Below are positions 1 through 64,000 of a DNA stretch of 64,000 nucleotides, piece after piece; within the stretch, counting starts at the first letter, position 1; each line of letters begins with the position of its first letter. The stretch covers positions 1,178,001 to 1,242,000 of the forward strand of contig OW203749.1 in the NCBI GenBank assembly GCA_934045075.1. The letters are read 5' to 3'. A program made the translations under genes and the position numbers. The stretch comes from Yponomeuta sedellus (lineage: Eukaryota; Arthropoda; Insecta; Lepidoptera; Yponomeutidae). A model generated the notes under the pieces. It was not told the origin of the DNA, made no database searches, and saw only the letters and a list, made by a program, of their open reading frames with translations.

Positions 1-372
1 GTCCCTTGAACCTGTGAAAAAATCAAACTTCTAAGCCAACGCAATCAAAAGATACAGCCGTTTATGGCGCAAATTTTCGACACTTGCAAGGGAATCAAAA
101 CCTACAGGGTGCTTCCCGTGAACTCAGAATCTTGAAATTTGGTACGAAGCAACGTCTTATAGCATAGATAAAGGAAAAATTACGAAAACCATAAATTTTT
201 AGTTACATCACATAATATTTTTTTTTTTAATAATTTTAAACTTACTACCCATTTCCTCATAAACGCGTAGAGGTATTAAATTGAAATTCATACCAAATAC
301 TCAGGTCTATAATACAGGTTTGTACGGAACCCTCGGTGCGCGAGTCTGACTCGCACTTGGCCGGTTTTTTTT
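1..372. repeat. Right part of a GGGTTCCGTA/ACCGGCCAAGTGCGAGTC interspersed repeat (partial copy)
   Basis: This stretch is the same, base for base as far as I read, as 1529-1900, so the window opens inside one copy. It ends in TACGGAACCCTCGG, a GCGAGTCTGACTCGC palindrome and a T-run (361-372). On the other strand this reads as the A-rich CCGGCCAAGTGCGAGTC motif common in lepidopteran genomes. Classification (SINE or MITE) is not settled. Confidence 0.6.
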
Positions 373-472
373 AGTGTATGCAGACTTAAATTGCCACAAA
401 CTAGCTCCAATTCGTGCGCAATTGCGCGCTTTTTGGCGTCGCGGCCTTGGCTGCGCGCCCAGCCACCCAAGG

Positions 473-3052
473 CACGCCTCATCTCGGTATAAATTTACTT
501 TTTAAAGTATTTCCAGAAATAAGCTGAATCTTTAAATTACCTACAATAGTTACCTTGTATCGTACAGCTGGCAAATCCGCTGCTTTTCGAGTTTGCCGCT
601 CGCCAGCTCCAATTCGTGCGCATCTGCACGCATTTTTGCGTCGCGGCCTTGGCTGCGCGCCACGCCTCATCTCTCGGTATCAATTTACTGTTTAAAGCAT
701 TTCCAGAAATAAGCTGTCTCTACATATTACCTACAATAGTTACCTTGTATCGTACAGCTGGCAAATCCGCTGCTTTTCGAGTTTGCCGCTCGCCAGCTCC
801 AATTCGTGCGCATCTGCACGCATTTTTGCGTCGCGGCCTTGGCTGCGCGCCACGCCTCATCTCTCGGTATCAATTTACTGTTTAAAGCATTTCCAGAAAT
901 AAGCTGTCTCTACATATTACCTACAATAGTTACCTTGTCATCGTACAGCTGGCAAATCGGCTGTTTTTTAGTGTATGCAGACTTAAATTGCCACAAACTA
1001 GCTCCAATTCGTGCGCAATTGCGCGCTTTTTGGCGTCGCGGCCTTGGCTGCGCGCCCAGCCACCCAAGGCACGCCTCATCTCGGTATAAATTTACTTTTT
1101 AAAGTATTTCCAGAAATAAGCTGAATCTTTAAATTACCTACAATAGTTACCTTGTCATCGTACAGCTGGCAAATCCGCTGCTTTTCGAGTTTGCCGCTCG
1201 CCAGCTCCAATTCGTGCGCATCTGCACGCATTTTTGCGTCGCGGCCTTGGCTGCGCGCCACGCCTCATCTCTCGGTATCAATTTACTGTTTAAAGCATTT
1301 CCAGAAATAAGCTGTCTCTACATATTACCTACAATAGTTACCTTGTCATCGTACAGCTGGCAAATCGGCTGTTTTTAGGGTTCCGTACCTCAAAAGGAAA
1401 AAACGGAACCCTTATAGGATCACTTTGTTGTCCGTCTGTCCGTCCGTCCGTCCGTCTGTCAAGACCCTTTTTCTCAGGAACGCGTGGAGGTATGAAGCTG
1501 AAATTTATATCAATTACTCAAGTCTACTGTCCCTTGAACCTGTGAAAAAATCAAACTTCTAAGCCAACGCAATCAAAAGATACAGCCGTTTATGGCGCAA
1601 ATTTTCGACACTTGCAAGGGAATCAAAACCTACAGGGTGCTTCCCGTGAACTCAGAATCTTGAAATTTGGTACGAAGCAACGTCTTATAGCATAGATAAA
1701 GGAAAAATTACGAAAACCATAAATTTTTAGTTACATCACATAATATTTTTTTTTTTAATAATTTTAAACTTACTACCCATTTCCTCATAAACGCGTAGAG
1801 GTATTAAATTGAAATTCATACCAAATACTCAGGTCTATAATACAGGTTTGTACGGAACCCTCGGTGCGCGAGTCTGACTCGCACTTGGCCGGTTTTTTTT
1901 AGTGTATGCAGACTTAAATTGCCACAAACTAGCTCCAATTCGTGCGCAATTGCGCGCTTTTTGGCGTCGCGGCCTTGGCTGCGCGCCCAGCCACCCAAGG
2001 CACGCCTCATCTCGGTATAAATTTACTTTTTAAAGTATTTCCAGAAATAAGCTGAATCTTTAAATTACCTACAATAGTTACCTTGTATCGTACAGCTGGC
2101 AAATCCGCTGCTTTTCGAGTTTGCCGCTCGCCAGCTCCAATTCGTGCGCATCTGCACGCATTTTTGCGTCGCGGCCTTGGCTGCGCGCCACGCCTCATCT
2201 CTCGGTATCAATTTACTTTTTAAAGCATTTCTAGAAATCAGCTGTCTCTATACATTACCTACAATAGTTACCTTGTCATCGTACAGCTGGCAAATCGGCT
2301 GTTTTATAGTGTATGCAGACTTAAATTGCCACAAACTACTTAGCTCCAATTCGTGCGCAACTGCACGCTTTTTTGCGTCGCAGCTTTGGCTGCGCGCCAC
2401 GCCTCATCTCTCGTATCAATTTACTTTTTAAAGCATTTCCAGAAATAAGCTGTCTCTACATATTACCTACAATAGTTACCTTGTCATCGTACAGCTGGCA
2501 AATCCGCTGCTTTTCGAGTTTGCCGCTCGCCAGCTCCAATTCGTGCGCATCTGCACGCATTTTTGCGTCGCGGCCTTGGCTGCGCGCCACGCCTCATCTC
2601 TCGGTATCAATTTACTGTTTAAAGCATTTCCAGAAATAAGCTGTCTCTACATATTACCTACAATAGTTACCTTGTCATCGTACAGCTGGCAAATCCGCTG
2701 CTTTTCGAGTTTGCCGCTCGCCAGCTCCAATTCGTGCGCATCTGCACGCATTTTTGCGTCGCGGCCTTGGCTGCGCGCCACGCCTCATCTCTCGGTATCA
2801 ATTTACTGTTTAAAGCATTTCCAGAAATAAGCTGTCTCTACATATTACCTACAATAGTTACCTTGTCATCGTACAGCTGGCAAATCCGCTGCTTTTCGAG
2901 TTTGCCGCTCGCCAGCTCCAATTCGTGCGCATCTGCACGCATTTTTGCGTCGCGGCCTTGGCTGCGCGCCACGCCTCATCTCTCGGTATCAATTTACTGT
3001 TAAAAGCATTTCCAGAAATAAGCTGTCTCTACATATTACCTACAATAGTTAC
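473..3052 (-). repeat. Tandem array of exon 2 3' end + splice donor of the CCDC186-like gene
   Basis: Units of about 191 bp repeat to the left of exon 2. Read on the minus strand, each unit holds a decayed copy of the last ~110-120 bases of exon 2 (encoding versions of HELELASGKL...EKQRICQLYD.K), then the donor GTAACTATTGTAGGTAAT, then intron sequence. Decoy donors (plus-strand TTAC start) lie near 550, 740, 930, 1147, 1338, 2078, 2268, 2476, 2667 and 2858; the true donor is at 3050-3052. The 1,528 bp offset between 1-690 and 1529-2218 shows a higher-order duplication that carried along an inserted interspersed repeat. The many short open frames here are by-products of the exon copies. Confidence 0.9.
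1377..1900. mobile_element. Interspersed repeat with GGGTTCCGTA...TACGGAACCC ends, inserted in the array
   Basis: It starts AGGGTTCCGTACC, contains a (GTCC/GTCT)n stretch (1429-1459), and ends TACGGAACCC followed by ACTCGCACTTGGCCGG and a T-run. The uninterrupted site is visible in the array at about 953-970 (GGCTGTTTTTTAGTGTATG), so this is a later insertion into one array unit. Confidence 0.65.
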
Positions 3053-3265
3053 CTTGTTATCGTACAGCTGGCAAATCCGCTGCTTCTCGGCGTGCGCGGA
3101 CTTGAGTTTGCCGCTCGCCAGCTCCAGTTCGTGAGCGGCTGCGCGCTCTTTCAGCGTCGCGGCCTCGGCTGCGCGCCTCGCCTCTATGATGAGCCGCTCG
3201 CCGCCAGCGTAGCGCATCACGGCCGCGTCTTTCTCGCGCTGGGCCTGCTCGACACTCCGGCGCAT
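3053..3265 (-). CDS. CCDC186: CCDC186-like exon 2 (71 aa coiled coil)
   Basis: The acceptor CCGCAG|ATG is the only one that keeps phase 0 with exon 1. Other AG sites upstream give a stop or the wrong phase. The donor is AAG|GTAACT. This exon is the source of the tandem array to its left. Confidence 0.8.
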
Positions 3266-5118
3266 CTGCGGGGCGGCGTTTTTATCAACGCACAAAGCGG
3301 CTGTACTGTAATCACACACACACATATGCACACACACATGCGCACACACACACTCACACATTTTCCTTCTGTAGGGGCTGATACTGCTGACGTAATGTAA
3401 ACATAGTTGAGGGGGCTAGCGATTGCCCGCCAGTCGCTCGTGTGGGTCTCACCTAGTAACACTACTGTATGTGCATATATCTTGTATGAACTTTCCGTGT
3501 TTTCCTATTATACTTATGTAGCTGAATTCGGACTTTCATTCATTGAGATAGTCACTCCCTAAACTTCCTTTCTAAACCCCGACGTTACTCTTGAGTAACA
3601 TTGGTAAATTTCACCCGTGCCTAGTTTGATGTTTGATTTTACCACAGATTTAAAATAATGTTGGACAGTTACTTTAACCTCTGTTGAACTTCAGTTTATA
3701 AGTATAATTACTTTATAAGGAAATTTAGGTTTTTTGTAAATAATAAATGCGTTATGGAAGAGGATTTTAAAAACCTTTTGTCATGATAAGATAAGATAAG
3801 AATATTCTTTATTGTACACCAGAGCACATATTGTAAAACATGTAAAGATACAAAGTACAATTCATGCCTATTGTTTTCTTACCAAGTCCATCTTCGCCTC
3901 AAAGTCCTTGAAGGTCTCGTCTTTTTCCTGCATCTCATCAGCCTGCTGCCTTACTCTGTCGCGCAGTACCATCACCTCCTTTCTCTGTTCCGCCAACAAT
4001 TGTTCTAAAGTTTCCACTTGGAGTCTGCAAACGTCCTTCTTGGCATCACAGTCAGGTACTTCGCCTTCTTCTGTAGTTTTATGAGGTATTTCTTCATTAC
4101 TGTCTTGTTTATCAACACCATTTTCTTTGATAATGCTCGGTGAGTCTTCCTCAAAAATCTCATTGATGATTTTTGTGTTTAAAACCGGTTTTGATACGGG
4201 CTTCTGTGTGGCAACTCTGTGAGATATGTTATAGGCATTTTTTAAGCTACCGCTGACTGTTGAGAATATACCGTGAACGTTTTTGTATATGCTTCCCAGG
4301 TCTTGGTTTAGGAGCTCTTTGGATAAACGAGGGTATCGGACATCTAGGTTGGCAGGAACGGTGTCAGTGAGGATTTTCTGAGTCGCCGAGACTTTGGTTT
4401 TCTGATTCGTAAACTCTGAAAGGATTTTTTCAGCATTCAAATCGTTTTTACCTGAATTTGAAGTTGTTTCATTAGGTTGTGTCGTAGATGATACATTTTC
4501 AGCACTTTTACTGAACGCTGCTTTGTTTAATGTAGCTTTATTTATTTTTACCGCATTTAGGTCCTCATTAAGACTCATAGTGGATTTTGTAAGAGCTTTT
4601 GGGCAGTTCTCAATAACTTCATTTTCTACCGAACAACTACCTGGTGTATCACTCAATATACTTTTCTGTACGTTTTCTTGACTTACACTAATAGTTTTAC
4701 TGATGTGGTCAGTAGCTTTCACATTGGTGTCTTTAGAAATATCTTCCACACTGGATTCTTCACTAATTTTGTCGTTGATGTCATTTCTATAAGCATTATT
4801 GGGTGTTAAATCTTCTAAATTCGCGTCCTTGTCAAAGCTTTTGTCTTCTTCTTCAGGGAACAAAGAGCGAGAGTTTGATAAAGTGTCGGAGTTAGAGTTT
4901 TCAGTGGCATACTCTACTGGTCTTTTCACTGCAGTTTCACAATCGTTTTCCACCATCAAATCGACATCTGAAGGCTTGATTACTGAAGCTGAGCAAGCCT
5001 CAAGCTTATCCAAGCCTGAATCACTAGTTATTTTACTTTTATCGCCGACTTCTTTCACTGACGATTCGACGTCGACAGTTTTCGTAAGAGCGGACGTTCC
5101 TTCACCTTCCACGGACAT
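3053..5118 (-). CDS. CCDC186: CCDC186-like coiled-coil protein, 5' part of gene (two exons, continues left of window)
   Basis: Exon 1 (5118-3883) encodes 412 residues from an ATG. It is a long acidic, Ser/Thr/Asn-rich, probably disordered region followed by a coiled coil from about residue 356 (VCRLQVETLEQLLAEQRKEV...). Exon 2 (3265-3053) adds 71 residues (MRRSVEQAQREKDAAVMRYA...EKQRICQLYDNK). Both junctions are phase 0 with GTAAG and GTAAC donors and a CGCAG acceptor. The pattern REK.AAVMRYA...E..RICQLYD.K recalls CCDC186 (C. elegans CCCP-1), a Golgi-associated coiled-coil protein involved in dense-core vesicle maturation. The naming is from memory of the family and would need a search. The gene is 5'-complete and lacks its 3' part. 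Another long coiled-coil golgin is the main alternative. Confidence 0.62.
3266..3882 (-). other. Intron 1 of the CCDC186-like gene, with CA microsatellite
   Basis: 617 bp. It contains an impure (CA)n tract at 3312-3360, near the 3' splice site on the minus strand, and a short interspersed fragment (ATTCTTTATTGTACAC) at 3783-3846 of the tail family seen again at 30750, 31790, 34700 and 61220. Confidence 0.7.
3883..5118 (-). CDS. CCDC186: CCDC186-like exon 1 (N-terminal 412 aa)
   Basis: The ATG at 5118-5116 is the first in frame and begins MSVEGEG. The donor is TTG|GTAAGA, so the four residues that continue the open frame past 3883 are intronic. The first ~350 residues are low-complexity and acidic; heptad-like Leu spacing appears only near the end. 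Confidence 0.8.
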
Positions 5119-5335
5119 TTTAGCCTTACTACAGGCTTAGTAAGGTGTTAAATGTATCCTATATGTTATTGGCTTCATTAACTACATCGAGGAAATCAAT
5201 AAACGCGATTATTTACTTAAAGAAATACACTAAAATCTGAAATAAACACTTCTTTGATTTTTTTGACGTTTGACGGATGGCACAGAGACGGATGGTTGAC
5301 AGTAGTTTCGATCAGCCATCCATATATAGGTTCTA
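5119..5335 (-). promoter_or_regulatory. 5' flank of the CCDC186-like gene
   Basis: The 5' UTR and promoter should lie here. I see no clear TATA box. Three GACGGATGG/GACGTTTGACGG-like motifs cluster at 5268-5297 on the plus strand, but their role is unknown. Confidence 0.3.
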
Positions 5336-5542
5336 CAGTGCGTTCACATTAACTTGACGCGTGAGAGAATTGGTAACAAGGACCTTACATATGAATTAGC
5401 TTTTGGACCTAATCGGAAGATGGTTAAACAAGCCCTCAATCCTTTTATTTTCCCCAAGTAATGGGAATGATTTCTTATTTAACAAGTAAAAATCTCAGTG
5501 TTACCAATTCTCTCACGCGTCAAGTTAACGTGAACGCACAAT
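5336..5542. mobile_element. Short MITE (Harbinger-family deletion derivative)
   Basis: TIRs of about 38 bp (GTGCGTTCACATTAACTTGA... and its complement ending at 5540) flank a 120 bp core. The core and TIRs match the larger element at 60094-61007 in inverse orientation, which contains a Harbinger transposase remnant. Confidence 0.75.
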
Positions 5543-5895
5543 ATAGACGTGCAAGATCTCTGACTTATTGTACACCATAACAACAGTAGAACACAAAAAA
5601 AACAAAATAATTTTGTAGTACGTAATTACAAAACCAAAGAAAAAATTCAGTTGATCCATTTTCGTCTCAGTGTTGCAAGAGTATTGCAATTCTTTTCATG
5701 AAAAAATACTTGGAATTGAAACGCTACAAATGCTGAAATGGGGCTGAAAAAAAAACCTTTCAATAGCTTATTGCCAGACGAAAAATAATTCTACAATGTT
5801 GGGATATATCAGTGAATAAATTAGTTGCGTGTCGTTTGGTCGTCTCGAAGGCAATAAAGATTAGAAGCACAACACTAGAACCATTTGTGTAGTTA

Positions 5896-6274
5896 AGCCC
5901 ATTACACAATGAAAAAAATAAGGTATAAGAGATAAGGAACAAGGAATAAGGAATAGCGGAATCCAGCGATGGCAGCACCGTTAATCAATTCATAATTCAA
6001 AAATAAGGAATAATAAATAAGAAATAAGAATAAAATTTCCGTCACGGTGGGAATTTGTTTCTTATTTCTTATAGCCAGCCAATCGCAGGGAATTCACTCA
6101 CTTCACAGGGGCACTCGTGCTTCGCGCACACACCAGCTGCAGGTATTCAACCGCTGTGATTGGTTGAATATTGTAGCCTATCGCCTATTGTGTTTTGATT
6201 TCTGTGCTATTCCTTATTCCTTGTTCCTTATTCCTTAACTCTTATACCTTATTTTTTTCATTGTGTAATGGGCT
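5896..6274. mobile_element. MITE with ~60 bp TIRs and TTA target duplication
   Basis: The left end AGCCCATTACACAATG and the right end CATTGTGTAATGGGCT are complementary. The arms continue through the AAGGTATAAGAGATAAGGAA region. TTA flanks both ends (5893-5895, 6275-6277), as in PIF/Harbinger elements. The arms carry repeated AAGGAATAAGG-like motifs. Confidence 0.8.
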
Positions 6275-6498
6275 TTACTTTAAAAAAATGTCAACTATCT
6301 TGATAGGTCAAGGATTTAAGTGTTTATATACTCTGTGTGTAATGGGTAAAACCATAGGGTAAAACTTTCTTGTGATAGGTACGTCTTCGTATCGAAATAC
6401 ATACTTTACATCAATCTGAAATTTAATATCATTTTTCGAAATTCTAGTAAAATGTAAATATTTTTATTTATATAATGTATACTTCAATAAAAAGACTA

Positions 6499-6730
6499 CC
6501 AAAAATTACTTACATTTATTTAATTATACCTAAGTAAGCTAAAAAGTTCTATGAATGAACCTCAATTTTAGAACCTCTCGTATAGGTACACAGCGAAAAA
6601 TGCTGTTTTTACGAAGGCTCCACAAAAACAGCATTTTTCGCTTAGTAGGTATATCTACGAGAGGTTCTAAAATTGAGGTTCATTTATAGAACTTTTTAGG
6701 TGGTAATTATATAAATGTAGGTAATTTTGG
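6499..6730. mobile_element. Fold-back element (long near-perfect hairpin)
   Basis: The two halves are inverse complements over about 110 bases each, apart from small indels, with a loop near 6620. Arms include GAACCTCAATTTTAGAACCT and its complement. It is probably a MITE; the target duplication is not clear. Confidence 0.75.
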
Positions 6731-7047
6731 CATTCGGTGTGATTTTTAACCGACTTCAAAAAAGGAGGAGCTCATCAATTCGACGCGTACATTATTTAAT
6801 GAATCAGTCAATGTTATTTCTATTATTTAATAAAACTAAATAATTTCTACTCTTTTTTCATTTTTTTTGTCTTACTCTTTCATTTTGATTACTAGCGCAC
6901 ACAATCGAGAAGGGATACCTACCCATTCCTAGCATGGCTCGCTCCTTTGTGCAACTTGGATTTTCTATTATATGCCTCTATGAGTTTCCATGTTTTGGCA
7001 CCTTACGTGACAGACAGCAAACATTGGCTAAATGTCTTAGTATTACA
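6731..7047. other. No gene recognised
   Basis: AT-rich sequence without a usable open frame. I see only unremarkable unique-looking DNA. Confidence 0.5.
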
Positions 7048-7187
7048 CCCGGTTTCTGGTACACTAACGACCCATTAATCTACTGTTAACAGCTGTCAGT
7101 TGGCCAAAGTGCATACAGAAAAAAAAACATTTGGCAGCAGCTGTTAACTGTAGATTAACAGATTGTTAGTGTACAAGAAACTGGGGG
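7048..7187. mobile_element. MITE family M, copy 1
   Basis: TIR CCCGGTTTCTGGTACACTAA... with inner TAATCTACTGTTAACAGCTG and its complement. The same element occurs at 21335-21466 and 38435-38567. Confidence 0.75.
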
Positions 7188-7566
7188 TATATTATTGTGG
7201 GATTCCAGCTTTAGAAAAATCTCCTGGCTTTCATAAACCAGCCCATCCCGACTGAACACGTATAGCGATCTCCCTATCCGAAAGACCAAAAGATGCTCAC
7301 GGTAGACGTATTCGTCATGTTCACAACCAAGAAGTTATGCTTGATCTAAACCTTACATACTTATATTCGAGCCAAAAACACTAAAGAGAACCATCGGGCA
7401 CCGCCGCAGTCGGGTAAAAAGAAGTTTAAGCTTTCATCTACGTAAAGATGCAAAATTAAGTTGCTTTGCTTGCAGCGGTTGGCTCTCGGTAGGATTCGGC
7501 TTCAGCTCAGTTTTCAGCACTTACTTCACCTCACGAAAGGTCTAGCATCCGACTCTAACATCGATA

Positions 7567-7872
7567 ACAATCCTTGTATGTCTCCACTGCTGGGGCATGG
7601 GTCTCTTCCTGCATCGCAGGAAGGTTAGGCCATACTCCACCACAGAGCCAAGTCCGGGCTGGTGGAGTATTGTAAGACAGTGGCGGGCCTTACGGTCAGA
7701 AGTTATCAAGCCGCTCATAAGGCCTCTGACATGGCTTAACGACTCATTAAATGACAGCTGGAACCAACGGTCTCCGCGCATTGCGCAGCACGGAAAAATG
7801 CAACCAGCGGTAGTCACGAGACGGTCACCAATCCTGTACCTGACCGCGCTTGTTGCTTAACTCAAGTGATTG
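7567..7872 (+). repeat. Interspersed repeat family E, copy
   Basis: About 310 bp of a recurring element (CCTTGTATGTCCCC...CTTCCTGCATCGCAGGAAGG...CACTCGG). The two-strand open frames here are artefacts of the repeat. Full-length copies are about 370 bp (11215, 35143, 43745). Confidence 0.8.
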
Positions 7873-8094
7873 ATTTCAATCACTCGGGTTCGGACATACA
7901 AAGAGTTGATATCGAACGATATAAAATTACTATTTTTAGTTGATTTATTTTAAGAAAGTGCACTATCATTACAGGAAGTAAATGATTCAAGAGTTAAACT
8001 AACAACAATTAACAAACACAAACAATTCTGAATACCTACCTAATAGAAATTTCATTAACTGTATTGTTTATAAAACTTCTATTAAGTAGTTTAG

Positions 8095-8690
8095 AGCCTG
8101 TTTACGAGGGATGGAAAATGTGAAGGTGATATACTTAGAAATAAAAGTAAAAGCGGGAATTTGTGTAAACGGTGCCTTGCCTCCATTGTGTGCAGCCGAA
8201 ACATCTCCAAAAAGCTAGATTGGCTATTCATAATCGCGTGCTGGTCCCAACATTTATGTATGGTAGCGAGACTTGGGTGTGGAAAAAGAAGCAAGAAAGT
8301 AGAATTAATGCAGTTGAAATGAGGTCCTTGAGAAGTATGTGTAGTGTTACTTTAAATGACAGGATACGCAATAGTCTTAATAGAATTGAGAAAGGAATGT
8401 TGCGTTGGTTTGGACATGTGGAGAGGATGAAGGAAGAAAGATTGACGAAACAAATATATATTGCGAATGTGAGTGGAAGGGCTGGTAAGGGACGTCCCAG
8501 ACGGAGTTACATCGACTAAATAGGGGATATATTAGCAAAGGGAAAGATAAAAAGTACCCGGAACCGGCGTGCGTGCATGCAACGACTTATGAACGTTGAT
8601 GAAGCGAAGGTGATCTGTCAGGATCGTGGCAAGTGGCAGTCCCTGGTCTCGGCCTACCCCTCTGGGATACAGGCGTGAGGTTATGTATGT
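8095..8690 (+). pseudogene. Non-LTR retrotransposon reverse transcriptase, C-terminal remnant
   Basis: The frame at 8172-8519 encodes ARLAIHNRVLVPTFMYGSET.W followed by LRSMC...MLRWFGHVERM...GRAGKGRPRRSYID. This is the typical end of an insect endonuclease-reverse transcriptase (thumb/C-terminal region: RVLVPTLLYGSETW and LRWFGHVERM). Only the C-terminal part is present, with a stop and frame breaks on both sides, so it is dead. Confidence 0.85.
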
Positions 8691-8694
8691 ATTA

Positions 8695-8938
8695 GGTAGT
8701 CAGATTATAAACAGCATATATAAAATAAATATTCATGGACATGTTACAGAGATACTAAGTACAACTACTTGTGTTACAGATGCTAACTCTACGATAGATG
8801 TAATACAATCAATACCCAAGACCCGAGCCAAACAAGAAAAGTTCGCTTCCTAGTTTGACCTGGTCGAGGATCGAACCAGAGACCTTCGGTTTTACAGTCA
8901 GCGTGCTAAACAGCTGCGCCACCGAGTTCATCAAAATT
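8695..8938 (-). mobile_element. tRNA-headed SINE family D, copy
   Basis: On the minus strand it begins with a tRNA-like head holding box A and box B (GGTTCGATCCTCG), then TAGTTTGTCTCGGGTC and a tail. A related copy at 9108-10095 is split by a retrotransposon. Confidence 0.65.
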
Positions 8939-9107
8939 ATAACAAACTACCTATTCAATAATATTATAATTTAATATTATGTTATTTATTAGACCTGGAA
9001 AGCAGGTAAAAACCCTTCCTTTTACGGAACCCTACACTGCGCATAGCTCGACACACACGTGGCTAGTTTTTTAAATTATTATGTGCCTAAACACAATAAT
9101 CTAATAA

Positions 9108-10097
9108 TAATAATAAATATTCTTGGACATATTACACAGATCTCGTTAGCCCCCTATACTAAGTACAACTAAATTTAATGACTTGTGTTATAGGTGCTAA
9201 CTCGACGATAGATTTAATACAATCTTCTTCTTTCGTGTCGAAAGCGCCGCCCTCCTCTCAGACATCCCGCTCCCAAAACCGCGCCACCGCGAGCGCGCCG
9301 GGTGATGCCTCCATGAGATCCCGCAAACTGCACTGTGGAGCTTCAGGGCAGACACAAAGATGCATTGTTGTTTGTGCAGCTCCACATCGGCACAGGATGT
9401 CAGCATCTTCGGGCAGGATCCCCCATCTTTTTAGGTTATCTCTGGATCGAGCAACACCAGCGCGCAGACGGTTCAGCGATCTCCATACTCCCCACTGCTC
9501 ATGCCCTCCAGGTGGTATTGACTCCACCGGCTTTATATCAGTCAGGAAGGTGTTTTGTCTGCTCCCTCCACCTACGCAGTCGAAGTTCTGCCGGTGCTTC
9601 CCCGTCAAGTGGCTTAAAAGTAGTGAAACTTTTCCGGGACTTTAGCCGCTTTTTCGTTGGACATGGCTATGCATTGGATGGCGGTCATCATTTGCTTGTC
9701 TCCACCGTTCAGTAGCAGCGGCAGCCTCTCTACGAATTGCTGGTGGCGCTATTCCGGCAAGCAAATGTAGCTTGGCGGTCGGAGTCGGTCTCAAGCAGCC
9801 CGTGATCAGACGGCAAGTCTCGTTAAGGGCCACGTCGACATGACCAGTATGCGCAGAGTTACTCCAGACAAGGCTAGCGTACTACGCGGCCGAGTAGCTG
9901 AGTGCCAAAGCAGTAGTCCGTAATACATGTGGATGGGCACCCCACGTGCTTAATACAATAAATACATAGATAACGTCCAAGACCCGAGACAAACTAGAAA
10001 AGTTCGTCTCCTAGTTTGACCCGGCCGGGGATCGAACCCGAGACCTTCGTGTGTTACAGTCAGCGTGCCAAACCGCTGCGCCACCGAGGCCGTCAAA
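9108..10097 (-). mobile_element. SINE family D, copy split by a LINE insertion
   Basis: SINE sequence runs 9108-9223 and resumes 9950-10097. The interruption is flanked by TTAATACAAT on both sides. The copy at 8695-8938 shows the uninterrupted order. Confidence 0.7.
9224..9949 (-). pseudogene. 5'-truncated non-LTR retrotransposon (RT C-terminus)
   Basis: Minus-strand frames 9833-9642 (LNETCRLITGCLRPTPTAKL, LLAGIAPPAIRR) and 9608-9258 (SLNRLRAGVARSRDNLKRWG, CRCGAAQTTMHLCVCPEAP) are the conserved C-terminal part of insect LINE reverse transcriptases, including the Cys/His cluster near the end. A 726 bp insert flanked by a 10 bp duplication (TTAATACAAT, 9214-9223 and 9950-9959) with a GAAGAAG-like 3' tail. 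Stops between the frames show it is inactive. Confidence 0.85.
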
Positions 10098-10356
10098 AAC
10101 CAATAATCTACAGATTGTAATCTCTGAATGCACTTTAATTACACAACAGGGGGCATTCGGAGATTGCAATAATCTACAATAATCCATGCACTTAAGTCTT
10201 TAGAATACAGCGATAAAAATAATCTACCCAATTAATCTACCAAGTAGCTTTAGGTTTAACGATGAAGGTATTAATGATTCAAAACTAATCACTTTTGTTT
10301 AATCTCTCCAGTTTTGCTGCAGTAGCTAAATATTGCTATGGTTAAAGGTAGGTTAA

Positions 10357-10675
10357 GCGGTGGTAGCTCAGTGGGTAGAACCATGGACTGGCAAGTGAGA
10401 GCCCCAGGTTCGATCCCGAGTGCGGGCATGTACCAATGACTTTGTTTAATTTCAAAGTTACGTCGCAATACCACACGCTAACGGTGAGGGAACGCATCGT
10501 GAGGAAACCCGCGGTTTTAGTGGCTTCGCACATATTGATTAGTCTTTCCTGTGGGCTAGGCCGACTAAACTGTCAGGATGGTATAGGTGCTGGGAAAGCC
10601 TACACCATCTATAAAACCATGTCCCACGCACAACGGCGTCGGAGTGGTCCCTTCACCCTGAGGTCTGCTAGAGGT
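10357..10675 (+). mobile_element. tRNA-headed SINE family C, copy
   Basis: Head GTGGTAGCTCAGTGGGTAGA (box A) and GGTTCGATCCC (box B), then body CAATACCACACGCTAACGG and CTGTCAGGATGGTATAGGTG. Tails of the same family are at 11605-11735, 21100-21270 and 25570-25850; a minus copy is at 57802-58076. Confidence 0.75.
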
Positions 10676-10678
10676 CTG

Positions 10679-10984
10679 AGTGCTTAGTGCGAGTTTGACA
10701 GATCCAATCGAATAACTTTACTACCGCGTTAATCGAGCATTGAGTAGTGAGTATGAGTAAGTTAACCGTTCGAACTGGGAAAACGCTGTCACAGTACAAC
10801 TCGCACTCGCGTTTATTCGTGTTTTGGCTGGTAAAGGTGTTCACTTCTCAACGTAAACCATTACAACTCGCACTCAGCAGTTTTAATTTCCATACTTGTC
10901 GCTAGGTGGCGCTTCCTCGATGCCATAGAAATATGAGTTTACGTTAACGCGATCGAGTAGTTAAAAAACTCGCACTAAGCACTC
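10679..10984 (+). mobile_element. MITE family H, complete copy
   Basis: TIRs GAGTGCTTAGTGCGAGTTT and AACTCGCACTAAGCACTC bound about 305 bp. Inner repeats of CAACTCGCACTC are spaced through it. Other copies: 25995-26300 (inverse) and a rearranged pair at 49712-50154. Confidence 0.8.
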
Positions 10985-11214
10985 TGGACTGACTTGTGAA
11001 GGGTTTGGAGCACGGAAACACTATCTTCACATATTAAATAATATTATTATAATTAGTACGTAATTTGGTTGCAACGGTAACACAGAGAAGAGCAAAGAGT
11101 ATATAACCTAAAGAAGAGGAAAAATTACAATGTTGTCACAGCTACAAAAAATGTGAAGGTCTATGCTTTGTTGGGTTGCCAACAATAGTCAGTAGGTTTA
11201 TGTATATATATTTG

Positions 11215-11585
11215 TATCGTTATCAACCCTTGTGTGTCCCCACTGCTGGGGCACGGGTCTCTTCCTGCATCGCAGGAAGGTTAGGCCATACTCCACCACG
11301 GGGGCCAACTCCGGGTTGGTGGAGGATTGTGAGACAGTGGCGGGCCTCACTGTCAGAAGTTATCAAGCCGCCCATAAGGCCTCTGACATGGCTTAACGAC
11401 TGCCATTATATGACATCCGGCACCAACGGCTTAGCGTGCCTTGCGAAGCACGGAAGCGCTCGGGAAAATGCCACTAGCGGTAGTCCCGGGATGCTCACCC
11501 ATACCGTACCTGACCGCGCCTGTTGTTGCTTAACTAAGTGATTGATTCCAAGCACTCGGTTCACCTAGGCCACGAGCGCTTCTAT
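11215..11585 (+). repeat. Interspersed repeat family E, full-length copy
   Basis: Runs from ATCAACCCTTGTGTGTCCCC to CCTAGGCCACGAGCGCTTCT. It contains the inverted motif CTTCCTGCATCGCAGGAAGG. It codes for nothing recognisable. Confidence 0.8.
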
Positions 11586-11604
11586 TTGTATGTAAGTATA
11601 TTAT

Positions 11605-11980
11605 TAAATACCATCTATTAAACCATGTCCCAGGCACTACAGCGTCGGAGTGGTCCCTTCACCCATCTAGTGTGAGTGAAGATACCACTGGACGCTGTAT
11701 AAATCATCTCATTGAGTAGATGCAACAAGGCCAATATATATATAATTATATATATATTATATATATATATATAAAAAAATTAAGGTTGTGGGAAGAGATC
11801 GCTCTTAGCGATAAGACCGCCAATTGTATAACATTACTTAGATTTAAGAATCATGGTTGTAATATTTTTCTGGTTGTCCAATAAAGTGTTCTCTATCTAT
11901 CTATCTAATATCTCATTGGAAGAAAGCTTTTAGCAATAAGGCCGCCAATTGTACTCTGTATCTTTACATGTTTTTGTTGG
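11605..11980 (+). repeat. SINE C 3' end, AT microsatellite and short tail repeats
   Basis: 11605-11735 is the SINE C tail (GTCGGAGTGGTCCCTTCACC). 11736-11775 is (TA)n. 11780-11910 and 11925-11975 carry the GATAAGACCGCCAATTGTA...AATAAAGTGTTCTCTATCTA repeat that recurs at 34690, 39340, 58250 and 61220. Confidence 0.65.
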
Positions 11981-12268
11981 GGTTGAGGAGCAGTGGACTG
12001 TAGGTGGATTTAAAACTCACAGGGTCTGATTTGCCTCAGTTTAATGCACACACGGTGAACACACGAAAAATTATTACTGATTATTACAGTGATGTCCTTA
12101 GCTATTAAGCGCCACGTAGAAGACGAATTAAAAAGTTAGAGAGCAACAGTGTTGCTATATTTAGTTTTGCCAACAGTTTTATAATAATAAATAATATTCT
12201 TATCTTATTATTAATTATTTATGCACTTATAAATATTGCTCCCTTTTTCCCCGTTATCTCATTTGGGA

Positions 12269-12622
12269 CCGTCCATAAATTACGTCACACGTTAAGGGGG
12301 AGGGAGGGGGTCGACGAAGTGTGACATTGTGTGACAGGGGGGTGGGAGATGTCCTAAATTTTGTGACGTCACTTTTCCAAATCCACGTATTAAAACACGA
12401 GCTTTGCACTATTAACGAAATACTCAAAACATTTGCAACTTTTGATATAAATCTAATTAAGGAACTGCTGTCTTTAGTAGGAACAATAATTTAAAATTTG
12501 TAAAATATGTGACATCACACTAGGGAGGGGGGGAGTCTCACAAATGTGACCAGCTGTGACAGGGACGGGGGAGGGGTAAAAAAATGACCAAATTCGTGTG
12601 ACGTAATTTATGGATGGCCCCT
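12269..12622. mobile_element. MITE with CCGTCCATAAATTACGTCAC ends
   Basis: Left GGGACCGTCCATAAATTACG and right TAATTTATGGATGGCCCC are inverse complements. The interior is rich in TGTGAC/GTCACA motifs and G-runs. It is a widespread insect repeat type; the superfamily was not determined. Confidence 0.75.
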
Positions 12623-12794
12623 TTTGAACACCCTCTGCTAAGGTTGGCTGGAAGAGGTCAACTCTTAGAGATAAGTTCGCCTTTTTAACAATGTTATGTG
12701 ATAATATCTTGTCTTGTCATTAAATCATTAAAGGCGAAAGTTTGTCAGTGTGTATGTTTGTTTCTTCTTCACGTCCAAACGGCTGGAGCGATAA

Positions 12795-12990
12795 CATAAC
12801 ATTTACATACAGGCACATACATTGCTTCTGGCCCCACACTAGGATACCCTGTGTCGCGGGAACCAGAAACAACGACATCACAAACATGTAAACGTCCAAG
12901 ACCTGGGGTTATTTTGTCCCCAGCCGGCATTCGAACCCGGGACCTCTTGCATGGTAGGCAGATGCGCTACCGCTACGCCACAGAGGTCGT
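12795..12990 (-). mobile_element. tRNA-headed SINE family B, copy
   Basis: Minus-strand head with TGGCGTAGCGGTAGCGCATC (box A) and GGTTCGAATGCC (box B), body CAGGTCTTGGACGTTTACAT and tail GCCAGAAGCAATGTATGTGC. Other copies: 18565, 23025, 25903, 42700, 50745. Confidence 0.8.
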
Positions 12991-13164
12991 CAGCGATTTT
13001 AATAAAATTTGATATGGATTTATAATACAAACACAAATGGTTTATTGACATGGAAGATAATGTTCATACTGTTACATAGGTATAGTCTTAGTAGCTTATG
13101 CAAATATAAAACAAAAACGTCAATAGAATCAGCCCATCGTAATAACACTTGGTATAAGATCTCA

Positions 13165-13262
13165 TTTTTAACAACCTATTTAGAGGCTAAAAATTTCACC
13201 CATGCCGGGATTCGAACCCGCAACCTCTGGCTATCCGTACCAGCGCTCTACCAATTGAGTGT
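13165..13262 (-). mobile_element. tRNA-headed SINE family A, head fragment
   Basis: Contains the minus-strand tRNA-like head (GGTTGCGGGTTCGAATCCCG, CATGGGTGAAATTTTTAGCC) but ends abruptly in the D-arm region. Confidence 0.7.
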
Positions 13263-13677
13263 ATGTTTGTTACTTCTTCACGTCTAAGCGGCTTGGGCGA
13301 TTTTAGTAAAATTTGTTATGGAGTTAGCTGACACCCTGAATTAACACATAGGTTTCGTTTTATAGCGGAAAACATCTTATTCCCATCAAAGTCGATAAAC
13401 TGCGGGTAAAACCGCGGGGCACAGCTATTATCGACAGAATATCATTGTTGTAGGCAGATACCGCGGTGGCTCCTAAAACACATGCTGAGTAGGGAACCAT
13501 TTCAGGGGCACAATCCTTTAAAAAAAATATAGCTATTATTATCTAACCATGTTTAATTTGCATGCCTTCTTTTATTTCATTTTAAAATGTCTATTCGCCC
13601 ATTATTTGTTTTTTTCTATTTTATTACTTGCTTTCTTTTTCCTCTGTTTGTTCATAATGTGTTGTAAACTTTATGTA

Positions 13678-13796
<119 letters not shown>

Positions 13797-14790
13797 ATCT
13801 TGTTGTGTTTTGTGAATTTGTTACTGTTTTGTTATGTTTTTAGTATTGTGCCGTTGAATAAATTATTTTTTTCTCTCTCTCAATAAAAGTAGGAACTAAG
13901 TTAAGTACTTTAAAAGTCTCACACCCGTGTTCTGAGACGTTCCTCGAAGTTTTCCTCCACTCCACTCTTGCTCAACCGAGGAATACAGTATTTTAAAACG
14001 GGTATTAAACTTCCTCCAATCTATGGTGAACAGGCAATTACATCACATACTTACATAGGAATTCACTAAGTCTGAGGCCCTATTGCTCGCGATAGTTGAT
14101 AAGCCAGTTGAAATAATAACAGAAGGATTTTGTTGCCATAGAGGTATAGATTGTTCTGGAATAGAAACCACGAATAATATCTAAGATAATTGTTTATTTG
14201 GACACAAATGAATTAAAGTTCACAATATTATTGTGCCTCCTCACTCCTGAGGCCACTGAATCTGAATATTTACAATAATAACTATTTATTGTAAACATTA
14301 TCGCTGATCGCTGGTGAGAGCGCTGAATTTCTGGATATTATGTAATAAGTTCCGGTTCCTGTCGTCACAACGATATACATACTTTTAAATAAAACCTCTA
14401 GCATAGGAGTAAATCATTAGTTATTCAATCAATATTAATTTATGACTTTAGTTAATTATAATTTATCATAATAATTCATAAATTATTTAACAGCTATTAC
14501 TTTAATAATAGGATGAGTTAGTAAAACTCATCGTTTACACACTTTGAGTAGAAAAAACTGCAATAGACGGAAAAAATCATGATGATGAAGACAATGTACT
14601 CATCATATCATCATTAAGGAATGCCTAAGAAATAGAAATGAATGGATTTGAAATAACACGCGCAAATGTTCAGAAATAAGTGAATATTATATGCGTAAGT
14701 AATTAATTAGTTTCAGAACAACTTGTAGCCGGTAAACTTTTATTTTGAAATTAGAACAGTTGGCCAAATGCAAATTGCTCCGTTATTATC
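13797..14790. other. No gene recognised
   Basis: AT-rich, roughly 1 kb, with no coding frame or clear repeat boundary that I could define. Confidence 0.5.
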
Positions 14791-15056
14791 GTTGGGCGCC
14801 AGTGAAACGATGGATCTTTACAAAATAAATAATAAACTCTGGAACGACTTCAGGTGTAGGTAGTTTTATTTGTAGATTTAGTATAATATTTTAATAAAAC
14901 AGAAAACTGGATAAAACCGGATAAACGGATAAGGGTAAAGTAGTAGACATGAAAAATGAGGGAAATCGAAGAATGTGTGACGTAATTTAAATGATAGATA
15001 GAAAAAGAAATAAAAATGGTGTGAAGAGGTTTGCACCGCTACAAATGTTTCTTTTA
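14787..15056 (-). repeat. Interspersed repeat (partner copy at 24597-24860, inverse orientation)
   Basis: Shared stretches include GGTGTGAAGAGGTTTGCACC, AAAAACAGAAAACTGGATAA-like segments and CTCTGGAACGACTTCAGGTG. The pair shows an uncharacterised repeat about 270 bp long. Confidence 0.6.
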
Positions 15057-15188
15057 ATTGATAGATTTCAGTTGTCACCACTGTGGAGGGATAATATAAA
15101 ACCATGGGGATGTACGAATTACCTTCTTAATATTGTTGGGTTGACCTAATAAAAAATAACCACTATCTGCGTGTTGGTATTTTCTTAG

Positions 15189-15747
15189 CTACCTCGACCT
15201 ACTGTACTCCTGCTGCCCCTGTTGTTACACTTCAGAAGTTAGACGAAGAACAAGATGCTCGGCCCGTCTCTCCATGGATTGGGAAAAAGGGTAAATAATA
15301 CAATATGACACGACTACAGACGAAGAAGCTGCTCAAAATGATGATGTTTTTTTTCAGAACGAGGAGACGAAATGGAACGACGCAAAACAAAGAGTAAATC
15401 ATCTGAACGCTCTGAAGTCATTCCTAAATTTGATCCTAAAACCAGATTTTCACGATCTTAGTGCGCTCGGTCCGAGTGCGCCATCCGAGTAAACTAATGC
15501 TTCGGATTGGCTATTCTGGTATTGCACGAAGAACCGTCCAATCAGAAGCATTAGTTTACTCGGATGGCGCACTCTGTCCGAGCGTATTAAGACCGTGAAA
15601 ATCTGGCCTAAGAAGAAAACCACTATTGTGAAGGGCTGGCTTAATATAATTGGGCTGCTCGGTGAAATGCACCACTCGGGCGAGCAAGACCGTGTCTTAG
15701 TCAAATTCGTCTGCGAGGAGCTGCTCGAGATTGGTATGATGACTTGA
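15189..15747 (+). pseudogene. Unrecognised small gene (3' exons) with MITE insertion in an exon
   Basis: Exon at 15189-15290 (acceptor TTCTTAG|, donor G|GTAAAT) reads TSTYCTPAAPVVTLQKLDEE through PWIGKK. The next exon starts at 15358 (TTTCAG|AA) and joins in phase (K-E-R-G-D-E-M-E-R-R). It is interrupted after FDPK by a 165 bp MITE. Reading resumes at 15607 with KKKTTIVKGWLNIIGLLGEM and ends LLEIGMMT, TGA at 15745-15747. The flanks share CCTAA, so removing the MITE gives a continuous frame; with it, a TAG occurs at 15459. I do not recognise the protein. Upstream exons were not found. It is either a pseudogene or an insertion allele of an active gene. Confidence 0.55.
15442..15606. mobile_element. 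MITE inserted in coding exon
   Basis: TIRs of about 70 bp: CCAGATTTTCACG...GTGCGCTCGGTCCGAGTGCG...GAGTAAACTAATGCTTC and complements ending at 15606. A decayed relative (GTGCTCGGTCCGAGT, CTAAGACCGTGAAAACGTGG) lies at 60684-60722. Confidence 0.8.
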
Positions 15748-16000
15748 CTACTATAAATAAATATATAAAGGTACTGCACTGTGTTGTTATGCAAGGCATC
15801 ATCTAAGCCGGTTTGCGATTACTTAAATCGTAAACGCATCCAACATCATTCAAGATAAGACTTCCGATTGCGATAGCGCTTTGTTGTGTAGATCCCCTGC
15901 ATAATTTCTCGCCTAATAATCTCCTTCATGAAACAATTCAAAAACAATTAATCGATCACCAACTAATCCCGTTCGACTGGACAATCCCAAGAACTGATAA

Positions 16001-16045
16001 TATTCAGAATAAATACCCGATGAATTCACACTGCAGGCATCATTT
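16001..16045 (+). promoter_or_regulatory. Probable core promoter of the allergen-repeat gene
   Basis: An AT-rich TATA-like AATAAATA (16008-16015) lies about 28 bp upstream of an initiator-like GCATCATTTG (16037-16046), giving a short 5' UTR before the ATG at 16065. Inferred from spacing only. Confidence 0.4.
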
Positions 16046-16064
16046 GCAGTTGTAACGAGCAATC

Positions 16065-16319
16065 ATGAAGGTCGCCATCGCTTTCGTCGGTCTACTGTCC
16101 CTTGCGCTTGCGCAGCCCGCGCAGATCCAGCCCAGGGACACCTGCGAGCTGCAAGGACACCTCCGGGACATCTTGAACCTGGTCAACCAGGATGATGTCG
16201 CCGCCGTCCTCTACAGCTACCTGGACGATCCCGATGTGCAGCAGATCTTCAGATTCATCTTCAGCGAACAGTTCAAGGACCTGTACCTGGCTATCGCTGA
16301 CACGCCCGAAATTTCTGGT
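16065..16319 (+). CDS. Allergen-repeat protein exon 1 (signal peptide + first helices)
   Basis: 85 codons, donor TCTGGT|GTAAGT, phase 0. The open frame runs nine codons into the intron, which are not coding. Confidence 0.9.
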
Positions 16320-17465
16320 GTAAGTAGCCTTTTGTGTTCATGAAGCGGAAAAGGTTTATCAGGATTAATATACTTTGTTTAAGAGATCCGATCAGCAACG
16401 TATTAGGGAACGCAATGGCTCCCCGCCGCTAGCGTGCAACGTGAAGCCACTTTCAAACCCCACTCGGTTTCACTTTTCTTTTTAAGTCTATCCTTCAATA
16501 TCTTTACTATGTTCTTCATTATCAATTTAATGTTAACATGCCCACAATCAATAATTCTAACAATGACATGGTGGCTCATGCAACTGTTATTATTTGGTAC
16601 TTTGGTCGGTAATAGGTAATAAAATTAGATATAATAACGGATTTATACGGTATAAATCAATCATCGTATCCCTTTGGTAAACTGCATATCATATGGTAAT
16701 CTTTCTTAAAAGCTCTTTGTAATGTCTACTTTTTTGTGCACAATAGTGTTCTCTATGAGTCTACCCAGCAGCTTACGAGTACTTTCGTGCAAAGTTGCGT
16801 ATCACAAAATATGTAAAACTTTCCAATTAAGGTCTTGTCCTGGTCTCAAGCAATTATACCCTACCCTGTACAAAGTTAACCCAAGACATCACTTTATTGC
16901 AATTACAAGACTAACTTTATTGTAAAACATGGCTCCCAAACTAGGATTCCCTGTGCTTTGGGTAGCCAGGCTACTTCCAATTTTATTTTACAGTAATGAA
17001 AATAATTATAAACTAAATTTTACTAATTTTACACTAAACTAAACCTAACTATTGGAGCTGAACACTGCGAACAACTCTTCTAACGCCGTTTTCCCCCCAC
17101 AGTTCGGCCTCTGGCTCGACTCTCAGTGCGTGAACGTGCGCGGCGTTCTCAACTGGATCCGTAACTACCTGGACCTTCCTCCCGTCCCATGGCGCGGGGC
17201 CTCCAGAAACGGAGTCATCAACTTCTGGGAGGATCTGAAGGGCGTCGTGCCCCTGGCCGCCATCCGCGACCTTGGCGTTGAGAAGTACGCATCTTCCCCC
17301 GTGTTCGCTGACTTCATCGACACCGTTCGCGGTGACCAAGCCCAGGCGCTCTTCAGGCAGCTGCAGGAGAACGAGACCTACCAATACGCCGTGGCTCAGC
17401 TGGCCGCTAACGGCATCAACATCGACGTGATCAGGGAGGTGCTCGCTGCCCTGCTCGGCTGGTAA
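16065..17465 (+). CDS. Secreted insect allergen-related repeat protein (single-domain, SDMA/G12 type)
   Basis: Two exons, 16065-16319 and 17103-17465, encode 205 aa. Residues 1-16 are a signal peptide (MKVAIAFVGLLSLALA). The mature part has the insect-allergen-repeat pattern: LRDILNLVNQDDVAAVLYSY, then DVQQIFRFIFSEQFKDLY, and in exon 2 LNWIRNYLDLPPVP and GVINFWEDLKG, AIRDLGVEKYASSPVFADFI, ending AALLGW. One domain of about 190 aa matches single-domain major allergen proteins. These are secreted midgut proteins of Lepidoptera related to cockroach Bla g 1 and to the nitrile-specifier proteins of pierids. The domain binds lipids in Bla g 1; the role here is unproven. Codon use is GC-rich, as in highly expressed gut genes. 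Confidence 0.9.
16320..17102 (+). other. Intron of the allergen-repeat gene
   Basis: 783 bp, AT-rich, GTAAGT...CCCCACAG. Weak sense-strand frames inside are chance. Confidence 0.85.
17103..17465 (+). CDS. Allergen-repeat protein exon 2 (C-terminal 120 aa)
   Basis: Acceptor CCCCCCACAG|TTCGGC, phase 0, stop TAA at 17463-17465. The opposite-strand 171 aa frame is a codon-bias shadow. Confidence 0.9.
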   Translation, partial: FGLWLDSQCVNVRGVLNWIRNYLDLPPVPWRGASRNGVINFWEDLKGVVPLAAIRDLGVEKYASSPVFADFIDTVRGDQAQALFRQLQENETYQYAVAQLAANGINIDVIREVLAALLGW

Positions 17466-17483
17466 TGCGTTGCTAACGTTATG

Positions 17484-17489
17484 ATTAAA
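17484..17489 (+). terminator. Polyadenylation signal ATTAAA
   Basis: 19 bases after the stop codon of the allergen-repeat gene; a GT/T-rich stretch follows at 17506-17520. Confidence 0.6.
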
Positions 17490-17787
17490 CGCTGATCTTT
17501 CAATAATTTGGTTTTTTTTATATATATTTTCCCAGCAGTGCAAGATGTAACTTGACATAATCAATTAATTTATTTATTCAGACAACTCGGCTTCAATAGT
17601 GTTAGTAAAACATTTGTTCAAAAACTATATTAATATCAATACATAAAATTTATATTAATGTTATTTTTCACAATTGAAATATACTTAATAAAAATTCGAT
17701 TGATAAATAAAACAAAATCACATAGTATCATTGGTATCAATCTGCCTATAGTACACTTGCTTACGAATTGATTCAGACTTCGATATC

Positions 17788-18002
17788 AACTCTTGTATGT
17801 CCCCGCTGCTGTGGCACGGGTCTCTTCCTGCATCGCAGGAAGGTTAGGCCTTATTCCACCACGGGGTTGGCCCCCGTGGTAAGTGGAGGGTTGAGACAGT
17901 GGTGGGTCTTTCAGAAGTTATCAAGCCACACATAAGGCCTTTGACATGGCTTAACGATTGTCATTAGTTGACCGGCCACAGCCGGCACCAACGGCTTAAC
18001 TT
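17788..18002 (+). repeat. Interspersed repeat family E, 3'-truncated copy
   Basis: Begins ATCAACTCTTGTATGTCCCC and stops after CACCAACGGCTTAA. Confidence 0.75.
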
Positions 18003-18038
18003 AAAAACAATTAAGTCTGAACCAAATCATTTCATATT

Positions 18039-18218
18039 GTAGACTTTTAGTCCGGATCTACTTACGGGTGTTGTTATATCGGAAGAGTCCGACCAGGTTT
18101 CGCTCCGATCCGCTGAGCTTACTCATGGTGAGCAGAGACGGAGCTCGGGTCGTCGGTTGCTCGTCTCACAACACCCGATATAACAACACCCGTAAGTAGA
18201 TCCGGACTAAAAGTCTAC
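18039..18218. mobile_element. MITE family N, copy 1
   Basis: TIRs over 45 bp: GTAGACTTTTAGTCCGGATC...GGGTGTTGTTATATCGG and complements. A second copy is at 38704-38915, there inside a kinesin intron. Confidence 0.8.
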
Positions 18219-18564
18219 AATGTGTGTGCTTGCGAAAGTTTTAGTTCATTTGATATTGTTTATCCTACTTAACCGATCAATAAATAAAAAAAAATAAGAC
18301 CACATCAAATAAATCAACCTTACAGACTCTTTAAAAACTGTATTAACTGTTACTATATAATTATTTAGGTACGTAATTCCTGATGGACAACTTGAGCATA
18401 TAACTTTGACTTCATATGAACGATTTTGAGTCTTATTGACGAAAGACACGGCAAGTGAATTCTTCGGGTTTTAGTGAAATTAACAAAGCATAAAAAATTG
18501 CTAGGCAACTTCTTGTTTACACCTAAAAGGCAGATGTTAACAACCTTTTCTAGAAATAATTTTA

Positions 18565-18772
18565 ACACAACACAACATTTACATACAAGCACATACATCG
18601 CTTCTGGCCCCACACTAGGATACCCTGTGTCGTGGGAACCAGAAACAACGACATCACAAACATGTAAACATCCAAGACCTGGGTTTTTTTTTGTTCCCAG
18701 CCGGGATTCGAACCCGGGACCTCTTGCATGGTAGGCAGACGCGCTACCGCTACGCCACAGAGGTCGTCAATA
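18565..18772 (-). mobile_element. SINE family B, full-length minus copy
   Basis: tRNA-like head at the right end (GGCGTAGCGGTAGCGCGTCT on the minus strand), GGTTCGAATCCCGGC box B and the GTCTTGGATGTTTACATG body. Confidence 0.8.
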
Positions 18773-18779
18773 TTTCACA

Positions 18780-19120
18780 CAAATGATAATCGTTCCTCCT
18801 ACTAATGTAAAATGCTTATTTATGTTTATTTGTTTATGATTTTATAGTGAAAGGCTTAACCGATTTGAATATGACCTAAGACAACACTGAAATATGAAAT
18901 ATGACACACAGATTTAACAAACATCTACGCGAGCCATGCCGCATGATTTTCCTTATAGAATTAAGCGCGCTTAAGCAAAAAACATACAAACTCTTCAACT
19001 TTATAATATTAATAAGTACCTATCGATGCTACAATAAATATGAGGAGATTGGAACCTACTGCAAATATTGCAATAAAAGAAAGTTCTTTGTAAGTATATA
19101 TTTTTATTCATATGTTCACA
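18780..19120. other. No gene recognised
   Basis: AT-rich, no coding frame with recognisable sequence. Confidence 0.5.
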
Positions 19121-19124
19121 CTAT

Positions 19125-19420
19125 TCGTCACTGTCACTGACCAAAGAGGAGGATGAATTTGTGTCTCCGGAGACTTGAATTATAAATTCATCAATGACAT
19201 TATCCATTAAACCATCAAATTCGGCGTTTTCTTCTATTCTTTAATTACGTGTTCAACACAACGTTGCAATGCTGCTGGACTAATTTTACTTATTGCCTCA
19301 TCTTTAAAACATTATTTAGTTCGGCCATTTAAAAAGTTTTATGTTTGGCAGCAACATGGCCTTTTACTTGCCCCCATATGATTTCTATCGGATTTAATTC
19401 ACAATGATATGGGGGCAATC
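19125..19420 (-). pseudogene. Decayed C-terminus of the same DDE transposase family as 59537-62608
   Basis: Minus-strand reading gives LPPYHCELNPIEIIWGQVKG then HVAA, and further on HVIKE...ENAEFDGLMDNVIDEFIIQ and an acidic Ser-rich tail, with frameshifts and stops between. The motif LPPYHCELNPIE contains the catalytic Glu context. It matches the C-terminus encoded at 62267-62608 closely in order and spacing, so this family has at least two copies here. Confidence 0.8.
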
Positions 19421-19447
19421 TATATTTTTGTCTTGTGCTGTTTGTCA

Positions 19448-19614
19448 CACATATCGCTCATTTGGCAGAATATTGACGCAAATGTCCTTTTTCAAATTTT
19501 ACAGGAGAGACCGTTGTTTCATTCAGAAGTGTTAGAACTTTGTCAAAATGCCACAACGAGAAATTATCAAAAAAGTACATTTGCGTCATTATTCTGCCAA
19601 ATGAGCGATATATG
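19448..19614. mobile_element. MITE with ATATCGCTCATTTGGCAGAA ends
   Basis: TIRs of about 36 bp (CATATCGCTCATTTGGCAGA...GACGCAAATGT and complement ending at 19613) flank 95 bp. It sits next to the transposase remnant. Confidence 0.75.
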
Positions 19615-20044
19615 CTACATATACTTATGCCATATACACGTATTGACAAACGACTCAACTTCACTTGTTGGCATAAACTAAATTTCCCAAAATGTTTGTC
19701 ACACCTGAATTTCGTCCATGTTTGTTTTTCTGTAGGGCTGTCGCATAAAATGAATGTCGAATTTTTTAAACTTTTTTGAAATGACAAGGTAATATGCATG
19801 TTATTTGAGTGATTCTAGTTAAATATGCTGCAACAGGAATTGTTAATAAAAACTTAGCAAGTAAAAGGCTATAATCATGTAAACTATTGGTTTTTTTTAT
19901 CTTTATTTATTTCGGGACTTTTTATAGTGGGACAATGTCAGCCTCATCGTACTCTTCTGAGAGATATTAGTTAAACACTGGGTTTAGGTACACGTTTACA
20001 CTGGGAACAATGGAAACACGGTTACGCATTGTGACTTATTGCAT

Positions 20045-20412
20045 TGAATTCTAAGTAAGATTGTATAAGAGGTCGCGGGTTCTAATCCCGGCATGGGTGG
20101 AATTTTTAGCCTCTCAATAATTTTTAAACTGTCCTTAGCACGGGTTAGTGCATTAAAAAAAATCATGTGGGTACAGCGGTTTCATTCCGATGTAAAAGCT
20201 AACTGCAAAGTAGGTACTCGGGGCAGCAAGTGATGCAAATTACTTCAGCCGGCTGTCGCTGCCTGTACGTAATAAAGAGAATATTGTAAAGAGGTTCGAA
20301 ATTTCGCTGATGCTGGTGAGTCGCCCATTAGCTCAGTTGGAAAGAACGCTGGCACGGATTCACGGGTTCGAATCCCGGCATGGGTGGAATTTTTAGCCTT
20401 AAAATTAAGTAG
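20045..20412 (+). mobile_element. SINE family A, two adjacent copies
   Basis: A box B fragment (GGTCGCGGGTTCTAATCCCG) at about 20072 with body TTAGCACGGGTTAGTGCATT. A tRNA-like head follows at 20328-20395 (CCATTAGCTCAGTTGGAAAG). The body precedes the next head, so copies appear linked in series. Confidence 0.65.
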
Positions 20413-20529
20413 GTTTTCAAGTTTGTATACTTAAAATTCAATGCTTATTGCATTGAATTTTAAAGTTCAATGCTTATTGTTTTGTACAATAATTGTTAAC
20501 TTTATTAGAAAAAGTTTGTAGTAGTATAT

Positions 20530-20763
20530 TTAAAAAATGAGCTGGTATCACTACAGTCTTTGACTTGACAGCTGACATTGATTGACATTTGACATACAAA
20601 AAAACTACTGTGCGTGCTGCCATCACATCACATCATCAACAAACGTCTATTCTGTTTTACCATCGATTTTTCCAAGATTTCGACCTTTTTGTGAAAAAGG
20701 GAGCCGTGAAACCTTGCGAATTGCCTCCAGTTTCAACTAGTTTCACCGGAAAACAGCCTCAAA
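20530..20763 (+). promoter_or_regulatory. Probable promoter/5' UTR of Klp64D
   Basis: Sequence upstream of the proposed first coding exon is free of recognised repeats and contains clustered TTGAC/TGACA motifs (20568-20593). There is no TATA box. Placement depends on exon 1 being right. Confidence 0.35.
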
Positions 20764-20769
20764 ATGCCC
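20764..20769 (+). CDS. Klp64D: Klp64D exon 1 (Met-Pro)
   Basis: AAAATG CCC|GTACGT: a start codon in good context, one further codon and a strong donor, in phase 0 with exon 2. Many KIF3A/Klp64D proteins start Met-Pro, which supports it. Exon 2 itself has no upstream in-frame ATG before its acceptor. Confidence 0.55.
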
Positions 20770-23700
20770 GTACGTACACCACTGTTTTCCATGCCTGAGT
20801 AAACTTGAAAATTCCGTAACATTTAGGTTGCAATTTCGCAATGCATTAGTTGCCAAGGGTATGCTTTTGTAGTAAAAGCCGCCGCCCCCAACAACCCACC
20901 AACCAAGGTTTTACAGAACAGTTTCGCCTCTATTATATTATATCTCCTAATGCTTATTTTAGCTCTACTGTTGCGAAATGTTCATTGCCATTGTGATTCA
21001 TAATTACACTACATCTTTTTACTTCCTGGCCAGAATTTATGTTCGAGTCTTATTTTGTTGAAGGCTTACGCCTTATTTACAGAAACAAATTAATTCACCG
21101 TCAGGATGGTATAGGTGCTGGGTTAGATAAAACCATGTAGGTACCAGGCACTACAGCATCCGAGTGGTCTCTTCACCCATCTAGTGTGAGTGAAGATGCC
21201 ACTGGACGCTGTATTAATCATCTCATTACTTAGATGCAAAGCCCACTGCTTTTATGGCCTTATAGAAACACAATTCCTTAAATCACTCACTAATATTTTC
21301 TGGTGGAGTACAATGGGCCAACTATTAGGCTAATCCCTGGTTTCTGGTATACTAACAATCAGTTAATCTATTGTGAACAGCTGTCAAATGATTTTTCGTA
21401 TGCACTTTGGTTAACTGACAGCTGTTAACAGTAGATTAACAGTTTGTTAGTGTACCAGAAACCTAGTCTAGAGAAACTAACTAAAAACTTTCCTGTTGAC
21501 AAGCTTTAATTGCTAATTTCACTGTTAAGTTAGGGTAACTTACACCAAATCACAGGCTCAGTAAGTCAGGTTGGAATTTACATTATCTGCTGTTTAGTTA
21601 AGGGTTTTTGAGGGGCGGAGTAGGGGAGGGCAGTGGTGAAAGCCCCCCCCCCTCTAATAGTTTTTGAGTAAAAAAAAATTGAGTTTTTAATTTTCAATGA
21701 TTTTATTTCTATTTTAGAAACCTTATTCTAGCAAAAATTTATAATAATACACTGTAATCTAATCACATATCGTTATAAACAAAAACCTGAAATAAAATAA
21801 GAAAATTAATTACAAGTTTTTTTTTTTAATTTTATCACCGTCAACCTAACAAATTATTTCATCCCACCATCTCGGAAAGAGTATTTTTAATCTTCATTAT
21901 CTGAGTGGAAAAGCCGTTTTTATTCTCTAGAGGATAAAGTAAATTAAATTTAGAACATCGTGTGCACCAAGTTTGTGAATTAAAAAAATATTACGCTCAA
22001 TTTAAATAACCGTAGCAACATTACTTTAAAATTTTCTTAATTATACCTTAGTATTATTTTGTTATAATTTAAAGATTATTCTGTAATACTTACCTGTCAT
22101 AATGTTGTAATTAATACCTAAACTGAAATAAAAGTGTACCTATCTTGTGATTGTAAACATTTATTTTTTGAATTTAGTCATTTCCTCGCTGAGGTGGAAT
22201 GAAAAGTTACGTGTTGCACTCGAGTGCAAAGATTTTTCACCTCATGCTCTTTTGATTCCCTCGCTAACGCTCAGGATTCTAATTTTGGAATTAGATTTTA
22301 GCCTCTAAATTTCAATTTTAGAATTCTTCGCTTGCTCGGTCATCAAAATTGAATATGCGGTTAAAAAGCAACTTTGCACTCTTGTATAACAAATAACTAT
22401 TCTCCATTCCCGCTTTGTGAAATTTAATAATGTAGCTTAAGTAAGCCCTTAATTAAGAACTGATTGATTTGTAATGATCAGTTTTAAATTTCCTGCTGAT
22501 TCGAATTTTACACTCCTGAATTTTATTTTTAATCCTCGATACAGGACCGCGACCAGGCTGCGCTGACCACTGTAGAGAATGATTTTCTGCTGATCCGACT
22601 TTTCCACTCCACTGTTGACAACATGTATATTTATGTTTAACACACATAAATATTTAGAATTTTTATTATTGCTTAATTTTAGAGAAAATAAATAAAAACC
22701 AAAAATTGTGTGATGACTTTACACTTACGGTGGAATGCGTACTCTATCTACGGTGGAATGAGGAGGTACCGTTGCCTACTATTAAAAATTATATGACAGA
22801 TGTCATTTTCAATTTCATTCAAATGTCATGTCGGGGAAATTACTTTTCCTTTTCTTAATTCCAATGGTTTATAAAAAGGCGGCAAGGGTGTTAGTATTAT
22901 TAAGCCGTATGTGTGACGTCATTTGGCGGTCACGTCCTCTTAGAATAAGACGAAATTCAAACAGAAAATTATGAGTGAAAATCATCGAATTTCCGAAAAT
23001 AAAAAAATGTGTTTTATTTCGTGACGATCTCTGTGGCGTAGCGGTAGCGCATCTGCCTACCATGCGAGAGGTCCCGGGTTCGAATCCCGGCTGGAGACTA
23101 AAAAAACCCCAGGTCTTGTTTTGTCATTGTTTTTGATTCCCACGACACGGGGTATCCTAGTGCGGGGTCAGAAGCAATGTATGTGCCTATATGTAAATGT
23201 TAAAAATGTTATCTAGTTATCTAGTAAAATACGTACCTATGCTAAAAAAATTAAATGTTGTTACTCGACTTAGGACGGGCGGCACTAACCACTGTGATAA
23301 TGACTTTCTGCTGATCCGACTTTTCCACTCCACAATTTTATTTTTAATCCCCGATTCAGGACGGCGATCCGGCGGCGCCGACCACTGTGGAGAATGTACG
23401 CGTGGTGGTGCGCGTGCGACCAATGGAAGAGCGGGAGCGCTTGGAGTCCTGCGCCAGCTGTGTGTCAGTCGACGCGCCCAGCAGGACTGTGTCCGTCGTC
23501 AAGACTTCTGGACCCCCGGAGCCTCCCCGGCTCTACGCCTACGACGCGGTGTTTGACGAAAACACTTCTCAGGTTCGTTCTTGATTTGGGTACGTAGAAA
23601 AAAGAATTTAAAAACTAAGTTTGAAAAGGCTAAGTGCGGAGATAGGGCCTCGAGTCCTGGCCAGTCTGAGTCAGTCAAATCAGTCGACGCGTTCAGTGGA

Positions 23701-26700
23701 AGAGTCTCCATGGTTAAGTCTTCTGGACCAGCGAAGCCTTGACTGCTCTTCTCCTATGACGCTGTGATCGACGAAAACATTTCTTACGTTGTTACCTTGT
23801 CGACGTTCCCAGCAGGACAGTCTCCGCGGTCCAGACTTCTGGATTATGACGCTGTGTTCGACGGAAACTTGATCTGGTTCTGTCGGAAAAAGAATTTAAA
23901 TCCTAAGTTTTAAAAATCTAATTGCGGAGATAAGGCCTCGAGTCCTGCGCCAGCTGTGTCTCGGTCGATGCACCCAGCGGGACAGTCTCTGTGGTCGAGA
24001 CTTCTTGACCACCGAAGCCTTGACTGCTCTGCTCCTATGACGCTGTGATCGACGAAAACATTTATTAGGTTGGTACCTTGTCGACGCTCCCAGCGGGACA
24101 GTCTCCGTGGTCCAGACTTCTGGATTACGACCCTGTATTCGACGAAAACTTGATTTAGTTCTGTCGCAAAAACAATTTAAAAACTACGTTTGAAAAGAAC
24201 AAAAGCGGAGATAAGGCCTCGGTTCCTGCGCCAGCTGTGTCTCGGTCGACACTCTGGGATGGTGAGTGATATTTTTAAAAACCGATTTATAAGGTACTGC
24301 GACTCGGCAAACGTAGTGTAGGACGCCGCCCGACCAGGTGGGATGACGATCTGCGAAAAACTGCCGGCAGATGCTGGATGCGGCGAGCTGAAGACAGGGC
24401 GCTGTGGCGCTCATTAGGGGAGGGCTATGTCCAGCAGTGAACTACACAATATAGCCTGATGAAGAAGATTTCAAGACTTTGCTCAAAGTCTATTCGACTT
24501 AACGGAGGTGGAGCTGAGGAGAGGTGGAGGCATTTACTTGAATAAGTATTAGGGGAGGGCTATGTCCAGCAGTGGACTAATATAGCCTGAAGAAGAGTTG
24601 TAACGGTGCAAACCTCTTCACACCATTTTTATTTCTTTTTCTATCTATCATTTTCAAATATTTAAATTTTGTCACACATTCCTTGATTTCCCTCATTTTT
24701 CATCACTACTACTTTACGCTTTGACCAGATCTGACTTTTTTACCTGCTTCTCGGTTTATCCGTTTTTATCCAGTTTTCTGTTTTATTAAAATATTTTACT
24801 ACTAATCTACAAATAAAACCACACCTGAAGTTGTTCCAGTTATACAACGTTCCAGAGTGTAGAGAGCCACGACGACTGCGCCAGATGTGTGTCGGTTTCG
24901 TCAGTTGTGTTCACGTGCCGTCTCTCCCCAGATGGACATCTACCTTCAGACCGCCAGCCCCATAGTGGAGCAGGTCCTGAAGGGCTACAACGGCACCATA
25001 TTCGCATACGGGCAGACGGGCACCGGCAAGACTTACACGATGGCTGGGGGCGGGGGGGCGCCGGAACTGAAGGGCATCATTCCCAACAGCTTCGCTCACA
25101 TTTTCGGCCACATCGCGCAGGCCAAGGACGATGAGAAGTAAGTGTTTAGTTGTGTTGTGAGAGGGAGTGAGTGTGTACAGTGCTACACAAGAAATAAGTC
25201 TCGCGGATGTACCTGCGCAGATGACCAAATTTTGGATGTGTGGCAAGTTGATCGACCAATCAGATAGTTTCATTTTATGGCAGGCCGCGCGCCTTTGTTG
25301 TTATTGGTTGATTTAACGTCATCGATGCAGGTGACTATTAGTTTGGCAATATTAGCGTGAGCGAAATAGGTAGCGCTACTGCTGCAATCAATTCTGCACC
25401 TTAACCGTATCAGTTAAAGATCATGTTGAATGTACTTATAGCTTCGGGTACTTTCGTTACATTTCTTCCTAGTCTGCGCGAACGTAGATTCCCGAAGGGA
25501 CTTTTATGATGTGTAGTACTGTATGAGCGTCCGTTTTTCCGAACGCTTACCGTTCTAAATTTTGCGAATTTGCAGTCGCAATACCACACGCTAACTGTGA
25601 GGGAAAACATCGTGAGGAGACCCGCGGCTTGGTTGGCTCCGCATGTATTGACTAGTCTTTCCTGTGGGCTAGGCCGACTAAGCTGTCAGGGTGGTATAGG
25701 TGCTGGGCAAGCCTACGCCATCTTTAAAACATTCCCAGGCATGTTCGTCGGAGTGATCCCTTCACCCATCTAGTGTGAGTGAGGATACCACTTGACGCTG
25801 TATAAATCATCTCATTAAGTAGATGCAAAAAGGCCAATCATCATCATCACATCACCGTTCTAAAAGTTCCGAATAACGTTGAATCTCTTTAAAATGCGTG
25901 CGACGACTTCTGTGGCGCAACGGTAGCGCGTCTGCCTACCAGGCGAGAGGTTTCGGGTTCGAACTCCGGCTGGGGACAAAGAAAAACACCATAGTGCTTA
26001 GTGCGAGTTTTTTAACTACTCGATCGCGTTAACGTAAACTCATATTTCTATGGCATCGAGGAAGCGCCACCTGGCGACAAGTATGAAAATTAAAATTGCT
26101 GAGTGCGAGTTGTAATGGTTTACGTTGAGAAGTGAACACGTTTACCAGCCAAAACACGAATAAACGCGAGTGCGAGTTGTACTGTGACAGCGTTTTGCCA
26201 GTTCGAACGGTTAACTTACTCATACTCGCTACTCAATGCTCGATTAACGCGGTAGTAAAGTTATTCGATTGGATCTGTCAAACTCGCACTAAGCACTCAG
26301 GTCTTGGACGTTTACAGCTACCCACGCCACAGGGTATCCTAGTGTGGGGCCAAAAGCAGTGTATGCGCCTGTCATTTCTTTTTGTCTTTTTGTTCTTTTT
26401 GTCTGCCGTTTTGTCTTCTTCTTCTTCGGGCTATATTAGTCCACTGCTGGACATTGCCCTCCCCTAATGAGCGCCATAGCGCAAGGTTGTGCCATCATTG
26501 GGGGGTAATGCCCATAATCCCCGCGCTGGGCGTGCGAGTTGGGGATCTCAGTTTGGTGGAATTAGAGATGCAATGTTTTTCTTATGATCGGATTTTATTT
26601 TATATTCTAATACTAGACGTAATTTCAAGAAACTAATTTCATTTTTTTCGTGATTAATCGAGTTTATCATTGTTATTTAATTAAAATTAATATTATTCGG

Positions 26701-29700
26701 CGTGACGTCATATGTTACATACTCTGTGTGTAGGTAGAGATCGCGATTGGATTTGTCTGTGGTTTAGTGTGACATGTGAATGACATCGATGTGTTTGACA
26801 GATGAAGTTGACAGGCCATTGGAAGTTTTTCCACAGAATAACTACTACCACAGACGATTTAACATGTGACGTCATCATAGAGGTCCTCAGAGGTCATATG
26901 AAGGATATTTAAGTATTATTATTTACTCAAAATAAGGCTCATCTTTTATGATAAAAATCTCTTACATTAAAAATTCTGTAGTTTGGATGCTAAGCTCGAA
27001 ACGGTTTTCGACTCAGGCAGTTCACTTCACTTGAGTGAAGTGAAAAAAGTGAATTTCACTTCACTTTTTTTTGCATCCGAATTGTACTGCAGGGGGCGCT
27101 GCTGCCCATCCCCCGCACACATTACAATGACAGAATATAAATACAACGTACAGGATTGTAAATTAAAAAGAAACATGCAAAGAATGCCGCTGTGTGGTGT
27201 CGGCCCAGAGAATAGCACCAACCCAATTCTTCCCGCGGGTGTCGTAAAAGGCGACTAAGGGACACAAACCGGGGGGGTGGGCACCAGCGCCCCCTGCAGT
27301 ACAATTCCACCAAACTGCGATCCCCAACCCGCATGCCCATCGTGGGGATTATGGGCATTACCCCCCAATAATGGCACAACCTTGCGCTATGGCGCTCATT
27401 AGGGGAGGGCTATGTCCAGCAGTGGACTAATATAGCCTGAAGAAGAAGAAGAAGAAGGAATGTCAGTGCACTGCAATGTTTTGTCTAAGCCAACTTAATC
27501 CCTCACCAGGTTCCTGGTGTGCGTGACATATTTGGAGATATACAACGAGGAAGTCCGCGACCTGCTGGGGAACGATCCACACCAGAACCTGGAGGTCAAG
27601 GAGAGGCCCGACATCGGTGTATTCGTCAAGGGACTCACCGGTGAGAATTACAACTTCTTGTTTAACATTTGACGTGAAGAAGTAACATATTTTAAACTTT
27701 CGCGACTTGTACACATAGAATATTTTCGGGGCTTAATCGCGTAGTAATTTATTGCTATTTTACCTCGACGTTTCGACAACGTTACAGTCATCGTGGTCAG
27801 CCGAAGATGCGAACGGGTGCCAACCATCAGATATATATAGTGAAACTTCGAACCTCTTTACAATATTCTCTGTATTACGTAGAGGCAGCGACATTTGGCT
27901 GAAGTAATTTGCATCACTTGCAGCCCCGAGTACCTACTTTGCAGTTAGGTTTTACATCGGTTTTGGCACGGATAGCTCGGTTCGAACGGCATGTGTGGAA
28001 TTTTTAGCGTCTAAATAGGTATTTAAAATAGTCCATAGCACGGGTTAGTGCATTAAAAAGAATATAATCATGTGGGTACAGCGATATCATTCCTATGCAA
28101 AAACCTAACTGCAAAATAACTCTGCTGCAATTGATGCAAATTACTTCAGCCAGATGTCGCTGCCTGTACGTACGTAATACAGAGAATATTTAAAAACCTA
28201 TTTAGAGGCTAAAAATTTCACCCATGCCGGGGTTCGAACCCGCAACCTCTGGCTATCCGTACCAGCCCTCTACCAATTGAGCCAATGGGCGACTCACGGC
28301 ATCAGTGAAATTTCGAACCTCTTTACAATATTCTCTGTATTACGTAAATTAAATTTGTTCCTTAGCACGGGTTAGTGCCTTAAAAATAAAAATAGTGTAA
28401 CAGAGAATATTGTAAAGAGGTTCAAAGTGTCACTGTTGCCGGTGAGTCGCCCCTTAGCTCAGTTGGAAGAGCGCTGGCACGGACAGCCAGAGGCTGCGGG
28501 TTCGAATTCCGGGCATGCGTGGAATTTGTAGCCTCTAAATAGGTTTTTAAAACTATGTAACGGTTCGACACTAATGCCTGTACCTCTGCCCGCAGGCTAC
28601 GTGGTCCATAACGCCGACGAGTTGGAGAAGATCATGTCAGTGGGCAATAAGAACCGGCACATCGGGGCCACGGCAATGAACACGGAGTCCTCGCGGAGCC
28701 ACGCCATCTTCTCCATCACGGTCGAGAGCAGCAAGCGGGGGGAGGACGGCCGGACGCGCGTGCGCATGGGGAAACTGCACCTTGTCGACCTGGCCGTAAG
28801 TGCTGTTTTCGTTGTTCGATGAAACGGGGGGGGGGGGGGAGCGGAGAGCGAGTGCGCATCGAGAAACTAAAACTTATCGCGTATGGGAAAACTGCACCTT
28901 GTCAACTTGGCCGTAAGTGCTGTTTTCGTTGTTCGATGAACCAGGGGGGGAGAGCGCGAACGCATGGGGAAACTGCACCTTGTCGACTTGGCCGTAAGTG
29001 CTGTTTTCGTTGTTCGATGAAACGGGGGGGGGGGGGGGGAGCGGAGAGCGAGTGCGCATCGAGAAACTAAAACTTATCGCGTATGGGAAAACTGCACCTT
29101 GTCAACTTGGCCGTAAGTGCTGTTTTCGTTGTTCGATGAACCAGGGGGGGAGAGCGCGAACGCATGGGGAAACTGCACCTTGTCGACTTGGCCGTAAGTG
29201 CTGTTTTCGTTGTTCGATGAAACGGGGGGGGGGGGGGAGCGGAGAGCGAGTGCGCATCGAGAAACTAAAACTTATCGCGTATGGGAAAACTGCACCTTGT
29301 CAACTTGGCCGTAAGTGCTGTTTTCGTTGTTCGATGAACCAGGGGGGGAGAGCGCGAACGCATGGGGAAACTGCACCTTGTCGACTTGGCCGTAAGTGCT
29401 GTTTTCGTTGTTCGATGAAACGGGGGGGGGGGGGGAGCGGAGAGCGAGTGCGCATCGAGAAACTAAAACTTATCGCGTATGGGAAAACTGCACCTTGTCA
29501 ACTTGGCCGTAAGTGCTGTTTTCGTTGTTCGATGAACCAGGGGGGGAGAGCGCGAACGCATGGGGAAACTGCACCTTGTCGACTTGGCCGTAAGTGCTGT
29601 TTTCGTTGTTCGATGAACCAGGGGGGGGGGGGGGGGAGAGCGCGCGTGCGCATGGGAAAGCTGCACCTTGTCGACTTGGCCGTAAGTGCTATGAAACGAA

Positions 29701-32700
29701 AAGGTTTTTTTCAAAGTAGCGCAGAAACAGCTTGTTTCTGCGGCTTGATGAACGTTACATTTCAAACCAGGTGTCCATTTCAAAATCAAGATAATTTTGG
29801 AGGAAAAATGGACAAAAAACCTCCAAACTTAAGTCTTTTCAATGTCCTTAATTAACAGAGTTTACACAATTTTTACAAAACTAATGCATTTTAATTCCAA
29901 ACATCATTGTCATCTAAATAATTCTTAATATTATACTTTACAAGTGTACTTTACACATTTTTTGAACCGCGTTTCAGTCAAAATATATATCTTCTTGAAA
30001 TACATAAAGAAAAGAGTTTCAATAATAACAATACTTTTGTCTTCACTCCACTTCACCAATCCGGTCTCGACCCCCGTGGAGTATGGCCCATACCTTCCTC
30101 AGCGAAGAGACCCGTGCCCCTCAGTGGGGACATAATGGGTTGCTGATGATGATGTTGATGAAAATGCTTATAGCATTAAGTCCGCCACATTGCCATTGAA
30201 TTTTTCTTACTTATGTGCAATAATAATAATGACTCTTGTGGCAGGGCTCGGAGCGGCAAAGCAAGACGCAGGCGAGCGGCACTCGCCTGAAGGAAGCGAC
30301 GAAGATCAACCAGTCCCTGTCGGTTTTGGGGAACGTGATATCGGCGCTGGTCGACGGGAAGTCCACCCACATACCGTATCGGAACTCCAAGCTCACCAGG
30401 CTGCTGCAGGACTCGCTTGGAGGGAACTCCAAGACTGTCATGGTGAGTATTCTAGAGTATCACTGGAAGGAGACTCGATTGACGGCGTTAGAATGTCACT
30501 GGATAGAGTCGGTTTGCTGCGCTAGAACGTCACTACGAAGAGAGGGCCTGTGGCGCTAGAATTACGTTGGATAGAGTCGGTTTGCGACTCTAGAATGTCA
30601 CTGCAAAGAGTCGGCCTGCGGCTATGTTACTAGAGAGAGTCAGCTGCGGCGCGAAAATATCACTAGATTGTGTTGTTCCCACATTGTTTCTGTGAGTCTA
30701 GCGTCTATGGTTTGCTTTGAAATTGAATGAAATTGAAACGAAACAAGAAATTGCTTTGAGTAATAAGGCCGCCATTTGTACTGTATTTTTTATATAATTT
30801 CTGTTACTGTCATTTCTGTGTACAATAAAGAATCTTCTATCTATTCTATCCATCTAGTTATCTATCTATCTAGCGGTGCCACTAAAATAGCCCTGCAGAT
30901 AGATAGATAGATAAACCATTTATTTGCATTTGCGCTACAGAGAGAGCGCCTGCGGCGCTGGAATGATACTAGCGATCTCCGGCGCCAGAACGATAGAGGG
31001 ACAGCCTATCTACTAGAACTACGGTACTACATTGTTCTTGAAAGAAGGGAAGAGCGGGTGATCGTGCTCTTCCGCTATAAAGGGAAATTTCCCGCCAGGC
31101 AGATCGTATGCCTGGGGACGGCCGGTCCAACTGTTGTTAGTCGGACGTTATATTTATGGTATGTCATTGAAACACTTTGATTGCGCGATGCAGGAATGTT
31201 GGAGTTTGTAGTGCGCGCGCAGAGTTGACATGTGCTCGCCACAAAAGAAAGAGGGAGATACAGTCGACCTGCGCGCTCAAATGTCATTAGACAGAAAGAG
31301 AGGTGCTATTTAATCACAACTCGTCCGCAGATCGCCACGATCGGTCCGGCTGACAACAACTACGTGGAAACTATAAGCACTCTGCGCTACGCCAACCGAG
31401 CGAAGAACATTGAGAACAAGACGCATGTTAACAGCGAGCCGGGAGACGCTCTACTCACTAGGCAAGTGATTTATTTTCGATATCAACCCTTGTAAGTCCC
31501 CACTGCTGGGGCACGGGTCTCTTCCTGCATCGCAGGAAGGTTAGGCCATACTCCACCACGGGGGCCAAGTCCGGGTTGGTGGAAGATTGTAAGACAGTGG
31601 CGGGCCTTACTGTCAAAAGTTATCAATCCGCCCATAAGGACTCTGACATGACTTAACGACTGCCATTAAATGACAGCCGGCACCAACGGTTTTACGTGCC
31701 TTGTTAAATAAAGAAATTTTGAAACTGAAACTGACTGCAGGGGGCGCTACTGCCCACCCCCCGGTTTGTGTACCAAAAAAAAGTTGAGAATATTCTTTAT
31801 TGTACACTGGAAAAACAACAAATACAAAATAATCACAAACGTACATAGTACAATTGGCGGCCTTTTTGCCAAAAACAATTTCTTCAAGACAAACTTACGA
31901 TGGAAAGTGGCTGAAGAAAAATACACAAATAAAATGGAATTTAATAAAAAACACAATTCCCAGTATTTAATCATCATCTGCAGTACAATTCCACCGAACT
32001 GCGATCCCCAACCCGCATGACCAGCGTGGGGATTATGGGCATTACCCCCCCAATGATGGCACAACCTTGCGCTATAGCGCTTATTAAGGGAGGGCTATGT
32101 CCAGCAGTGGACTAACGTAGCCTGAAGGATATGATCTTATTTTCAGGAAGTTATTGTTCTTATTATTCCAGGTTCCAACAAGAAATAGAGCAGCTCAAGA
32201 AACAGCTGGAAGAAGCCAACAATGGTAAGATATTTACTGACATACATAGTCTATCCTCGGTACGGCTCGCTATGCTCGGAGTTTCTCTGAAGGACTAAAG
32301 GATAGGATTCGTAACGAATGCATCCGACAGAGAACCAAAGTTATCGACATAGCTCAGAGAATTAGCGAGCTGAAGTGGCAGTGGGCTGGCCATATCTCGC
32401 GAAGAACCGACAACCGTTGGAGTAAGCGTGTTCTTGAGTGGAGACCGCGACTCGGCAACCGTAGTGTAGGACGCCCTCCGACCAGGCGGGATGACGATCT
32501 GCGAAAAACTGCCGGCAGATGCTGGATGCGGCAAGCTGAAGACAGGGCGCTATGGCGCTCATTAGGGGAGGGCTGTGTCCAGCAGTGGACTACATAATAT
32601 AGCCTGAAGAAGAAGATAGTCTATCCAAATCCCACTGCGGTACACGGGGCTTCTCTCAGAGAGAGAGAGAGAAAGAGAGAATATTGGCGTAATCACCACG

Positions 32701-35700
32701 CTTGGCCACCGCAGATGTGCTATTTCAAACGTTGATGCATAAGCCACGTCAGAGGCCTTATGGGCGGCTCGATAACTTCTGACAGTAAGGCCCGCTGTCT
32801 GACAATCCTCTACCAACCCGGACTCGGCTCACGTGGTGGAGTATGGCCTGACCTTCCTGCGATGCAGGAAGAGAGACTCGTGCCCCAGCAGTGGGGACAT
32901 ACAAGCGTTGATATCGGTAACGATTCTGCGACTGTGGCAATGTCATGTGACTGACCGAACCCAAGTCTTAGGCGTAGGACATAAATAAATAAATATTCAT
33001 GGACATATTACACAGATCTCGTTAGCTCTATATTAAGTACAACTAAATGACTTGCAAAAAGGGAGTGTGTAGCGAGTCTTCAAATATCTTTAATGGTATT
33101 TTTATAGCATATTAGAGTACTTTAAACTGTAAACCCAAGAGCATCTGGTAACAAACTGATATGCAGTTTGGCAGAAACAAACTTCTGTATTTTAAAAACC
33201 TATTAAGAGGCTAAAAATAGCCAGAGGTCGCGGGTTCGAATGGGTGGAATTTTTAGCCTCTAAATAGGTTTTTAAAATTGTTTTTAGCACGGGTTAGTGC
33301 GTTAAAAATAAAAATAGTATAAACTTCTGTATTTTTTAATTGAATAAACGTCTTCAATCGATCAATCGGTACAAATCTCTATCTCTGTCCACCTCTCCGA
33401 CATTCTTTTTTTTTCTTCACACTCTCTTACACCCCCCGCCGCCCCGCTCTCACCGCGCCCTGACCCGCAGAGCTGGCTGAGGAGGAAGAGGAGGAGCCCT
33501 CCGAGGAGGAGCTGACCGACGACACCCTCACGGACCCCGAGCTGGAGCAGCTGCAGCCAGACCAGCGGAGGAGGCAGCGGAAGATGCGCCGGGAGGAGAA
33601 GGTGGGGGGGGGGTGAACGGGTGGATGAATGAATAGGAGGAGGCAGCGGAGGATGCGCCGGGAGAAGGTGGGGGGGGGTGAACGGGTGGATGAATGAATA
33701 GGAGGAGGATGCGCCGGGAGGAGAAGGTGGGGGGGGGGGGGGTGAACGGGTGGATGAATGAATAGGAGGAGGATGCGCCGGGAGGAGAAGGTGGGGGGGG
33801 GTGAACAGGTGGATGAATGAATAGGAGGAGGATGCGCCGGGAGGAGAAGGTGGGGGGGGGGTGAACGGGTGGATGAATGAATAGGAGGAGGATGCGCCGG
33901 GAGGAGAAGGTGGGGGGGGGGGGGTGAACGGGTGGATGAATGAATAGGAGGAGGATGCGCCGGGAGGAGAAGGTGGGGGGGGGGTGAACGGGTGGATGAA
34001 TGAAAGAATAAATCAATGAGAAACAAAAAGGCGGCAAGCTGAAGACAGGGCGCTATGGCGCTCATTAGGGGAGGGCTATGTACAGCAGTGGACTACATAA
34101 TATAGCCAGAAGAAGAAACAGAGGAAGAGAAACAAAAAAAATGAATGAATAAATAAATAGGAGGAGGCACAGGAGGCTGCGCTAGAAGGAAAAGGTGGGG
34201 GAGGTAATGGATGAATGAATGAATAAATAGGAGGAGGCACAGGAGGCTGCGCCGGGAGGAGAAGGTGGGGGAGGTTGTGAATGAATGAAACAAATAATAA
34301 ATGAATAGGAAAAAAAAAAATTAAACAGGAGGAAGCACAGGACGCTGCGCCGGCAGGAGAAGGTGGGAGACGTAGTGGATGAATGGGTGAATGAGTGAAT
34401 GAATGAATGAATGAATGAATAGGAGGAGGCACAGGGAGCTGCGCCGGGAGGAAAAGATGGGGGAGGTAGTAGATGAGTGGGTGGGTTAATGAATGAAATA
34501 ATAAATGAATGAGAAAAAAATATTATGAATGAACAAATCAATGAATAGGAGGAGGCACAGGAGGCTCCGCCGCAGCCGGGGTCGCAGTGAATGAATGAAT
34601 GGATAAATAAACGAATAAAGGGAGTTGGGAGAGCGCTGGTACGGTTAGCCAGAGGTCGCGGGTTCGAGTCCCGGCATGGGCGGAATTTTTAGATAGATAG
34701 ATAGATAGAGAACACTTTATTGCACAACCAGAAAAATATTACAACCATGATTCTTAAATCTAAGTAATGTTATACAATTGGCGGTCTTATCGCTAAGAGC
34801 GATCTCTTCCAGACAACCTTTGGATGGAGTGGATTGCATGAAGAATATAGTAATTTAATTAATAAGAATATAGTATTTTAGCCTCTAAATAGGTAATTTT
34901 TAGCCTCTAAATATTAAGTACTGATATCTTTCCTTGCCAGAGAATGTGTGATAGCCATTTAAATATGCAACCACGTCATCTGCATTAGTAACGGTGAAAC
35001 GTTTTGTTTGTCAGAAGAAGCAGTCGCGGGAGAAGGCTCACCAGGCGCGGAAGGTGCTCGAAGAGAAGAAGGCTGAGCTGCAGAGGACCAGGTGAGTGCA
35101 GGCTTCGCAAGCTTGAGAATTATTCTATGACTTGAGAAAAGATGCGCTCGTGGCCTAGGCGAACCGAGTGATTGGAATCAATCACTTGGTTAAGCAACAA
35201 CAGACGCGGTCAGGTACAGGATGGGTGAGCGTCCCGTGACTACCGCTAGTGGCATTTTTCCGAGCGCTTCCGTGCTTCGCAAGGCATGCTAAGCCGTTGG
35301 TGTCGGCTGTCATATAATGGCAGTCGTTAAGCCATGTCAGAGGCCTTATGGACGGCTTGATAACTTCTGACAGTAAGGCCCGCCACTGTCTTACAATCCT
35401 CCACCAGCCCGGACTTGGCCCCCGTGGTGGAGTATGGCCTAACCTTCCTGCGATGCAGGAAGAGACCCGTGCCCCAGCAGTGGGGACATACAAGGGTTGA
35501 TAACGAGAAAAGATAGTCAGAGTGGAGTTTTATTTTTCCACTGCCTTTTTCAGCCTGCTTCGAATTCCTTTAGAGCTTAATGCTATATGTGTTTATATTC
35601 ATTTTATACTCTAAATATAATTTTTAGCCTCTAAATAGGTTTTTAAATTGTCCTTAGCACGGGTTAGTGCATTAAAAATAAAAATAGTATAATCATGTGG

Positions 35701-38700
35701 GTACAGTGATATCGTTCCGATGTTAAACCTAACTGCAAAGTAGGTACTCGGGGCTTCAAGTAATGCAAATTACTTCAGCCAGATGTCGCTGCCTGTACGT
35801 AATACATCAGTAAATTTCACTAATGCCGGTGATTCGCCCATTAGCTCAGTTGGAAAGAGCGCTGGCACGGATAGCCAGAGGTCGCGGGTTCGAATCCCGG
35901 CGTGGGTGGAATTTTTAGCCTCTAAATAGGTTTTTATATTCTTTTTGTTGCACTAACCCGTGCTGAGGGCAAAAAAACCTATTTAGAGGCTAAAAATTCT
36001 GCCCCCGTGGTGGAGTATGGCCTGTGGCGTCTGCGCACGCACAGTTTTGGCGAGGAATCAGTTTCTTCATGTTGTAGCGACCACCGCTCCGCTAGTAAAG
36101 ATGTGTCCGAATTATGTAAAGTGTATTTTCCGTGTGTGTGGACAATAAAAAGTCGTATGTCCGTTGCAGTAAATTGACCTTTAATTTCATCTCCACGTAA
36201 CCCTCTGAGACTATATAGTTTGGTGATAGGCAGGTAGAGCCACTAGACCCAATAGGCCTAACCTTCCTGCGATGCAGGAAAAGACTCGTGCAGTGGGGAC
36301 ATACAAGGGTTGATATCGACTTACTTTTCTCCGTTCTCCTCAATCCCAGGAAACAGCAGGAGGAGCTCAAAGACAAATTGCAGCGTCTCGAATCCAAAGT
36401 CCTGGTTGGCGGTGAGAATCTCCTCGACAAGGCCGAGACCCAGCGCAATCTTCTAGAACAAGCCGCCAAGGAGTTGGAGCAGCGCTCGCAGATAGAGCAG
36501 CGTTTGGAACAGGATCTGCAGAAGCGGGAGGTGAGTGTTGGGACAGACAGACTGACAGACAGACAGCTCGGCTGAACCTTCTAGGGTATCTGATGTCGTT
36601 ATAGAAGCTAATTAGGCAAAGCTGCGATCATGCGAAGTCTTCTAGAACAAGCCGCCAAGCAGTTGGAACTGTAGAAGTGGGAAGTGAGTACTGAACTTCT
36701 GGAGTCTAGATGGTATAAAAACTACAAAAACTAAGCTGAGACCCAGCGCAATCTTCAAGGAGCCAAGGAGTTGAGTGCTTGGTACAGGATTTGCAGAAGC
36801 GGGAGGTGAGTACTGAACTTCTCGAGTCTAGAATTTCGATGGTATAGAATCTAGATAAATACAGTTAAGATTTAGAACTCTTTCCTAGATCGACTCGCGC
36901 CCCAGCAGTGGGAACATACAAGAGTTGATACCATCATAAAAACAGAAACAAACATATTTGTTTACATTTGTAAACATATTGTTTGTTTGTTATAATAATA
37001 AATAACAGTGTTTATCTAGTACTTATAATAATAAATAACAGTGTTTATCTACGTACTTATCTATATTTTATAAAAATATATTTATTAAATATGTATTTTA
37101 ATTGAATACATGCATATATTATTTTTATTTATTTATTTACAGTAAAATATTTGCATGTAGGGTTTATTTTTATATTTAATTTCCTAGTTTAGTTAGAATA
37201 AACGGGCCGCGCTGAAAATCAGCTCCTTTTGAATGATGTGTATTTGAAAACGACGGAAATGAATGGACTGTATGAATGCTATTGAAAACGTAGAAATCCT
37301 CGTAATATTATGATTTAATTAGAAGAAAACATGGGCAGAACCGCTAACTACTTGACAACTAAAAAATATTTCAAAACAAAATCCACTGACATAATTAATT
37401 CTTTTTTAAAACAGATATAAAAACCAAACAGCGAGGAGTTCGCCACAGTATTAATATGTGAATAACGGCACAACGCTGAGCGTGGCACCTTTTGCCAGAG
37501 CCTGTCAATTTAAAATGTGTTTTTCTGAAAAGTGTATGTTGCCTTATCAATTTATCATGTATTTAGATGTACACATTAGTTTTAATTTTCTTTTATGTTC
37601 CTTTTATATCTGGCAACAAACAAAATTTGTCTTTGTCTTTGATATTTGAGACGGAGGAGTCCCTTCACTCCTCCGTGGAGTCTAGAGCTGACACAAGGGC
37701 TTTCCATTTACCTCTGTTCATGGCTAGTGATGGTAGCTCCAGCCAAGTTTTTCCATACTCATTCGTCTCAGGGAGAACCGATCTCCACGTCTGAAACGAT
37801 CTTCCTTGTCAAGCCACCTTCGGGATGTGATGATCGATGATCGGGTCTTCTAAGGGTGTGTCCAAGCCACCAGCATTTAGGTTCCCTGATATCTTGGGCT
37901 ACGTAAAGTAAAGATTTTCAAACAATTTCAATGTTCAACGTGCTAAATAATGCTTAATGAGCACACGATACTCAATCTTCTCCATTTTTTTTGGAAAATG
38001 GCGCGCTTTTCCTTTTCTAAGGGCTGCCATAGACAAAACGAAATTATAGAACAGGTTCTAAATTTGACAGTAATCCGTCGAAGAATAGTTGTTGACCATT
38101 AGTATTTACTTTTTTTTTACAAAAGAGGTTGAAAGTGCAAAAAGTCACGGGACTTATTGACCTGAATCTATCTATATTTGTGTAATAGAAATGTCTGAAC
38201 TAATAATTTCACATAACTTTTCAAAATGGTAAAGAAAAGTTTTATATAGAGCAGGGAGTAGTATTACACTCGTGTACTTTCGGTGAAAACCGAAGCTTAC
38301 TCTAGAGCCCGGGGTATATTCTAAAAGCTAACAGACTCTATAGTCTGTTAGCTTTTAGAATATACCTCGGCTACTATCGGATAGATTCGGATATATTCGT
38401 GTAATAGAAATATCGGAACTAATATGACACTTAGCCCTGGTTTCTCGTACGCAAACAGCCTGTTAATCTACTGTTAACAGTTGTCAGTTGTTTTTTTTGT
38501 ATGCACTTTGCCCAACTGACATCTGTTAACAGTAGATTAACAGCTTGTTAGTGTACGAGAAACCGGGAGGTTAATTTCGAAATAAGAGCAGGAAGTAGTA
38601 TTACACTCGTGTACTTTCGGCGAAAACCGTGGCCTACTCTAGAGCCCGGGGTATATTCTAAAAGCTAACAGACTACGTGTTTTTGTTTTCTTCCGCTGTT

Positions 38701-41700
38701 GGAGTAGACTTTAGTCCGGATTTACTTACGGGTGTTGTTATATCGGAAAAGTCCGACCAGGTTTCGCTCCGATTCGCAGAGCTTAATCATGGTGAGCAGA
38801 GACGGAGCTCGCGTCGTTGGTTGCTTGTCTCACACACTCTGCGAATCGGAGCGAAACCTGGTCGGACTTTTCCGATATAACAACACCCGTAAGTAAATCC
38901 GGACTAAAAGTCTACAATGTGTTGTGCTTACGAAAGTTTTAGTTCAAAAAAGCTGTTGGAGTAGCTAAGAAATAATGGTGCCGCAGCTGACTCCCGTCCT
39001 CTATTGCAGGCCGAGCGGCTGGATCTGGAGGAGCGCTACTCCAGCCTCCAGGAGGAGAACGCAGCCAAGACCAGGAAGCTGAAGCGGGCGGTGCAGCTGC
39101 TCAACTCCGCTAAGGTACTTATTTGTCTAAACTATATACTCGTCAACTCTGTTAATGAATGAAACCAATGAAGCAATCGATTTGATGGTCGGACTATGCG
39201 GTTAGGTCGGCAGGGAGCCCGTTACAATTCAAACTCCAAACTTAGTCCAAGTAGTCTTAGGTAAGATAAGATAAGAATATACTTGTACGCACCAAAAAAT
39301 AATTACAGGGACCATAGTTACAAAAAAAAGAGGTACAATTGGCGGCCTTATTGCTGATAGGCAATAAGGCCGCCATTTCTTCTTCTTCCAGGCAACCTTA
39401 AATCTGAAAGGTTGCTGAAGGAGAAATTGAGACGGGAGTCTTAGTCTAATGTATTAGTCCAGTTCGTCCAAAGGTTGTCTGGAAGAGATCACTTTTAGTG
39501 ATAAGGCCGCCGTCTGTACTCTAAATAGGTTTTTAAATTTGTTCCTTAGCACGGGTTAGTGCATTAAAAATAAAAATAGTATAATCATGTGGCTACAGTG
39601 ATATCGTTCCGATGTTAAAACCTAACTGCAAAGTAGGTAGTCGGGGCTGTAAGTGATGCAATTTGCTTAAGTCAGATGTCGCTGCCTGTACGTAATACAG
39701 AGAATAGTGTAAAGAGGTTCGAAATTTCACTGATGCCGTGAGTCGCCCATTGGCTCAATTGGTAGAGCGCTGGCACGGATAGCCAGAGGTTGAGGGTTCG
39801 AATCCCGGCATGGGTGAAATTTTTAGCCTCTAAATAGGTTTTTAAATTTGTTCCTTAGCACGGGTTAGTGCATTAAAAATAAAAATAGTGTGAACAATAC
39901 AGTGTCAATACATCCTTCATTGTAAACATTTCGATAATAAAATCCCTGAAGATATATTACGTTTGACTGAAACGCGGTTAAAAAAAATATGTTAAGCACA
40001 CTTTGTGAAAAGGGCTACTATAATATAAAGGATTATTTAGATGACAATGCTGTCATGTAAAATGCGTGAGTTTTGTACAAATTATGTAAACTCTGTTAAT
40101 TAACGACTTTGAAAATACTAAGATAGATAGAGAACACTTTATTGTACATAAAAATTTAAATTACACAGATATTTCTTATTTAAAAACCTATTTAGAGGCC
40201 AAAAATTTCACCCATGCCGGGATTCGAACCCGCAACCTCTGGCTATCCGTGCCAGCGCTCTACCAATTGAGCCAATAGGCGACTCACGGCATCAGTGAAA
40301 TTTCGAACCTCTTTACACTATTCTCTGTATTACGTACAGGCAGCGACATCTGACTTAAGCAAATTGCATTACTTACAGCCCCGACTACCTACTTTGCAGT
40401 TAGGTTTTAACATCGGAACGATATCACTGTACCCACATGATTATACTATTTTTATTTTTAATGCACTAACCTCTAAATTTTATTTTTAATTTTAATTTTA
40501 GCCTCTAAATAGGTTTTTAAATTTGTTCCTTAGCACGGGTTAGTGCATTAAAAATAAAAATAGTGTAATCATGTGGGTACAGTGATATCGTTCCGATGTT
40601 AAACCTAACTGCAAAGTAGGTAGTCGGGGCTGTAAGTAATGCAATTTGCTTAAGTCAGATGTCGCTGCCTGTACGTAATACAGAGAATAGTGTAAAGAGG
40701 TTCGAAATTTCACTGATGCCGTGAGTCGCCCATTGGCTCAATTGGTAGAGTGCTGGTACGGATAGCCAGAGGTTGCGGGTTCGAATCCCGGCATGGGTGA
40801 AATTTTTAGCCTCTAAATAGGTTTTTAAACTGTATTGTTCATTGTATTAACCTTTGCCAGCCTAAATCTTGGGATGATGATGAGGATGGTGATGAGGATG
40901 ATGATAGTGATGATGCAATTATCATCTCGGTTCTCTTTCGGACGCATGAACGCATTACCTAGTATTATGGCAGTGGTTTGCTACGTTACAATTCACACTA
41001 GGTGTCCATTTCAAAATCTAGATAGTTTTCGAGAAAAAATGGACAAAAAAACTCCAAACTTACTCTTTTCAAAGTCCTTAATTAACAGAGTTTACATAAT
41101 TATTTTAAAACATAGAACTCGCGCATTGTACTGGCTTTAATTCCAGACATTATTATCATCTAAATAAACTCATTTTATACTAATTTGTTTTTTGCACACG
41201 TTATTTACTTAGTTACCATATTATGCGGAACCTTATTTTCAGCTTATAGTTGGTCATTAAGAACTGTCAATTTCTATGTAAGCTGCAAGTTTCCCAAAAA
41301 GAAATAAATAACTGAATGAACGAAGGAACGAAGGAAGGAACGAACGAACGAACGAACGAACGAACGAACGAACGAACGAACGAACGAACGAACGAACGAA
41401 CGAACGAACGAATGAATGAATGAATGAATGAATGAATGAATGAATGAATGAATATGATGATGATGGTGATGATGATGTCTCCAGGCGGAGCTGGCGGACC
41501 AGCAGCGCGAGCAGCAGCGCGAGATGGAGGGCATCCTGGACAGCATCCGCGCGCTGCAGCGGGAGATACAGCTGGCGGACCTGGTGCTCGACGAGTACAT
41601 ACCCAAGGAGTACCAGGTGACGGGGGGCGGGTGATATATACTGGACGAGTACATACCCAAGGAGTACCAGGTGACGGGGGGCGGGTGATATATACTGGAC

Positions 41701-44700
41701 GAGTACATACCCAAGGAGTACCAGGTGACGGGGGGCGGGTGATATATACTGGACGAGTACATACCCAAGGAGTACCAGGTGACGGGGGGCGGGTGATATA
41801 TACTGGAAGAGTACATACCCAAGGAGTACCAGGTGACGGGGGGCGGGTGATATATACTGGACGAGTACATACCCAAGGAGTACCAGGTGATGACGGGGCG
41901 CGGGGGGCGGTTGATATATATTGGACGAGTACATACCCAAGGAGTACCAGGTGACGGGGCGCGGGGAGCGGGTGATTTATACTGGACGAGTACATACCCA
42001 AGGAGTACCAGGTGACGGGGCCATTCACCAGCAGTGACATTCTCATGACGTAACAATAATTGATTGAATGAATGATTGAATGAATGATTGTTTGCATGAA
42101 TGATTGAATGAATGATTGATTAAATGATTAATTGATTGAATGAATGCTTGATTGCATGAATTCAAGACAAGACAAGACAAATTTTGTTTATTGCCAGATA
42201 TAAAAAGAACATAAAAGAAAATTAAAACTAATGTGTACATTTAAATACATGGTAAGGTAACATACACTTTTCAGAAAAACACATTTTAAATTGACAGGCT
42301 CTCGCAAAAGGTGCCACTGAATGTGAGTGTATAAATACACATCATTCAAAAGGCGCTGATTTTCAGCGAGGCCCTTTTATTCTAACTAAACTAGGAAATG
42401 AAATATAAAAAGAAAGCCTACATGCAAATATTTTACTGTAAAATTTTACTGAATGAATTATTGATTGAATGACTAATTAATTGATTGATTGAATGAGTGA
42501 TTGCATGCATGATTGAATGAATTGTTGATTGAAATAATGAATGATTGAATGAATGATTGATTGATTAATACTCTTCTTGGGGAGTAACACGGTCCATGAT
42601 GATTTTTAGTTATTTACTACGACGAAAGTTGAAACAAAATCATTTTGATGTTTCAACTTTCGTCAAATAAAAAAAATGTATGAGAATCGTATCTCATACA
42701 TTTCATACAATCGGTAGCACATCTGCCTACCATACAAGAGGTGCCGGGTTCGAATCCCGGCTGGGGACAAAAAAAAGCCCAGGTCTTGGATGTTTACATG
42801 TTTGTGATGTCGTTGTTTCTGGTTCCCACGACACAGGGTATCCTAGTGTGGGGCCAGAAGCAATGTATGTGCTTTTATGTAAATGTAATGTTAATGTTAA
42901 TCAGGCGTTACTAGTCCAGCAGTAGACTAATATAGCCCGAAGAAGAAGCAGAAGGCGTTACTTTGCGGAAATCCACAATAGCATTTAAATGTGAAAATAA
43001 CTTTTCTAAATTCCGTCAAAAATCCCACAAGCACCATGCGGTTAGTTAATGCACCGCCCTCCATCCCACTTTTTCAATCAGAAGCAAGACACGAACACAC
43101 TAGGCGTGATCGTTGCAAAGACGAACCGTTTTATAAGACCGTTTTGTGTTCCGCGACGATAGGACCGTTGTACGTTTCATTCTAAAGCAGTGCCAGCGAC
43201 TCTAAAGCAGTGCCAGCGTTTGTTCGTCGCGAGACCAGTCCTTAGATTGTTTGACGCGGATATGTCCTTTAGTGCTATATTAATAGAGCCTAGAACGTAA
43301 TGAGATCATTGCGACGTCGTCGTCGGCTCCTTGCTCGTTCCGTTCGTTTTGGTCTGTGATACAATAAAGTAATCTTTATGTCTATGAGTATACAGTCGAA
43401 TATCGTGTAAAACAACTTATTTTTTCCGATGTTTCGTGATTTCGTCTCGTTCGCACTCGTTTGACCGTCCTCTGCGTCTTGCTCGTTCGAAACCAGTTGC
43501 GAACGAGGACCGTTTCGAGGACCTGTTTTCGTTCCAGTAAAAACGGTTGCGTTTCGTCGTGGAAAAATCGGACAGCGACCCACTCCTAGAACACACCACC
43601 ACCGACACCAATACTTGTGTGAGAAAACACGCGACGCGTTTCGCCTCATTAATTCATTCAGTCAATCGATTTAATAAGCTCAGCGACACAAAGTTGGCCG
43701 TGGCATCCGCAGCCAAAACAATATGATAATAGTCATATACTCGCTTGCTTGTGGCCTAGTCGAACCGAGTGATTGGAATCAATCACTTGGTTTTAAGCAA
43801 CAACAGGCGCGGTCAGGCACCGGATGGGTGACCATCCCGCGACAACCGCTTGTGGCCTTTTTCCGAGCGCTTCCGTGTTTCGCAAGGCACGTTAAGCCGT
43901 TGGTGCCGGCTGTCATGTGATGACAGTCGTTAAGCCACGTCAGACGCCTTATGGGCGGCTTGATAACGTCTGAAAGTAAGGCCCGCCACTGTCTTACAAT
44001 CCTCCACCAACACGGACTTGGTCCCCGTGGTGGAGTATAGCCGATACCTTCCTCAGGGTAGAGACCCGTGTCCCTCGTTAGGGACATAATGGGTTGCTGG
44101 TGATGATCTGGACCGCATGGGCGCTTCACAGCGGGACGTCTAGCCGGCTAACCTCGTGAACGTCACGTCACGTCACGTCACCCCACGTCATGTAACGTCA
44201 CGACTCGTTGCAGGCGCTGATAGAGCAGTACGTGCACTGGAGCGAGCAGCTGGGCGAGTGGCAGGTGAAGTGCGTCGCCTACACCGGGAACAACCTGCAG
44301 CCGCGCCGGCAGCCCAAGACTAAGAGCAAATATGTGAGTGGTTGTCTTTCTTTTTTTCCTCCTTCCTTTCTTCCTTCCTCCCTCCCTAATTCCACCTTCC
44401 CTCGCTCTTTCTCTCTTTCTGTCCCACTCTCTCTCTCTTTTGCTTGCCCGCCCTCCGTCCCTGCCTGATCATCCTTTTTTTTTGTTTTGATTTTTCTCCG
44501 TGATCTGGTTTCACTTTTGTAATGTCCTTCGTAATACCAGTATTCCTGTTCATTACAAGTGCGGAAAGGCTGTCATTGCAAAGAGTTCCGACAAATATCG
44601 ACCCGAGCCGAGGCGCAGCCGAAGGCGAGGGTTGACAGTCGGAACAAGTTGCAATGACGGTTCCGCACGTATACTGAACGACTATTTTTAATACAGTTGC

Positions 44701-45619
44701 GGAAAAAATAAGCAATTTAATAAAGAAAAATTATTTGGAAAATGGCGCCAACCGTAAAAAAATATAAGCAGATATTTTTTTCTTCACACATTCTAGTAGG
44801 CAAAGGGAACTATGCCCATACAGCCAAGTCTTCTTTGATTGATATAAATAATATCAATGATATATTGATATAAAATGAAAATGAAATTTAATGAGATGAA
44901 ATTAAATTAAACCTTACTTAACTCATTCAATTAAATCATTAAATCTGATATTGAAACAAATTAGTAGCTCACAAAAACTTCTATTGATTTTTTTTAGTAA
45001 AAACTTCATGGTTGGTCTTTCTTTTTAATAGACATTATTTTGACAGTTGGGAAAGAAAACGCACGAGTGCGGTAAAGGTAAAAAAAGCACGAGTGTGTAA
45101 TAGCCCACTTCCCGCACGCTATACGTCCCTGTAATACGCCACTTTTTGAGCAACTGTATTAAAATAGTACATCTTTTTATGTCTACACTTGGCCAGAAAG
45201 CGGCTTTTTCCGTACGCGCAGCGTGCGGAAAAAGCCACTTTATTGCCAGGTGTGGCATAAAATGTTTTATGGCAAGCCACTTTATTGCCAGGTGTAGACA
45301 TAAAAAGATGTACACAACACGGGAGGTAATAAAGAAAGCTCTCGATCGCATATTTACGTCCCTCGCTTGCAGCTCGGGCCGCAAACTTCTGCGATCTCGG
45401 CCTTTCTTTGTATTACCACCCTAGTTGTGTAATGTACTATTTTTACTTTCACACCGTTGTAGTAACGTGTTCACGTGCCACCTGTGAACCCCGCGCTCTT
45501 TCCAGAACGAGCCTCCCGACATATCGGACCGCTACCTGTCTTACGCGTCGGTGACGGGCCGCCCCGCGCCCCCCTCGGCCGTGCCCCGCCCCCACACCTC
45601 CCTCCGCGCCAGGACCTAG
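20764..45619 (+). CDS. Klp64D: Kinesin-II motor subunit Klp64D/KIF3A (15 coding exons, 665 aa)
   Basis: Plus-end-directed microtubule motor; in heterotrimeric kinesin-II (with KIF3B/Klp68D and KAP) it drives anterograde intraflagellar transport and axonal transport. Coding exons: 20764-20769, 23360-23572, 24932-25137, 27510-27640, 28596-28795, 30245-30442, 31331-31461, 32172-32224, 33471-33601, 35015-35091, 36350-36530, 39010-39114, 41485-41616, 44214-44333, 45506-45619; all phases join. Motor domain residues ~11-365: P-loop GQTGTGKT 100-107, switch I NTESSRSH ~214-221, switch II DLAGSE 250-255, then [20 protein letters not shown]. The acidic neck (~381-400) and coiled coil (to ~588) precede the KIF3A-specific [20 protein letters not shown] and VAYTGNN block, which excludes KIF3B. 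Length fits the family (677-699 aa). Introns total over 22 kb and are full of TEs and exon-derived tandem arrays. The 6-nt first coding exon is the least certain part. Confidence 0.96.
20890..21334 (+). other. Klp64D intron 1, first part, with SINE C tail
   Basis: 21100-21270 matches the 3' part of SINE family C (TCAGGATGGTATAGGTGCTG...CACTGGACGCTGTATTAATC). The rest is AT-rich unique-looking sequence. Confidence 0.6.
21335..21466. mobile_element. MITE family M, copy 2
   Basis: CCCTGGTTTCTGGTATACTA and AGTGTACCAGAAACC ends, inner TAACAGTAGATTAACAG. Confidence 0.75.
21470..22460. other. Klp64D intron 1, no feature recognised
   Basis: About 1 kb of AT-rich sequence with a C-run (21643-21652) and a TCCTCGCTGAGGTGGAATGA region (22190-22380) that looks like an old repeat but has no defined ends. 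Confidence 0.45.
22470..22632 (+). repeat. Decayed copy of intron 1 3' end + exon 2 start
   Basis: TTTTATTTTTAATCCTCGAT ACAGGACCGCGACCAGGC...GACCACTGTAGAGAAT matches the real acceptor region at 23336-23396 (TTTTATTTTTAATCCCCGAT TCAGGACGGCGAT...GACCACTGTGGAGAAT). GATTTTCTGCTGATCCGACT follows, also seen at 23301. Confidence 0.85.
22800..23020. other. Klp64D intron 1, no feature recognised
   Basis: AT-rich; nothing supported. Confidence 0.4.
23025..23208 (+). mobile_element. SINE family B, plus copy
   Basis: Head CTCTGTGGCGTAGCGGTAGC, box B GGTTCGAATCCC, body AGGTCTTGTTTTGTCATTG and tail GCAATGTATGTGCC. The head resembles a glycine-type tRNA but the acceptor stem and anticodon loop are imperfect. 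Confidence 0.8.
23268..23335 (+). repeat. Second decayed copy of the exon 2 start
   Basis: TTAGGACGGGCGGCACTAAC CACTGTGATAAT followed by GACTTTCTGCTGATCCGACT, directly before the functional acceptor. Confidence 0.8.
23360..23572 (+). CDS. Klp64D: Klp64D exon 2 (start of motor domain)
   Basis: 71 codons, phase 0 both ends. [20 protein letters not shown] is beta-1 of the motor with the RP nucleotide-pocket motif; ends [12 protein letters not shown]. Confidence 0.95.
23600..24260 (+). repeat. Degenerate tandem copies of exon 2 3' half
   Basis: Four to five decayed copies of the segment running from GAGTCCTGCGCCAGCTGTGT to GACGAAAAC can be traced (about 23650-23790, 23800-23880, 23935-24065, 24075-24155, 24215-24250), with TTTAAAAACTA/GCGGAGATAAGGCCTCG linkers. 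All are full of stops. This is the oldest-looking of the exon-derived arrays. Confidence 0.85.
24180..24445 (+). repeat. Non-LTR retrotransposon 3' end (family F)
   Basis: CGACTCGGCAAACGTAGTGT AGGACGCCGCCCGACCAGG...GAAAAACTGCCGGCAGATGC...CGCTCATTAGGGGAGGGC: the RT C-terminus and tail also seen at 32300-32610 and 49310-49545. 24535-24600 repeats the terminal TAGGGGAGGGCTATGTCCAG part. Confidence 0.75.
24597..24862 (+). repeat. Interspersed repeat, inverse partner of 14787-15056
   Basis: Begins AACGGTGCAAACCTCTTCAC and ends near AACGTTCCAGAGTGTAGAG. Confidence 0.6.
24932..25137 (+). CDS. Klp64D: Klp64D exon 3 (P-loop)
   Basis: Phase 0 in, phase 2 out (donor AA|GTAAGT). Encodes [20 protein letters not shown] with the Walker A loop, and [20 protein letters not shown]. 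Confidence 0.97.
25175..25525 (+). repeat. Interspersed repeat K, copy 1
   Basis: About 350 bp (GCTACACAAGAAATAAGTCT ... CGAAGGGACTTTTATGATG) present in inverse orientation at 54885-55228. Nearly identical between copies, so recent. Confidence 0.75.
25565..25850 (+). mobile_element. SINE family C, body and tail
   Basis: CGCAATACCACACGCTAACT to GTAGATGCAAAAAGGCCAAT; the head is missing. Confidence 0.7.
25903..26372 (+). mobile_element. SINE family B split by a MITE H
   Basis: Head 25903-25992 (GGCGCAACGGTAGCGCGTCT, GGTTCGAACTCCGG), interrupted by MITE H 25995-26300, then body GTCTTGGACGTTTACAGCTA to GTGTATGCGCC at 26301-26372. Confidence 0.8.
25995..26300 (-). mobile_element. MITE family H nested in SINE B
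   Basis: AGTGCTTAGTGCGAGTTT and AACTCGCACTAAGCACT ends; inverse of the copy at 10679. Confidence 0.8.
26410..26575 (-). repeat. Family F retroelement tail, minus orientation
   Basis: TCTTCTTCTTCGGGCTATAT TAGTCCACTGCTGGACATTGC...CCAAACTG-type sequence, the reverse of 27300-27450. Confidence 0.75.
27075..27455 (+). repeat. Family F retroelement 3' end, two pieces
   Basis: 27090-27118 is an inverted piece (CTGCAGGGGGCGCTGCTGCC). 27190-27455 runs GTGTGGTGTCGGCCCAGAGA, GTCGTAAAAGGCGACTAAGG, to CTAATATAGCCTGAAGAAGA with a (GAA)n tail, the conserved 3' UTR of a non-LTR element. Confidence 0.8.
27510..27640 (+). CDS. Klp64D: Klp64D exon 4
   Basis: Completes Lys at phase 2 and leaves phase 1 (G|GTGAGA). 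[20 protein letters not shown] and [14 protein letters not shown] are nearly invariant in KIF3A motors. Confidence 0.97.
27715..27835 (+). repeat. Penelope-like element terminal fragment
   Basis: ATTTTACCTCGACGTTTCGA CAACGTTACAGTCATCGTGGTCA resembles the repeat at 52455-52500 (TTTCGCGACGTTTCGGCAGC) that precedes a Penelope C-terminal region. Confidence 0.5.
27838..28555. mobile_element. Cluster of SINE family A copies
   Basis: 27838-28020 plus-type body, 28025-28200 body (TTAGCACGGGTTAGTGCATT), 28192-28350 an inverse copy with head (GGTTGCGGGTTCGAACCCCG on minus), and 28390-28555 a plus head (CTTAGCTCAGTTGGAAGAGC, GGCTGCGGGTTCGAATTCCG). Adjacent inverse copies can fold back. Confidence 0.75.
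28596..28795 (+). CDS. Klp64D: Klp64D exon 5 (switch I, start of switch II)
   Basis: Phase 1 in, phase 0 out. [16 protein letters not shown] is switch I; it ends GKLHLVDLA with donor GCC|GTAAGT. Its last 20-30 bases and donor are the template of the array that follows. Confidence 0.97.
28796..29692 (+). repeat. Array of exon 5 3' end + donor (9 decoy donors)
   Basis: The motif ACTGCACCTTGTC(G/A)AC(T/C)TGGCC|GTAAGTGCTG recurs with donors at 28913, 28994, 29113, 29194, 29311, 29392, 29509, 29590 and 29682 after the real one at 28796. Spacing alternates 117 and 81 (one 119 from a G-run indel, last 92), so the true unit is a ~198 bp dimer repeated four times. Each monomer starts with GTAAGTGCTGTTTTCGTTGT TCGATGAA followed by a run of 7-16 G. 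Copies are almost identical, so amplification is recent. The 285 aa open frame here is a repeat artefact. Confidence 0.95.
29735..29945 (+). repeat. Interspersed repeat P, copy
   Basis: GTGTCCATTTCAAAATCAAG...GGACAAAAAACCTCCAAACTTAAGTCTTTTCAA...TTAATTAACAGAGTTTACAC. Other copies at 39880-40100 (inverse), 40990-41190 and 63120-63480. Confidence 0.7.
30245..30442 (+). CDS. Klp64D: Klp64D exon 6 (switch II, alpha-4/alpha-5)
   Basis: 66 codons, phase 0 both ends. [38 protein letters not shown] and [20 protein letters not shown]. Confidence 0.97.
30443..30680 (+). repeat. Degenerate ~40 bp tandem repeat at start of intron 6
   Basis: Copies of TCACTGGATAGAGTCGGTTT GCGGCGCTAGAATG repeat five to six times, starting from intron bases next to the donor (TCTAGAGTATCACTGG). 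A related piece recurs at 30945-31010. It may be a decayed member of the junction-array class, but no decoy donor is conserved. Confidence 0.6.
30740..30915. repeat. Tail repeat family G, with ATAG/TATC tetranucleotides
   Basis: GTAATAAGGCCGCCATTTGT ... AATAAAGAATCTTCTATCTA and (ATAG)n at 30898-30914. Confidence 0.6.
31331..31461 (+). CDS. Klp64D: Klp64D exon 7, with GC donor
   Basis: Phase 0 in, phase 2 out. [20 protein letters not shown] is the end of the motor domain. The donor is AG|GCAAGT, a GC-AG intron: it alone joins DALLT-R to FQQEIEQL in frame, as in KIF3A. Confidence 0.93.
31478..31708 (+). repeat. Family E repeat in kinesin intron 7
   Basis: TATCAACCCTTGTAAGTCCC to CACCAACGGTTTTACGTGCC, 3'-truncated. 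Confidence 0.75.
31735..32130 (+). repeat. Family F element split by a tail-repeat G insertion
   Basis: 31736-31762 (CTGCAGGGGGCGCTACTGCC) and 31978-32130 (CTGCAGTACAATTCCACCGA ... CTAACGTAGCCTGAAG) flank 31785-31975, which includes ATTCTTTATTGTACACTGGA and ATTGGCGGCCTTTTTGCC. Confidence 0.65.
32172..32224 (+). CDS. Klp64D: Klp64D exon 8 (neck linker/neck)
   Basis: 53 nt, phase 2 in, phase 1 out. [17 protein letters not shown]; the canonical kinesin-II neck after the motor. Confidence 0.93.
32275..32610 (+). pseudogene. Non-LTR retrotransposon RT C-terminus and tail
   Basis: Plus-strand reading gives [60 protein letters not shown] and a stop after VQQWTT, then TATAGCCTGAAGAAGAAG. This is the conserved end of an insect RT (AGHI.RR, RPR.GRP, W...AQDR..W). 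Only the last ~100 codons are present. Confidence 0.85.
32667..32927 (-). repeat. Family E repeat, minus copy
   Basis: Ends CAGTGGGGACATACAAGCGT TGATATCG on the plus strand. (GA)n purine tract at 32651-32677 on its left. Confidence 0.75.
33180..33318 (+). mobile_element. SINE family A, fragment
   Basis: TTTTAAAAACCTATTAAGAG GCT, then GGTCGCGGGTTCGAATGGGT and the TTTAGCACGGGTTAGTGCGT body; the head is damaged. Confidence 0.65.
33471..33601 (+). CDS. Klp64D: Klp64D exon 9 (acidic hinge)
   Basis: Phase 1 in, phase 0 out. [20 protein letters not shown] ... [13 protein letters not shown]; an acidic run followed by a basic run, as in the KIF3A neck hinge. Template of the next array. Confidence 0.92.
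33602..34600 (+). repeat. Array of exon 9 3' end + donor
   Basis: GAGGATGCGCCGGGAGGAGA AG|GTGGGGGGGG TGAACGGGTGGATGAATGAA repeats at ~60 bp. Near-identical copies have donors at 33668, 33727, 33791, 33850, 33910 and 33973. A retroelement tail interrupts (34035-34110). More diverged copies follow with donors at 34195, 34265 and 34363, and copies lacking GT at about 34455 and 34575. The linker has expanded into TGAA tetranucleotides. Minus-strand proline-rich frames of 170-212 aa here are repeat artefacts. Confidence 0.93.
34615..34925 (+). mobile_element. SINE family A fragment with nested tail repeat G
   Basis: 34620-34690 is a SINE A head (GCGCTGGTACGGTTAGCCAG, GGTTCGAGTCCCGG) interrupted after TTTTTAG by ATAGATAGATAGATAGAGAA CACTTTATTGCAC... 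(34692-34830); the TTTAGCCTCTAAATAGG end reappears at 34873-34920. Confidence 0.65.
35015..35091 (+). CDS. Klp64D: Klp64D exon 10 (coiled coil)
   Basis: 77 nt, phase 0 in, phase 2 out. [25 protein letters not shown]. Confidence 0.9.
35143..35512 (-). repeat. Family E repeat, full-length minus copy
   Basis: Complement of the 11215-11585 copy, from GCGCTCGTGGCCTAGGCGAA to ATACAAGGGTTGATA. Confidence 0.8.
35605..35985 (+). mobile_element. SINE family A, near-complete
   Basis: Body TTAGCACGGGTTAGTGCATT, GGCAGCGACATCTGGCTGAA-type segment in inverse, head 35835-35910 (CCCATTAGCTCAGTTGGAAA, GGTCGCGGGTTCGAATCCCG), then TTTAGCCTCTAAATAGG and an inverted tail. Confidence 0.75.
36235..36318 (-). repeat. 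Family E repeat, short minus fragment
   Basis: CCTAACCTTCCTGCGATGCA GGAAAAGACTCGTG...ATACAAGGGTTGATATCG. Confidence 0.7.
36350..36530 (+). CDS. Klp64D: Klp64D exon 11 (stalk coiled coil)
   Basis: Completes Arg at phase 2, phase 0 out. [33 protein letters not shown]; the VGG..LL.KAE motif is KIF3A-type. Confidence 0.95.
36531..36850 (+). repeat. Two decayed copies of exon 11 3' end + donor
   Basis: TTCTAGAACAAGCCGCCAAG CAGTTGGAACTGTAGAAGTGGGAA|GTGAGTACTGAACTTCT (donor 36683) and GCTGAGACCCAGCGCAATCT...TTGCAGAAGCGGGAG|GTGAGTACTGAACTTCT (donor 36806). Deletions and stops mark them as non-coding. Confidence 0.88.
36960..38330. other. Klp64D intron 11, mostly unclassified
   Basis: AT-rich. 37180-37620 contains segments shared in inverse with 42180-42440 (GATGTGTATTTGAAA, AAAATGTGTTTTTCTGAAAA), marking an interspersed repeat. 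No coding evidence. Confidence 0.5.
38275..38700. repeat. Repeat I (AAAGCTAACAGACT palindrome) interrupted by a MITE M
   Basis: CTAAAAGCTAACAGACTCTA TAGTCTGTTAGCTTTTAG is a hairpin. CTATCGGATAGATTCGGATA TATTCGTGTAATAG here is the unoccupied version of the site filled at 52941-53557. Confidence 0.65.
38435..38567. mobile_element. MITE family M, copy 3
   Basis: CCCTGGTTTCTCGTACGCAA and GTGTACGAGAAACCGGG ends. Confidence 0.75.
38704..38915. mobile_element. MITE family N, copy 2
   Basis: GTAGACTTTAGTCCGGATTT ... AAATCCGGACTAAAAGTCTAC; inner GACCAGGTTTCGCTCCGATTC is also inverted, so almost the whole element folds. Confidence 0.8.
39010..39114 (+). CDS. Klp64D: Klp64D exon 12
   Basis: 35 codons, phase 0. 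[35 protein letters not shown]; matches the ERLD.EE.Y.SLQEE stretch of KIF3A. Confidence 0.95.
39255..39500. repeat. Tail repeat G cluster, partly inverted
   Basis: ATTGGCGGCCTTATTGCTGA TAGGCAATAAGGCCGCC is a head-to-head junction of two tails. Confidence 0.6.
39515..39895 (+). mobile_element. SINE family A, full copy
   Basis: Body, then head CCATTGGCTCAATTGGTAGA GCGCTGGCACGG and GGTTGAGGGTTCGAATCCCG, then TTTAGCCTCTAAATAGGTTT. Confidence 0.8.
39880..40110 (-). repeat. Repeat P, inverse copy
   Basis: Contains ATGACAATGCTGTCATG-like and GTAAACTCTGTTAATTAACG in the reverse sense of 29860. Confidence 0.55.
40180..40470 (-). mobile_element. SINE family A, minus copy
   Basis: Complement of 39530-39850, with GGCTATCCGTGCCAGCGCTC TACCAATTGAGCC. 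Adjacent inverse copies 39515-39895 and 40180-40470 form a potential ~300 bp hairpin. Confidence 0.8.
40480..40840 (+). mobile_element. SINE family A, plus copy
   Basis: Same order as 39515-39895, head GGTTGCGGGTTCGAATCCCG. Confidence 0.8.
40990..41195 (+). repeat. Repeat P, plus copy
   Basis: TAGGTGTCCATTTCAAAATC ... AACTCCAAACTTACTCTTTT ... TTAATTAACAGAGTTTACA. Confidence 0.7.
41320..41452. repeat. Compound microsatellite (CGAA)n(TGAA)n
   Basis: About 17 CGAA units (41338-41410) pass into about 10 TGAA units (41411-41452). It lies 30-40 bp upstream of the exon 13 acceptor, and its complement reads TTCG/TTCA. Confidence 0.95.
41485..41616 (+). CDS. Klp64D: Klp64D exon 13
   Basis: 44 codons, phase 0. 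[20 protein letters not shown] and [11 protein letters not shown], the KIF3A tail-proximal region. Template of the next array. Confidence 0.95.
41617..42030 (+). repeat. Array of exon 13 3' end + donor (7 decoys)
   Basis: The 54 bp unit GTGACGGGGGGCGGGTGATA TATACTGGACGAGTACATACCCAAGGAGTACCAG places decoy donors at 41671, 41725, 41779, 41833, 41887, 41951 and 42012. Each copy keeps TACATACCCAAGGAGTACCA G|GTGACG. All lie in the kinesin reading frame for the 54 bp units (18 codons), but a TGA 15 bases after each donor blocks read-through. The 168-276 aa open frames on both strands are artefacts. Confidence 0.95.
42050..42160. repeat. (TTGAATGAATGA)-type microsatellite
   Basis: Imperfect GATTGAATGAATGATTGAAT repeats, resuming at 42440-42565 after a repeat fragment. 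Confidence 0.85.
42165..42440 (-). repeat. Interspersed fragment shared with 37180-37620
   Basis: GACAAGACAAGACAAATTTT GTTTATTGCCAG...CATACACTTTTCAGAAAAACACATTT; matches the reverse of the intron 11 copy. Confidence 0.6.
42622..42666. repeat. Perfect hairpin GACGAAAGTTGAAACA
   Basis: 16 bp arms (GACGAAAGTTGAAACA / TGTTTCAACTTTCGTC) around a 12 base AT loop. Confidence 0.75.
42700..42900 (+). mobile_element. SINE family B, plus copy
   Basis: GGTAGCACATCTGCCTACCA TACAAGAGGTGCCGGGTTCGAATCCCGGC, body and GCAATGTATGTGC tail; the 5' end of the head is lost. Confidence 0.75.
43000..43640. other. Unclassified intron sequence with old repeat
   Basis: 43020-43090 (ACCATGCGGTTAGTTAATGC ACCGCCCTCC) recurs at 49258-49320. 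43190-43630 is CG-rich for the region with CGTTCG/TCGTTCG motifs; no coding evidence. Confidence 0.45.
43745..44110 (-). repeat. Family E repeat, minus copy
   Basis: CTTGTGGCCTAGTCGAACCG to the CGTGTCCCTCGTTAGGGACA end, which has diverged from other copies. Confidence 0.75.
44160..44202. repeat. CGTCA pentanucleotide tract before exon 14
   Basis: Seven or eight ACGTC/CGTCA units ending 12 bases before the acceptor, replacing a normal pyrimidine tract. Confidence 0.8.
44214..44333 (+). CDS. Klp64D: Klp64D exon 14
   Basis: 40 codons, phase 0, donor [36 protein letters not shown] is the KIF3A-specific tail signature. Confidence 0.97.
44334..45505 (+). other. Klp64D intron 14
   Basis: Starts with a pyrimidine tract (44345-44460). 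44548-44690 has a loose inverted repeat (CATTGCAAAGAGTTCCGAC / GTCGGAACAAGTTGCAATG). 45160-45318 is a palindromic MITE-like repeat. No exon found. Confidence 0.6.
45165..45318. repeat. Inverted repeat, MITE-like
   Basis: TACATCTTTTTATGTCTACA CTTGGCCAGAAAG and its complement ...CCAGGTGTAGACATAAAAAG ATGTA bound inner arms CGGCTTTTTCCG/CGGAAAAAGCC. Confidence 0.75.
45506..45619 (+). CDS. Klp64D: Klp64D exon 15 (C-terminus)
   Basis: 37 codons and [23 protein letters not shown] then a Pro/Arg-rich end. Shorter than the vertebrate KIF3A tail. Confidence 0.9.
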   Translation, partial: NEPPDISDRYLSYASVTGRPAPPSAVPRPHTSLRART

Positions 45620-45727
45620 CCACCCTGGGCCATCATCACGACGAAGATGGGAGCCGAGAGTCTGGAACCCAAGCCAACAGATGGGAACTATAGCGTCGTT
45701 CATATTGCATATGTAATTAATAGTACA

Positions 45728-45733
45728 TTAAAT
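45728..45733 (+). terminator. Likely Klp64D polyadenylation signal ATTAAA
   Basis: 109 bases after the stop codon, the first such hexamer. Confidence 0.45.
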
Positions 45734-46100
45734 TCCCGAGATATTTAGAAGCCCGAGCGCAGCAAGGGCGGCTATAGTCCGGGTAGGAATTATTGATTAT
45801 TTTACCCGTGTTATACACTCTACTTTTCATTTCGAACATGAGGAAAATAAAAACTCATTTTTAATATTCATCTTAGAATAAAAGATTATTACCATTTTTT
45901 TTAATTCTGTCACAGATTCATATAACAGATTAGTATCCGCCAAATTATGTCGCCTTTTTAATTTTTGAATATGGAACTCATCGCGTAATTGTTGCGGCTT
46001 ATTCCGCTCAAGGAAGTTTGCGCTAAGTTCACAGTGGCTGTTTAAAAACTCACATGGCCGCAGCATTTTCTTAATTAGTTTTTTTACATGAAACTCTTCA

Positions 46101-46105
46101 CAGCT
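46101..46105. repeat. Target-site duplication CAGCT (left)
   Basis: Identical to 49050-49054; GC-containing 5 bp as in Transib insertions. Confidence 0.9.
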
Positions 46106-46206
46106 CACGGTGGTACCGTAGTAGGTCATAGGACTCGGATGGCAATGACTGAGCTAAGCCATGATATCTGGCTCAGTTACCCACTAATTGTCATACTACC
46201 TGAGGG

Positions 46207-46214
46207 TATAAAAG
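46207..46214 (+). promoter_or_regulatory. TATA box of the transposase gene
   Basis: TATAAAAG, 101 bp inside the left end and ~155 bp before the proposed ATG. Its perfect form supports a self-contained promoter. Confidence 0.6.
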
Positions 46215-46368
46215 GTTTCGCAATCTATTGTTCCCAACATTCCTTTTTCGGCATCCGAAGTGAACACAAGTAATTAGTCATCAACCTGTTATCACCAAGT
46301 GCTTTAATTAGCCCAAGACGCGACGCGTGTGTTTAAGTTCCAACTTGTCTGTGACCTGCTATTTTACA

Positions 46369-46387
46369 ATGGAATTTGAAGTCACAG
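46369..46387 (+). CDS. Transposase exon 1 (MEFEVT-G)
   Basis: ACAATGG start, donor ACAG|GTATGT, phase 1. Follows the TATA box at a plausible distance. Confidence 0.65.
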
Positions 46388-48679
46388 GTATGTATTATTA
46401 ATTTACTTTACTATTTTGCCTTTTCCTTCTACATTTTTTTTTTAAATAGAGTGCTACGCCAACGTGGCATTTTTTATGTATTTATGTCTGTATATTTTTT
46501 ACGTTGAAGCTTTTACTTATGTTTGTACCTACTTGTACCATTCAATTTGGTATAGAAATATGGGTTACAATGTCTACTACTAGGCCTCTCCAAATTTAGC
46601 TGCGTCATGCTGCGTCTGTAAGGTGCAGCCAGGTGCTACGCCGCGCGCCTGAACGCGTAGCAGGCGCGTAGCACTTGCTACGAAACATGTATCTATTTTG
46701 ATCCGCTTTTAACGTATTTTTATTTTGTTTTAGGTACTAGTATTAAGTGTTCTTTCAAAAGAATGCTTGTACTAGATACTTGGCTGTCTATTAAAGACAG
46801 CAAATCTGAACTGGAGCGTTGGCATCGAGTTTTTCGAGACCTAATACAATTGCTGCCTGATGTTGAGAATTACATTGCTGATGACTTGGAAAAAAGAGTT
46901 ACTAAAGTTTGTACAAGATTGGTAGCAATTTGGAAGCAAGTCACGCGCAACCATTCTCGCATGGTCTCTAAGTACGGAGACTGGCTGAACGAAATTGAAG
47001 TTTGCGTTCTGCCAACTTGTGCAACAGTAGGGAGCCACAACACCCAACGGCCAGCAGCAGAAGCTTCGACAAGCACCCAACAGCACCAGCACAGGAAGGA
47101 CTTTGAGGAATGTAGCAAGAGATCAAAACGCCGCAGGCTTGCAGAGTTAAGTAAAGTAGACAGTTCTGCGATAAATTCTTTGTTGGACGATTCTAGTCTA
47201 TCTAACGCCGCTGCATCTTTAAATTTCAGCACTGACGAAGTCTTATCTCTTATAAATGAGACAAAACTGACTAAACATCAGTATCTTTTGGTGAAAGACT
47301 TCGTTAATGCAAAATCACCTAATGCATTACCATCTTATCAAAAAGTGTTAGAAGCTAAGAAGCGGTGCTATCCATCGCAAGAGTTTATCACGGAATCATC
47401 TGCTGAAGTAGAATTACAATCATTGTTAGATCATACTGCTTGCCGGATACTAGAATCCCAAAAACCCGTTTTGAATAATATTGACCCTAATAAAGAATTT
47501 GTTTTGATTGGAAAATGGGGTTTCGATGGGAGTACGGGGCACAGCGAATATAAACAGATTTTTGGAGATTCTGGTATCGATGATGATGGCAGTATGTTTG
47601 TTACTTCATATTGTCCTCTTCAATTGGTTTGTAAGTCCAATACCTCCGACCCAGATCAAATAGTTTGGAAAAATCCGCGCCCTTCTTCCACCAGGTATTG
47701 TAGGCCTATTCGATTCCAATTTGCCAAAGAATCCAAAGACCTTTCTGTGCAAGAAGAAGCTTATTTCAAGACTAAAATTGATAGTTTACAACCGACTTCT
47801 TTCACTCACGGTGAATATGAAATAAAAGTGCAGCATTCTTTACAATTAACCATGGTTGATGGTAAAGTGTGCAGTGCTCTGAGCGATACATCTTGTAGTA
47901 GATGTTATATTTGTGGTTCAACTCCAAAAGAGATGAATGACATTGATAAATCGCTGAGCAAAACTGCAGATAGTGGTACCTATCAATTTGGACTATCTCC
48001 TCTTCACTCGTATATCCGATTCTTCGAATATTTAATTCACGTTTCTTATAGATTAGACATAAAGAAATGGCAGGTACGTTCTTCAGACGAAAAAGCTCTT
48101 CTTGCACAAAAAAAACAACATGTGCAGCAACAGTTTAGGCAGAAACTTGGTCTAATAGTCGACAAACCGCGAAGTGGAGGAAGTGGCACATCTAACGACG
48201 GAAACACTGCCAGAAAGTTTTTTTCTAACTCAGCGGTTTCAGCGGAAATTACTGGATTAGATAAAATCCTTATTGACAGATGTCATAATCTGCTGCAGTG
48301 TCTTTCGTCGGGATACAAAATTAATAACGCCACTTTTAAAGAGTATTCTCTAGAAACAGCACGTAAACTTGTTGCTACCTATCCATGGTACAACTTGCCA
48401 TCGTCTGTACATAAGGTCCTCATTCATGGGTCGGAAGTAATTGAACACGCATTATTGTCAATAGGTGAGCTTTCGGAAGAGGCCGCCGAATCTTGCAATA
48501 AATTAATCAAACTCTTCAGGCGTGACAACACGAGGAAAATGTCTCGGGTTGTCACAAACACCGACTTGATACATAGACTTCTCCTTAATTCGGATCCTTA
48601 TATTTCTAGTTTAAGAAGGTTACCACAGAAGAAGAAGTCTATTCTATCAAAAGAAGTATTAAATTTGTTGTCGGTTTAG
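46369..48679 (+). CDS. RAG1-like Transib transposase, 654 aa (two exons)
   Basis: Exon 46369-46387 (ATG GAA TTT GAA GTC ACA G) joins 46734-48679 in frame (G|GT), adding 16 residues before the Met at 46763. If exon 1 is not used, the 638 aa form from 46763 still holds all core motifs. In 638-aa numbering, motifs parallel the RAG1 core. KWGFDGSTGHSEYKQIF has the first catalytic Asp (D255, as RAG1 D600). D366 in TMVDGKVC precedes a CYIC zinc pair (C381/C384) at the spacing of RAG1 D708 to C727. GTSNDGNTARKFF is a Transib hallmark. HKVLIH (H550/H555) matches the RAG1 zinc histidines. LSEEAAESCNK carries E576, equivalent to RAG1 E962. All catalytic and zinc positions are present, with no stop or frameshift. 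It should cut hairpin-forming ends like RAG. The N-terminal 200 residues are not recognised; a basic SKRSKRRR near 118-125 may be a nuclear signal. Confidence 0.92.
46734..48679 (+). CDS. Transposase exon 2 (core)
   Basis: Acceptor TGTTTTAG|GTACTAG. From here to the TAG at 48677-48679 the frame is open without interruption. Confidence 0.9.
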
Positions 48680-48868
48680 GAAAAAATGTAAAAAATAAGA
48701 TAGGTATTTATGTTATTTTTTACATAACTCCTATTATGTAAATATAATATTTTTTGTCCAATTGTGTGTTTGTACTTAGATGTTAGTTAAGTATTTACTT
48801 TATTTGTAATATAAAATGTAAATAGTAAGGTTTAATAGTTATTAAGTTGCAAACCTTCTTTTAAGTGT

Positions 48869-48896
48869 AATAAAAATGCATAATTTTGTAAATAAA
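48869..48896 (+). terminator. Polyadenylation signals of the transposase gene
   Basis: AATAAA at 48869 and again at 48891, inside the element before its right end. Confidence 0.6.
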
Positions 48897-49049
48897 ATAA
48901 GCTTTTTAAGATTATTTTGTTTTTTTTTTATTGTGTTATGGCTTAAAGTATTACAAAACACCATAATAATAATAATCAGCTATGACAACGACAGTCATTA
49001 TTATCGCGAAACCCTATGACCGCTACTCTTAGGGCGTGGAACCAGTGTG

Positions 49050-49054
49050 CAGCT
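49050..49054. repeat. Target-site duplication CAGCT (right)
   Basis: Partner of 46101-46105. Confidence 0.9.
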
Positions 49055-49109
49055 GACAGAAGTTCTATTTTTAAAGTTCATTCCGGCCCTTAGGTGGGAA
49101 GTAATTTGA

Positions 49110-49320
49110 ATGAGTTTTTCCCTCCCTATGGAGGGAAGCAGCATTTTCCACCCAATAATCAGATCAAAACAACACTTCCGAGTAAAAGAAATGAAAAAGA
49201 AAATATGGCTTTTAAAAAGTGAAAGTTACTTTGCTGAGTTCCGCGAAAATCCCACAAGCACCATGCGGTTAGTTAATGCACCGCCCTCCCTCACACTTTT
49301 TCTAGCAGAAGCAAGACAAA
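49110..49320. repeat. Old repeat shared with 42965-43090
   Basis: ACCATGCGGTTAGTTAATGC ACCGCCCTCC and the flanking TCCGCGAAAATCCCACAAGC. Confidence 0.55.
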
Positions 49321-49548
49321 GTGGGCTGGCCATATCTGGCGAAGAACCGACAACCGTTGGAGTAAACGTGTTCTTGAGAGACTGCGACTCGGCAAACGTA
49401 GTGTAGGACGCCCTCCGACCAGGTGGGATGACGATCCGCGAAAAACTGCCGGCGGATGCTGGATGCGGTAAGCTGAAGACAGGGCGCTATGGCGCTCATT
49501 AGGGGAGGGCTATGTCCAGCAGTGGACTAAAAAATATAGCCTGAAGAA
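49310..49548 (+). pseudogene. Non-LTR retrotransposon RT C-terminus and tail
   Basis: GGGCTGGCCATATCTGGCGA AGAACCGACAACC through GAAAAACTGCCGGCGGATGC to TATAGCCTGAAGAATATGAA; same element as 32275-32610 with a small deletion. Confidence 0.8.
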
Positions 49549-49711
49549 TATGAAGAAGATACAAATTTGATAGAAAATCGAAAAACACGTGTGACATTAT
49601 GCAATATGTATTAAGGGCGTAATATTCTTCAAGTTCTAACCATGCAACCTTTACTATAATTTCGTGTCTTACTGATTTCCTTCAGCAACGTTCCGTCGTG
49701 AGGTTGTCTGA

Positions 49712-50154
49712 GTGCTTAGTGCGAGTTTGACAGATCCAATCGAATAACTACTAACGCGTTAATCGAGCATCGAGTAGTGAGTATGAGTACGTTAACCGTT
49801 CGAACTGGCAAAACGCTGTCACAGTACAACTCGCACTCGCGTTTATTCGTGTTTTGGCTGGTAAAGGTGTTCACTTCTCAACGTAAACCATTACAACTCG
49901 CACTCAGCAATTTTAATTTTCATACTTGTCGCTAGGTGGCGCTTCCTCGATGCCATAGAAATATGAGTTTACGTTAACACATATTTCTATGGCATCGAGG
50001 AAGCGCCACCTAGCGACAAGTATGGAAATTAAAATTGCAGAGTGCGAGTTGCAATGGTTTACGTTGAGAAGTGAACACGTTTACCAGCCAAAACACGAAT
50101 AAACGCGAGTGCGAGTTCATTCTGTCTAACTGTCAAACTAGCACTAAGCACTCT
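49712..50154. mobile_element. MITE family H, rearranged inverted pair
   Basis: 49712-49977 is the left ~270 bp of one copy. At 49978 it joins head-on to the reverse complement (ATATTTCTATGGCATCGAGG...) of another, ending in the outer CACTAAGCACTC. The result is a long palindrome with two similar outer ends. Confidence 0.75.
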
Positions 50155-50159
50155 GGAAG

Positions 50160-50275
50160 AAGTTGCTTTTGGAATAAGATCGCCAATTGTACTGTGTACC
50201 TTTGTCAATGTTTTCTATTTGTTGTTTTTTTCCAGTGTACAATGAGGAACATTCTTGTCTTATCTTACAATTTAA
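50160..50275. repeat. Tail repeat G
   Basis: GAATAAGATCGCCAATTGTA CTGTGTACC...CAGTGTACAATGAGGAACATTCTTGTC. Confidence 0.55.
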
Positions 50276-50279
50276 CACT

Positions 50280-50740
50280 ATAAATAGTTTTTCTTGTAAG
50301 AAGTCTATTTACGTTCCACTGCAGGGCACATGCCGACTGTCATAGAGAGAATACGGGCTTAATTATCACGCGTGCCCACCGCGGATTGGCAATTCCAAGC
50401 GCTGATATATGTGAACACCTCAGGCGCTCAAGTTTCCTCACGAGTTGAAGCTTATTTCCTTTTAAATCATTCGCTTCGGCTTTTTGTGCTGCTTTTAGAG
50501 AAATCCCTCAAGCGATAAATCACAATTCGAGCTCAAATTTTAAATTAGTCTTTTTGGCACAAAATGTTTGTAAATGTATTAGAGTTTTACACTTTAGTTC
50601 CTCTTAAAATGTACTAAAAATTATAACAAATTAATGTGTAACTAACGTAAACTAGTCTGCATTCCAGTGATTGTTTTTATTCAAGTTTTGTTAAAAGTTT
50701 TAAATGTTTAACTTATTTAATTAGTGCTAATATTAATGTA
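50280..50740. other. No gene recognised
   Basis: AT-rich; nothing supported. Confidence 0.45.
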
Positions 50741-50744
50741 TTAA

Positions 50745-50957
50745 CATAACATAACATTTTACATACTGGCACATACATTGCTTCTGGCCCCACACTAGGA
50801 TACCCTGTGTCGTGGGAACCAGAAACAACGACATCACAAACATGTAAACATCCAAGACCTGGACTTTTTTTTTAATGTTTCCAGCCGGGATTCGAACCCG
50901 GGACCTCTTGCATGGTAGGCAGACGCGCTACCGCTACGCCACAGAGGTCGTCATTGA
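50745..50957 (-). mobile_element. SINE family B, full-length minus copy
   Basis: CATACATTGCTTCTGGCCCC ... CAGCCGGGATTCGAACCCGG ... GCTACCGCTACGCCACAGAG. Confidence 0.85.
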
Positions 50958-50959
50958 AA

Positions 50960-52440
50960 ATGTATTCTTTACTTAAGTCCGGATTTCTAACTTGAATTTT
51001 AAGCTCTGCGAATCAGAGCTAAAAAAGGGTCTTGATCATGTAACTAATCACGTATAAATCTGTGTGCGAAAACAGAATGTTTACTTGGCTTCTTCTTACT
51101 TAGCTTCATAGATATGGGACGCTATTCAATTCAATTCAATTTATTTCAACGTAAAGAATTCACATTCTGTTCGCTGAATGTCAAAGTACAATGTAACATG
51201 AAAGGGAAAGCCGCTGCCTTCGGGCCGTAGTGTAGTGGAGAAAAAGGCAGCGGGAAAAAAAACTCCACTCTGACCATCTTTTCTCAAGTCCTCTTAAATC
51301 TAATACATCAGTTACCGTATACGTATGATAGGATTCCATGATTGCCATTAATATCTTTAAAGGCCAAAGCATTAGTTAATTGCTGTACAGAGGGCGTGGT
51401 AACAGCACTCGTTCACGAATATGTATAAAGAAGAAAGAAAGACATTTATTACACCAACAAGACACATCACAGAAGCAAAAAAAAACCACAAAAAATTACA
51501 TAATATGAGCACACCAGATATAAACGAAATATACAATAAACGAAACAAAATAAAAGACATACGTTTAGCCTGTGGTGTGTCTTAATTTTAATTTCAAAGC
51601 ATTTTGTTAATTGTTTTACATAGGTCGTGAAAACATAACAAGTGCTGCGGCCAGACACACGAACAGCATTCGTTCACGAATATGTATCGCACATAGTGGG
51701 GAGTGTATATCTGATAGGTACGTGACAGTGACATAGAGCCACGTAATGGGCGTTTTTCCTCACAGATAAATTCTGTAGCAATAACTGTCAAATTCGGTCT
51801 TTTATCTGTGGTTTCCTTATAAACCATAGACCAGTGCACGGAGTTTGACAGTGGTTCCAACTATATTTGACATAAGGAAAAATACCCATTGTACGACAGT
51901 CTAGTAAATAATTAGTTTTTGCACACACATGTATGCGTGGAAAGTTACATAATGAAGGCGCTGATCGGATTTTTCCGACAAATTTTTAGCAAAAAATGCT
52001 TACAAAAGGTTTGGTTAAATGTAGGGTGTTAGGTCTGTGGTATTACCCACATTCTGCAGTATTTGAAATAAAGCACGCTTTACAGAAACACTGACTTTCA
52101 ATCGAATTCCGTAACCAACAAGATTTTACTGACACAGTTTAAATATTTTTCAGGTCTCAATGTTATTGCATTTTTTATTTTGCTTATTAATTTCCAAATT
52201 AGCTTTTTATTTGATCGTATTTAGGGAAGCTGCGGGTTTAATTTGTGGTTCCAAAAAAGTCCTTAATTGTGAAGATATATTCATATTTCAAACACAAAAC
52301 TACTTTCAAGTTTTCGAAATTTATTAGTGCAACCTCATGTCTTGAGGTCTTTTGATGGTCTTCAGTCCACAACCAAAAGTGAGATCCATTTCGATGGTAG
52401 AAACCCTACTCTGTCACTCCTAAACCTGGGACGCATCTAA
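50960..52440. other. Unclassified, no gene recognised
   Basis: 51125-51320 contains an AATTCAATTCAATT tract and a GCCGCTGCCTTCGGGCC / AAAAAGGCAGCGGG inverted pair. 51415-51660 has two GTAGTGTTACTT-type retro tails and CTCGTTCACGAATATGTAT twice (51408, 51671). No coding frame is convincing. Confidence 0.4.
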
Positions 52441-52454
52441 TCGCGATTATTTAT

Positions 52455-52905
52455 TAGGTAAAACGTAATTACCTTCTTTCGCGACGTTTCGGCAGCGTTA
52501 CAGAATAGACAGGTAAACAAATCCGCGATAGCTGAGCATTTATTGGAGGCCGGACCGAACCACTGGATCGAGCTGCATCGAGCGAAAGTTCTCTCAACAG
52601 TATTACCGAAGATTCTTTCGGGAAGCAATTGAAATTAAAAAACGCAAGAATTTCAACAGAGACGATGGTTTCAACCTTACGAGTACGTGGAATCCAGTGC
52701 TTAGTAAATTCAAGTCACGCGCCTTATCACCGGACCTATCCGCGGGCGTAGTGAATGTTGTGTGTCGGCCAGCTGCGAAAAATTGAAAGTGACTACTTAC
52801 CCCCAATAATTCACTGCACTCGCCACTTCAGTTTACCCGAGACCACGGCAACTGTACCGCTGCCGACACGTCGGGAAATACGGTATAGTCTGTTAGCTTT
52901 TAGAA
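52455..52905 (+). pseudogene. Penelope-like retroelement, C-terminal (GIY-YIG region) remnant
   Basis: Plus-strand reading gives KSAIAEHLLEAGPNHWIELH RAKVLS and, in another frame, FREAIEIKKRKNFNRDDGFN LTSTWNPVL. SAIAEH...H.I and REAIEI.K...NFNRDDG...W.P are typical of the C-terminal part of Penelope-like elements with a GIY-YIG domain. A frameshift separates the two blocks. Confidence 0.82.
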
Positions 52906-52940
52906 TATACCTCGGCTGCTATCGGATAGAATCGGATATA
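52875..52940. repeat. Repeat I, left part
   Basis: TCTGTTAGCTTTTAGAATAT ACCTCGGCTGCTATCGGATAG, continued at 53558-53710 on the other side of the element below. Confidence 0.7.
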
Positions 52941-53557
52941 CAGGGTGTCTCATTCAAATCGGTCAGTATGGGAAAGTCTGAAACTATAAGACATACGAAG
53001 ATCTGTTCTGAGGAACCATGTCATCGATTTTAATAACAAGAAAAACTGCATTCATACATTTTAAAAAACATCTGTACTCCGTTCGTGAATCGAACCCGGT
53101 GGTTTTGAAAAGAAAAAAAACCTACACTATTTCTATTTAGATATCGATTGTGTAGGTCCTAAGCAGTAAATGTCTGTATGAAACATGATGTCTAAAATGA
53201 ATAAAATGCATTGTTTTCACATACTTTAATTTATTTTAGTAGGTGCGCGAAGTGACCGCCGCCTTTTTCAATACAATATTCAACACGTTTAGGCAACGAT
53301 CTTAATCTTTGAATAAGTATCTACATACTTATTTTAAGTGGGCTTTTAAATTGATTGTTAGTGTTTAATTAATACCTAGAAGTTTTTTTTTTAAACTATC
53401 GGGTTCGATTCCCGAACGGAGTACAGATGTTTTTTAAAATGTATGAATACAGTTTTTCTTGCTATTAAAATCGATGACATGGTTCCTCAGAACAGATCTT
53501 CGTATGTCTTATAGTTTCAGACTTTCCCATACTGACCGATTTGAATGAGACACCCTG
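52941..53557. mobile_element. Mariner-type element with ~160 bp TIRs and TA duplication
   Basis: Ends CAGGGTGTCTCATTCAAATC and complement, flanked by TA (52939-52940, 53558-53559). The TIRs are nearly identical for about 160 bp, including TCCGTTCGGGAATCGAACCC near their inner edge. The interior keeps only a minus-strand transposase end (RSLPKRVEYCIEKGGGHFAH LLK, stop; about 53235-53310), which is the usual C-terminus of mariner/Tc1-type transposases. Confidence 0.85.
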
Positions 53558-54004
53558 TATTCGTGTAATAGAAATATCCGAACTAATATGACACTTTTTC
53601 ACATAACTTTTCAAAAAAGTGAAGAAAATTTTATACAGAGCAGGAAGTAGTATTACACTCAAGTGCTGTCGGCGAAAACCGAAGCCTACTCTAAAGCCCG
53701 AGGTATTAAAAGCTCCGTTTTACCTAATAAATAATCGCGCTTAGACCTGGTTAATATATATAACTACATACGTACTGGGACTATTCGTATAGTTTAGTTT
53801 GTCCCGTGATTTTCGCTATTTGTTCATAGTTAGCCCATTGTAGGTACGCAGCAGGGCTGTAAGTCCACTCCAGCCAGCCAATCTCTCAGGAACCCAGCAG
53901 TGCACCAGTTCGTTGGTCAAATCACCACCACCCAACTCGGACTCGGCCCCCTTCGCGGAGAATGGTCTAACCCTTCCATACAGGAAGGGTATTACATACG
54001 TAAT

Positions 54005-54098
54005 ACAGATAGAGCGCTGGCACGGATAGCCAGAGGTCGCGGGTTCGAATCCCGGCAAGGGTGGAATTTTTAGCCTCTAAATAGGTTTTGAAATTGAT
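54005..54098 (+). mobile_element. SINE family A, fragment
   Basis: GATAGAGCGCTGGCACGGAT AGCCAG, GGTCGCGGGTTCGAATCCCG, TTTAGCCTCTAAATAGG; 5' truncated. Confidence 0.7.
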
Positions 54099-54224
54099 TT
54101 ATTTCAGAGAAGTATAACAATTTACTTATCCTATTTTAGCATTGTTAAATAAATAAATAAATATTTATAGACATATTACACAGATCCCGTTAGCCCTATA
54201 CTAAGTAAGGTTTTTTAAAAAAAA

Positions 54225-54275
54225 AGGAAGAGACCCGTGCCCCAGCAGTGGGGACGTACAAGGGTTGATAACAGT
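54225..54275 (-). repeat. Family E repeat, terminal fragment
   Basis: GGAAGAGACCCGTGCCCCAG CAGTGGGGACGTACAAGGGTTGAT. Confidence 0.7.
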
Positions 54276-54342
54276 CAAAACCACCCAAGACAGTTCAGAT
54301 CGGACACTACGCCATCGGCGCCGCTAACTTTGCCGGTTACCA

Positions 54343-54483
54343 TCATTCGGATGGTCATCCAACCACAAATCGGATGGTCATCCAACCACCAATCGGATGG
54401 TCATCCAACCATCATTTGGATGATCATCTTATCTCCCTTCGGATTGTCATCCACCCAGTTTCGGATGGTCATCCAACCACCTC
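54343..54483. repeat. Six-copy ~24 bp repeat of (TC)GGATGGTCATCCAACC
   Basis: Each unit centres on GGATGGTCATCC, a palindrome apart from its two middle bases. Copies begin near 54348, 54371, 54394, 54416 (variant TTGGATGATCATC), 54439 and 54463. The array ends 28 bp before the CFAP97-like start codon. Confidence 0.85.
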
Positions 54484-54511
54484 GTCTCACTTAGATAGTG
54501 GCGCCATCGCT

Positions 54512-54649
54512 ATGACGTTAATAGGAGCAATTCTGAAGAAGGTTCAGTCGGCTGAAACCTTACGAGCTAGAAAACTGGCTTCGCCCCCGCCAGAGTTGGC
54601 AGACGTGATTGTGGTCACCAAGAAGATGAAAAAGAAGCGGTTTGATAAG
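54512..54649 (+). CDS. CFAP97-like exon 1
   Basis: 46 codons; ATG at 54512, donor AAG|GTTAGT. Ends in a Lys-rich stretch. An open frame upstream reads through the palindromic repeat and is not taken as coding. Confidence 0.6.
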
Positions 54650-57600
54650 GTTAGTACCTTTCAAATCAAATTGAATCAGTTTATTAACCCGTGGTGGAAT
54701 AGGTATAGCCTAACCTTCCGCGATGCAGGAACAGACCCGTGCCCCAGCAGTGGCGGCATACAAGGGTTGATATCGAGGGTAGATCCAGGACATGATTTTT
54801 TTAACATCTTTTGTTATGATTTTTGTTCTCATTTACAAAACAGAAACAAGTATTTAAGCCAGCAAGAAATGCACCTATGTCGAAGGAGCCATCATAAAAG
54901 TCCCTTCGGGAATCTACGTTCGCGCGGACTAGGAAGAAGTGTAACGAAAGTACCCGAAGCTATAAGTACATTCAACATGATCTTTAACCGATACAGTTAA
55001 GGTGCAGAGTTGATTGCCGCCGTAGCGCTACCTATTTCGCTCACGCTAACATTGCCAAACTAATAGTCACCTGCATCGATGACGTTGAATCAACCAATAA
55101 CAACAAAGGCCCGCGGCCTGCCATAAAATGAAACTATCTGATTGGTCGATCAACTTGCCGCACATTCAAAATTTGGTCATCTGCGCAGGTACATCCGCGA
55201 GACTTATTTCTTGTGTAGCACTGTACTGCTATTGCCTTGTAGACTACCAAATTGAGGCAAATAACAACCATTGTCGTGCTTACATTCTATTGAAAAAACT
55301 ATGTATATTAGACTCTAAGGGCGAGATAAATAGTCGCTTCTAAGAACGAGTCTTAGCGAAAGCACTTGCTTAAGAATCGATTTGTCTATCATAGACAGTA
55401 CTTTGGCACTCTCGAAGTCGCGAAACCCGGACTAATTCTTAGCATTGGCCTAAGGACATGCTTAGCTAAGCAAACGTCTATTTTAGTAACGCATTGATAC
55501 TTAGCTAAGTTAGCCTGAAGTAATGCTTAAGGAAGCATGAGTACGGACTTGGGCTAAGCAACGACTATTTATCTCGCCCTAAGTTTAGGTCTTAGTCTAA
55601 GTATTAGACTGAGGACCCCCACCCTCCTTCCCGTCAGTTCAAGCACGTGCGCCCGCGCGTGTCAACATCTCCGCCGCGGTACTCAAGCGCGCCTGACCAC
55701 CGCAAGATGGCGCGCGGCGAGCCTGCGCGCGCGCAGCTCTGGCGAGAGAACTTCCAGCTGCTGACGCGGATCAGTCGGCAGCACTATGCCAGGGTATGTT
55801 TTACAAACCTAAAAAATTCCACCCATGCCGGGATTCGAACCCTCGACCTCTGGCTATCCTAATATTTTAGGCGAAAGTTTGTGAGTGTGTAGGTATACTT
55901 GTTACTTCTTCACGTCTAAACGGCTGGTTCTAATGAAAGAAAGAAAGGTATGGAGGTATGGAGGCATTTGGTACGGAGCTAGCTGACACATAGGCTACTT
56001 TTTACTGCGGAAAAATATCTTATTCCCATTGGAAAATCGATAAACCGCTAGTAGGTAAATGTGCCCCGCGGGCACAGCTAGACTAATATAAAAATGAATC
56101 GCTGAATGTGTTGGTAAGCGCTAATCTCGAGAGCAGCTGAACCGATTTCGCTAATTCTTTTTTTAGAATATTCCTTGAAGTACGAGGCTGGTTCTTACGG
56201 AGAGAATTTTTTTTATTAAAGAATCGACTGTTAATTGGTACGAAGTTTGATGGGTCAGCTAGTTTAACATTAAAATCTTAACCACTATGACAACAATTTT
56301 TAGGACCTACAGAGTAGAACCTAGGATCAACGAATACCGCCAAAAATGGCCGCTTTAGGGCTGATTTTTCAATAGTCAGATAACTTTTATCTGAGGTGTG
56401 GAAATGGCGGTTTGACATAATTTTCATACATAAGGCTGTCAAACCGCCATTTTTATTCCTCAGATAAAAGTTATCTGACTATTGAAAAATCAGCCCTATA
56501 TCGATTAAAGTGTGTTGATATTACGTTCTATATTGAAGCTTGAGGCAAAAGGTAAACAATAGAAAGGGTAATTTATTATGCCAAGTTTGTTATTAATCAG
56601 AAATAAAATAAAAAAATCGACATTGATTGTTAAAAGTATCGTAAAAATATATAATATGTTTGAAAAAAATAAATATCAAATTTAGTTTTGATATTTTGGT
56701 AAATAGTGCATTTTATATACATTTTATTTTAGTAGGTACATAACTTTTTAATAGAATTGTGGCACTATAAATAACCCAAAAAGTCAGCGCTTCACAAATT
56801 TTGAACGTATTATAACACTGCTCATTAAAGATGTAATGTAATGCAAACATTCTAATTTTAAAGATGCTATTTTATTTTCGTTCGGGTTATAACCGCCATT
56901 TTCATTCTCCCAACTTGTTGACGCGAGCGTGCTGTTTCTTCCGATAAAAGTTTGAGAATCACTATTTCTGTGTTTACCTTTTTTCTCAAGCTTCAATAAA
57001 TAGGGTATAGGCTGTAGGTATGTTCTAAAAATAGTTATCGGTGATATTATTACAGTCAAACGCTCTAAACTCAAACTCAGTGCTGTGTGGTGTCGGCCTA
57101 GAGAATAGCACTAACCCAATTCTTACCGCGGGTGTCGTAAAAGGCGACTAAAGGACACAAACCAGGGGTGGGCATCAGCGCCCCCTGCAGTACAATTCCA
57201 CCAAACTGCGATCCCCAACCCGCATGCCCAGCGGGGGATTATGGGAATTACCCCCAATAATGGCACAACCTTGCGCTATGGCGCTCATTAGAGGAGGGCT
57301 AATATAGCATGAAGAAGAAACTCAAAAACTCCGTCCCTACTGACGTGAATAAGAGCGTAACTTGTGGCGGAAGAGCACGATCACCCACTCTTCCCTATAA
57401 GTTAAAAAGTATTAACCAGAAATCTAGACGTTTAGTCACGACAACGTTGTAGTCGCCGTGATCATAGGTACAGTCTATTTATTCTTACTTGTCCAATTTA
57501 GTAAACAAGATTCTAACCTTAAAATTGAGATTAGATGCCTAAACTAGACATTTATTTTTCTCGCAAATTTATGAACTATCATGAACTATGTTTATAAAAT

Positions 57601-58211
57601 TGGCAGCGTGTTATCCAAAAGAGTGTTCCAAGTTACTTCATTTATGGAAATATGGCAGTTTTGGACTAAAAAATACAGTTTACGGGTAGAATCTTTTTTA
57701 CTAAATTGGACAAGTAAGAATAAATAGACTGTATGTATGAGCATCGCGGGTCGTTAACAAATACTACATTCAGCTCCTAAACGAACCCTACACAGGGCAA
57801 GTTAGTCAGTTAGTTAGACCTGAGATTTCCGCACTTAGCCTCATACTTAGTTGGGCCATTGTACGTAGCAAGCGCTGAGGTACGCTAACACCTCAGACAC
57901 TAGGGTTTCCTTACGATGTCTTCCTTCACCGTCGGCGAGTGGTATTGCTACCTACTATAATTTCACAAATGTACGTAACTTGCAAAACAAAGTCATTGGT
58001 ACATGCCGGGGTTCGAACCCACAACCTCCCGATTGAGAAGCCGGCGTTCTACACCGCTTCACTACCGCCCACCGCTCCTACACAGGGCAAGGTGGACAGC
58101 CATTGGGCCCAGCTGCCCCCTCCCTGCCGGCAGTACCACGAGAACCGCGTGGCGCGGCGCGCGCGCATACTGGCTGAGAACCGGGACTTACACAGGCTCT
58201 TTACAACTGCG
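54512..58211 (+). CDS. CFAP97-domain-like (hemingway/CFAP97D1-type) protein, three exons, 3' end not found
   Basis: Exons 54512-54649, 55638-55793, 58086-58211, all phase 0 (140 codons). The product runs MTLIGAILKKVQSAETLRAR...KKKRFDK | FKHVRPRVSTSPPRYSSAPD...ENFQLLTRISRQHYAR | GKVDSHWAQLPPP...ENRVARRARILAENRDLHRL FTTA. The order RP.V.T.PP..., EN..LL..I...Y, KVD.HW, R......EN..L.RL follows CFAP97-domain proteins (vertebrate CFAP97D1/D2, Drosophila hemingway), which act in sperm flagella and cilia. Exon 3 has a good donor GCG|GTACGTGG, so at least one more exon is expected; none was found before 64000. If the open frame instead continues, it would run 27 codons into a repeat, which is unlikely. 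Confidence 0.6.
54695..54778 (-). repeat. Family E repeat, fragment
   Basis: GTGGTGGAATAGGTATAGCC TAACCTTCCGCGATGCAGG ... ATACAAGGGTTGATATCG. Confidence 0.7.
54885..55228 (-). repeat. Interspersed repeat K, copy 2
   Basis: Inverse of 25175-25525. Confidence 0.75.
55319..55579. mobile_element. MITE family J, copy 1 (TAA duplication)
   Basis: Ends GGGCGAGATAAATAGTCG and complement, flanked by TAA (55316-55318, 55580-55582). Interior rich in CTTAGCTAAG palindromes. Harbinger-type target. Confidence 0.85.
55638..55793 (+). CDS. CFAP97-like exon 2
   Basis: 52 codons, acceptor CCCGTCAG|TTC, donor AGG|GTATGT. GC-rich against an AT-rich surround, which supports it as a real exon. Confidence 0.65.
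55800..55865 (-). mobile_element. SINE family A, head fragment
   Basis: TTCCACCCATGCCGGGATTC GAACCCTCGACCTCTGGCTATCC, right after exon 2. Confidence 0.65.
55870..56350. other. Unclassified intron sequence
   Basis: AGGCGAAAGTTTGTGAGTGT ...CTTCTTCACGTCTAAACGGCTG is shared with 12725-12790 and 13258-13300 and marks an old repeat; AATCGCTGAATGTGTTGGTAAGCGC follows. Confidence 0.5.
56358..56496. mobile_element. MITE, GGGCTGATTTTTCAATAGTC ends, TA duplication
   Basis: The arms GGGCTGATTTTTCAATAGTC AGATAACTTTTATCTGA and complement are perfect; flanked by TA. Confidence 0.85.
56500..57070. other. No gene recognised
   Basis: AT-rich; a 96 aa minus-strand frame (57074-56784) has no recognisable motif. 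Confidence 0.4.
57075..57320 (+). repeat. Family F retroelement 3' end
   Basis: GTGCTGTGTGGTGTCGGCCT AGAGAATAGCAC ... CGCTCATTAGAGGAGGGC; internal deletion near the end. Confidence 0.75.
57471..57731. mobile_element. MITE, CAGTCTATTTATTCTTACTT ends, TA duplication
   Basis: TIRs of about 37 bp (to TGTCCAATTTAGTAAA) flanked by TA (57469-57470, 57732-57733): Tc1/mariner type. Confidence 0.85.
57802..58076 (-). mobile_element. SINE family C inserted at the CFAP97-like exon 3 acceptor
   Basis: Minus-strand head (GGGCGGTAGTGAAGCGGTGT, box B GGTTCGAACCCC) at the right, body ACCAATGACTTTGTTTTGCA. Flanked by 15 bp repeats CCTACACAGGGCAAG (57787-57801, 58077-58091), the second of which spans the splice acceptor. 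Confidence 0.9.
58086..58211 (+). CDS. CFAP97-like exon 3
   Basis: 42 codons, acceptor CCTACACAG|GGCAAG lying within the SINE target duplication; donor GCG|GTACGTGG. Confidence 0.6.
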
Positions 58212-58239
58212 GTACGTGGATTTCTGGAATACGACGATA

Positions 58240-58545
58240 CAGATCACATAGATAGAGAACACTTTATTGCACAACCAGAAAAATATCTTTAATGCACTAA
58301 CCCGTGCTAAGGACAGTTTTTAAAAACCTATTTAGAGGCTAAAAATTCCACCCATGCCGGGATTCGAGCCCGCGACCTCTGGCACGGATAGCCAGCACGA
58401 ATGGATATCCGTGCCAGAGGTCGCGGTTTCGAATCCCGGCATGGGTGGAGTTTTTAGCCTCTAATTATAGGTTTTCAGAAAAATATTACAATCATGATTC
58501 TTAAATTTAAGGTTATACAATTAGCGGTCTTCTCAGTCTAGGAGA
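58240..58545. repeat. Tail repeat G split by an inverted pair of SINE A fragments
   Basis: ATAGATAGAGAACACTTTAT TGCACAACCAGAAAAATAT (58247-58288) continues at 58477-58545. Between them, 58290-58390 (minus) and 58395-58470 (plus) are SINE A heads forming a hairpin. Confidence 0.7.
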
Positions 58546-58576
58546 TAGAGCATGAAGAGGATTGGAGAATGATTTA

Positions 58577-58928
58577 CGATATCAACCCTTGTATGTCCCC
58601 ACTGCTGGGGCACGGGTCCCGTCCTGCATCGCAGGAAGGTTAGGCCATACTCAACTACGGGAGCCAAGTCCGGGTTGGTGGAGGATTGTAAGACAGTGGC
58701 GGGCCTTACTGTCTGAAGTTATCAAGCCGCCCATAAGGCCTCTGACATAACATGACAGCCGGCCCCAACGGCTTAACGTGCATTGCTACGCACGGAAGCG
58801 CTAGGAAAATATGCCACTAGCGGTAGTCACGGGACGGTCACCCGTCCCGCGCCTGACTGTTGTTGCTTAACGCAAGTGATGGGTTCCAATCACTCGGTTT
58901 GACTAAGCCACGAGCTCTTCATAATATT
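58577..58928 (+). repeat. Family E repeat, plus copy
   Basis: GATATCAACCCTTGTATGTC CCC to GACTAAGCCACGAGCTCTTC with an internal deletion near 58748. Confidence 0.8.
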
Positions 58929-58929
58929 A

Positions 58930-59270
58930 ATCTCTTATCTCCATAATATTATTTAGTACACTGGTGGTCCCAGTAATTAAATGGAAAGGTTTATTCAAAG
59001 TAGCGCAGAAACTGCGGCTTAATAAACGTTAGATAGAAATCAAACTATAATCTGATTTTTAATTAGGTGAACAAAACTGACAGCTGTATTCGACCTCTTT
59101 TTTTTTATGTTGCAAGCATACAGCATAGTGTTGTATTATAGCTCACTGATAAGATCTAATTGTATCGGTAATTTATGGATCTTTGATTCAATTTTACATA
59201 TAGGTTTAAATAGGTGGTTAATAAATTTATCAAAAAATGGTTAATAAATATGTAAATAAATAATAGTGTT
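58930..59270. other. No gene recognised
   Basis: AT-rich. 59000-59040 repeats AAAGTAGCGCAGAAACTGCG, also seen at 29712. Confidence 0.4.
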
Positions 59271-59279
59271 CTCTTGGTA

Positions 59280-59536
59280 CCCGTAAAAAAACCACCATTA
59301 TGTGCTGTACTTAGCGCCGCGAGCGCGGCGCAGAGCCCATTAGCGCGTCAGCGCTTCGTCCGCGTCATTCGACTCCCTTCTTCGCTTGCGATCGGTTGTA
59401 CGAATATGCATTCCTTGTGCTCGTAACACCATTTGTTCTTGTTTGCTGTTGAGTTTTTGTTGTTATCTGTTTTCTGTTAAGTTTTTGTTGTTATCTTACC
59501 TGGTTTCTGTTAAGTGTTGGTTGTTTTTAAAATAAC
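59280..59536 (+). promoter_or_regulatory. 5' flank of the DDE transposase gene
   Basis: CG-rich block (59310-59400, GCGCCGCGAGCGCGGCGC palindrome) followed by T-rich GTTTTTGTTGTTATC repeats before the ATG. Terminal inverted repeats of the element were not identified. Confidence 0.35.
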
Positions 59537-59926
59537 ATGGATACTGCTCAGCCGAGCGCCTCAGGTGCAAGTATGTTTCCTAGGAAAAGGAGACGTACCT
59601 CTTCATTGAGTGCCACGGAAAAAACAATGGTGCAAAACGTACATAAATATGTATTCAGCGAAGAGGAATCTAAATTGAATAAACAGTTGTGTGAGAAACC
59701 TAACAGGCGCCAATGTGCAATGAAAACGGCAGATATTTTGGGAATCGGAACTACCACAGTTTATAAAGTTCTCAAAGACATAAAAGTGAACAACACACCC
59801 ACTCCACCTAAAAGATGTGGTCCAAAGTTAACTTTCAAAGATAAATTCGATGAATTTACTTTTTCTGCCATCCGGCGCAAAGTGCACAGTTTTTTTTATA
59901 AGAAAGAAGCTCCCACAATAGTTAAG
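59537..59926 (+). CDS. DDE transposase exon 1 (DNA-binding part)
   Basis: 130 codons, ends APTIVK with donor AAG|GTTAGT. Confidence 0.8.
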
Positions 59927-60093
59927 GTTAGTATTTTTGTTATTTTTAATAAGTAATTTATACTAAACAGACTACTAAATAGATATAAATAATCAGGAGA
60001 ACGATGAACTGAACCATCATCTCGGCGGACAAAAGTGGTATGAAAATTTATACGTAGTTATCTGTGTTTTAGCGGTCAATTAAATTACTGTGT

Positions 60094-61007
60094 ACAGTGC
60101 ATTCACATTAACTTGACGCGTGAGAGAATTGGTAGCACTGATATGTTTAGTGTTACCATGTTAAATAAGAAGTCATTCCCATTACTTGGGGAAAATAAAA
60201 GGATTGAGGACTTGTTTTACCATCTTCCGATTAGTGTCCAAAAGCTTATTCACATGTTATGTCCTTGTTACTTGACATAAAGTAAAAGGGGGCAAAACTT
60301 ATGGTTTAGTCTATACTTATGGTTTAGTGTATCTTATGAGTATGTACATTAAATAATGAGGAAAACTATCAAAGGGGAAGAAAAACGAAAGAATCGGATT
60401 AGTATTCATTGTCAAATTGTTCGCTTGTTAACCGCAAATGGTTTTTAAACGTAGTTGCATCTTCCTTTTTTACTTCTCGAATAAAATTATTCGAAGCACC
60501 TAGTTCGTCACGCCTTAAAATCCATTTACGCGTCCAAATTTGTCTTCTTTTTTTTCCTGCTGCTGTTGCAGCTCGACGATAAGACAACAAAGCGCGTTCA
60601 AAAATGAATAAAAATCCATATCCACTAAAATGTGTGTAAACTACCATCCGAGTGGCTTACACTTTTAGTTGACTAAGAAGATGTGCTCGGTCCGAGTCTA
60701 CTAAGACCGTGAAAACGTGGCTTTAGTAATTTCATGTAACTGGGCACCCTAAAAACGTACCTGTCATGGCGGGAACTCGAGTCCGAACTTGCTCCAAAGG
60801 AACAATCAGCTTTTTCCCTCTCACAAAATGCAGAAATCTGAAGGATTGTTTGTCTTTTTTGCACTTTTGACCACTTTGGGCATCTTTAAAGCTCACACAA
60901 ACGAATAATCCTCTAGTTAGTAACCGATCGTACCGAAAGCAAGATGGCGACGGAGCAATCAGTGCTACCAATTCTCTCGCGCGTCAAGTTAATGTGAACG
61001 CACAATA
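60094..61007 (-). mobile_element. PIF/Harbinger element nested in intron 1
   Basis: TIRs GTGCATTCACATTAACTTGA CGCGTGAGAGAATTGG and complement. A minus-strand frame (60647-60399) encodes KKRRQIWTRKWILRRDELGA SNNFIREVKKEDATTFKNHLRL, the N-terminal signature of HARBI1-type nucleases. The nuclease core is deleted. The MITE at 5336-5542 is a shorter derivative. Confidence 0.85.
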
Positions 61008-61209
61008 AACTCATATCTGACATTTTTAATTAGATAACATAATTTAAGGATCCATAGCGTAGGAAAAAGCTATAAGTAGTACAATGTATGTGCCTGTATG
61101 TAAATGTTATGTTATCATTACTGGTCCGCTGCCTAGCAAAAAGCAGCTTCGACGCGAGTTAGCCTTTTGATTACTAATGATACTTATAATGCTCACAACA
61201 ACGCTCTCG

Positions 61210-61315
61210 TACATAGTGTAGATAGATAGATAAAATGAATATTCTTTATTGTACACAGAAATTACAGTAACAGAAATTATATAAAAAATATAGTACAAAT
61301 GGCGGCCTAACAACT
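61210..61315. repeat. Tail repeat G in intron 1
   Basis: (TAGA)n, then ATTCTTTATTGTACACAGAA ATTACAG...ATGGCGGCC. Confidence 0.65.
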
Positions 61316-61476
61316 AAGTAAACAAAATTACATAAGACGTGCTAAATTTCCAGGACGCTTTTGTAATAATCTCAGTTTTTAATAATTTATTGTTACGGTT
61401 TTCATGCTTACGCTCGGTGGTTAGATGACTGTTAACTAGATTTATTTAACGAGGCAATTTAACTTCTTCTTTTCAG

Positions 61477-61705
61477 ATCACAGACGCTGTGAATGAAGAC
61501 CCTGACCTACCCAATCTTTCAAGGGCCACCATGAGGCTGGTTCTCAAACACATAAACTTTAAATATGCGAGTCGCAAACGACCCAGCTCCTTAATCGACC
61601 GGCAGGACATTATTTTGTGGCGCAAGCGATATTTAATGGCAATTAAAGAATATCGCAGACAAGGAAAAATTATTTATTACCAAGATGAGACATGGGTTAA
61701 CGAAG
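61477..61705 (+). CDS. DDE transposase exon 2
   Basis: Acceptor CTTTTCAG|ATC; holds the first catalytic Asp in YYQDETWVNE; donor GAAG|GTAAAT. Confidence 0.8.
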
Positions 61706-61830
61706 GTAAATTTACTACCTAATAATTTTGTATGTATTACTTTCTTTAATTTACTTCCGCAAATTTACTCAGTAGATTTACAGAAGTATACTAATTTTTT
61801 GAAATAAATATTTTGTATTTTATTTTGCAG

Positions 61831-62608
61831 GACACACTTTACAAAAAACTTGGATTGACATGAAAATTAATACGCCGCGACAAGCCTTCCTCGAAGGTGT
61901 AACAACGGGTCTCAAAGCACCTACGAGAAAAGGACGACGGCTTATAATTAGCCACATTGGAAGTGAGGAAGGATTTTTAGATGGGGGTCTGTTGATGTTC
62001 GAGTCTAAAACAGATTCTAGCGACTATCATAATGAAATGAACGCACAACATTTTGAGGAGTGGTTACAGGTCATTTTAACTACGTTAAAAAGAGATTCAA
62101 TTTTAGTATTGGATAATGCTCCTTACGACTCCCGTAAGGTAGAAAAGACCCCTACAATGTCGTGGCGTAAAAACCAAATACAAGACTGGCTGAAGTCCAA
62201 AAATATAAATTTTGAGGACAGTAGGATTAAGGCAGAATTGCTAGAAATTGTAAAGAAAGAAATGTAGTTGATGAGCTTGCTGCAGAATACGGTGTCACCA
62301 TCTTAAGACTACCCCCTTACCACTGTGAATTAAACCCAATAGAATTGGTATGGGCACAAGTAAAGGGGTATGTCGCAAAAAATAATAAAAGCTACAAAAT
62401 GGCTGAAATTAAACAGCTGTTTAATGATGGGCTAAAGATAGTGACACCGCAACGGTGTTCAAGTTGTATTGACCATGTTATAAAAGAAGAGGACAGAATG
62501 ATGGAACTTGACCACCTTATTGATGATGTGACGGAACAATTTATTATAAATTTATCTGATTTAGATTCAGACTCTGAAAGTGAATTATCAGAAATAAATA
62601 GTGAATAA
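61831..62608 (+). pseudogene. DDE transposase exon 3 (frameshifted)
   Basis: GHTLQKTW...LDNAPY... to 62264, then continues in the shifted frame through LPPYHCELNPIELVW to the TAA, which overlaps an AATAAA signal (62604-62609). Confidence 0.8.
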
Positions 62609-62628
62609 AAATATTTATTTTTATTTCC

Positions 62629-62998
62629 TCATCAACCTATTACGTCCCCACCGAGAGCACAGGTCTCTTCCGTAGGGAAGTTATAGGCCACACTCCACCA
62701 CGTGGGTCAAGTCCGGATTGGTGGAGACTTGTAAGACTAGTGGCTGGTCTTACTGTCAGAAGGTTCCAAGCCGCCCTAAAGCATCTGACTTGGCTCACCG
62801 AGTGCGATCCATCGACGGCAGCCGCCACCAACAACTGCTTTACGTGCCTTGCGAAGCACGGAACCGCTCGGGAAAAGCCACAAGAGTTAGTCGTAGACGG
62901 TCATTCATCCATGCACTGAGTGCGCCCTATGTTGCATAACCTTGGTGATTGTTTAAGATCACTCGGGCAGCAGCCGGGGCTACGAGCGATACTTTCAT
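62629..62998 (+). repeat. Family E repeat abutting the transposase gene
   Basis: CATCAACCTATTACGTCCCC to GGCTACGAGCGATACTT; more diverged than other copies. It may have removed the element's right end. Confidence 0.7.
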
Positions 62999-63114
62999 TT
63001 ACAATATTTCTTTATAGCATCCTAACCTTTCAATACTCTATCACTTTGGCTACAACACTATTTTTAAATTACGATAAAATGGCAACCCTCCAAATGTCAC
63101 TTTTGTTCGCCTAA

Positions 63115-63480
63115 TTAAAAATCAGGGTATAGGTATCCTTTTCAAAATCTAGATCGGTTTGGACAAAAAAACTCCAAACTTAGGGCGAGATAAATAGTCG
63201 TTGCTTAGCCCAAGTCCGTACTCAAGCTTCCCTAAGCATTACTTCAGGCTAACTTAGCTAAGTATCAAAGTAGACGTTTGCTTAGCTAAGCATGTTCTTA
63301 GGCCAATGCTAATAATTAGTTCGGGTTTCGCGACTAAGAGAGTGCTAAAGTACTGTGTATGATAGACAAATCGATTCTTAAGCAAGTGCTTTCGCTAAGA
63401 CTCGTTCTTAGAAGCGACTATTTATCTCGCCCTTAGTCTTTTCAGAGTTTAATTAACAGAGTTTACAATATTTTTGTAGG
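63115..63480 (+). repeat. Repeat P interrupted by MITE J
   Basis: 63120-63182 (TTTCAAAATCTAGATCGG... AACTCCAAACTTA) and 63433-63478 (TTAGTCTTTTCAGAGTTTAA TTAACAGAGTTTAC). The intact order is seen at 29815-29870. Confidence 0.7.
63183..63432. mobile_element. MITE family J, copy 2 (TTA duplication)
   Basis: Inverse orientation to the 55319 copy; flanked by TTA (63180-63182, 63433-63435). Confidence 0.88.
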
Positions 63481-63665
63481 TTGGGGATGGCATTTCGGTG
63501 GAATTGTACTGCAGGGGGCGCTGCTACCCGCCCCCCTGCGTGGGGATTATGGGCATTACCCTAAGGGGTATCATAAGATTCATAAGTGATAGCACAACGT
63601 GGCGCTCTTTAGGGGAGGGCTATGTCCAGCAGTGGACTAGTATAGCCTGACAACGATGACGGCAA
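63480..63665. repeat. Family F retroelement tail
   Basis: GGAATTGTACTGCAGGGGGC GCTGCTACC inverted piece joined to GTGGGGATTATGGGCATTAC ... CAGCAGTGGACTAGTATAGCC. Confidence 0.7.
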
Positions 63666-63669
63666 TATT

Positions 63670-64000
63670 AAAAAAAACTTATGTATTTTACATGCTTTAA
63701 TTCCATGATGAACGCCAAAATGTATTATTCCACAATCCCACTTCTGACCACAAATAGTGTAACGGTACAAATCTTGTAAAACCGTTTTTTATATTTCTTC
63801 CATTCTGTCCTTTCATTTTTTAAACCATTATTTTAAATTACTCCCCCAAATTAGATTTTCATTTGCATTCGTGACTGGCCACTTTTTCCACAGAGAAAAT
63901 AAAATCACTGACTCGTTCCTAAGATTTTAATAATTTGTAGGGACAAATTATCATTTTTTCCTATTTTATTCCGATTAGTTTCATTAGCACAGTTTTAAAA
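63670..64000. other. No gene recognised
   Basis: AT-rich to the window end. Confidence 0.45.

What the first reader, a model, noticed from the sequence alone, without database searches (positions are those of the whole stretch)
473..42030. Splice-donor-derived tandem arrays in several introns of two unrelated genes
Seen directly: the intron immediately downstream of an exon starts with tandem copies of [end of that exon + its own 5' splice site + first intron bases]. This occurs in the CCDC186-like gene (minus strand, ~191 bp units, 10 decoy donors) and in Klp64D introns 5 (9 decoys), 9 (9 or more), 13 (7), and in decayed form in 11 and 2. Each array uses a different exon, so this is repeated independent amplification at the same kind of place, not one transposon. 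The three youngest kinesin arrays all have G-runs just after the donor (G7-16, G8-12, GGGGGGCGGG). Inference: donor-proximal G-rich DNA (R-loop or quadruplex prone) may promote local re-replication, and the arrays present many extra U1-binding donors to the splicing machinery. I know of no described class of exon-junction minisatellites like this.
Basis: partly seen in the sequence, partly recalled or inferred. Interest (0 to 1): 0.9.

Follow-up and report, generated by a model that had tools for sequence, protein, structure and literature searches.

The report
Moth exon ends repeated into introns
In two nearby genes of a moth or butterfly, the end of an exon together with its splice signal has been copied in tandem into the following intron at six different exons, far more often than chance allows; gene models of related species show similar copying, but whether it does anything is unknown.

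Summary
In a lepidopteran KIF3A/Klp64D gene (13 donors) and CCDC186, 18 kb away (2 donors in the window), 6 of 15 introns begin with tandem copies of [exon 3' end + 5' splice site + intron start]: 40 decoy donors, 39 with GT, units about 54-281 bp. In the KIF3A gene 5 of 7 local duplications span a donor (expected 0.35; 0 of 200,000 random placements). First donors give an intact KIF3A; extension to the first decoy meets a stop codon in 6 of 6 arrays. Public models of Colias, Operophtera, Bicyclus, Mythimna and possibly Tuta contain translated repeats that end at, or fit, exon 3' ends. G-runs fit only 3 of 6 arrays. Precedents exist (human IFI6; repeats at exon-intron boundaries), so this is a dense new variant of a known kind. 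Most likely: exon-edge duplications tolerated because the proximal donor still works, then amplified like minisatellites. A donor-targeted mutational process is not excluded. The genome-wide test could not be run.

The parts
3053..3265 (-). CCDC186-like exon 2, source exon of array C2; true donor AAG|GTAACT at 3052
   Evidence: model; relatives
1..3052 (-). Array C2: 10 decoy donors (2861, 2670, 2479, 2271, 2081, 1341, 1150, 933, 743, 553), unit about 191 bp, interrupted by a roughly 0.5-kb insert that was duplicated with the array; continues past the window edge
23360..23572 (+).
22490..22612 (+). Acceptor-side copy of [intron end + AG + start of exon a]; a further partial exon-start copy lies at 23273-23304, with an interspersed repeat between
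23573..24260 (+). Decayed donor array of exon a (decoys 23788, 24069; 281-bp period)
28596..28795 (+). KIF3A exon d (exon 5), donor GCC|GTAAGT
28796..29720 (+). Array in intron 5: 9 decoys; alternating 117/119- and 81-bp units (198-bp higher-order repeat), G-runs of 7-16
30484..30622 (+). 34-bp array in intron 6, starts about 42 bp after the donor and does not include it
33471..33601 (+). KIF3A exon h (exon 9), donor AAG|GTGGGG
33602..34620 (+). Array in intron 9: 6 young decoys (about 60 bp apart) and 4 older ones, 9 of 10 with GT
36350..36530 (+). KIF3A exon j (exon 11), donor GAG|GTGAGT
36531..36870 (+). Decayed array in intron 11: decoys at 36684 and 36806
41485..41616 (+). KIF3A exon l (exon 13), donor CAG|GTGACG
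41617..42030 (+). Array in intron 13: 7 decoys, 54-64 bp apart, exon part 0.96-1.0 identical to the true exon

Best explanation
These are exon-edge tandem arrays of minisatellite type. Local tandem duplications whose left end lies in an exon and right end in the following intron arose repeatedly in situ. They survive because the proximal, original donor still defines the exon, so all later copies are removed with the intron. Unequal exchange or slippage then expanded and homogenised the copies (higher-order repeat, near-identical units), while purifying selection held the first, coding copy. Shown: anatomy, non-random position in this gene, intact protein when first donors are used, similar cases in other Lepidoptera gene models. 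Inferred: duplication and exchange as the process, use of the first donor in vivo, absence of a benefit.
For: Joining the first donors of 14 exons gives one open 663-aa KIF3A, mostly 81-85% identical to the full-length Lepidoptera models among the 120 best hits. Extension to the first decoy meets a stop codon in 6 of 6 arrays. The last copies of arrays 5 and 13, and of the young layer of array 9, run on into sequence unlike the unit. Array 5 is a 198-bp higher-order repeat. In C2 the intron part is 0.84-0.99 identical between true copy and decoys, the exon part 0.51-0.75. Monte Carlo: 5 of 7 local duplications span donors, expected 0.35, 0 of 200,000 draws; with two smaller TRF repeats added, 1 of 200,000.
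Against: Tolerance alone predicts many arrays deep in introns; none with units >=50 bp was seen in the KIF3A introns once rows overlapping dispersed or simple repeats were dropped. GC-richness alone does not explain it: 126 of 1,313 overlapping 80-bp windows outside exons and arrays have GC >=0.55 and were not amplified, and acceptors (0.35-0.74) are about as GC-rich as donors (0.41-0.65). So some position bias in mutation seems needed. In Colias the public model joins all eight copies into the coding sequence, so first-donor use may not be universal.
Confidence: 0.6

Rival explanations
1. A mutational process is aimed at 5' splice sites or exon 3' ends, for example through polymerase pausing, R-loops or G-rich structures in germline-transcribed genes, so that duplications start there far more often than elsewhere.
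For: Donors 6 of 15 against acceptors 1 of 15 (Fisher one-sided p = 0.04, two-sided 0.08); G-run >=5 at 3 of 6 array donors and 0 of 9 others (p = 0.044); no unit >=50 bp seen deep in KIF3A introns; similar cases at exon 3' ends in other Lepidoptera models. Some sources name CCDC186 orthologues 'oocyte-testis protein 1'.
Against: An acceptor-side duplication exists at exon 2. Half of the arrays lack a G-run. Both genes lie at one locus, so regional instability is possible. The p-values are marginal and post hoc.
Confidence: 0.2
2. Regional hypermutability: the KIF3A-CCDC186 locus lies in a repeat-prone, for example high-recombination, region, and exons are the seeds.
For: The two genes are 18 kb apart here, and their Mythimna orthologues have consecutive locus numbers. 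All cross-species cases come from these two genes, because only they were searched.
Against: GC-rich non-exonic windows at the same locus were not amplified.
Confidence: 0.15
3. The decoys are kept for a function, such as extra U1 binding, intron retention or nonsense-mediated control.
For: 39 of 40 decoys keep GT; 10 changes in the donor 9-mer against 33.7 expected from the exon flank; decoy use would introduce stop codons.
Against: Copies share ancestry and some flank differences are indel slips, so the expectation is inflated; in the decayed intron-2 array the 9-mer of both decoys has changed. Where arrays were seen in other species they mostly sit at other exons.
Confidence: 0.04
4. Assembly artefact.
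For: Near-identical copies in intron 13; no reads available.
Against: Copies carry distinct variants, older decayed layers and an insert that was itself duplicated; similar repeats in gene models from other species' assemblies.
Confidence: 0.01

Closest known systems
[quoted passage not shown] title seen in reference lists only, paper not held)
   Same: A tandem repeat at an exon end supplies several donors; a passage of PMC4526556 says two downstream repeat units are used as splice donor sites, giving three mRNA species.
   Different: One human locus whose downstream donors are used. Here units are 54-281 bp, at six exons of two genes, and downstream use would hit stop codons. That the IFI6 unit is short is recalled.
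Internal tandem repeats at exon-intron boundaries of human segmentally duplicated genes (De Grassi and Ciccarelli 2009, PMC2812944; outline and passages seen)
   Same: Tandem repeats located at exon-intron boundaries that alter splicing; 27 intron modifications after manual inspection.
   Different: Primate-specific genes in segmental duplications; no donor preference in the passages seen.
Intron gain by tandem duplication (Rogers model; potato RdRp case, PMC4974935; passages seen)
   Same: Tandem duplication across an exon-intron boundary.
   Different: There a new intron forms (in potato from a duplication of intron 3' side plus exon 5' side). Here the existing intron lengthens and no new intron was shown.

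Membership tests
Minisatellite | Head-to-tail copies with homogenisation or higher-order structure | tested here: met
   TRF arrays; 198-bp higher-order repeat; near-identical units in arrays 5 and 13
Minisatellite | Unit of 15-100 bp (range given in the abstract of PMC3618361, listed) | tested here: inconclusive
   met by arrays 13 (54-64 bp) and 9 (young layer about 60 bp), borderline for array 5 (81-119 bp), exceeded by introns 11 (122-153), CCDC186 (about 191) and 2 (281)
Minisatellite | Copy-number polymorphism | not testable with these tools
   no second haplotype or reads
Exon-boundary repeat providing multiple donors (IFI6 type) | Repeat unit contains the exon end and a 5' splice site | tested here: met
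   39 of 40 decoys carry GT at the donor position
Exon-boundary repeat providing multiple donors (IFI6 type) | Downstream donors used in mRNA | not testable with these tools
   no RNA data; a stop codon lies before the first decoy in 6 of 6
Intron gain by tandem duplication | A new intron absent from relatives | not tested
   no relative's genomic DNA was available
Transposon or introner | Same sequence at unrelated sites | tested here: not met
   each array matches its own exon
   acceptor-side duplication at exon 2; 6/15 vs 1/15

The most novel reading that the evidence does not exclude
Lepidopteran germlines carry a mutational process coupled to transcription or splicing that preferentially tandem-duplicates DNA at 5' splice sites. 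It keeps building arrays of surplus donors and occasionally, as the Colias model suggests, turns an exon end into a coding repeat, thereby lengthening introns and seeding protein repeats.
Probability: 0.2. Interest if true: 0.87.

Novelty: new variant of a known kind. Interest (0 to 1): 0.62.

Why it matters
If common genome-wide, this is a route by which introns lengthen and coding repeats arise, a natural experiment on how the spliceosome picks the first of up to ten or more near-identical donors, and a clue that splicing or transcription shapes where germline duplications occur. It also affects annotation: several public lepidopteran gene models contain translated copies.

Tried and rejected
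Transposon origin: rejected, each array matches its own exon. GC-richness alone: not sufficient in this window. G-runs as general cause: 3 of 6 arrays only. Selection on decoy donors: inconclusive; copies are not independent, flank divergence was set to 0.15 by hand for three CCDC186 decoys shifted by an indel, and one intron-9 decoy with a 3-base slip was left uncorrected (0.47), which inflates the expectation. Intron phase: all six arrays sit in phase-0 introns (10 of 15 donors are phase 0; p = 0.042, post hoc); unexplained. Restriction to Lepidoptera: 7 of 143 lepidopteran-like models against 0 of 63 other KIF3A models hold internal repeats, p = 0.10, not significant; unnamed models were assigned by identity; the looser scan also flags an acidic low-complexity stretch in one mosquito model (P0067), not counted. 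The model lists are capped (120 best of 7,971 KIF3A hits; 20 and 74 CCDC186 hits from about 8,000 scored candidates each). The first protein self-comparison printed no repeats, though P0002 has some, and was replaced by word matching. Papilio machaon P0001 (one whole exon repeated) and P. xuthus P0142 (136 identical residues) may be model or assembly artefacts and are not counted as support although they are among the 7; a second Operophtera repeat (ending NITLK) lies before the fuller copy and is ambiguous.

Rows dropped before the Monte Carlo: 57 of 145 local repeat pairs overlapping dispersed repeats or microsatellites, among them one pair in intron 11 (38248-38337 and 38585-38674, 94%); and from the remaining rows, by judgement, a 39-bp pair at 34875/35601 that matches a repeat tail and the simple repeats at 42055-42569. 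Intergenic local duplications (8720-9224, 8816-10098, 54339-54481) lie outside the gene and were not entered. The TRF repeats of 33 bp (36990) and 20 bp (43181) were added; TRF rows with units of 16 bp or less were not. The allergen-gene junctions were not modelled and are not in the 15 + 15.

Papers: in the listings of ten searches (only named Lepidoptera) I saw no description of such arrays in Lepidoptera. The library holds open-licence papers only.
Full report
What the window is. The + strand carries a KIF3A/Klp64D gene, coding exons from 23360 to 45619 (the start of the gene upstream was not located). Joining 14 exons at canonical signals (one GC donor) gives one open 663-aa reading. It is mostly 81-85% identical to the full-length Lepidoptera KIF3A models among the 120 best hits, so the source is a moth or butterfly that is not itself among those hits. 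On the - strand lie two exons of a CCDC186-like gene, 18 kb away, with a small allergen-type gene between. The Mythimna separata orthologues have consecutive locus numbers (PYW07_013023 and _013024), and so have those of M. loreyi. The two genes are therefore not independent samples of the genome.

The arrays. Six exons are followed by copies of their own 3' end, donor and first intron bases: CCDC186 exon 2 (10 decoys, the array runs past the window edge), KIF3A introns 5 (9), 9 (10), 13 (7), and, decayed, 11 (2) and 2 (2). Copy positions came from an ungapped probe; one spurious low match (33809) was dropped, and positions shifted by small indels were corrected by hand. GT is kept in 39 of 40 decoys and the whole donor 9-mer in 34 of 40. 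Array 5 alternates 117/119- and 81-bp units as a 198-bp higher-order repeat. Array 9 has a young and an older layer. Array C2 contains an insert of roughly 0.5 kb that was duplicated with the array; that it is an interspersed element is my recall, as no other copy lies in the window.

More than chance. With a 50-base donor probe, 4 of 15 donors have at least one downstream match of 36/50 or better, and the two decayed arrays score 33 and 35; the other nine score 23-25. For acceptors searched upstream, 1 of 15 reaches the threshold, the others score 21-27. An unfiltered control in the same call, which includes the arrays and dispersed repeats, has 208 hits in 3,126 positions. Of 7,085 KIF3A control positions outside arrays and dispersed repeats, 2.3% reach 32/50, all in three microsatellites; donors reach it 5 of 13 times (binomial p = 7e-6, approximate because positions overlap). 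Seven local duplications with units >=34 bp were kept in the KIF3A gene (dropped rows are told in Tried and rejected). Five span a donor and six span a splice junction; random placement gives 0.35 and 0.66, and neither count was reached in 200,000 draws. Adding the 33-bp and 20-bp repeats found by TRF gives 1 of 200,000 for donors and 0 for junctions.

The acceptor of KIF3A exon 2 has an upstream copy of [intron end + AG + exon start] at 22490-22612 and a partial exon-start copy at 23273-23304, with an interspersed repeat (copies elsewhere in the window) between. Exon-edge duplication is therefore not donor-only. The donor excess (6/15 vs 1/15) has a one-sided p of 0.04 and a two-sided p of 0.08.

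Other species. Translated copies show up in public gene models. Colias croceus CCDC186 (P0190) has eight copies of 38 residues ending DRNK, separated by [10 protein letters not shown], as expected if AAG|GT... is read through. Operophtera brumata (P0139) has four copies ending DAYK, the first three followed by VRNGVEV. Bicyclus anynana (P0162) has four copies ending LQR, the first three followed by YSTAV..., which fits AG|GTAC in phase 2. Tuta absoluta (P0188) has two copies with an uncertain boundary. Mythimna separata KIF3A (P0002) has two separate duplications that end at the 3' ends of exons 11 and 14 (window exons j and m) as aligned to the window's exons. The donor readings are inferred from protein, and the exon ends in these species were not seen in DNA. 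Such models mostly reveal only arrays that can be read or spliced in frame. Counts: 7 of 143 lepidopteran-like models have internal repeats, two of them doubtful; 0 of 63 other KIF3A models, leaving out one low-complexity stretch; p = 0.10.

How it probably works. The first donor of each exon gives the conserved protein. Reading on to the first decoy meets a stop in 6 of 6, so decoy use would at best be non-productive in the window's species. Most decoys carry the same donor 9-mer as the true site (34 of 40), so any choice among them must depend on position. In C2 the intron part of the true copy is 0.84-0.99 identical to the decoys but the exon part only 0.51-0.75 (fixed-length slices with indels lower the latter); in array 5 the figures are 0.97-1.0 (last copy 0.36) and 0.79-0.92; array 13 shows no such contrast. 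This fits exchange among copies with the coding half held by selection, or amplification from an already diverged copy. Tolerance explains why such duplications survive but not why none with units >=50 bp was seen deep in the KIF3A introns. GC-rich sequence is available outside exons and arrays (126 of 1,313 windows) and was not amplified. A mutational bias toward exon edges, perhaps donors, is therefore likely, and its cause is open. G-runs mark 3 of 6 array donors and none of 9 others.

Known kinds. The title of Turri et al. 1995 (seen in reference lists; [quoted passage not shown] De Grassi and Ciccarelli 2009 (PMC2812944, outline and passages) report repeats at exon-intron boundaries in human duplicated genes. 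The potato RdRp paper (PMC4974935, passages) describes a duplication of intron 3' side plus exon 5' side that made a new intron. The kind is known. The density here, the donor excess and the recurrence across Lepidoptera I did not see in the listings of ten searches or the passages read.

Limits. No RNA, reads or relatives' DNA were available. All cross-species evidence concerns the same two genes and capped lists of gene models.

Noticed in passing
46661-48679 (+): Single 672-aa open reading frame matching the DNA-mediated transposase of solved structure 6PQN (E 3.6e-118 over residues 184-671; that this is a Transib transposase is recalled), with a weaker match to RAG1 (Pfam E 2.8e-5, below its cut-off): probably a Transib-type element just downstream of KIF3A.
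   Followed up: partly
59531-62608 (+): Open reading frames resembling pieces of a DDE-type transposon; one of three scanned matches DDE_3 (E 1.6e-4, below cut-off).
   Followed up: no
16056-17465 (+): Insect allergen repeat / nitrile-specifier-like gene, apparently in two exons (Pfam Ins_allergen_rp), between CCDC186 and KIF3A.
   Followed up: no
introns after KIF3A exons a, d, h, j, l and CCDC186 exon 2: All six donor arrays lie in phase-0 introns although only 10 of 15 donors are phase 0 (p = 0.042, post hoc).
   Followed up: partly
28913-29682 (+): In array 5 the 81-bp units read AACCAG where the other units read AAACGG, after a T-rich stretch, so they carry an acceptor-like CAG upstream of an exon copy and donor: possible cryptic exons.
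   Followed up: no
41314-41452 and 42061-42564 (+): GAAC- and TGAA-type simple repeats flank exon 13 on both sides.
   Followed up: no
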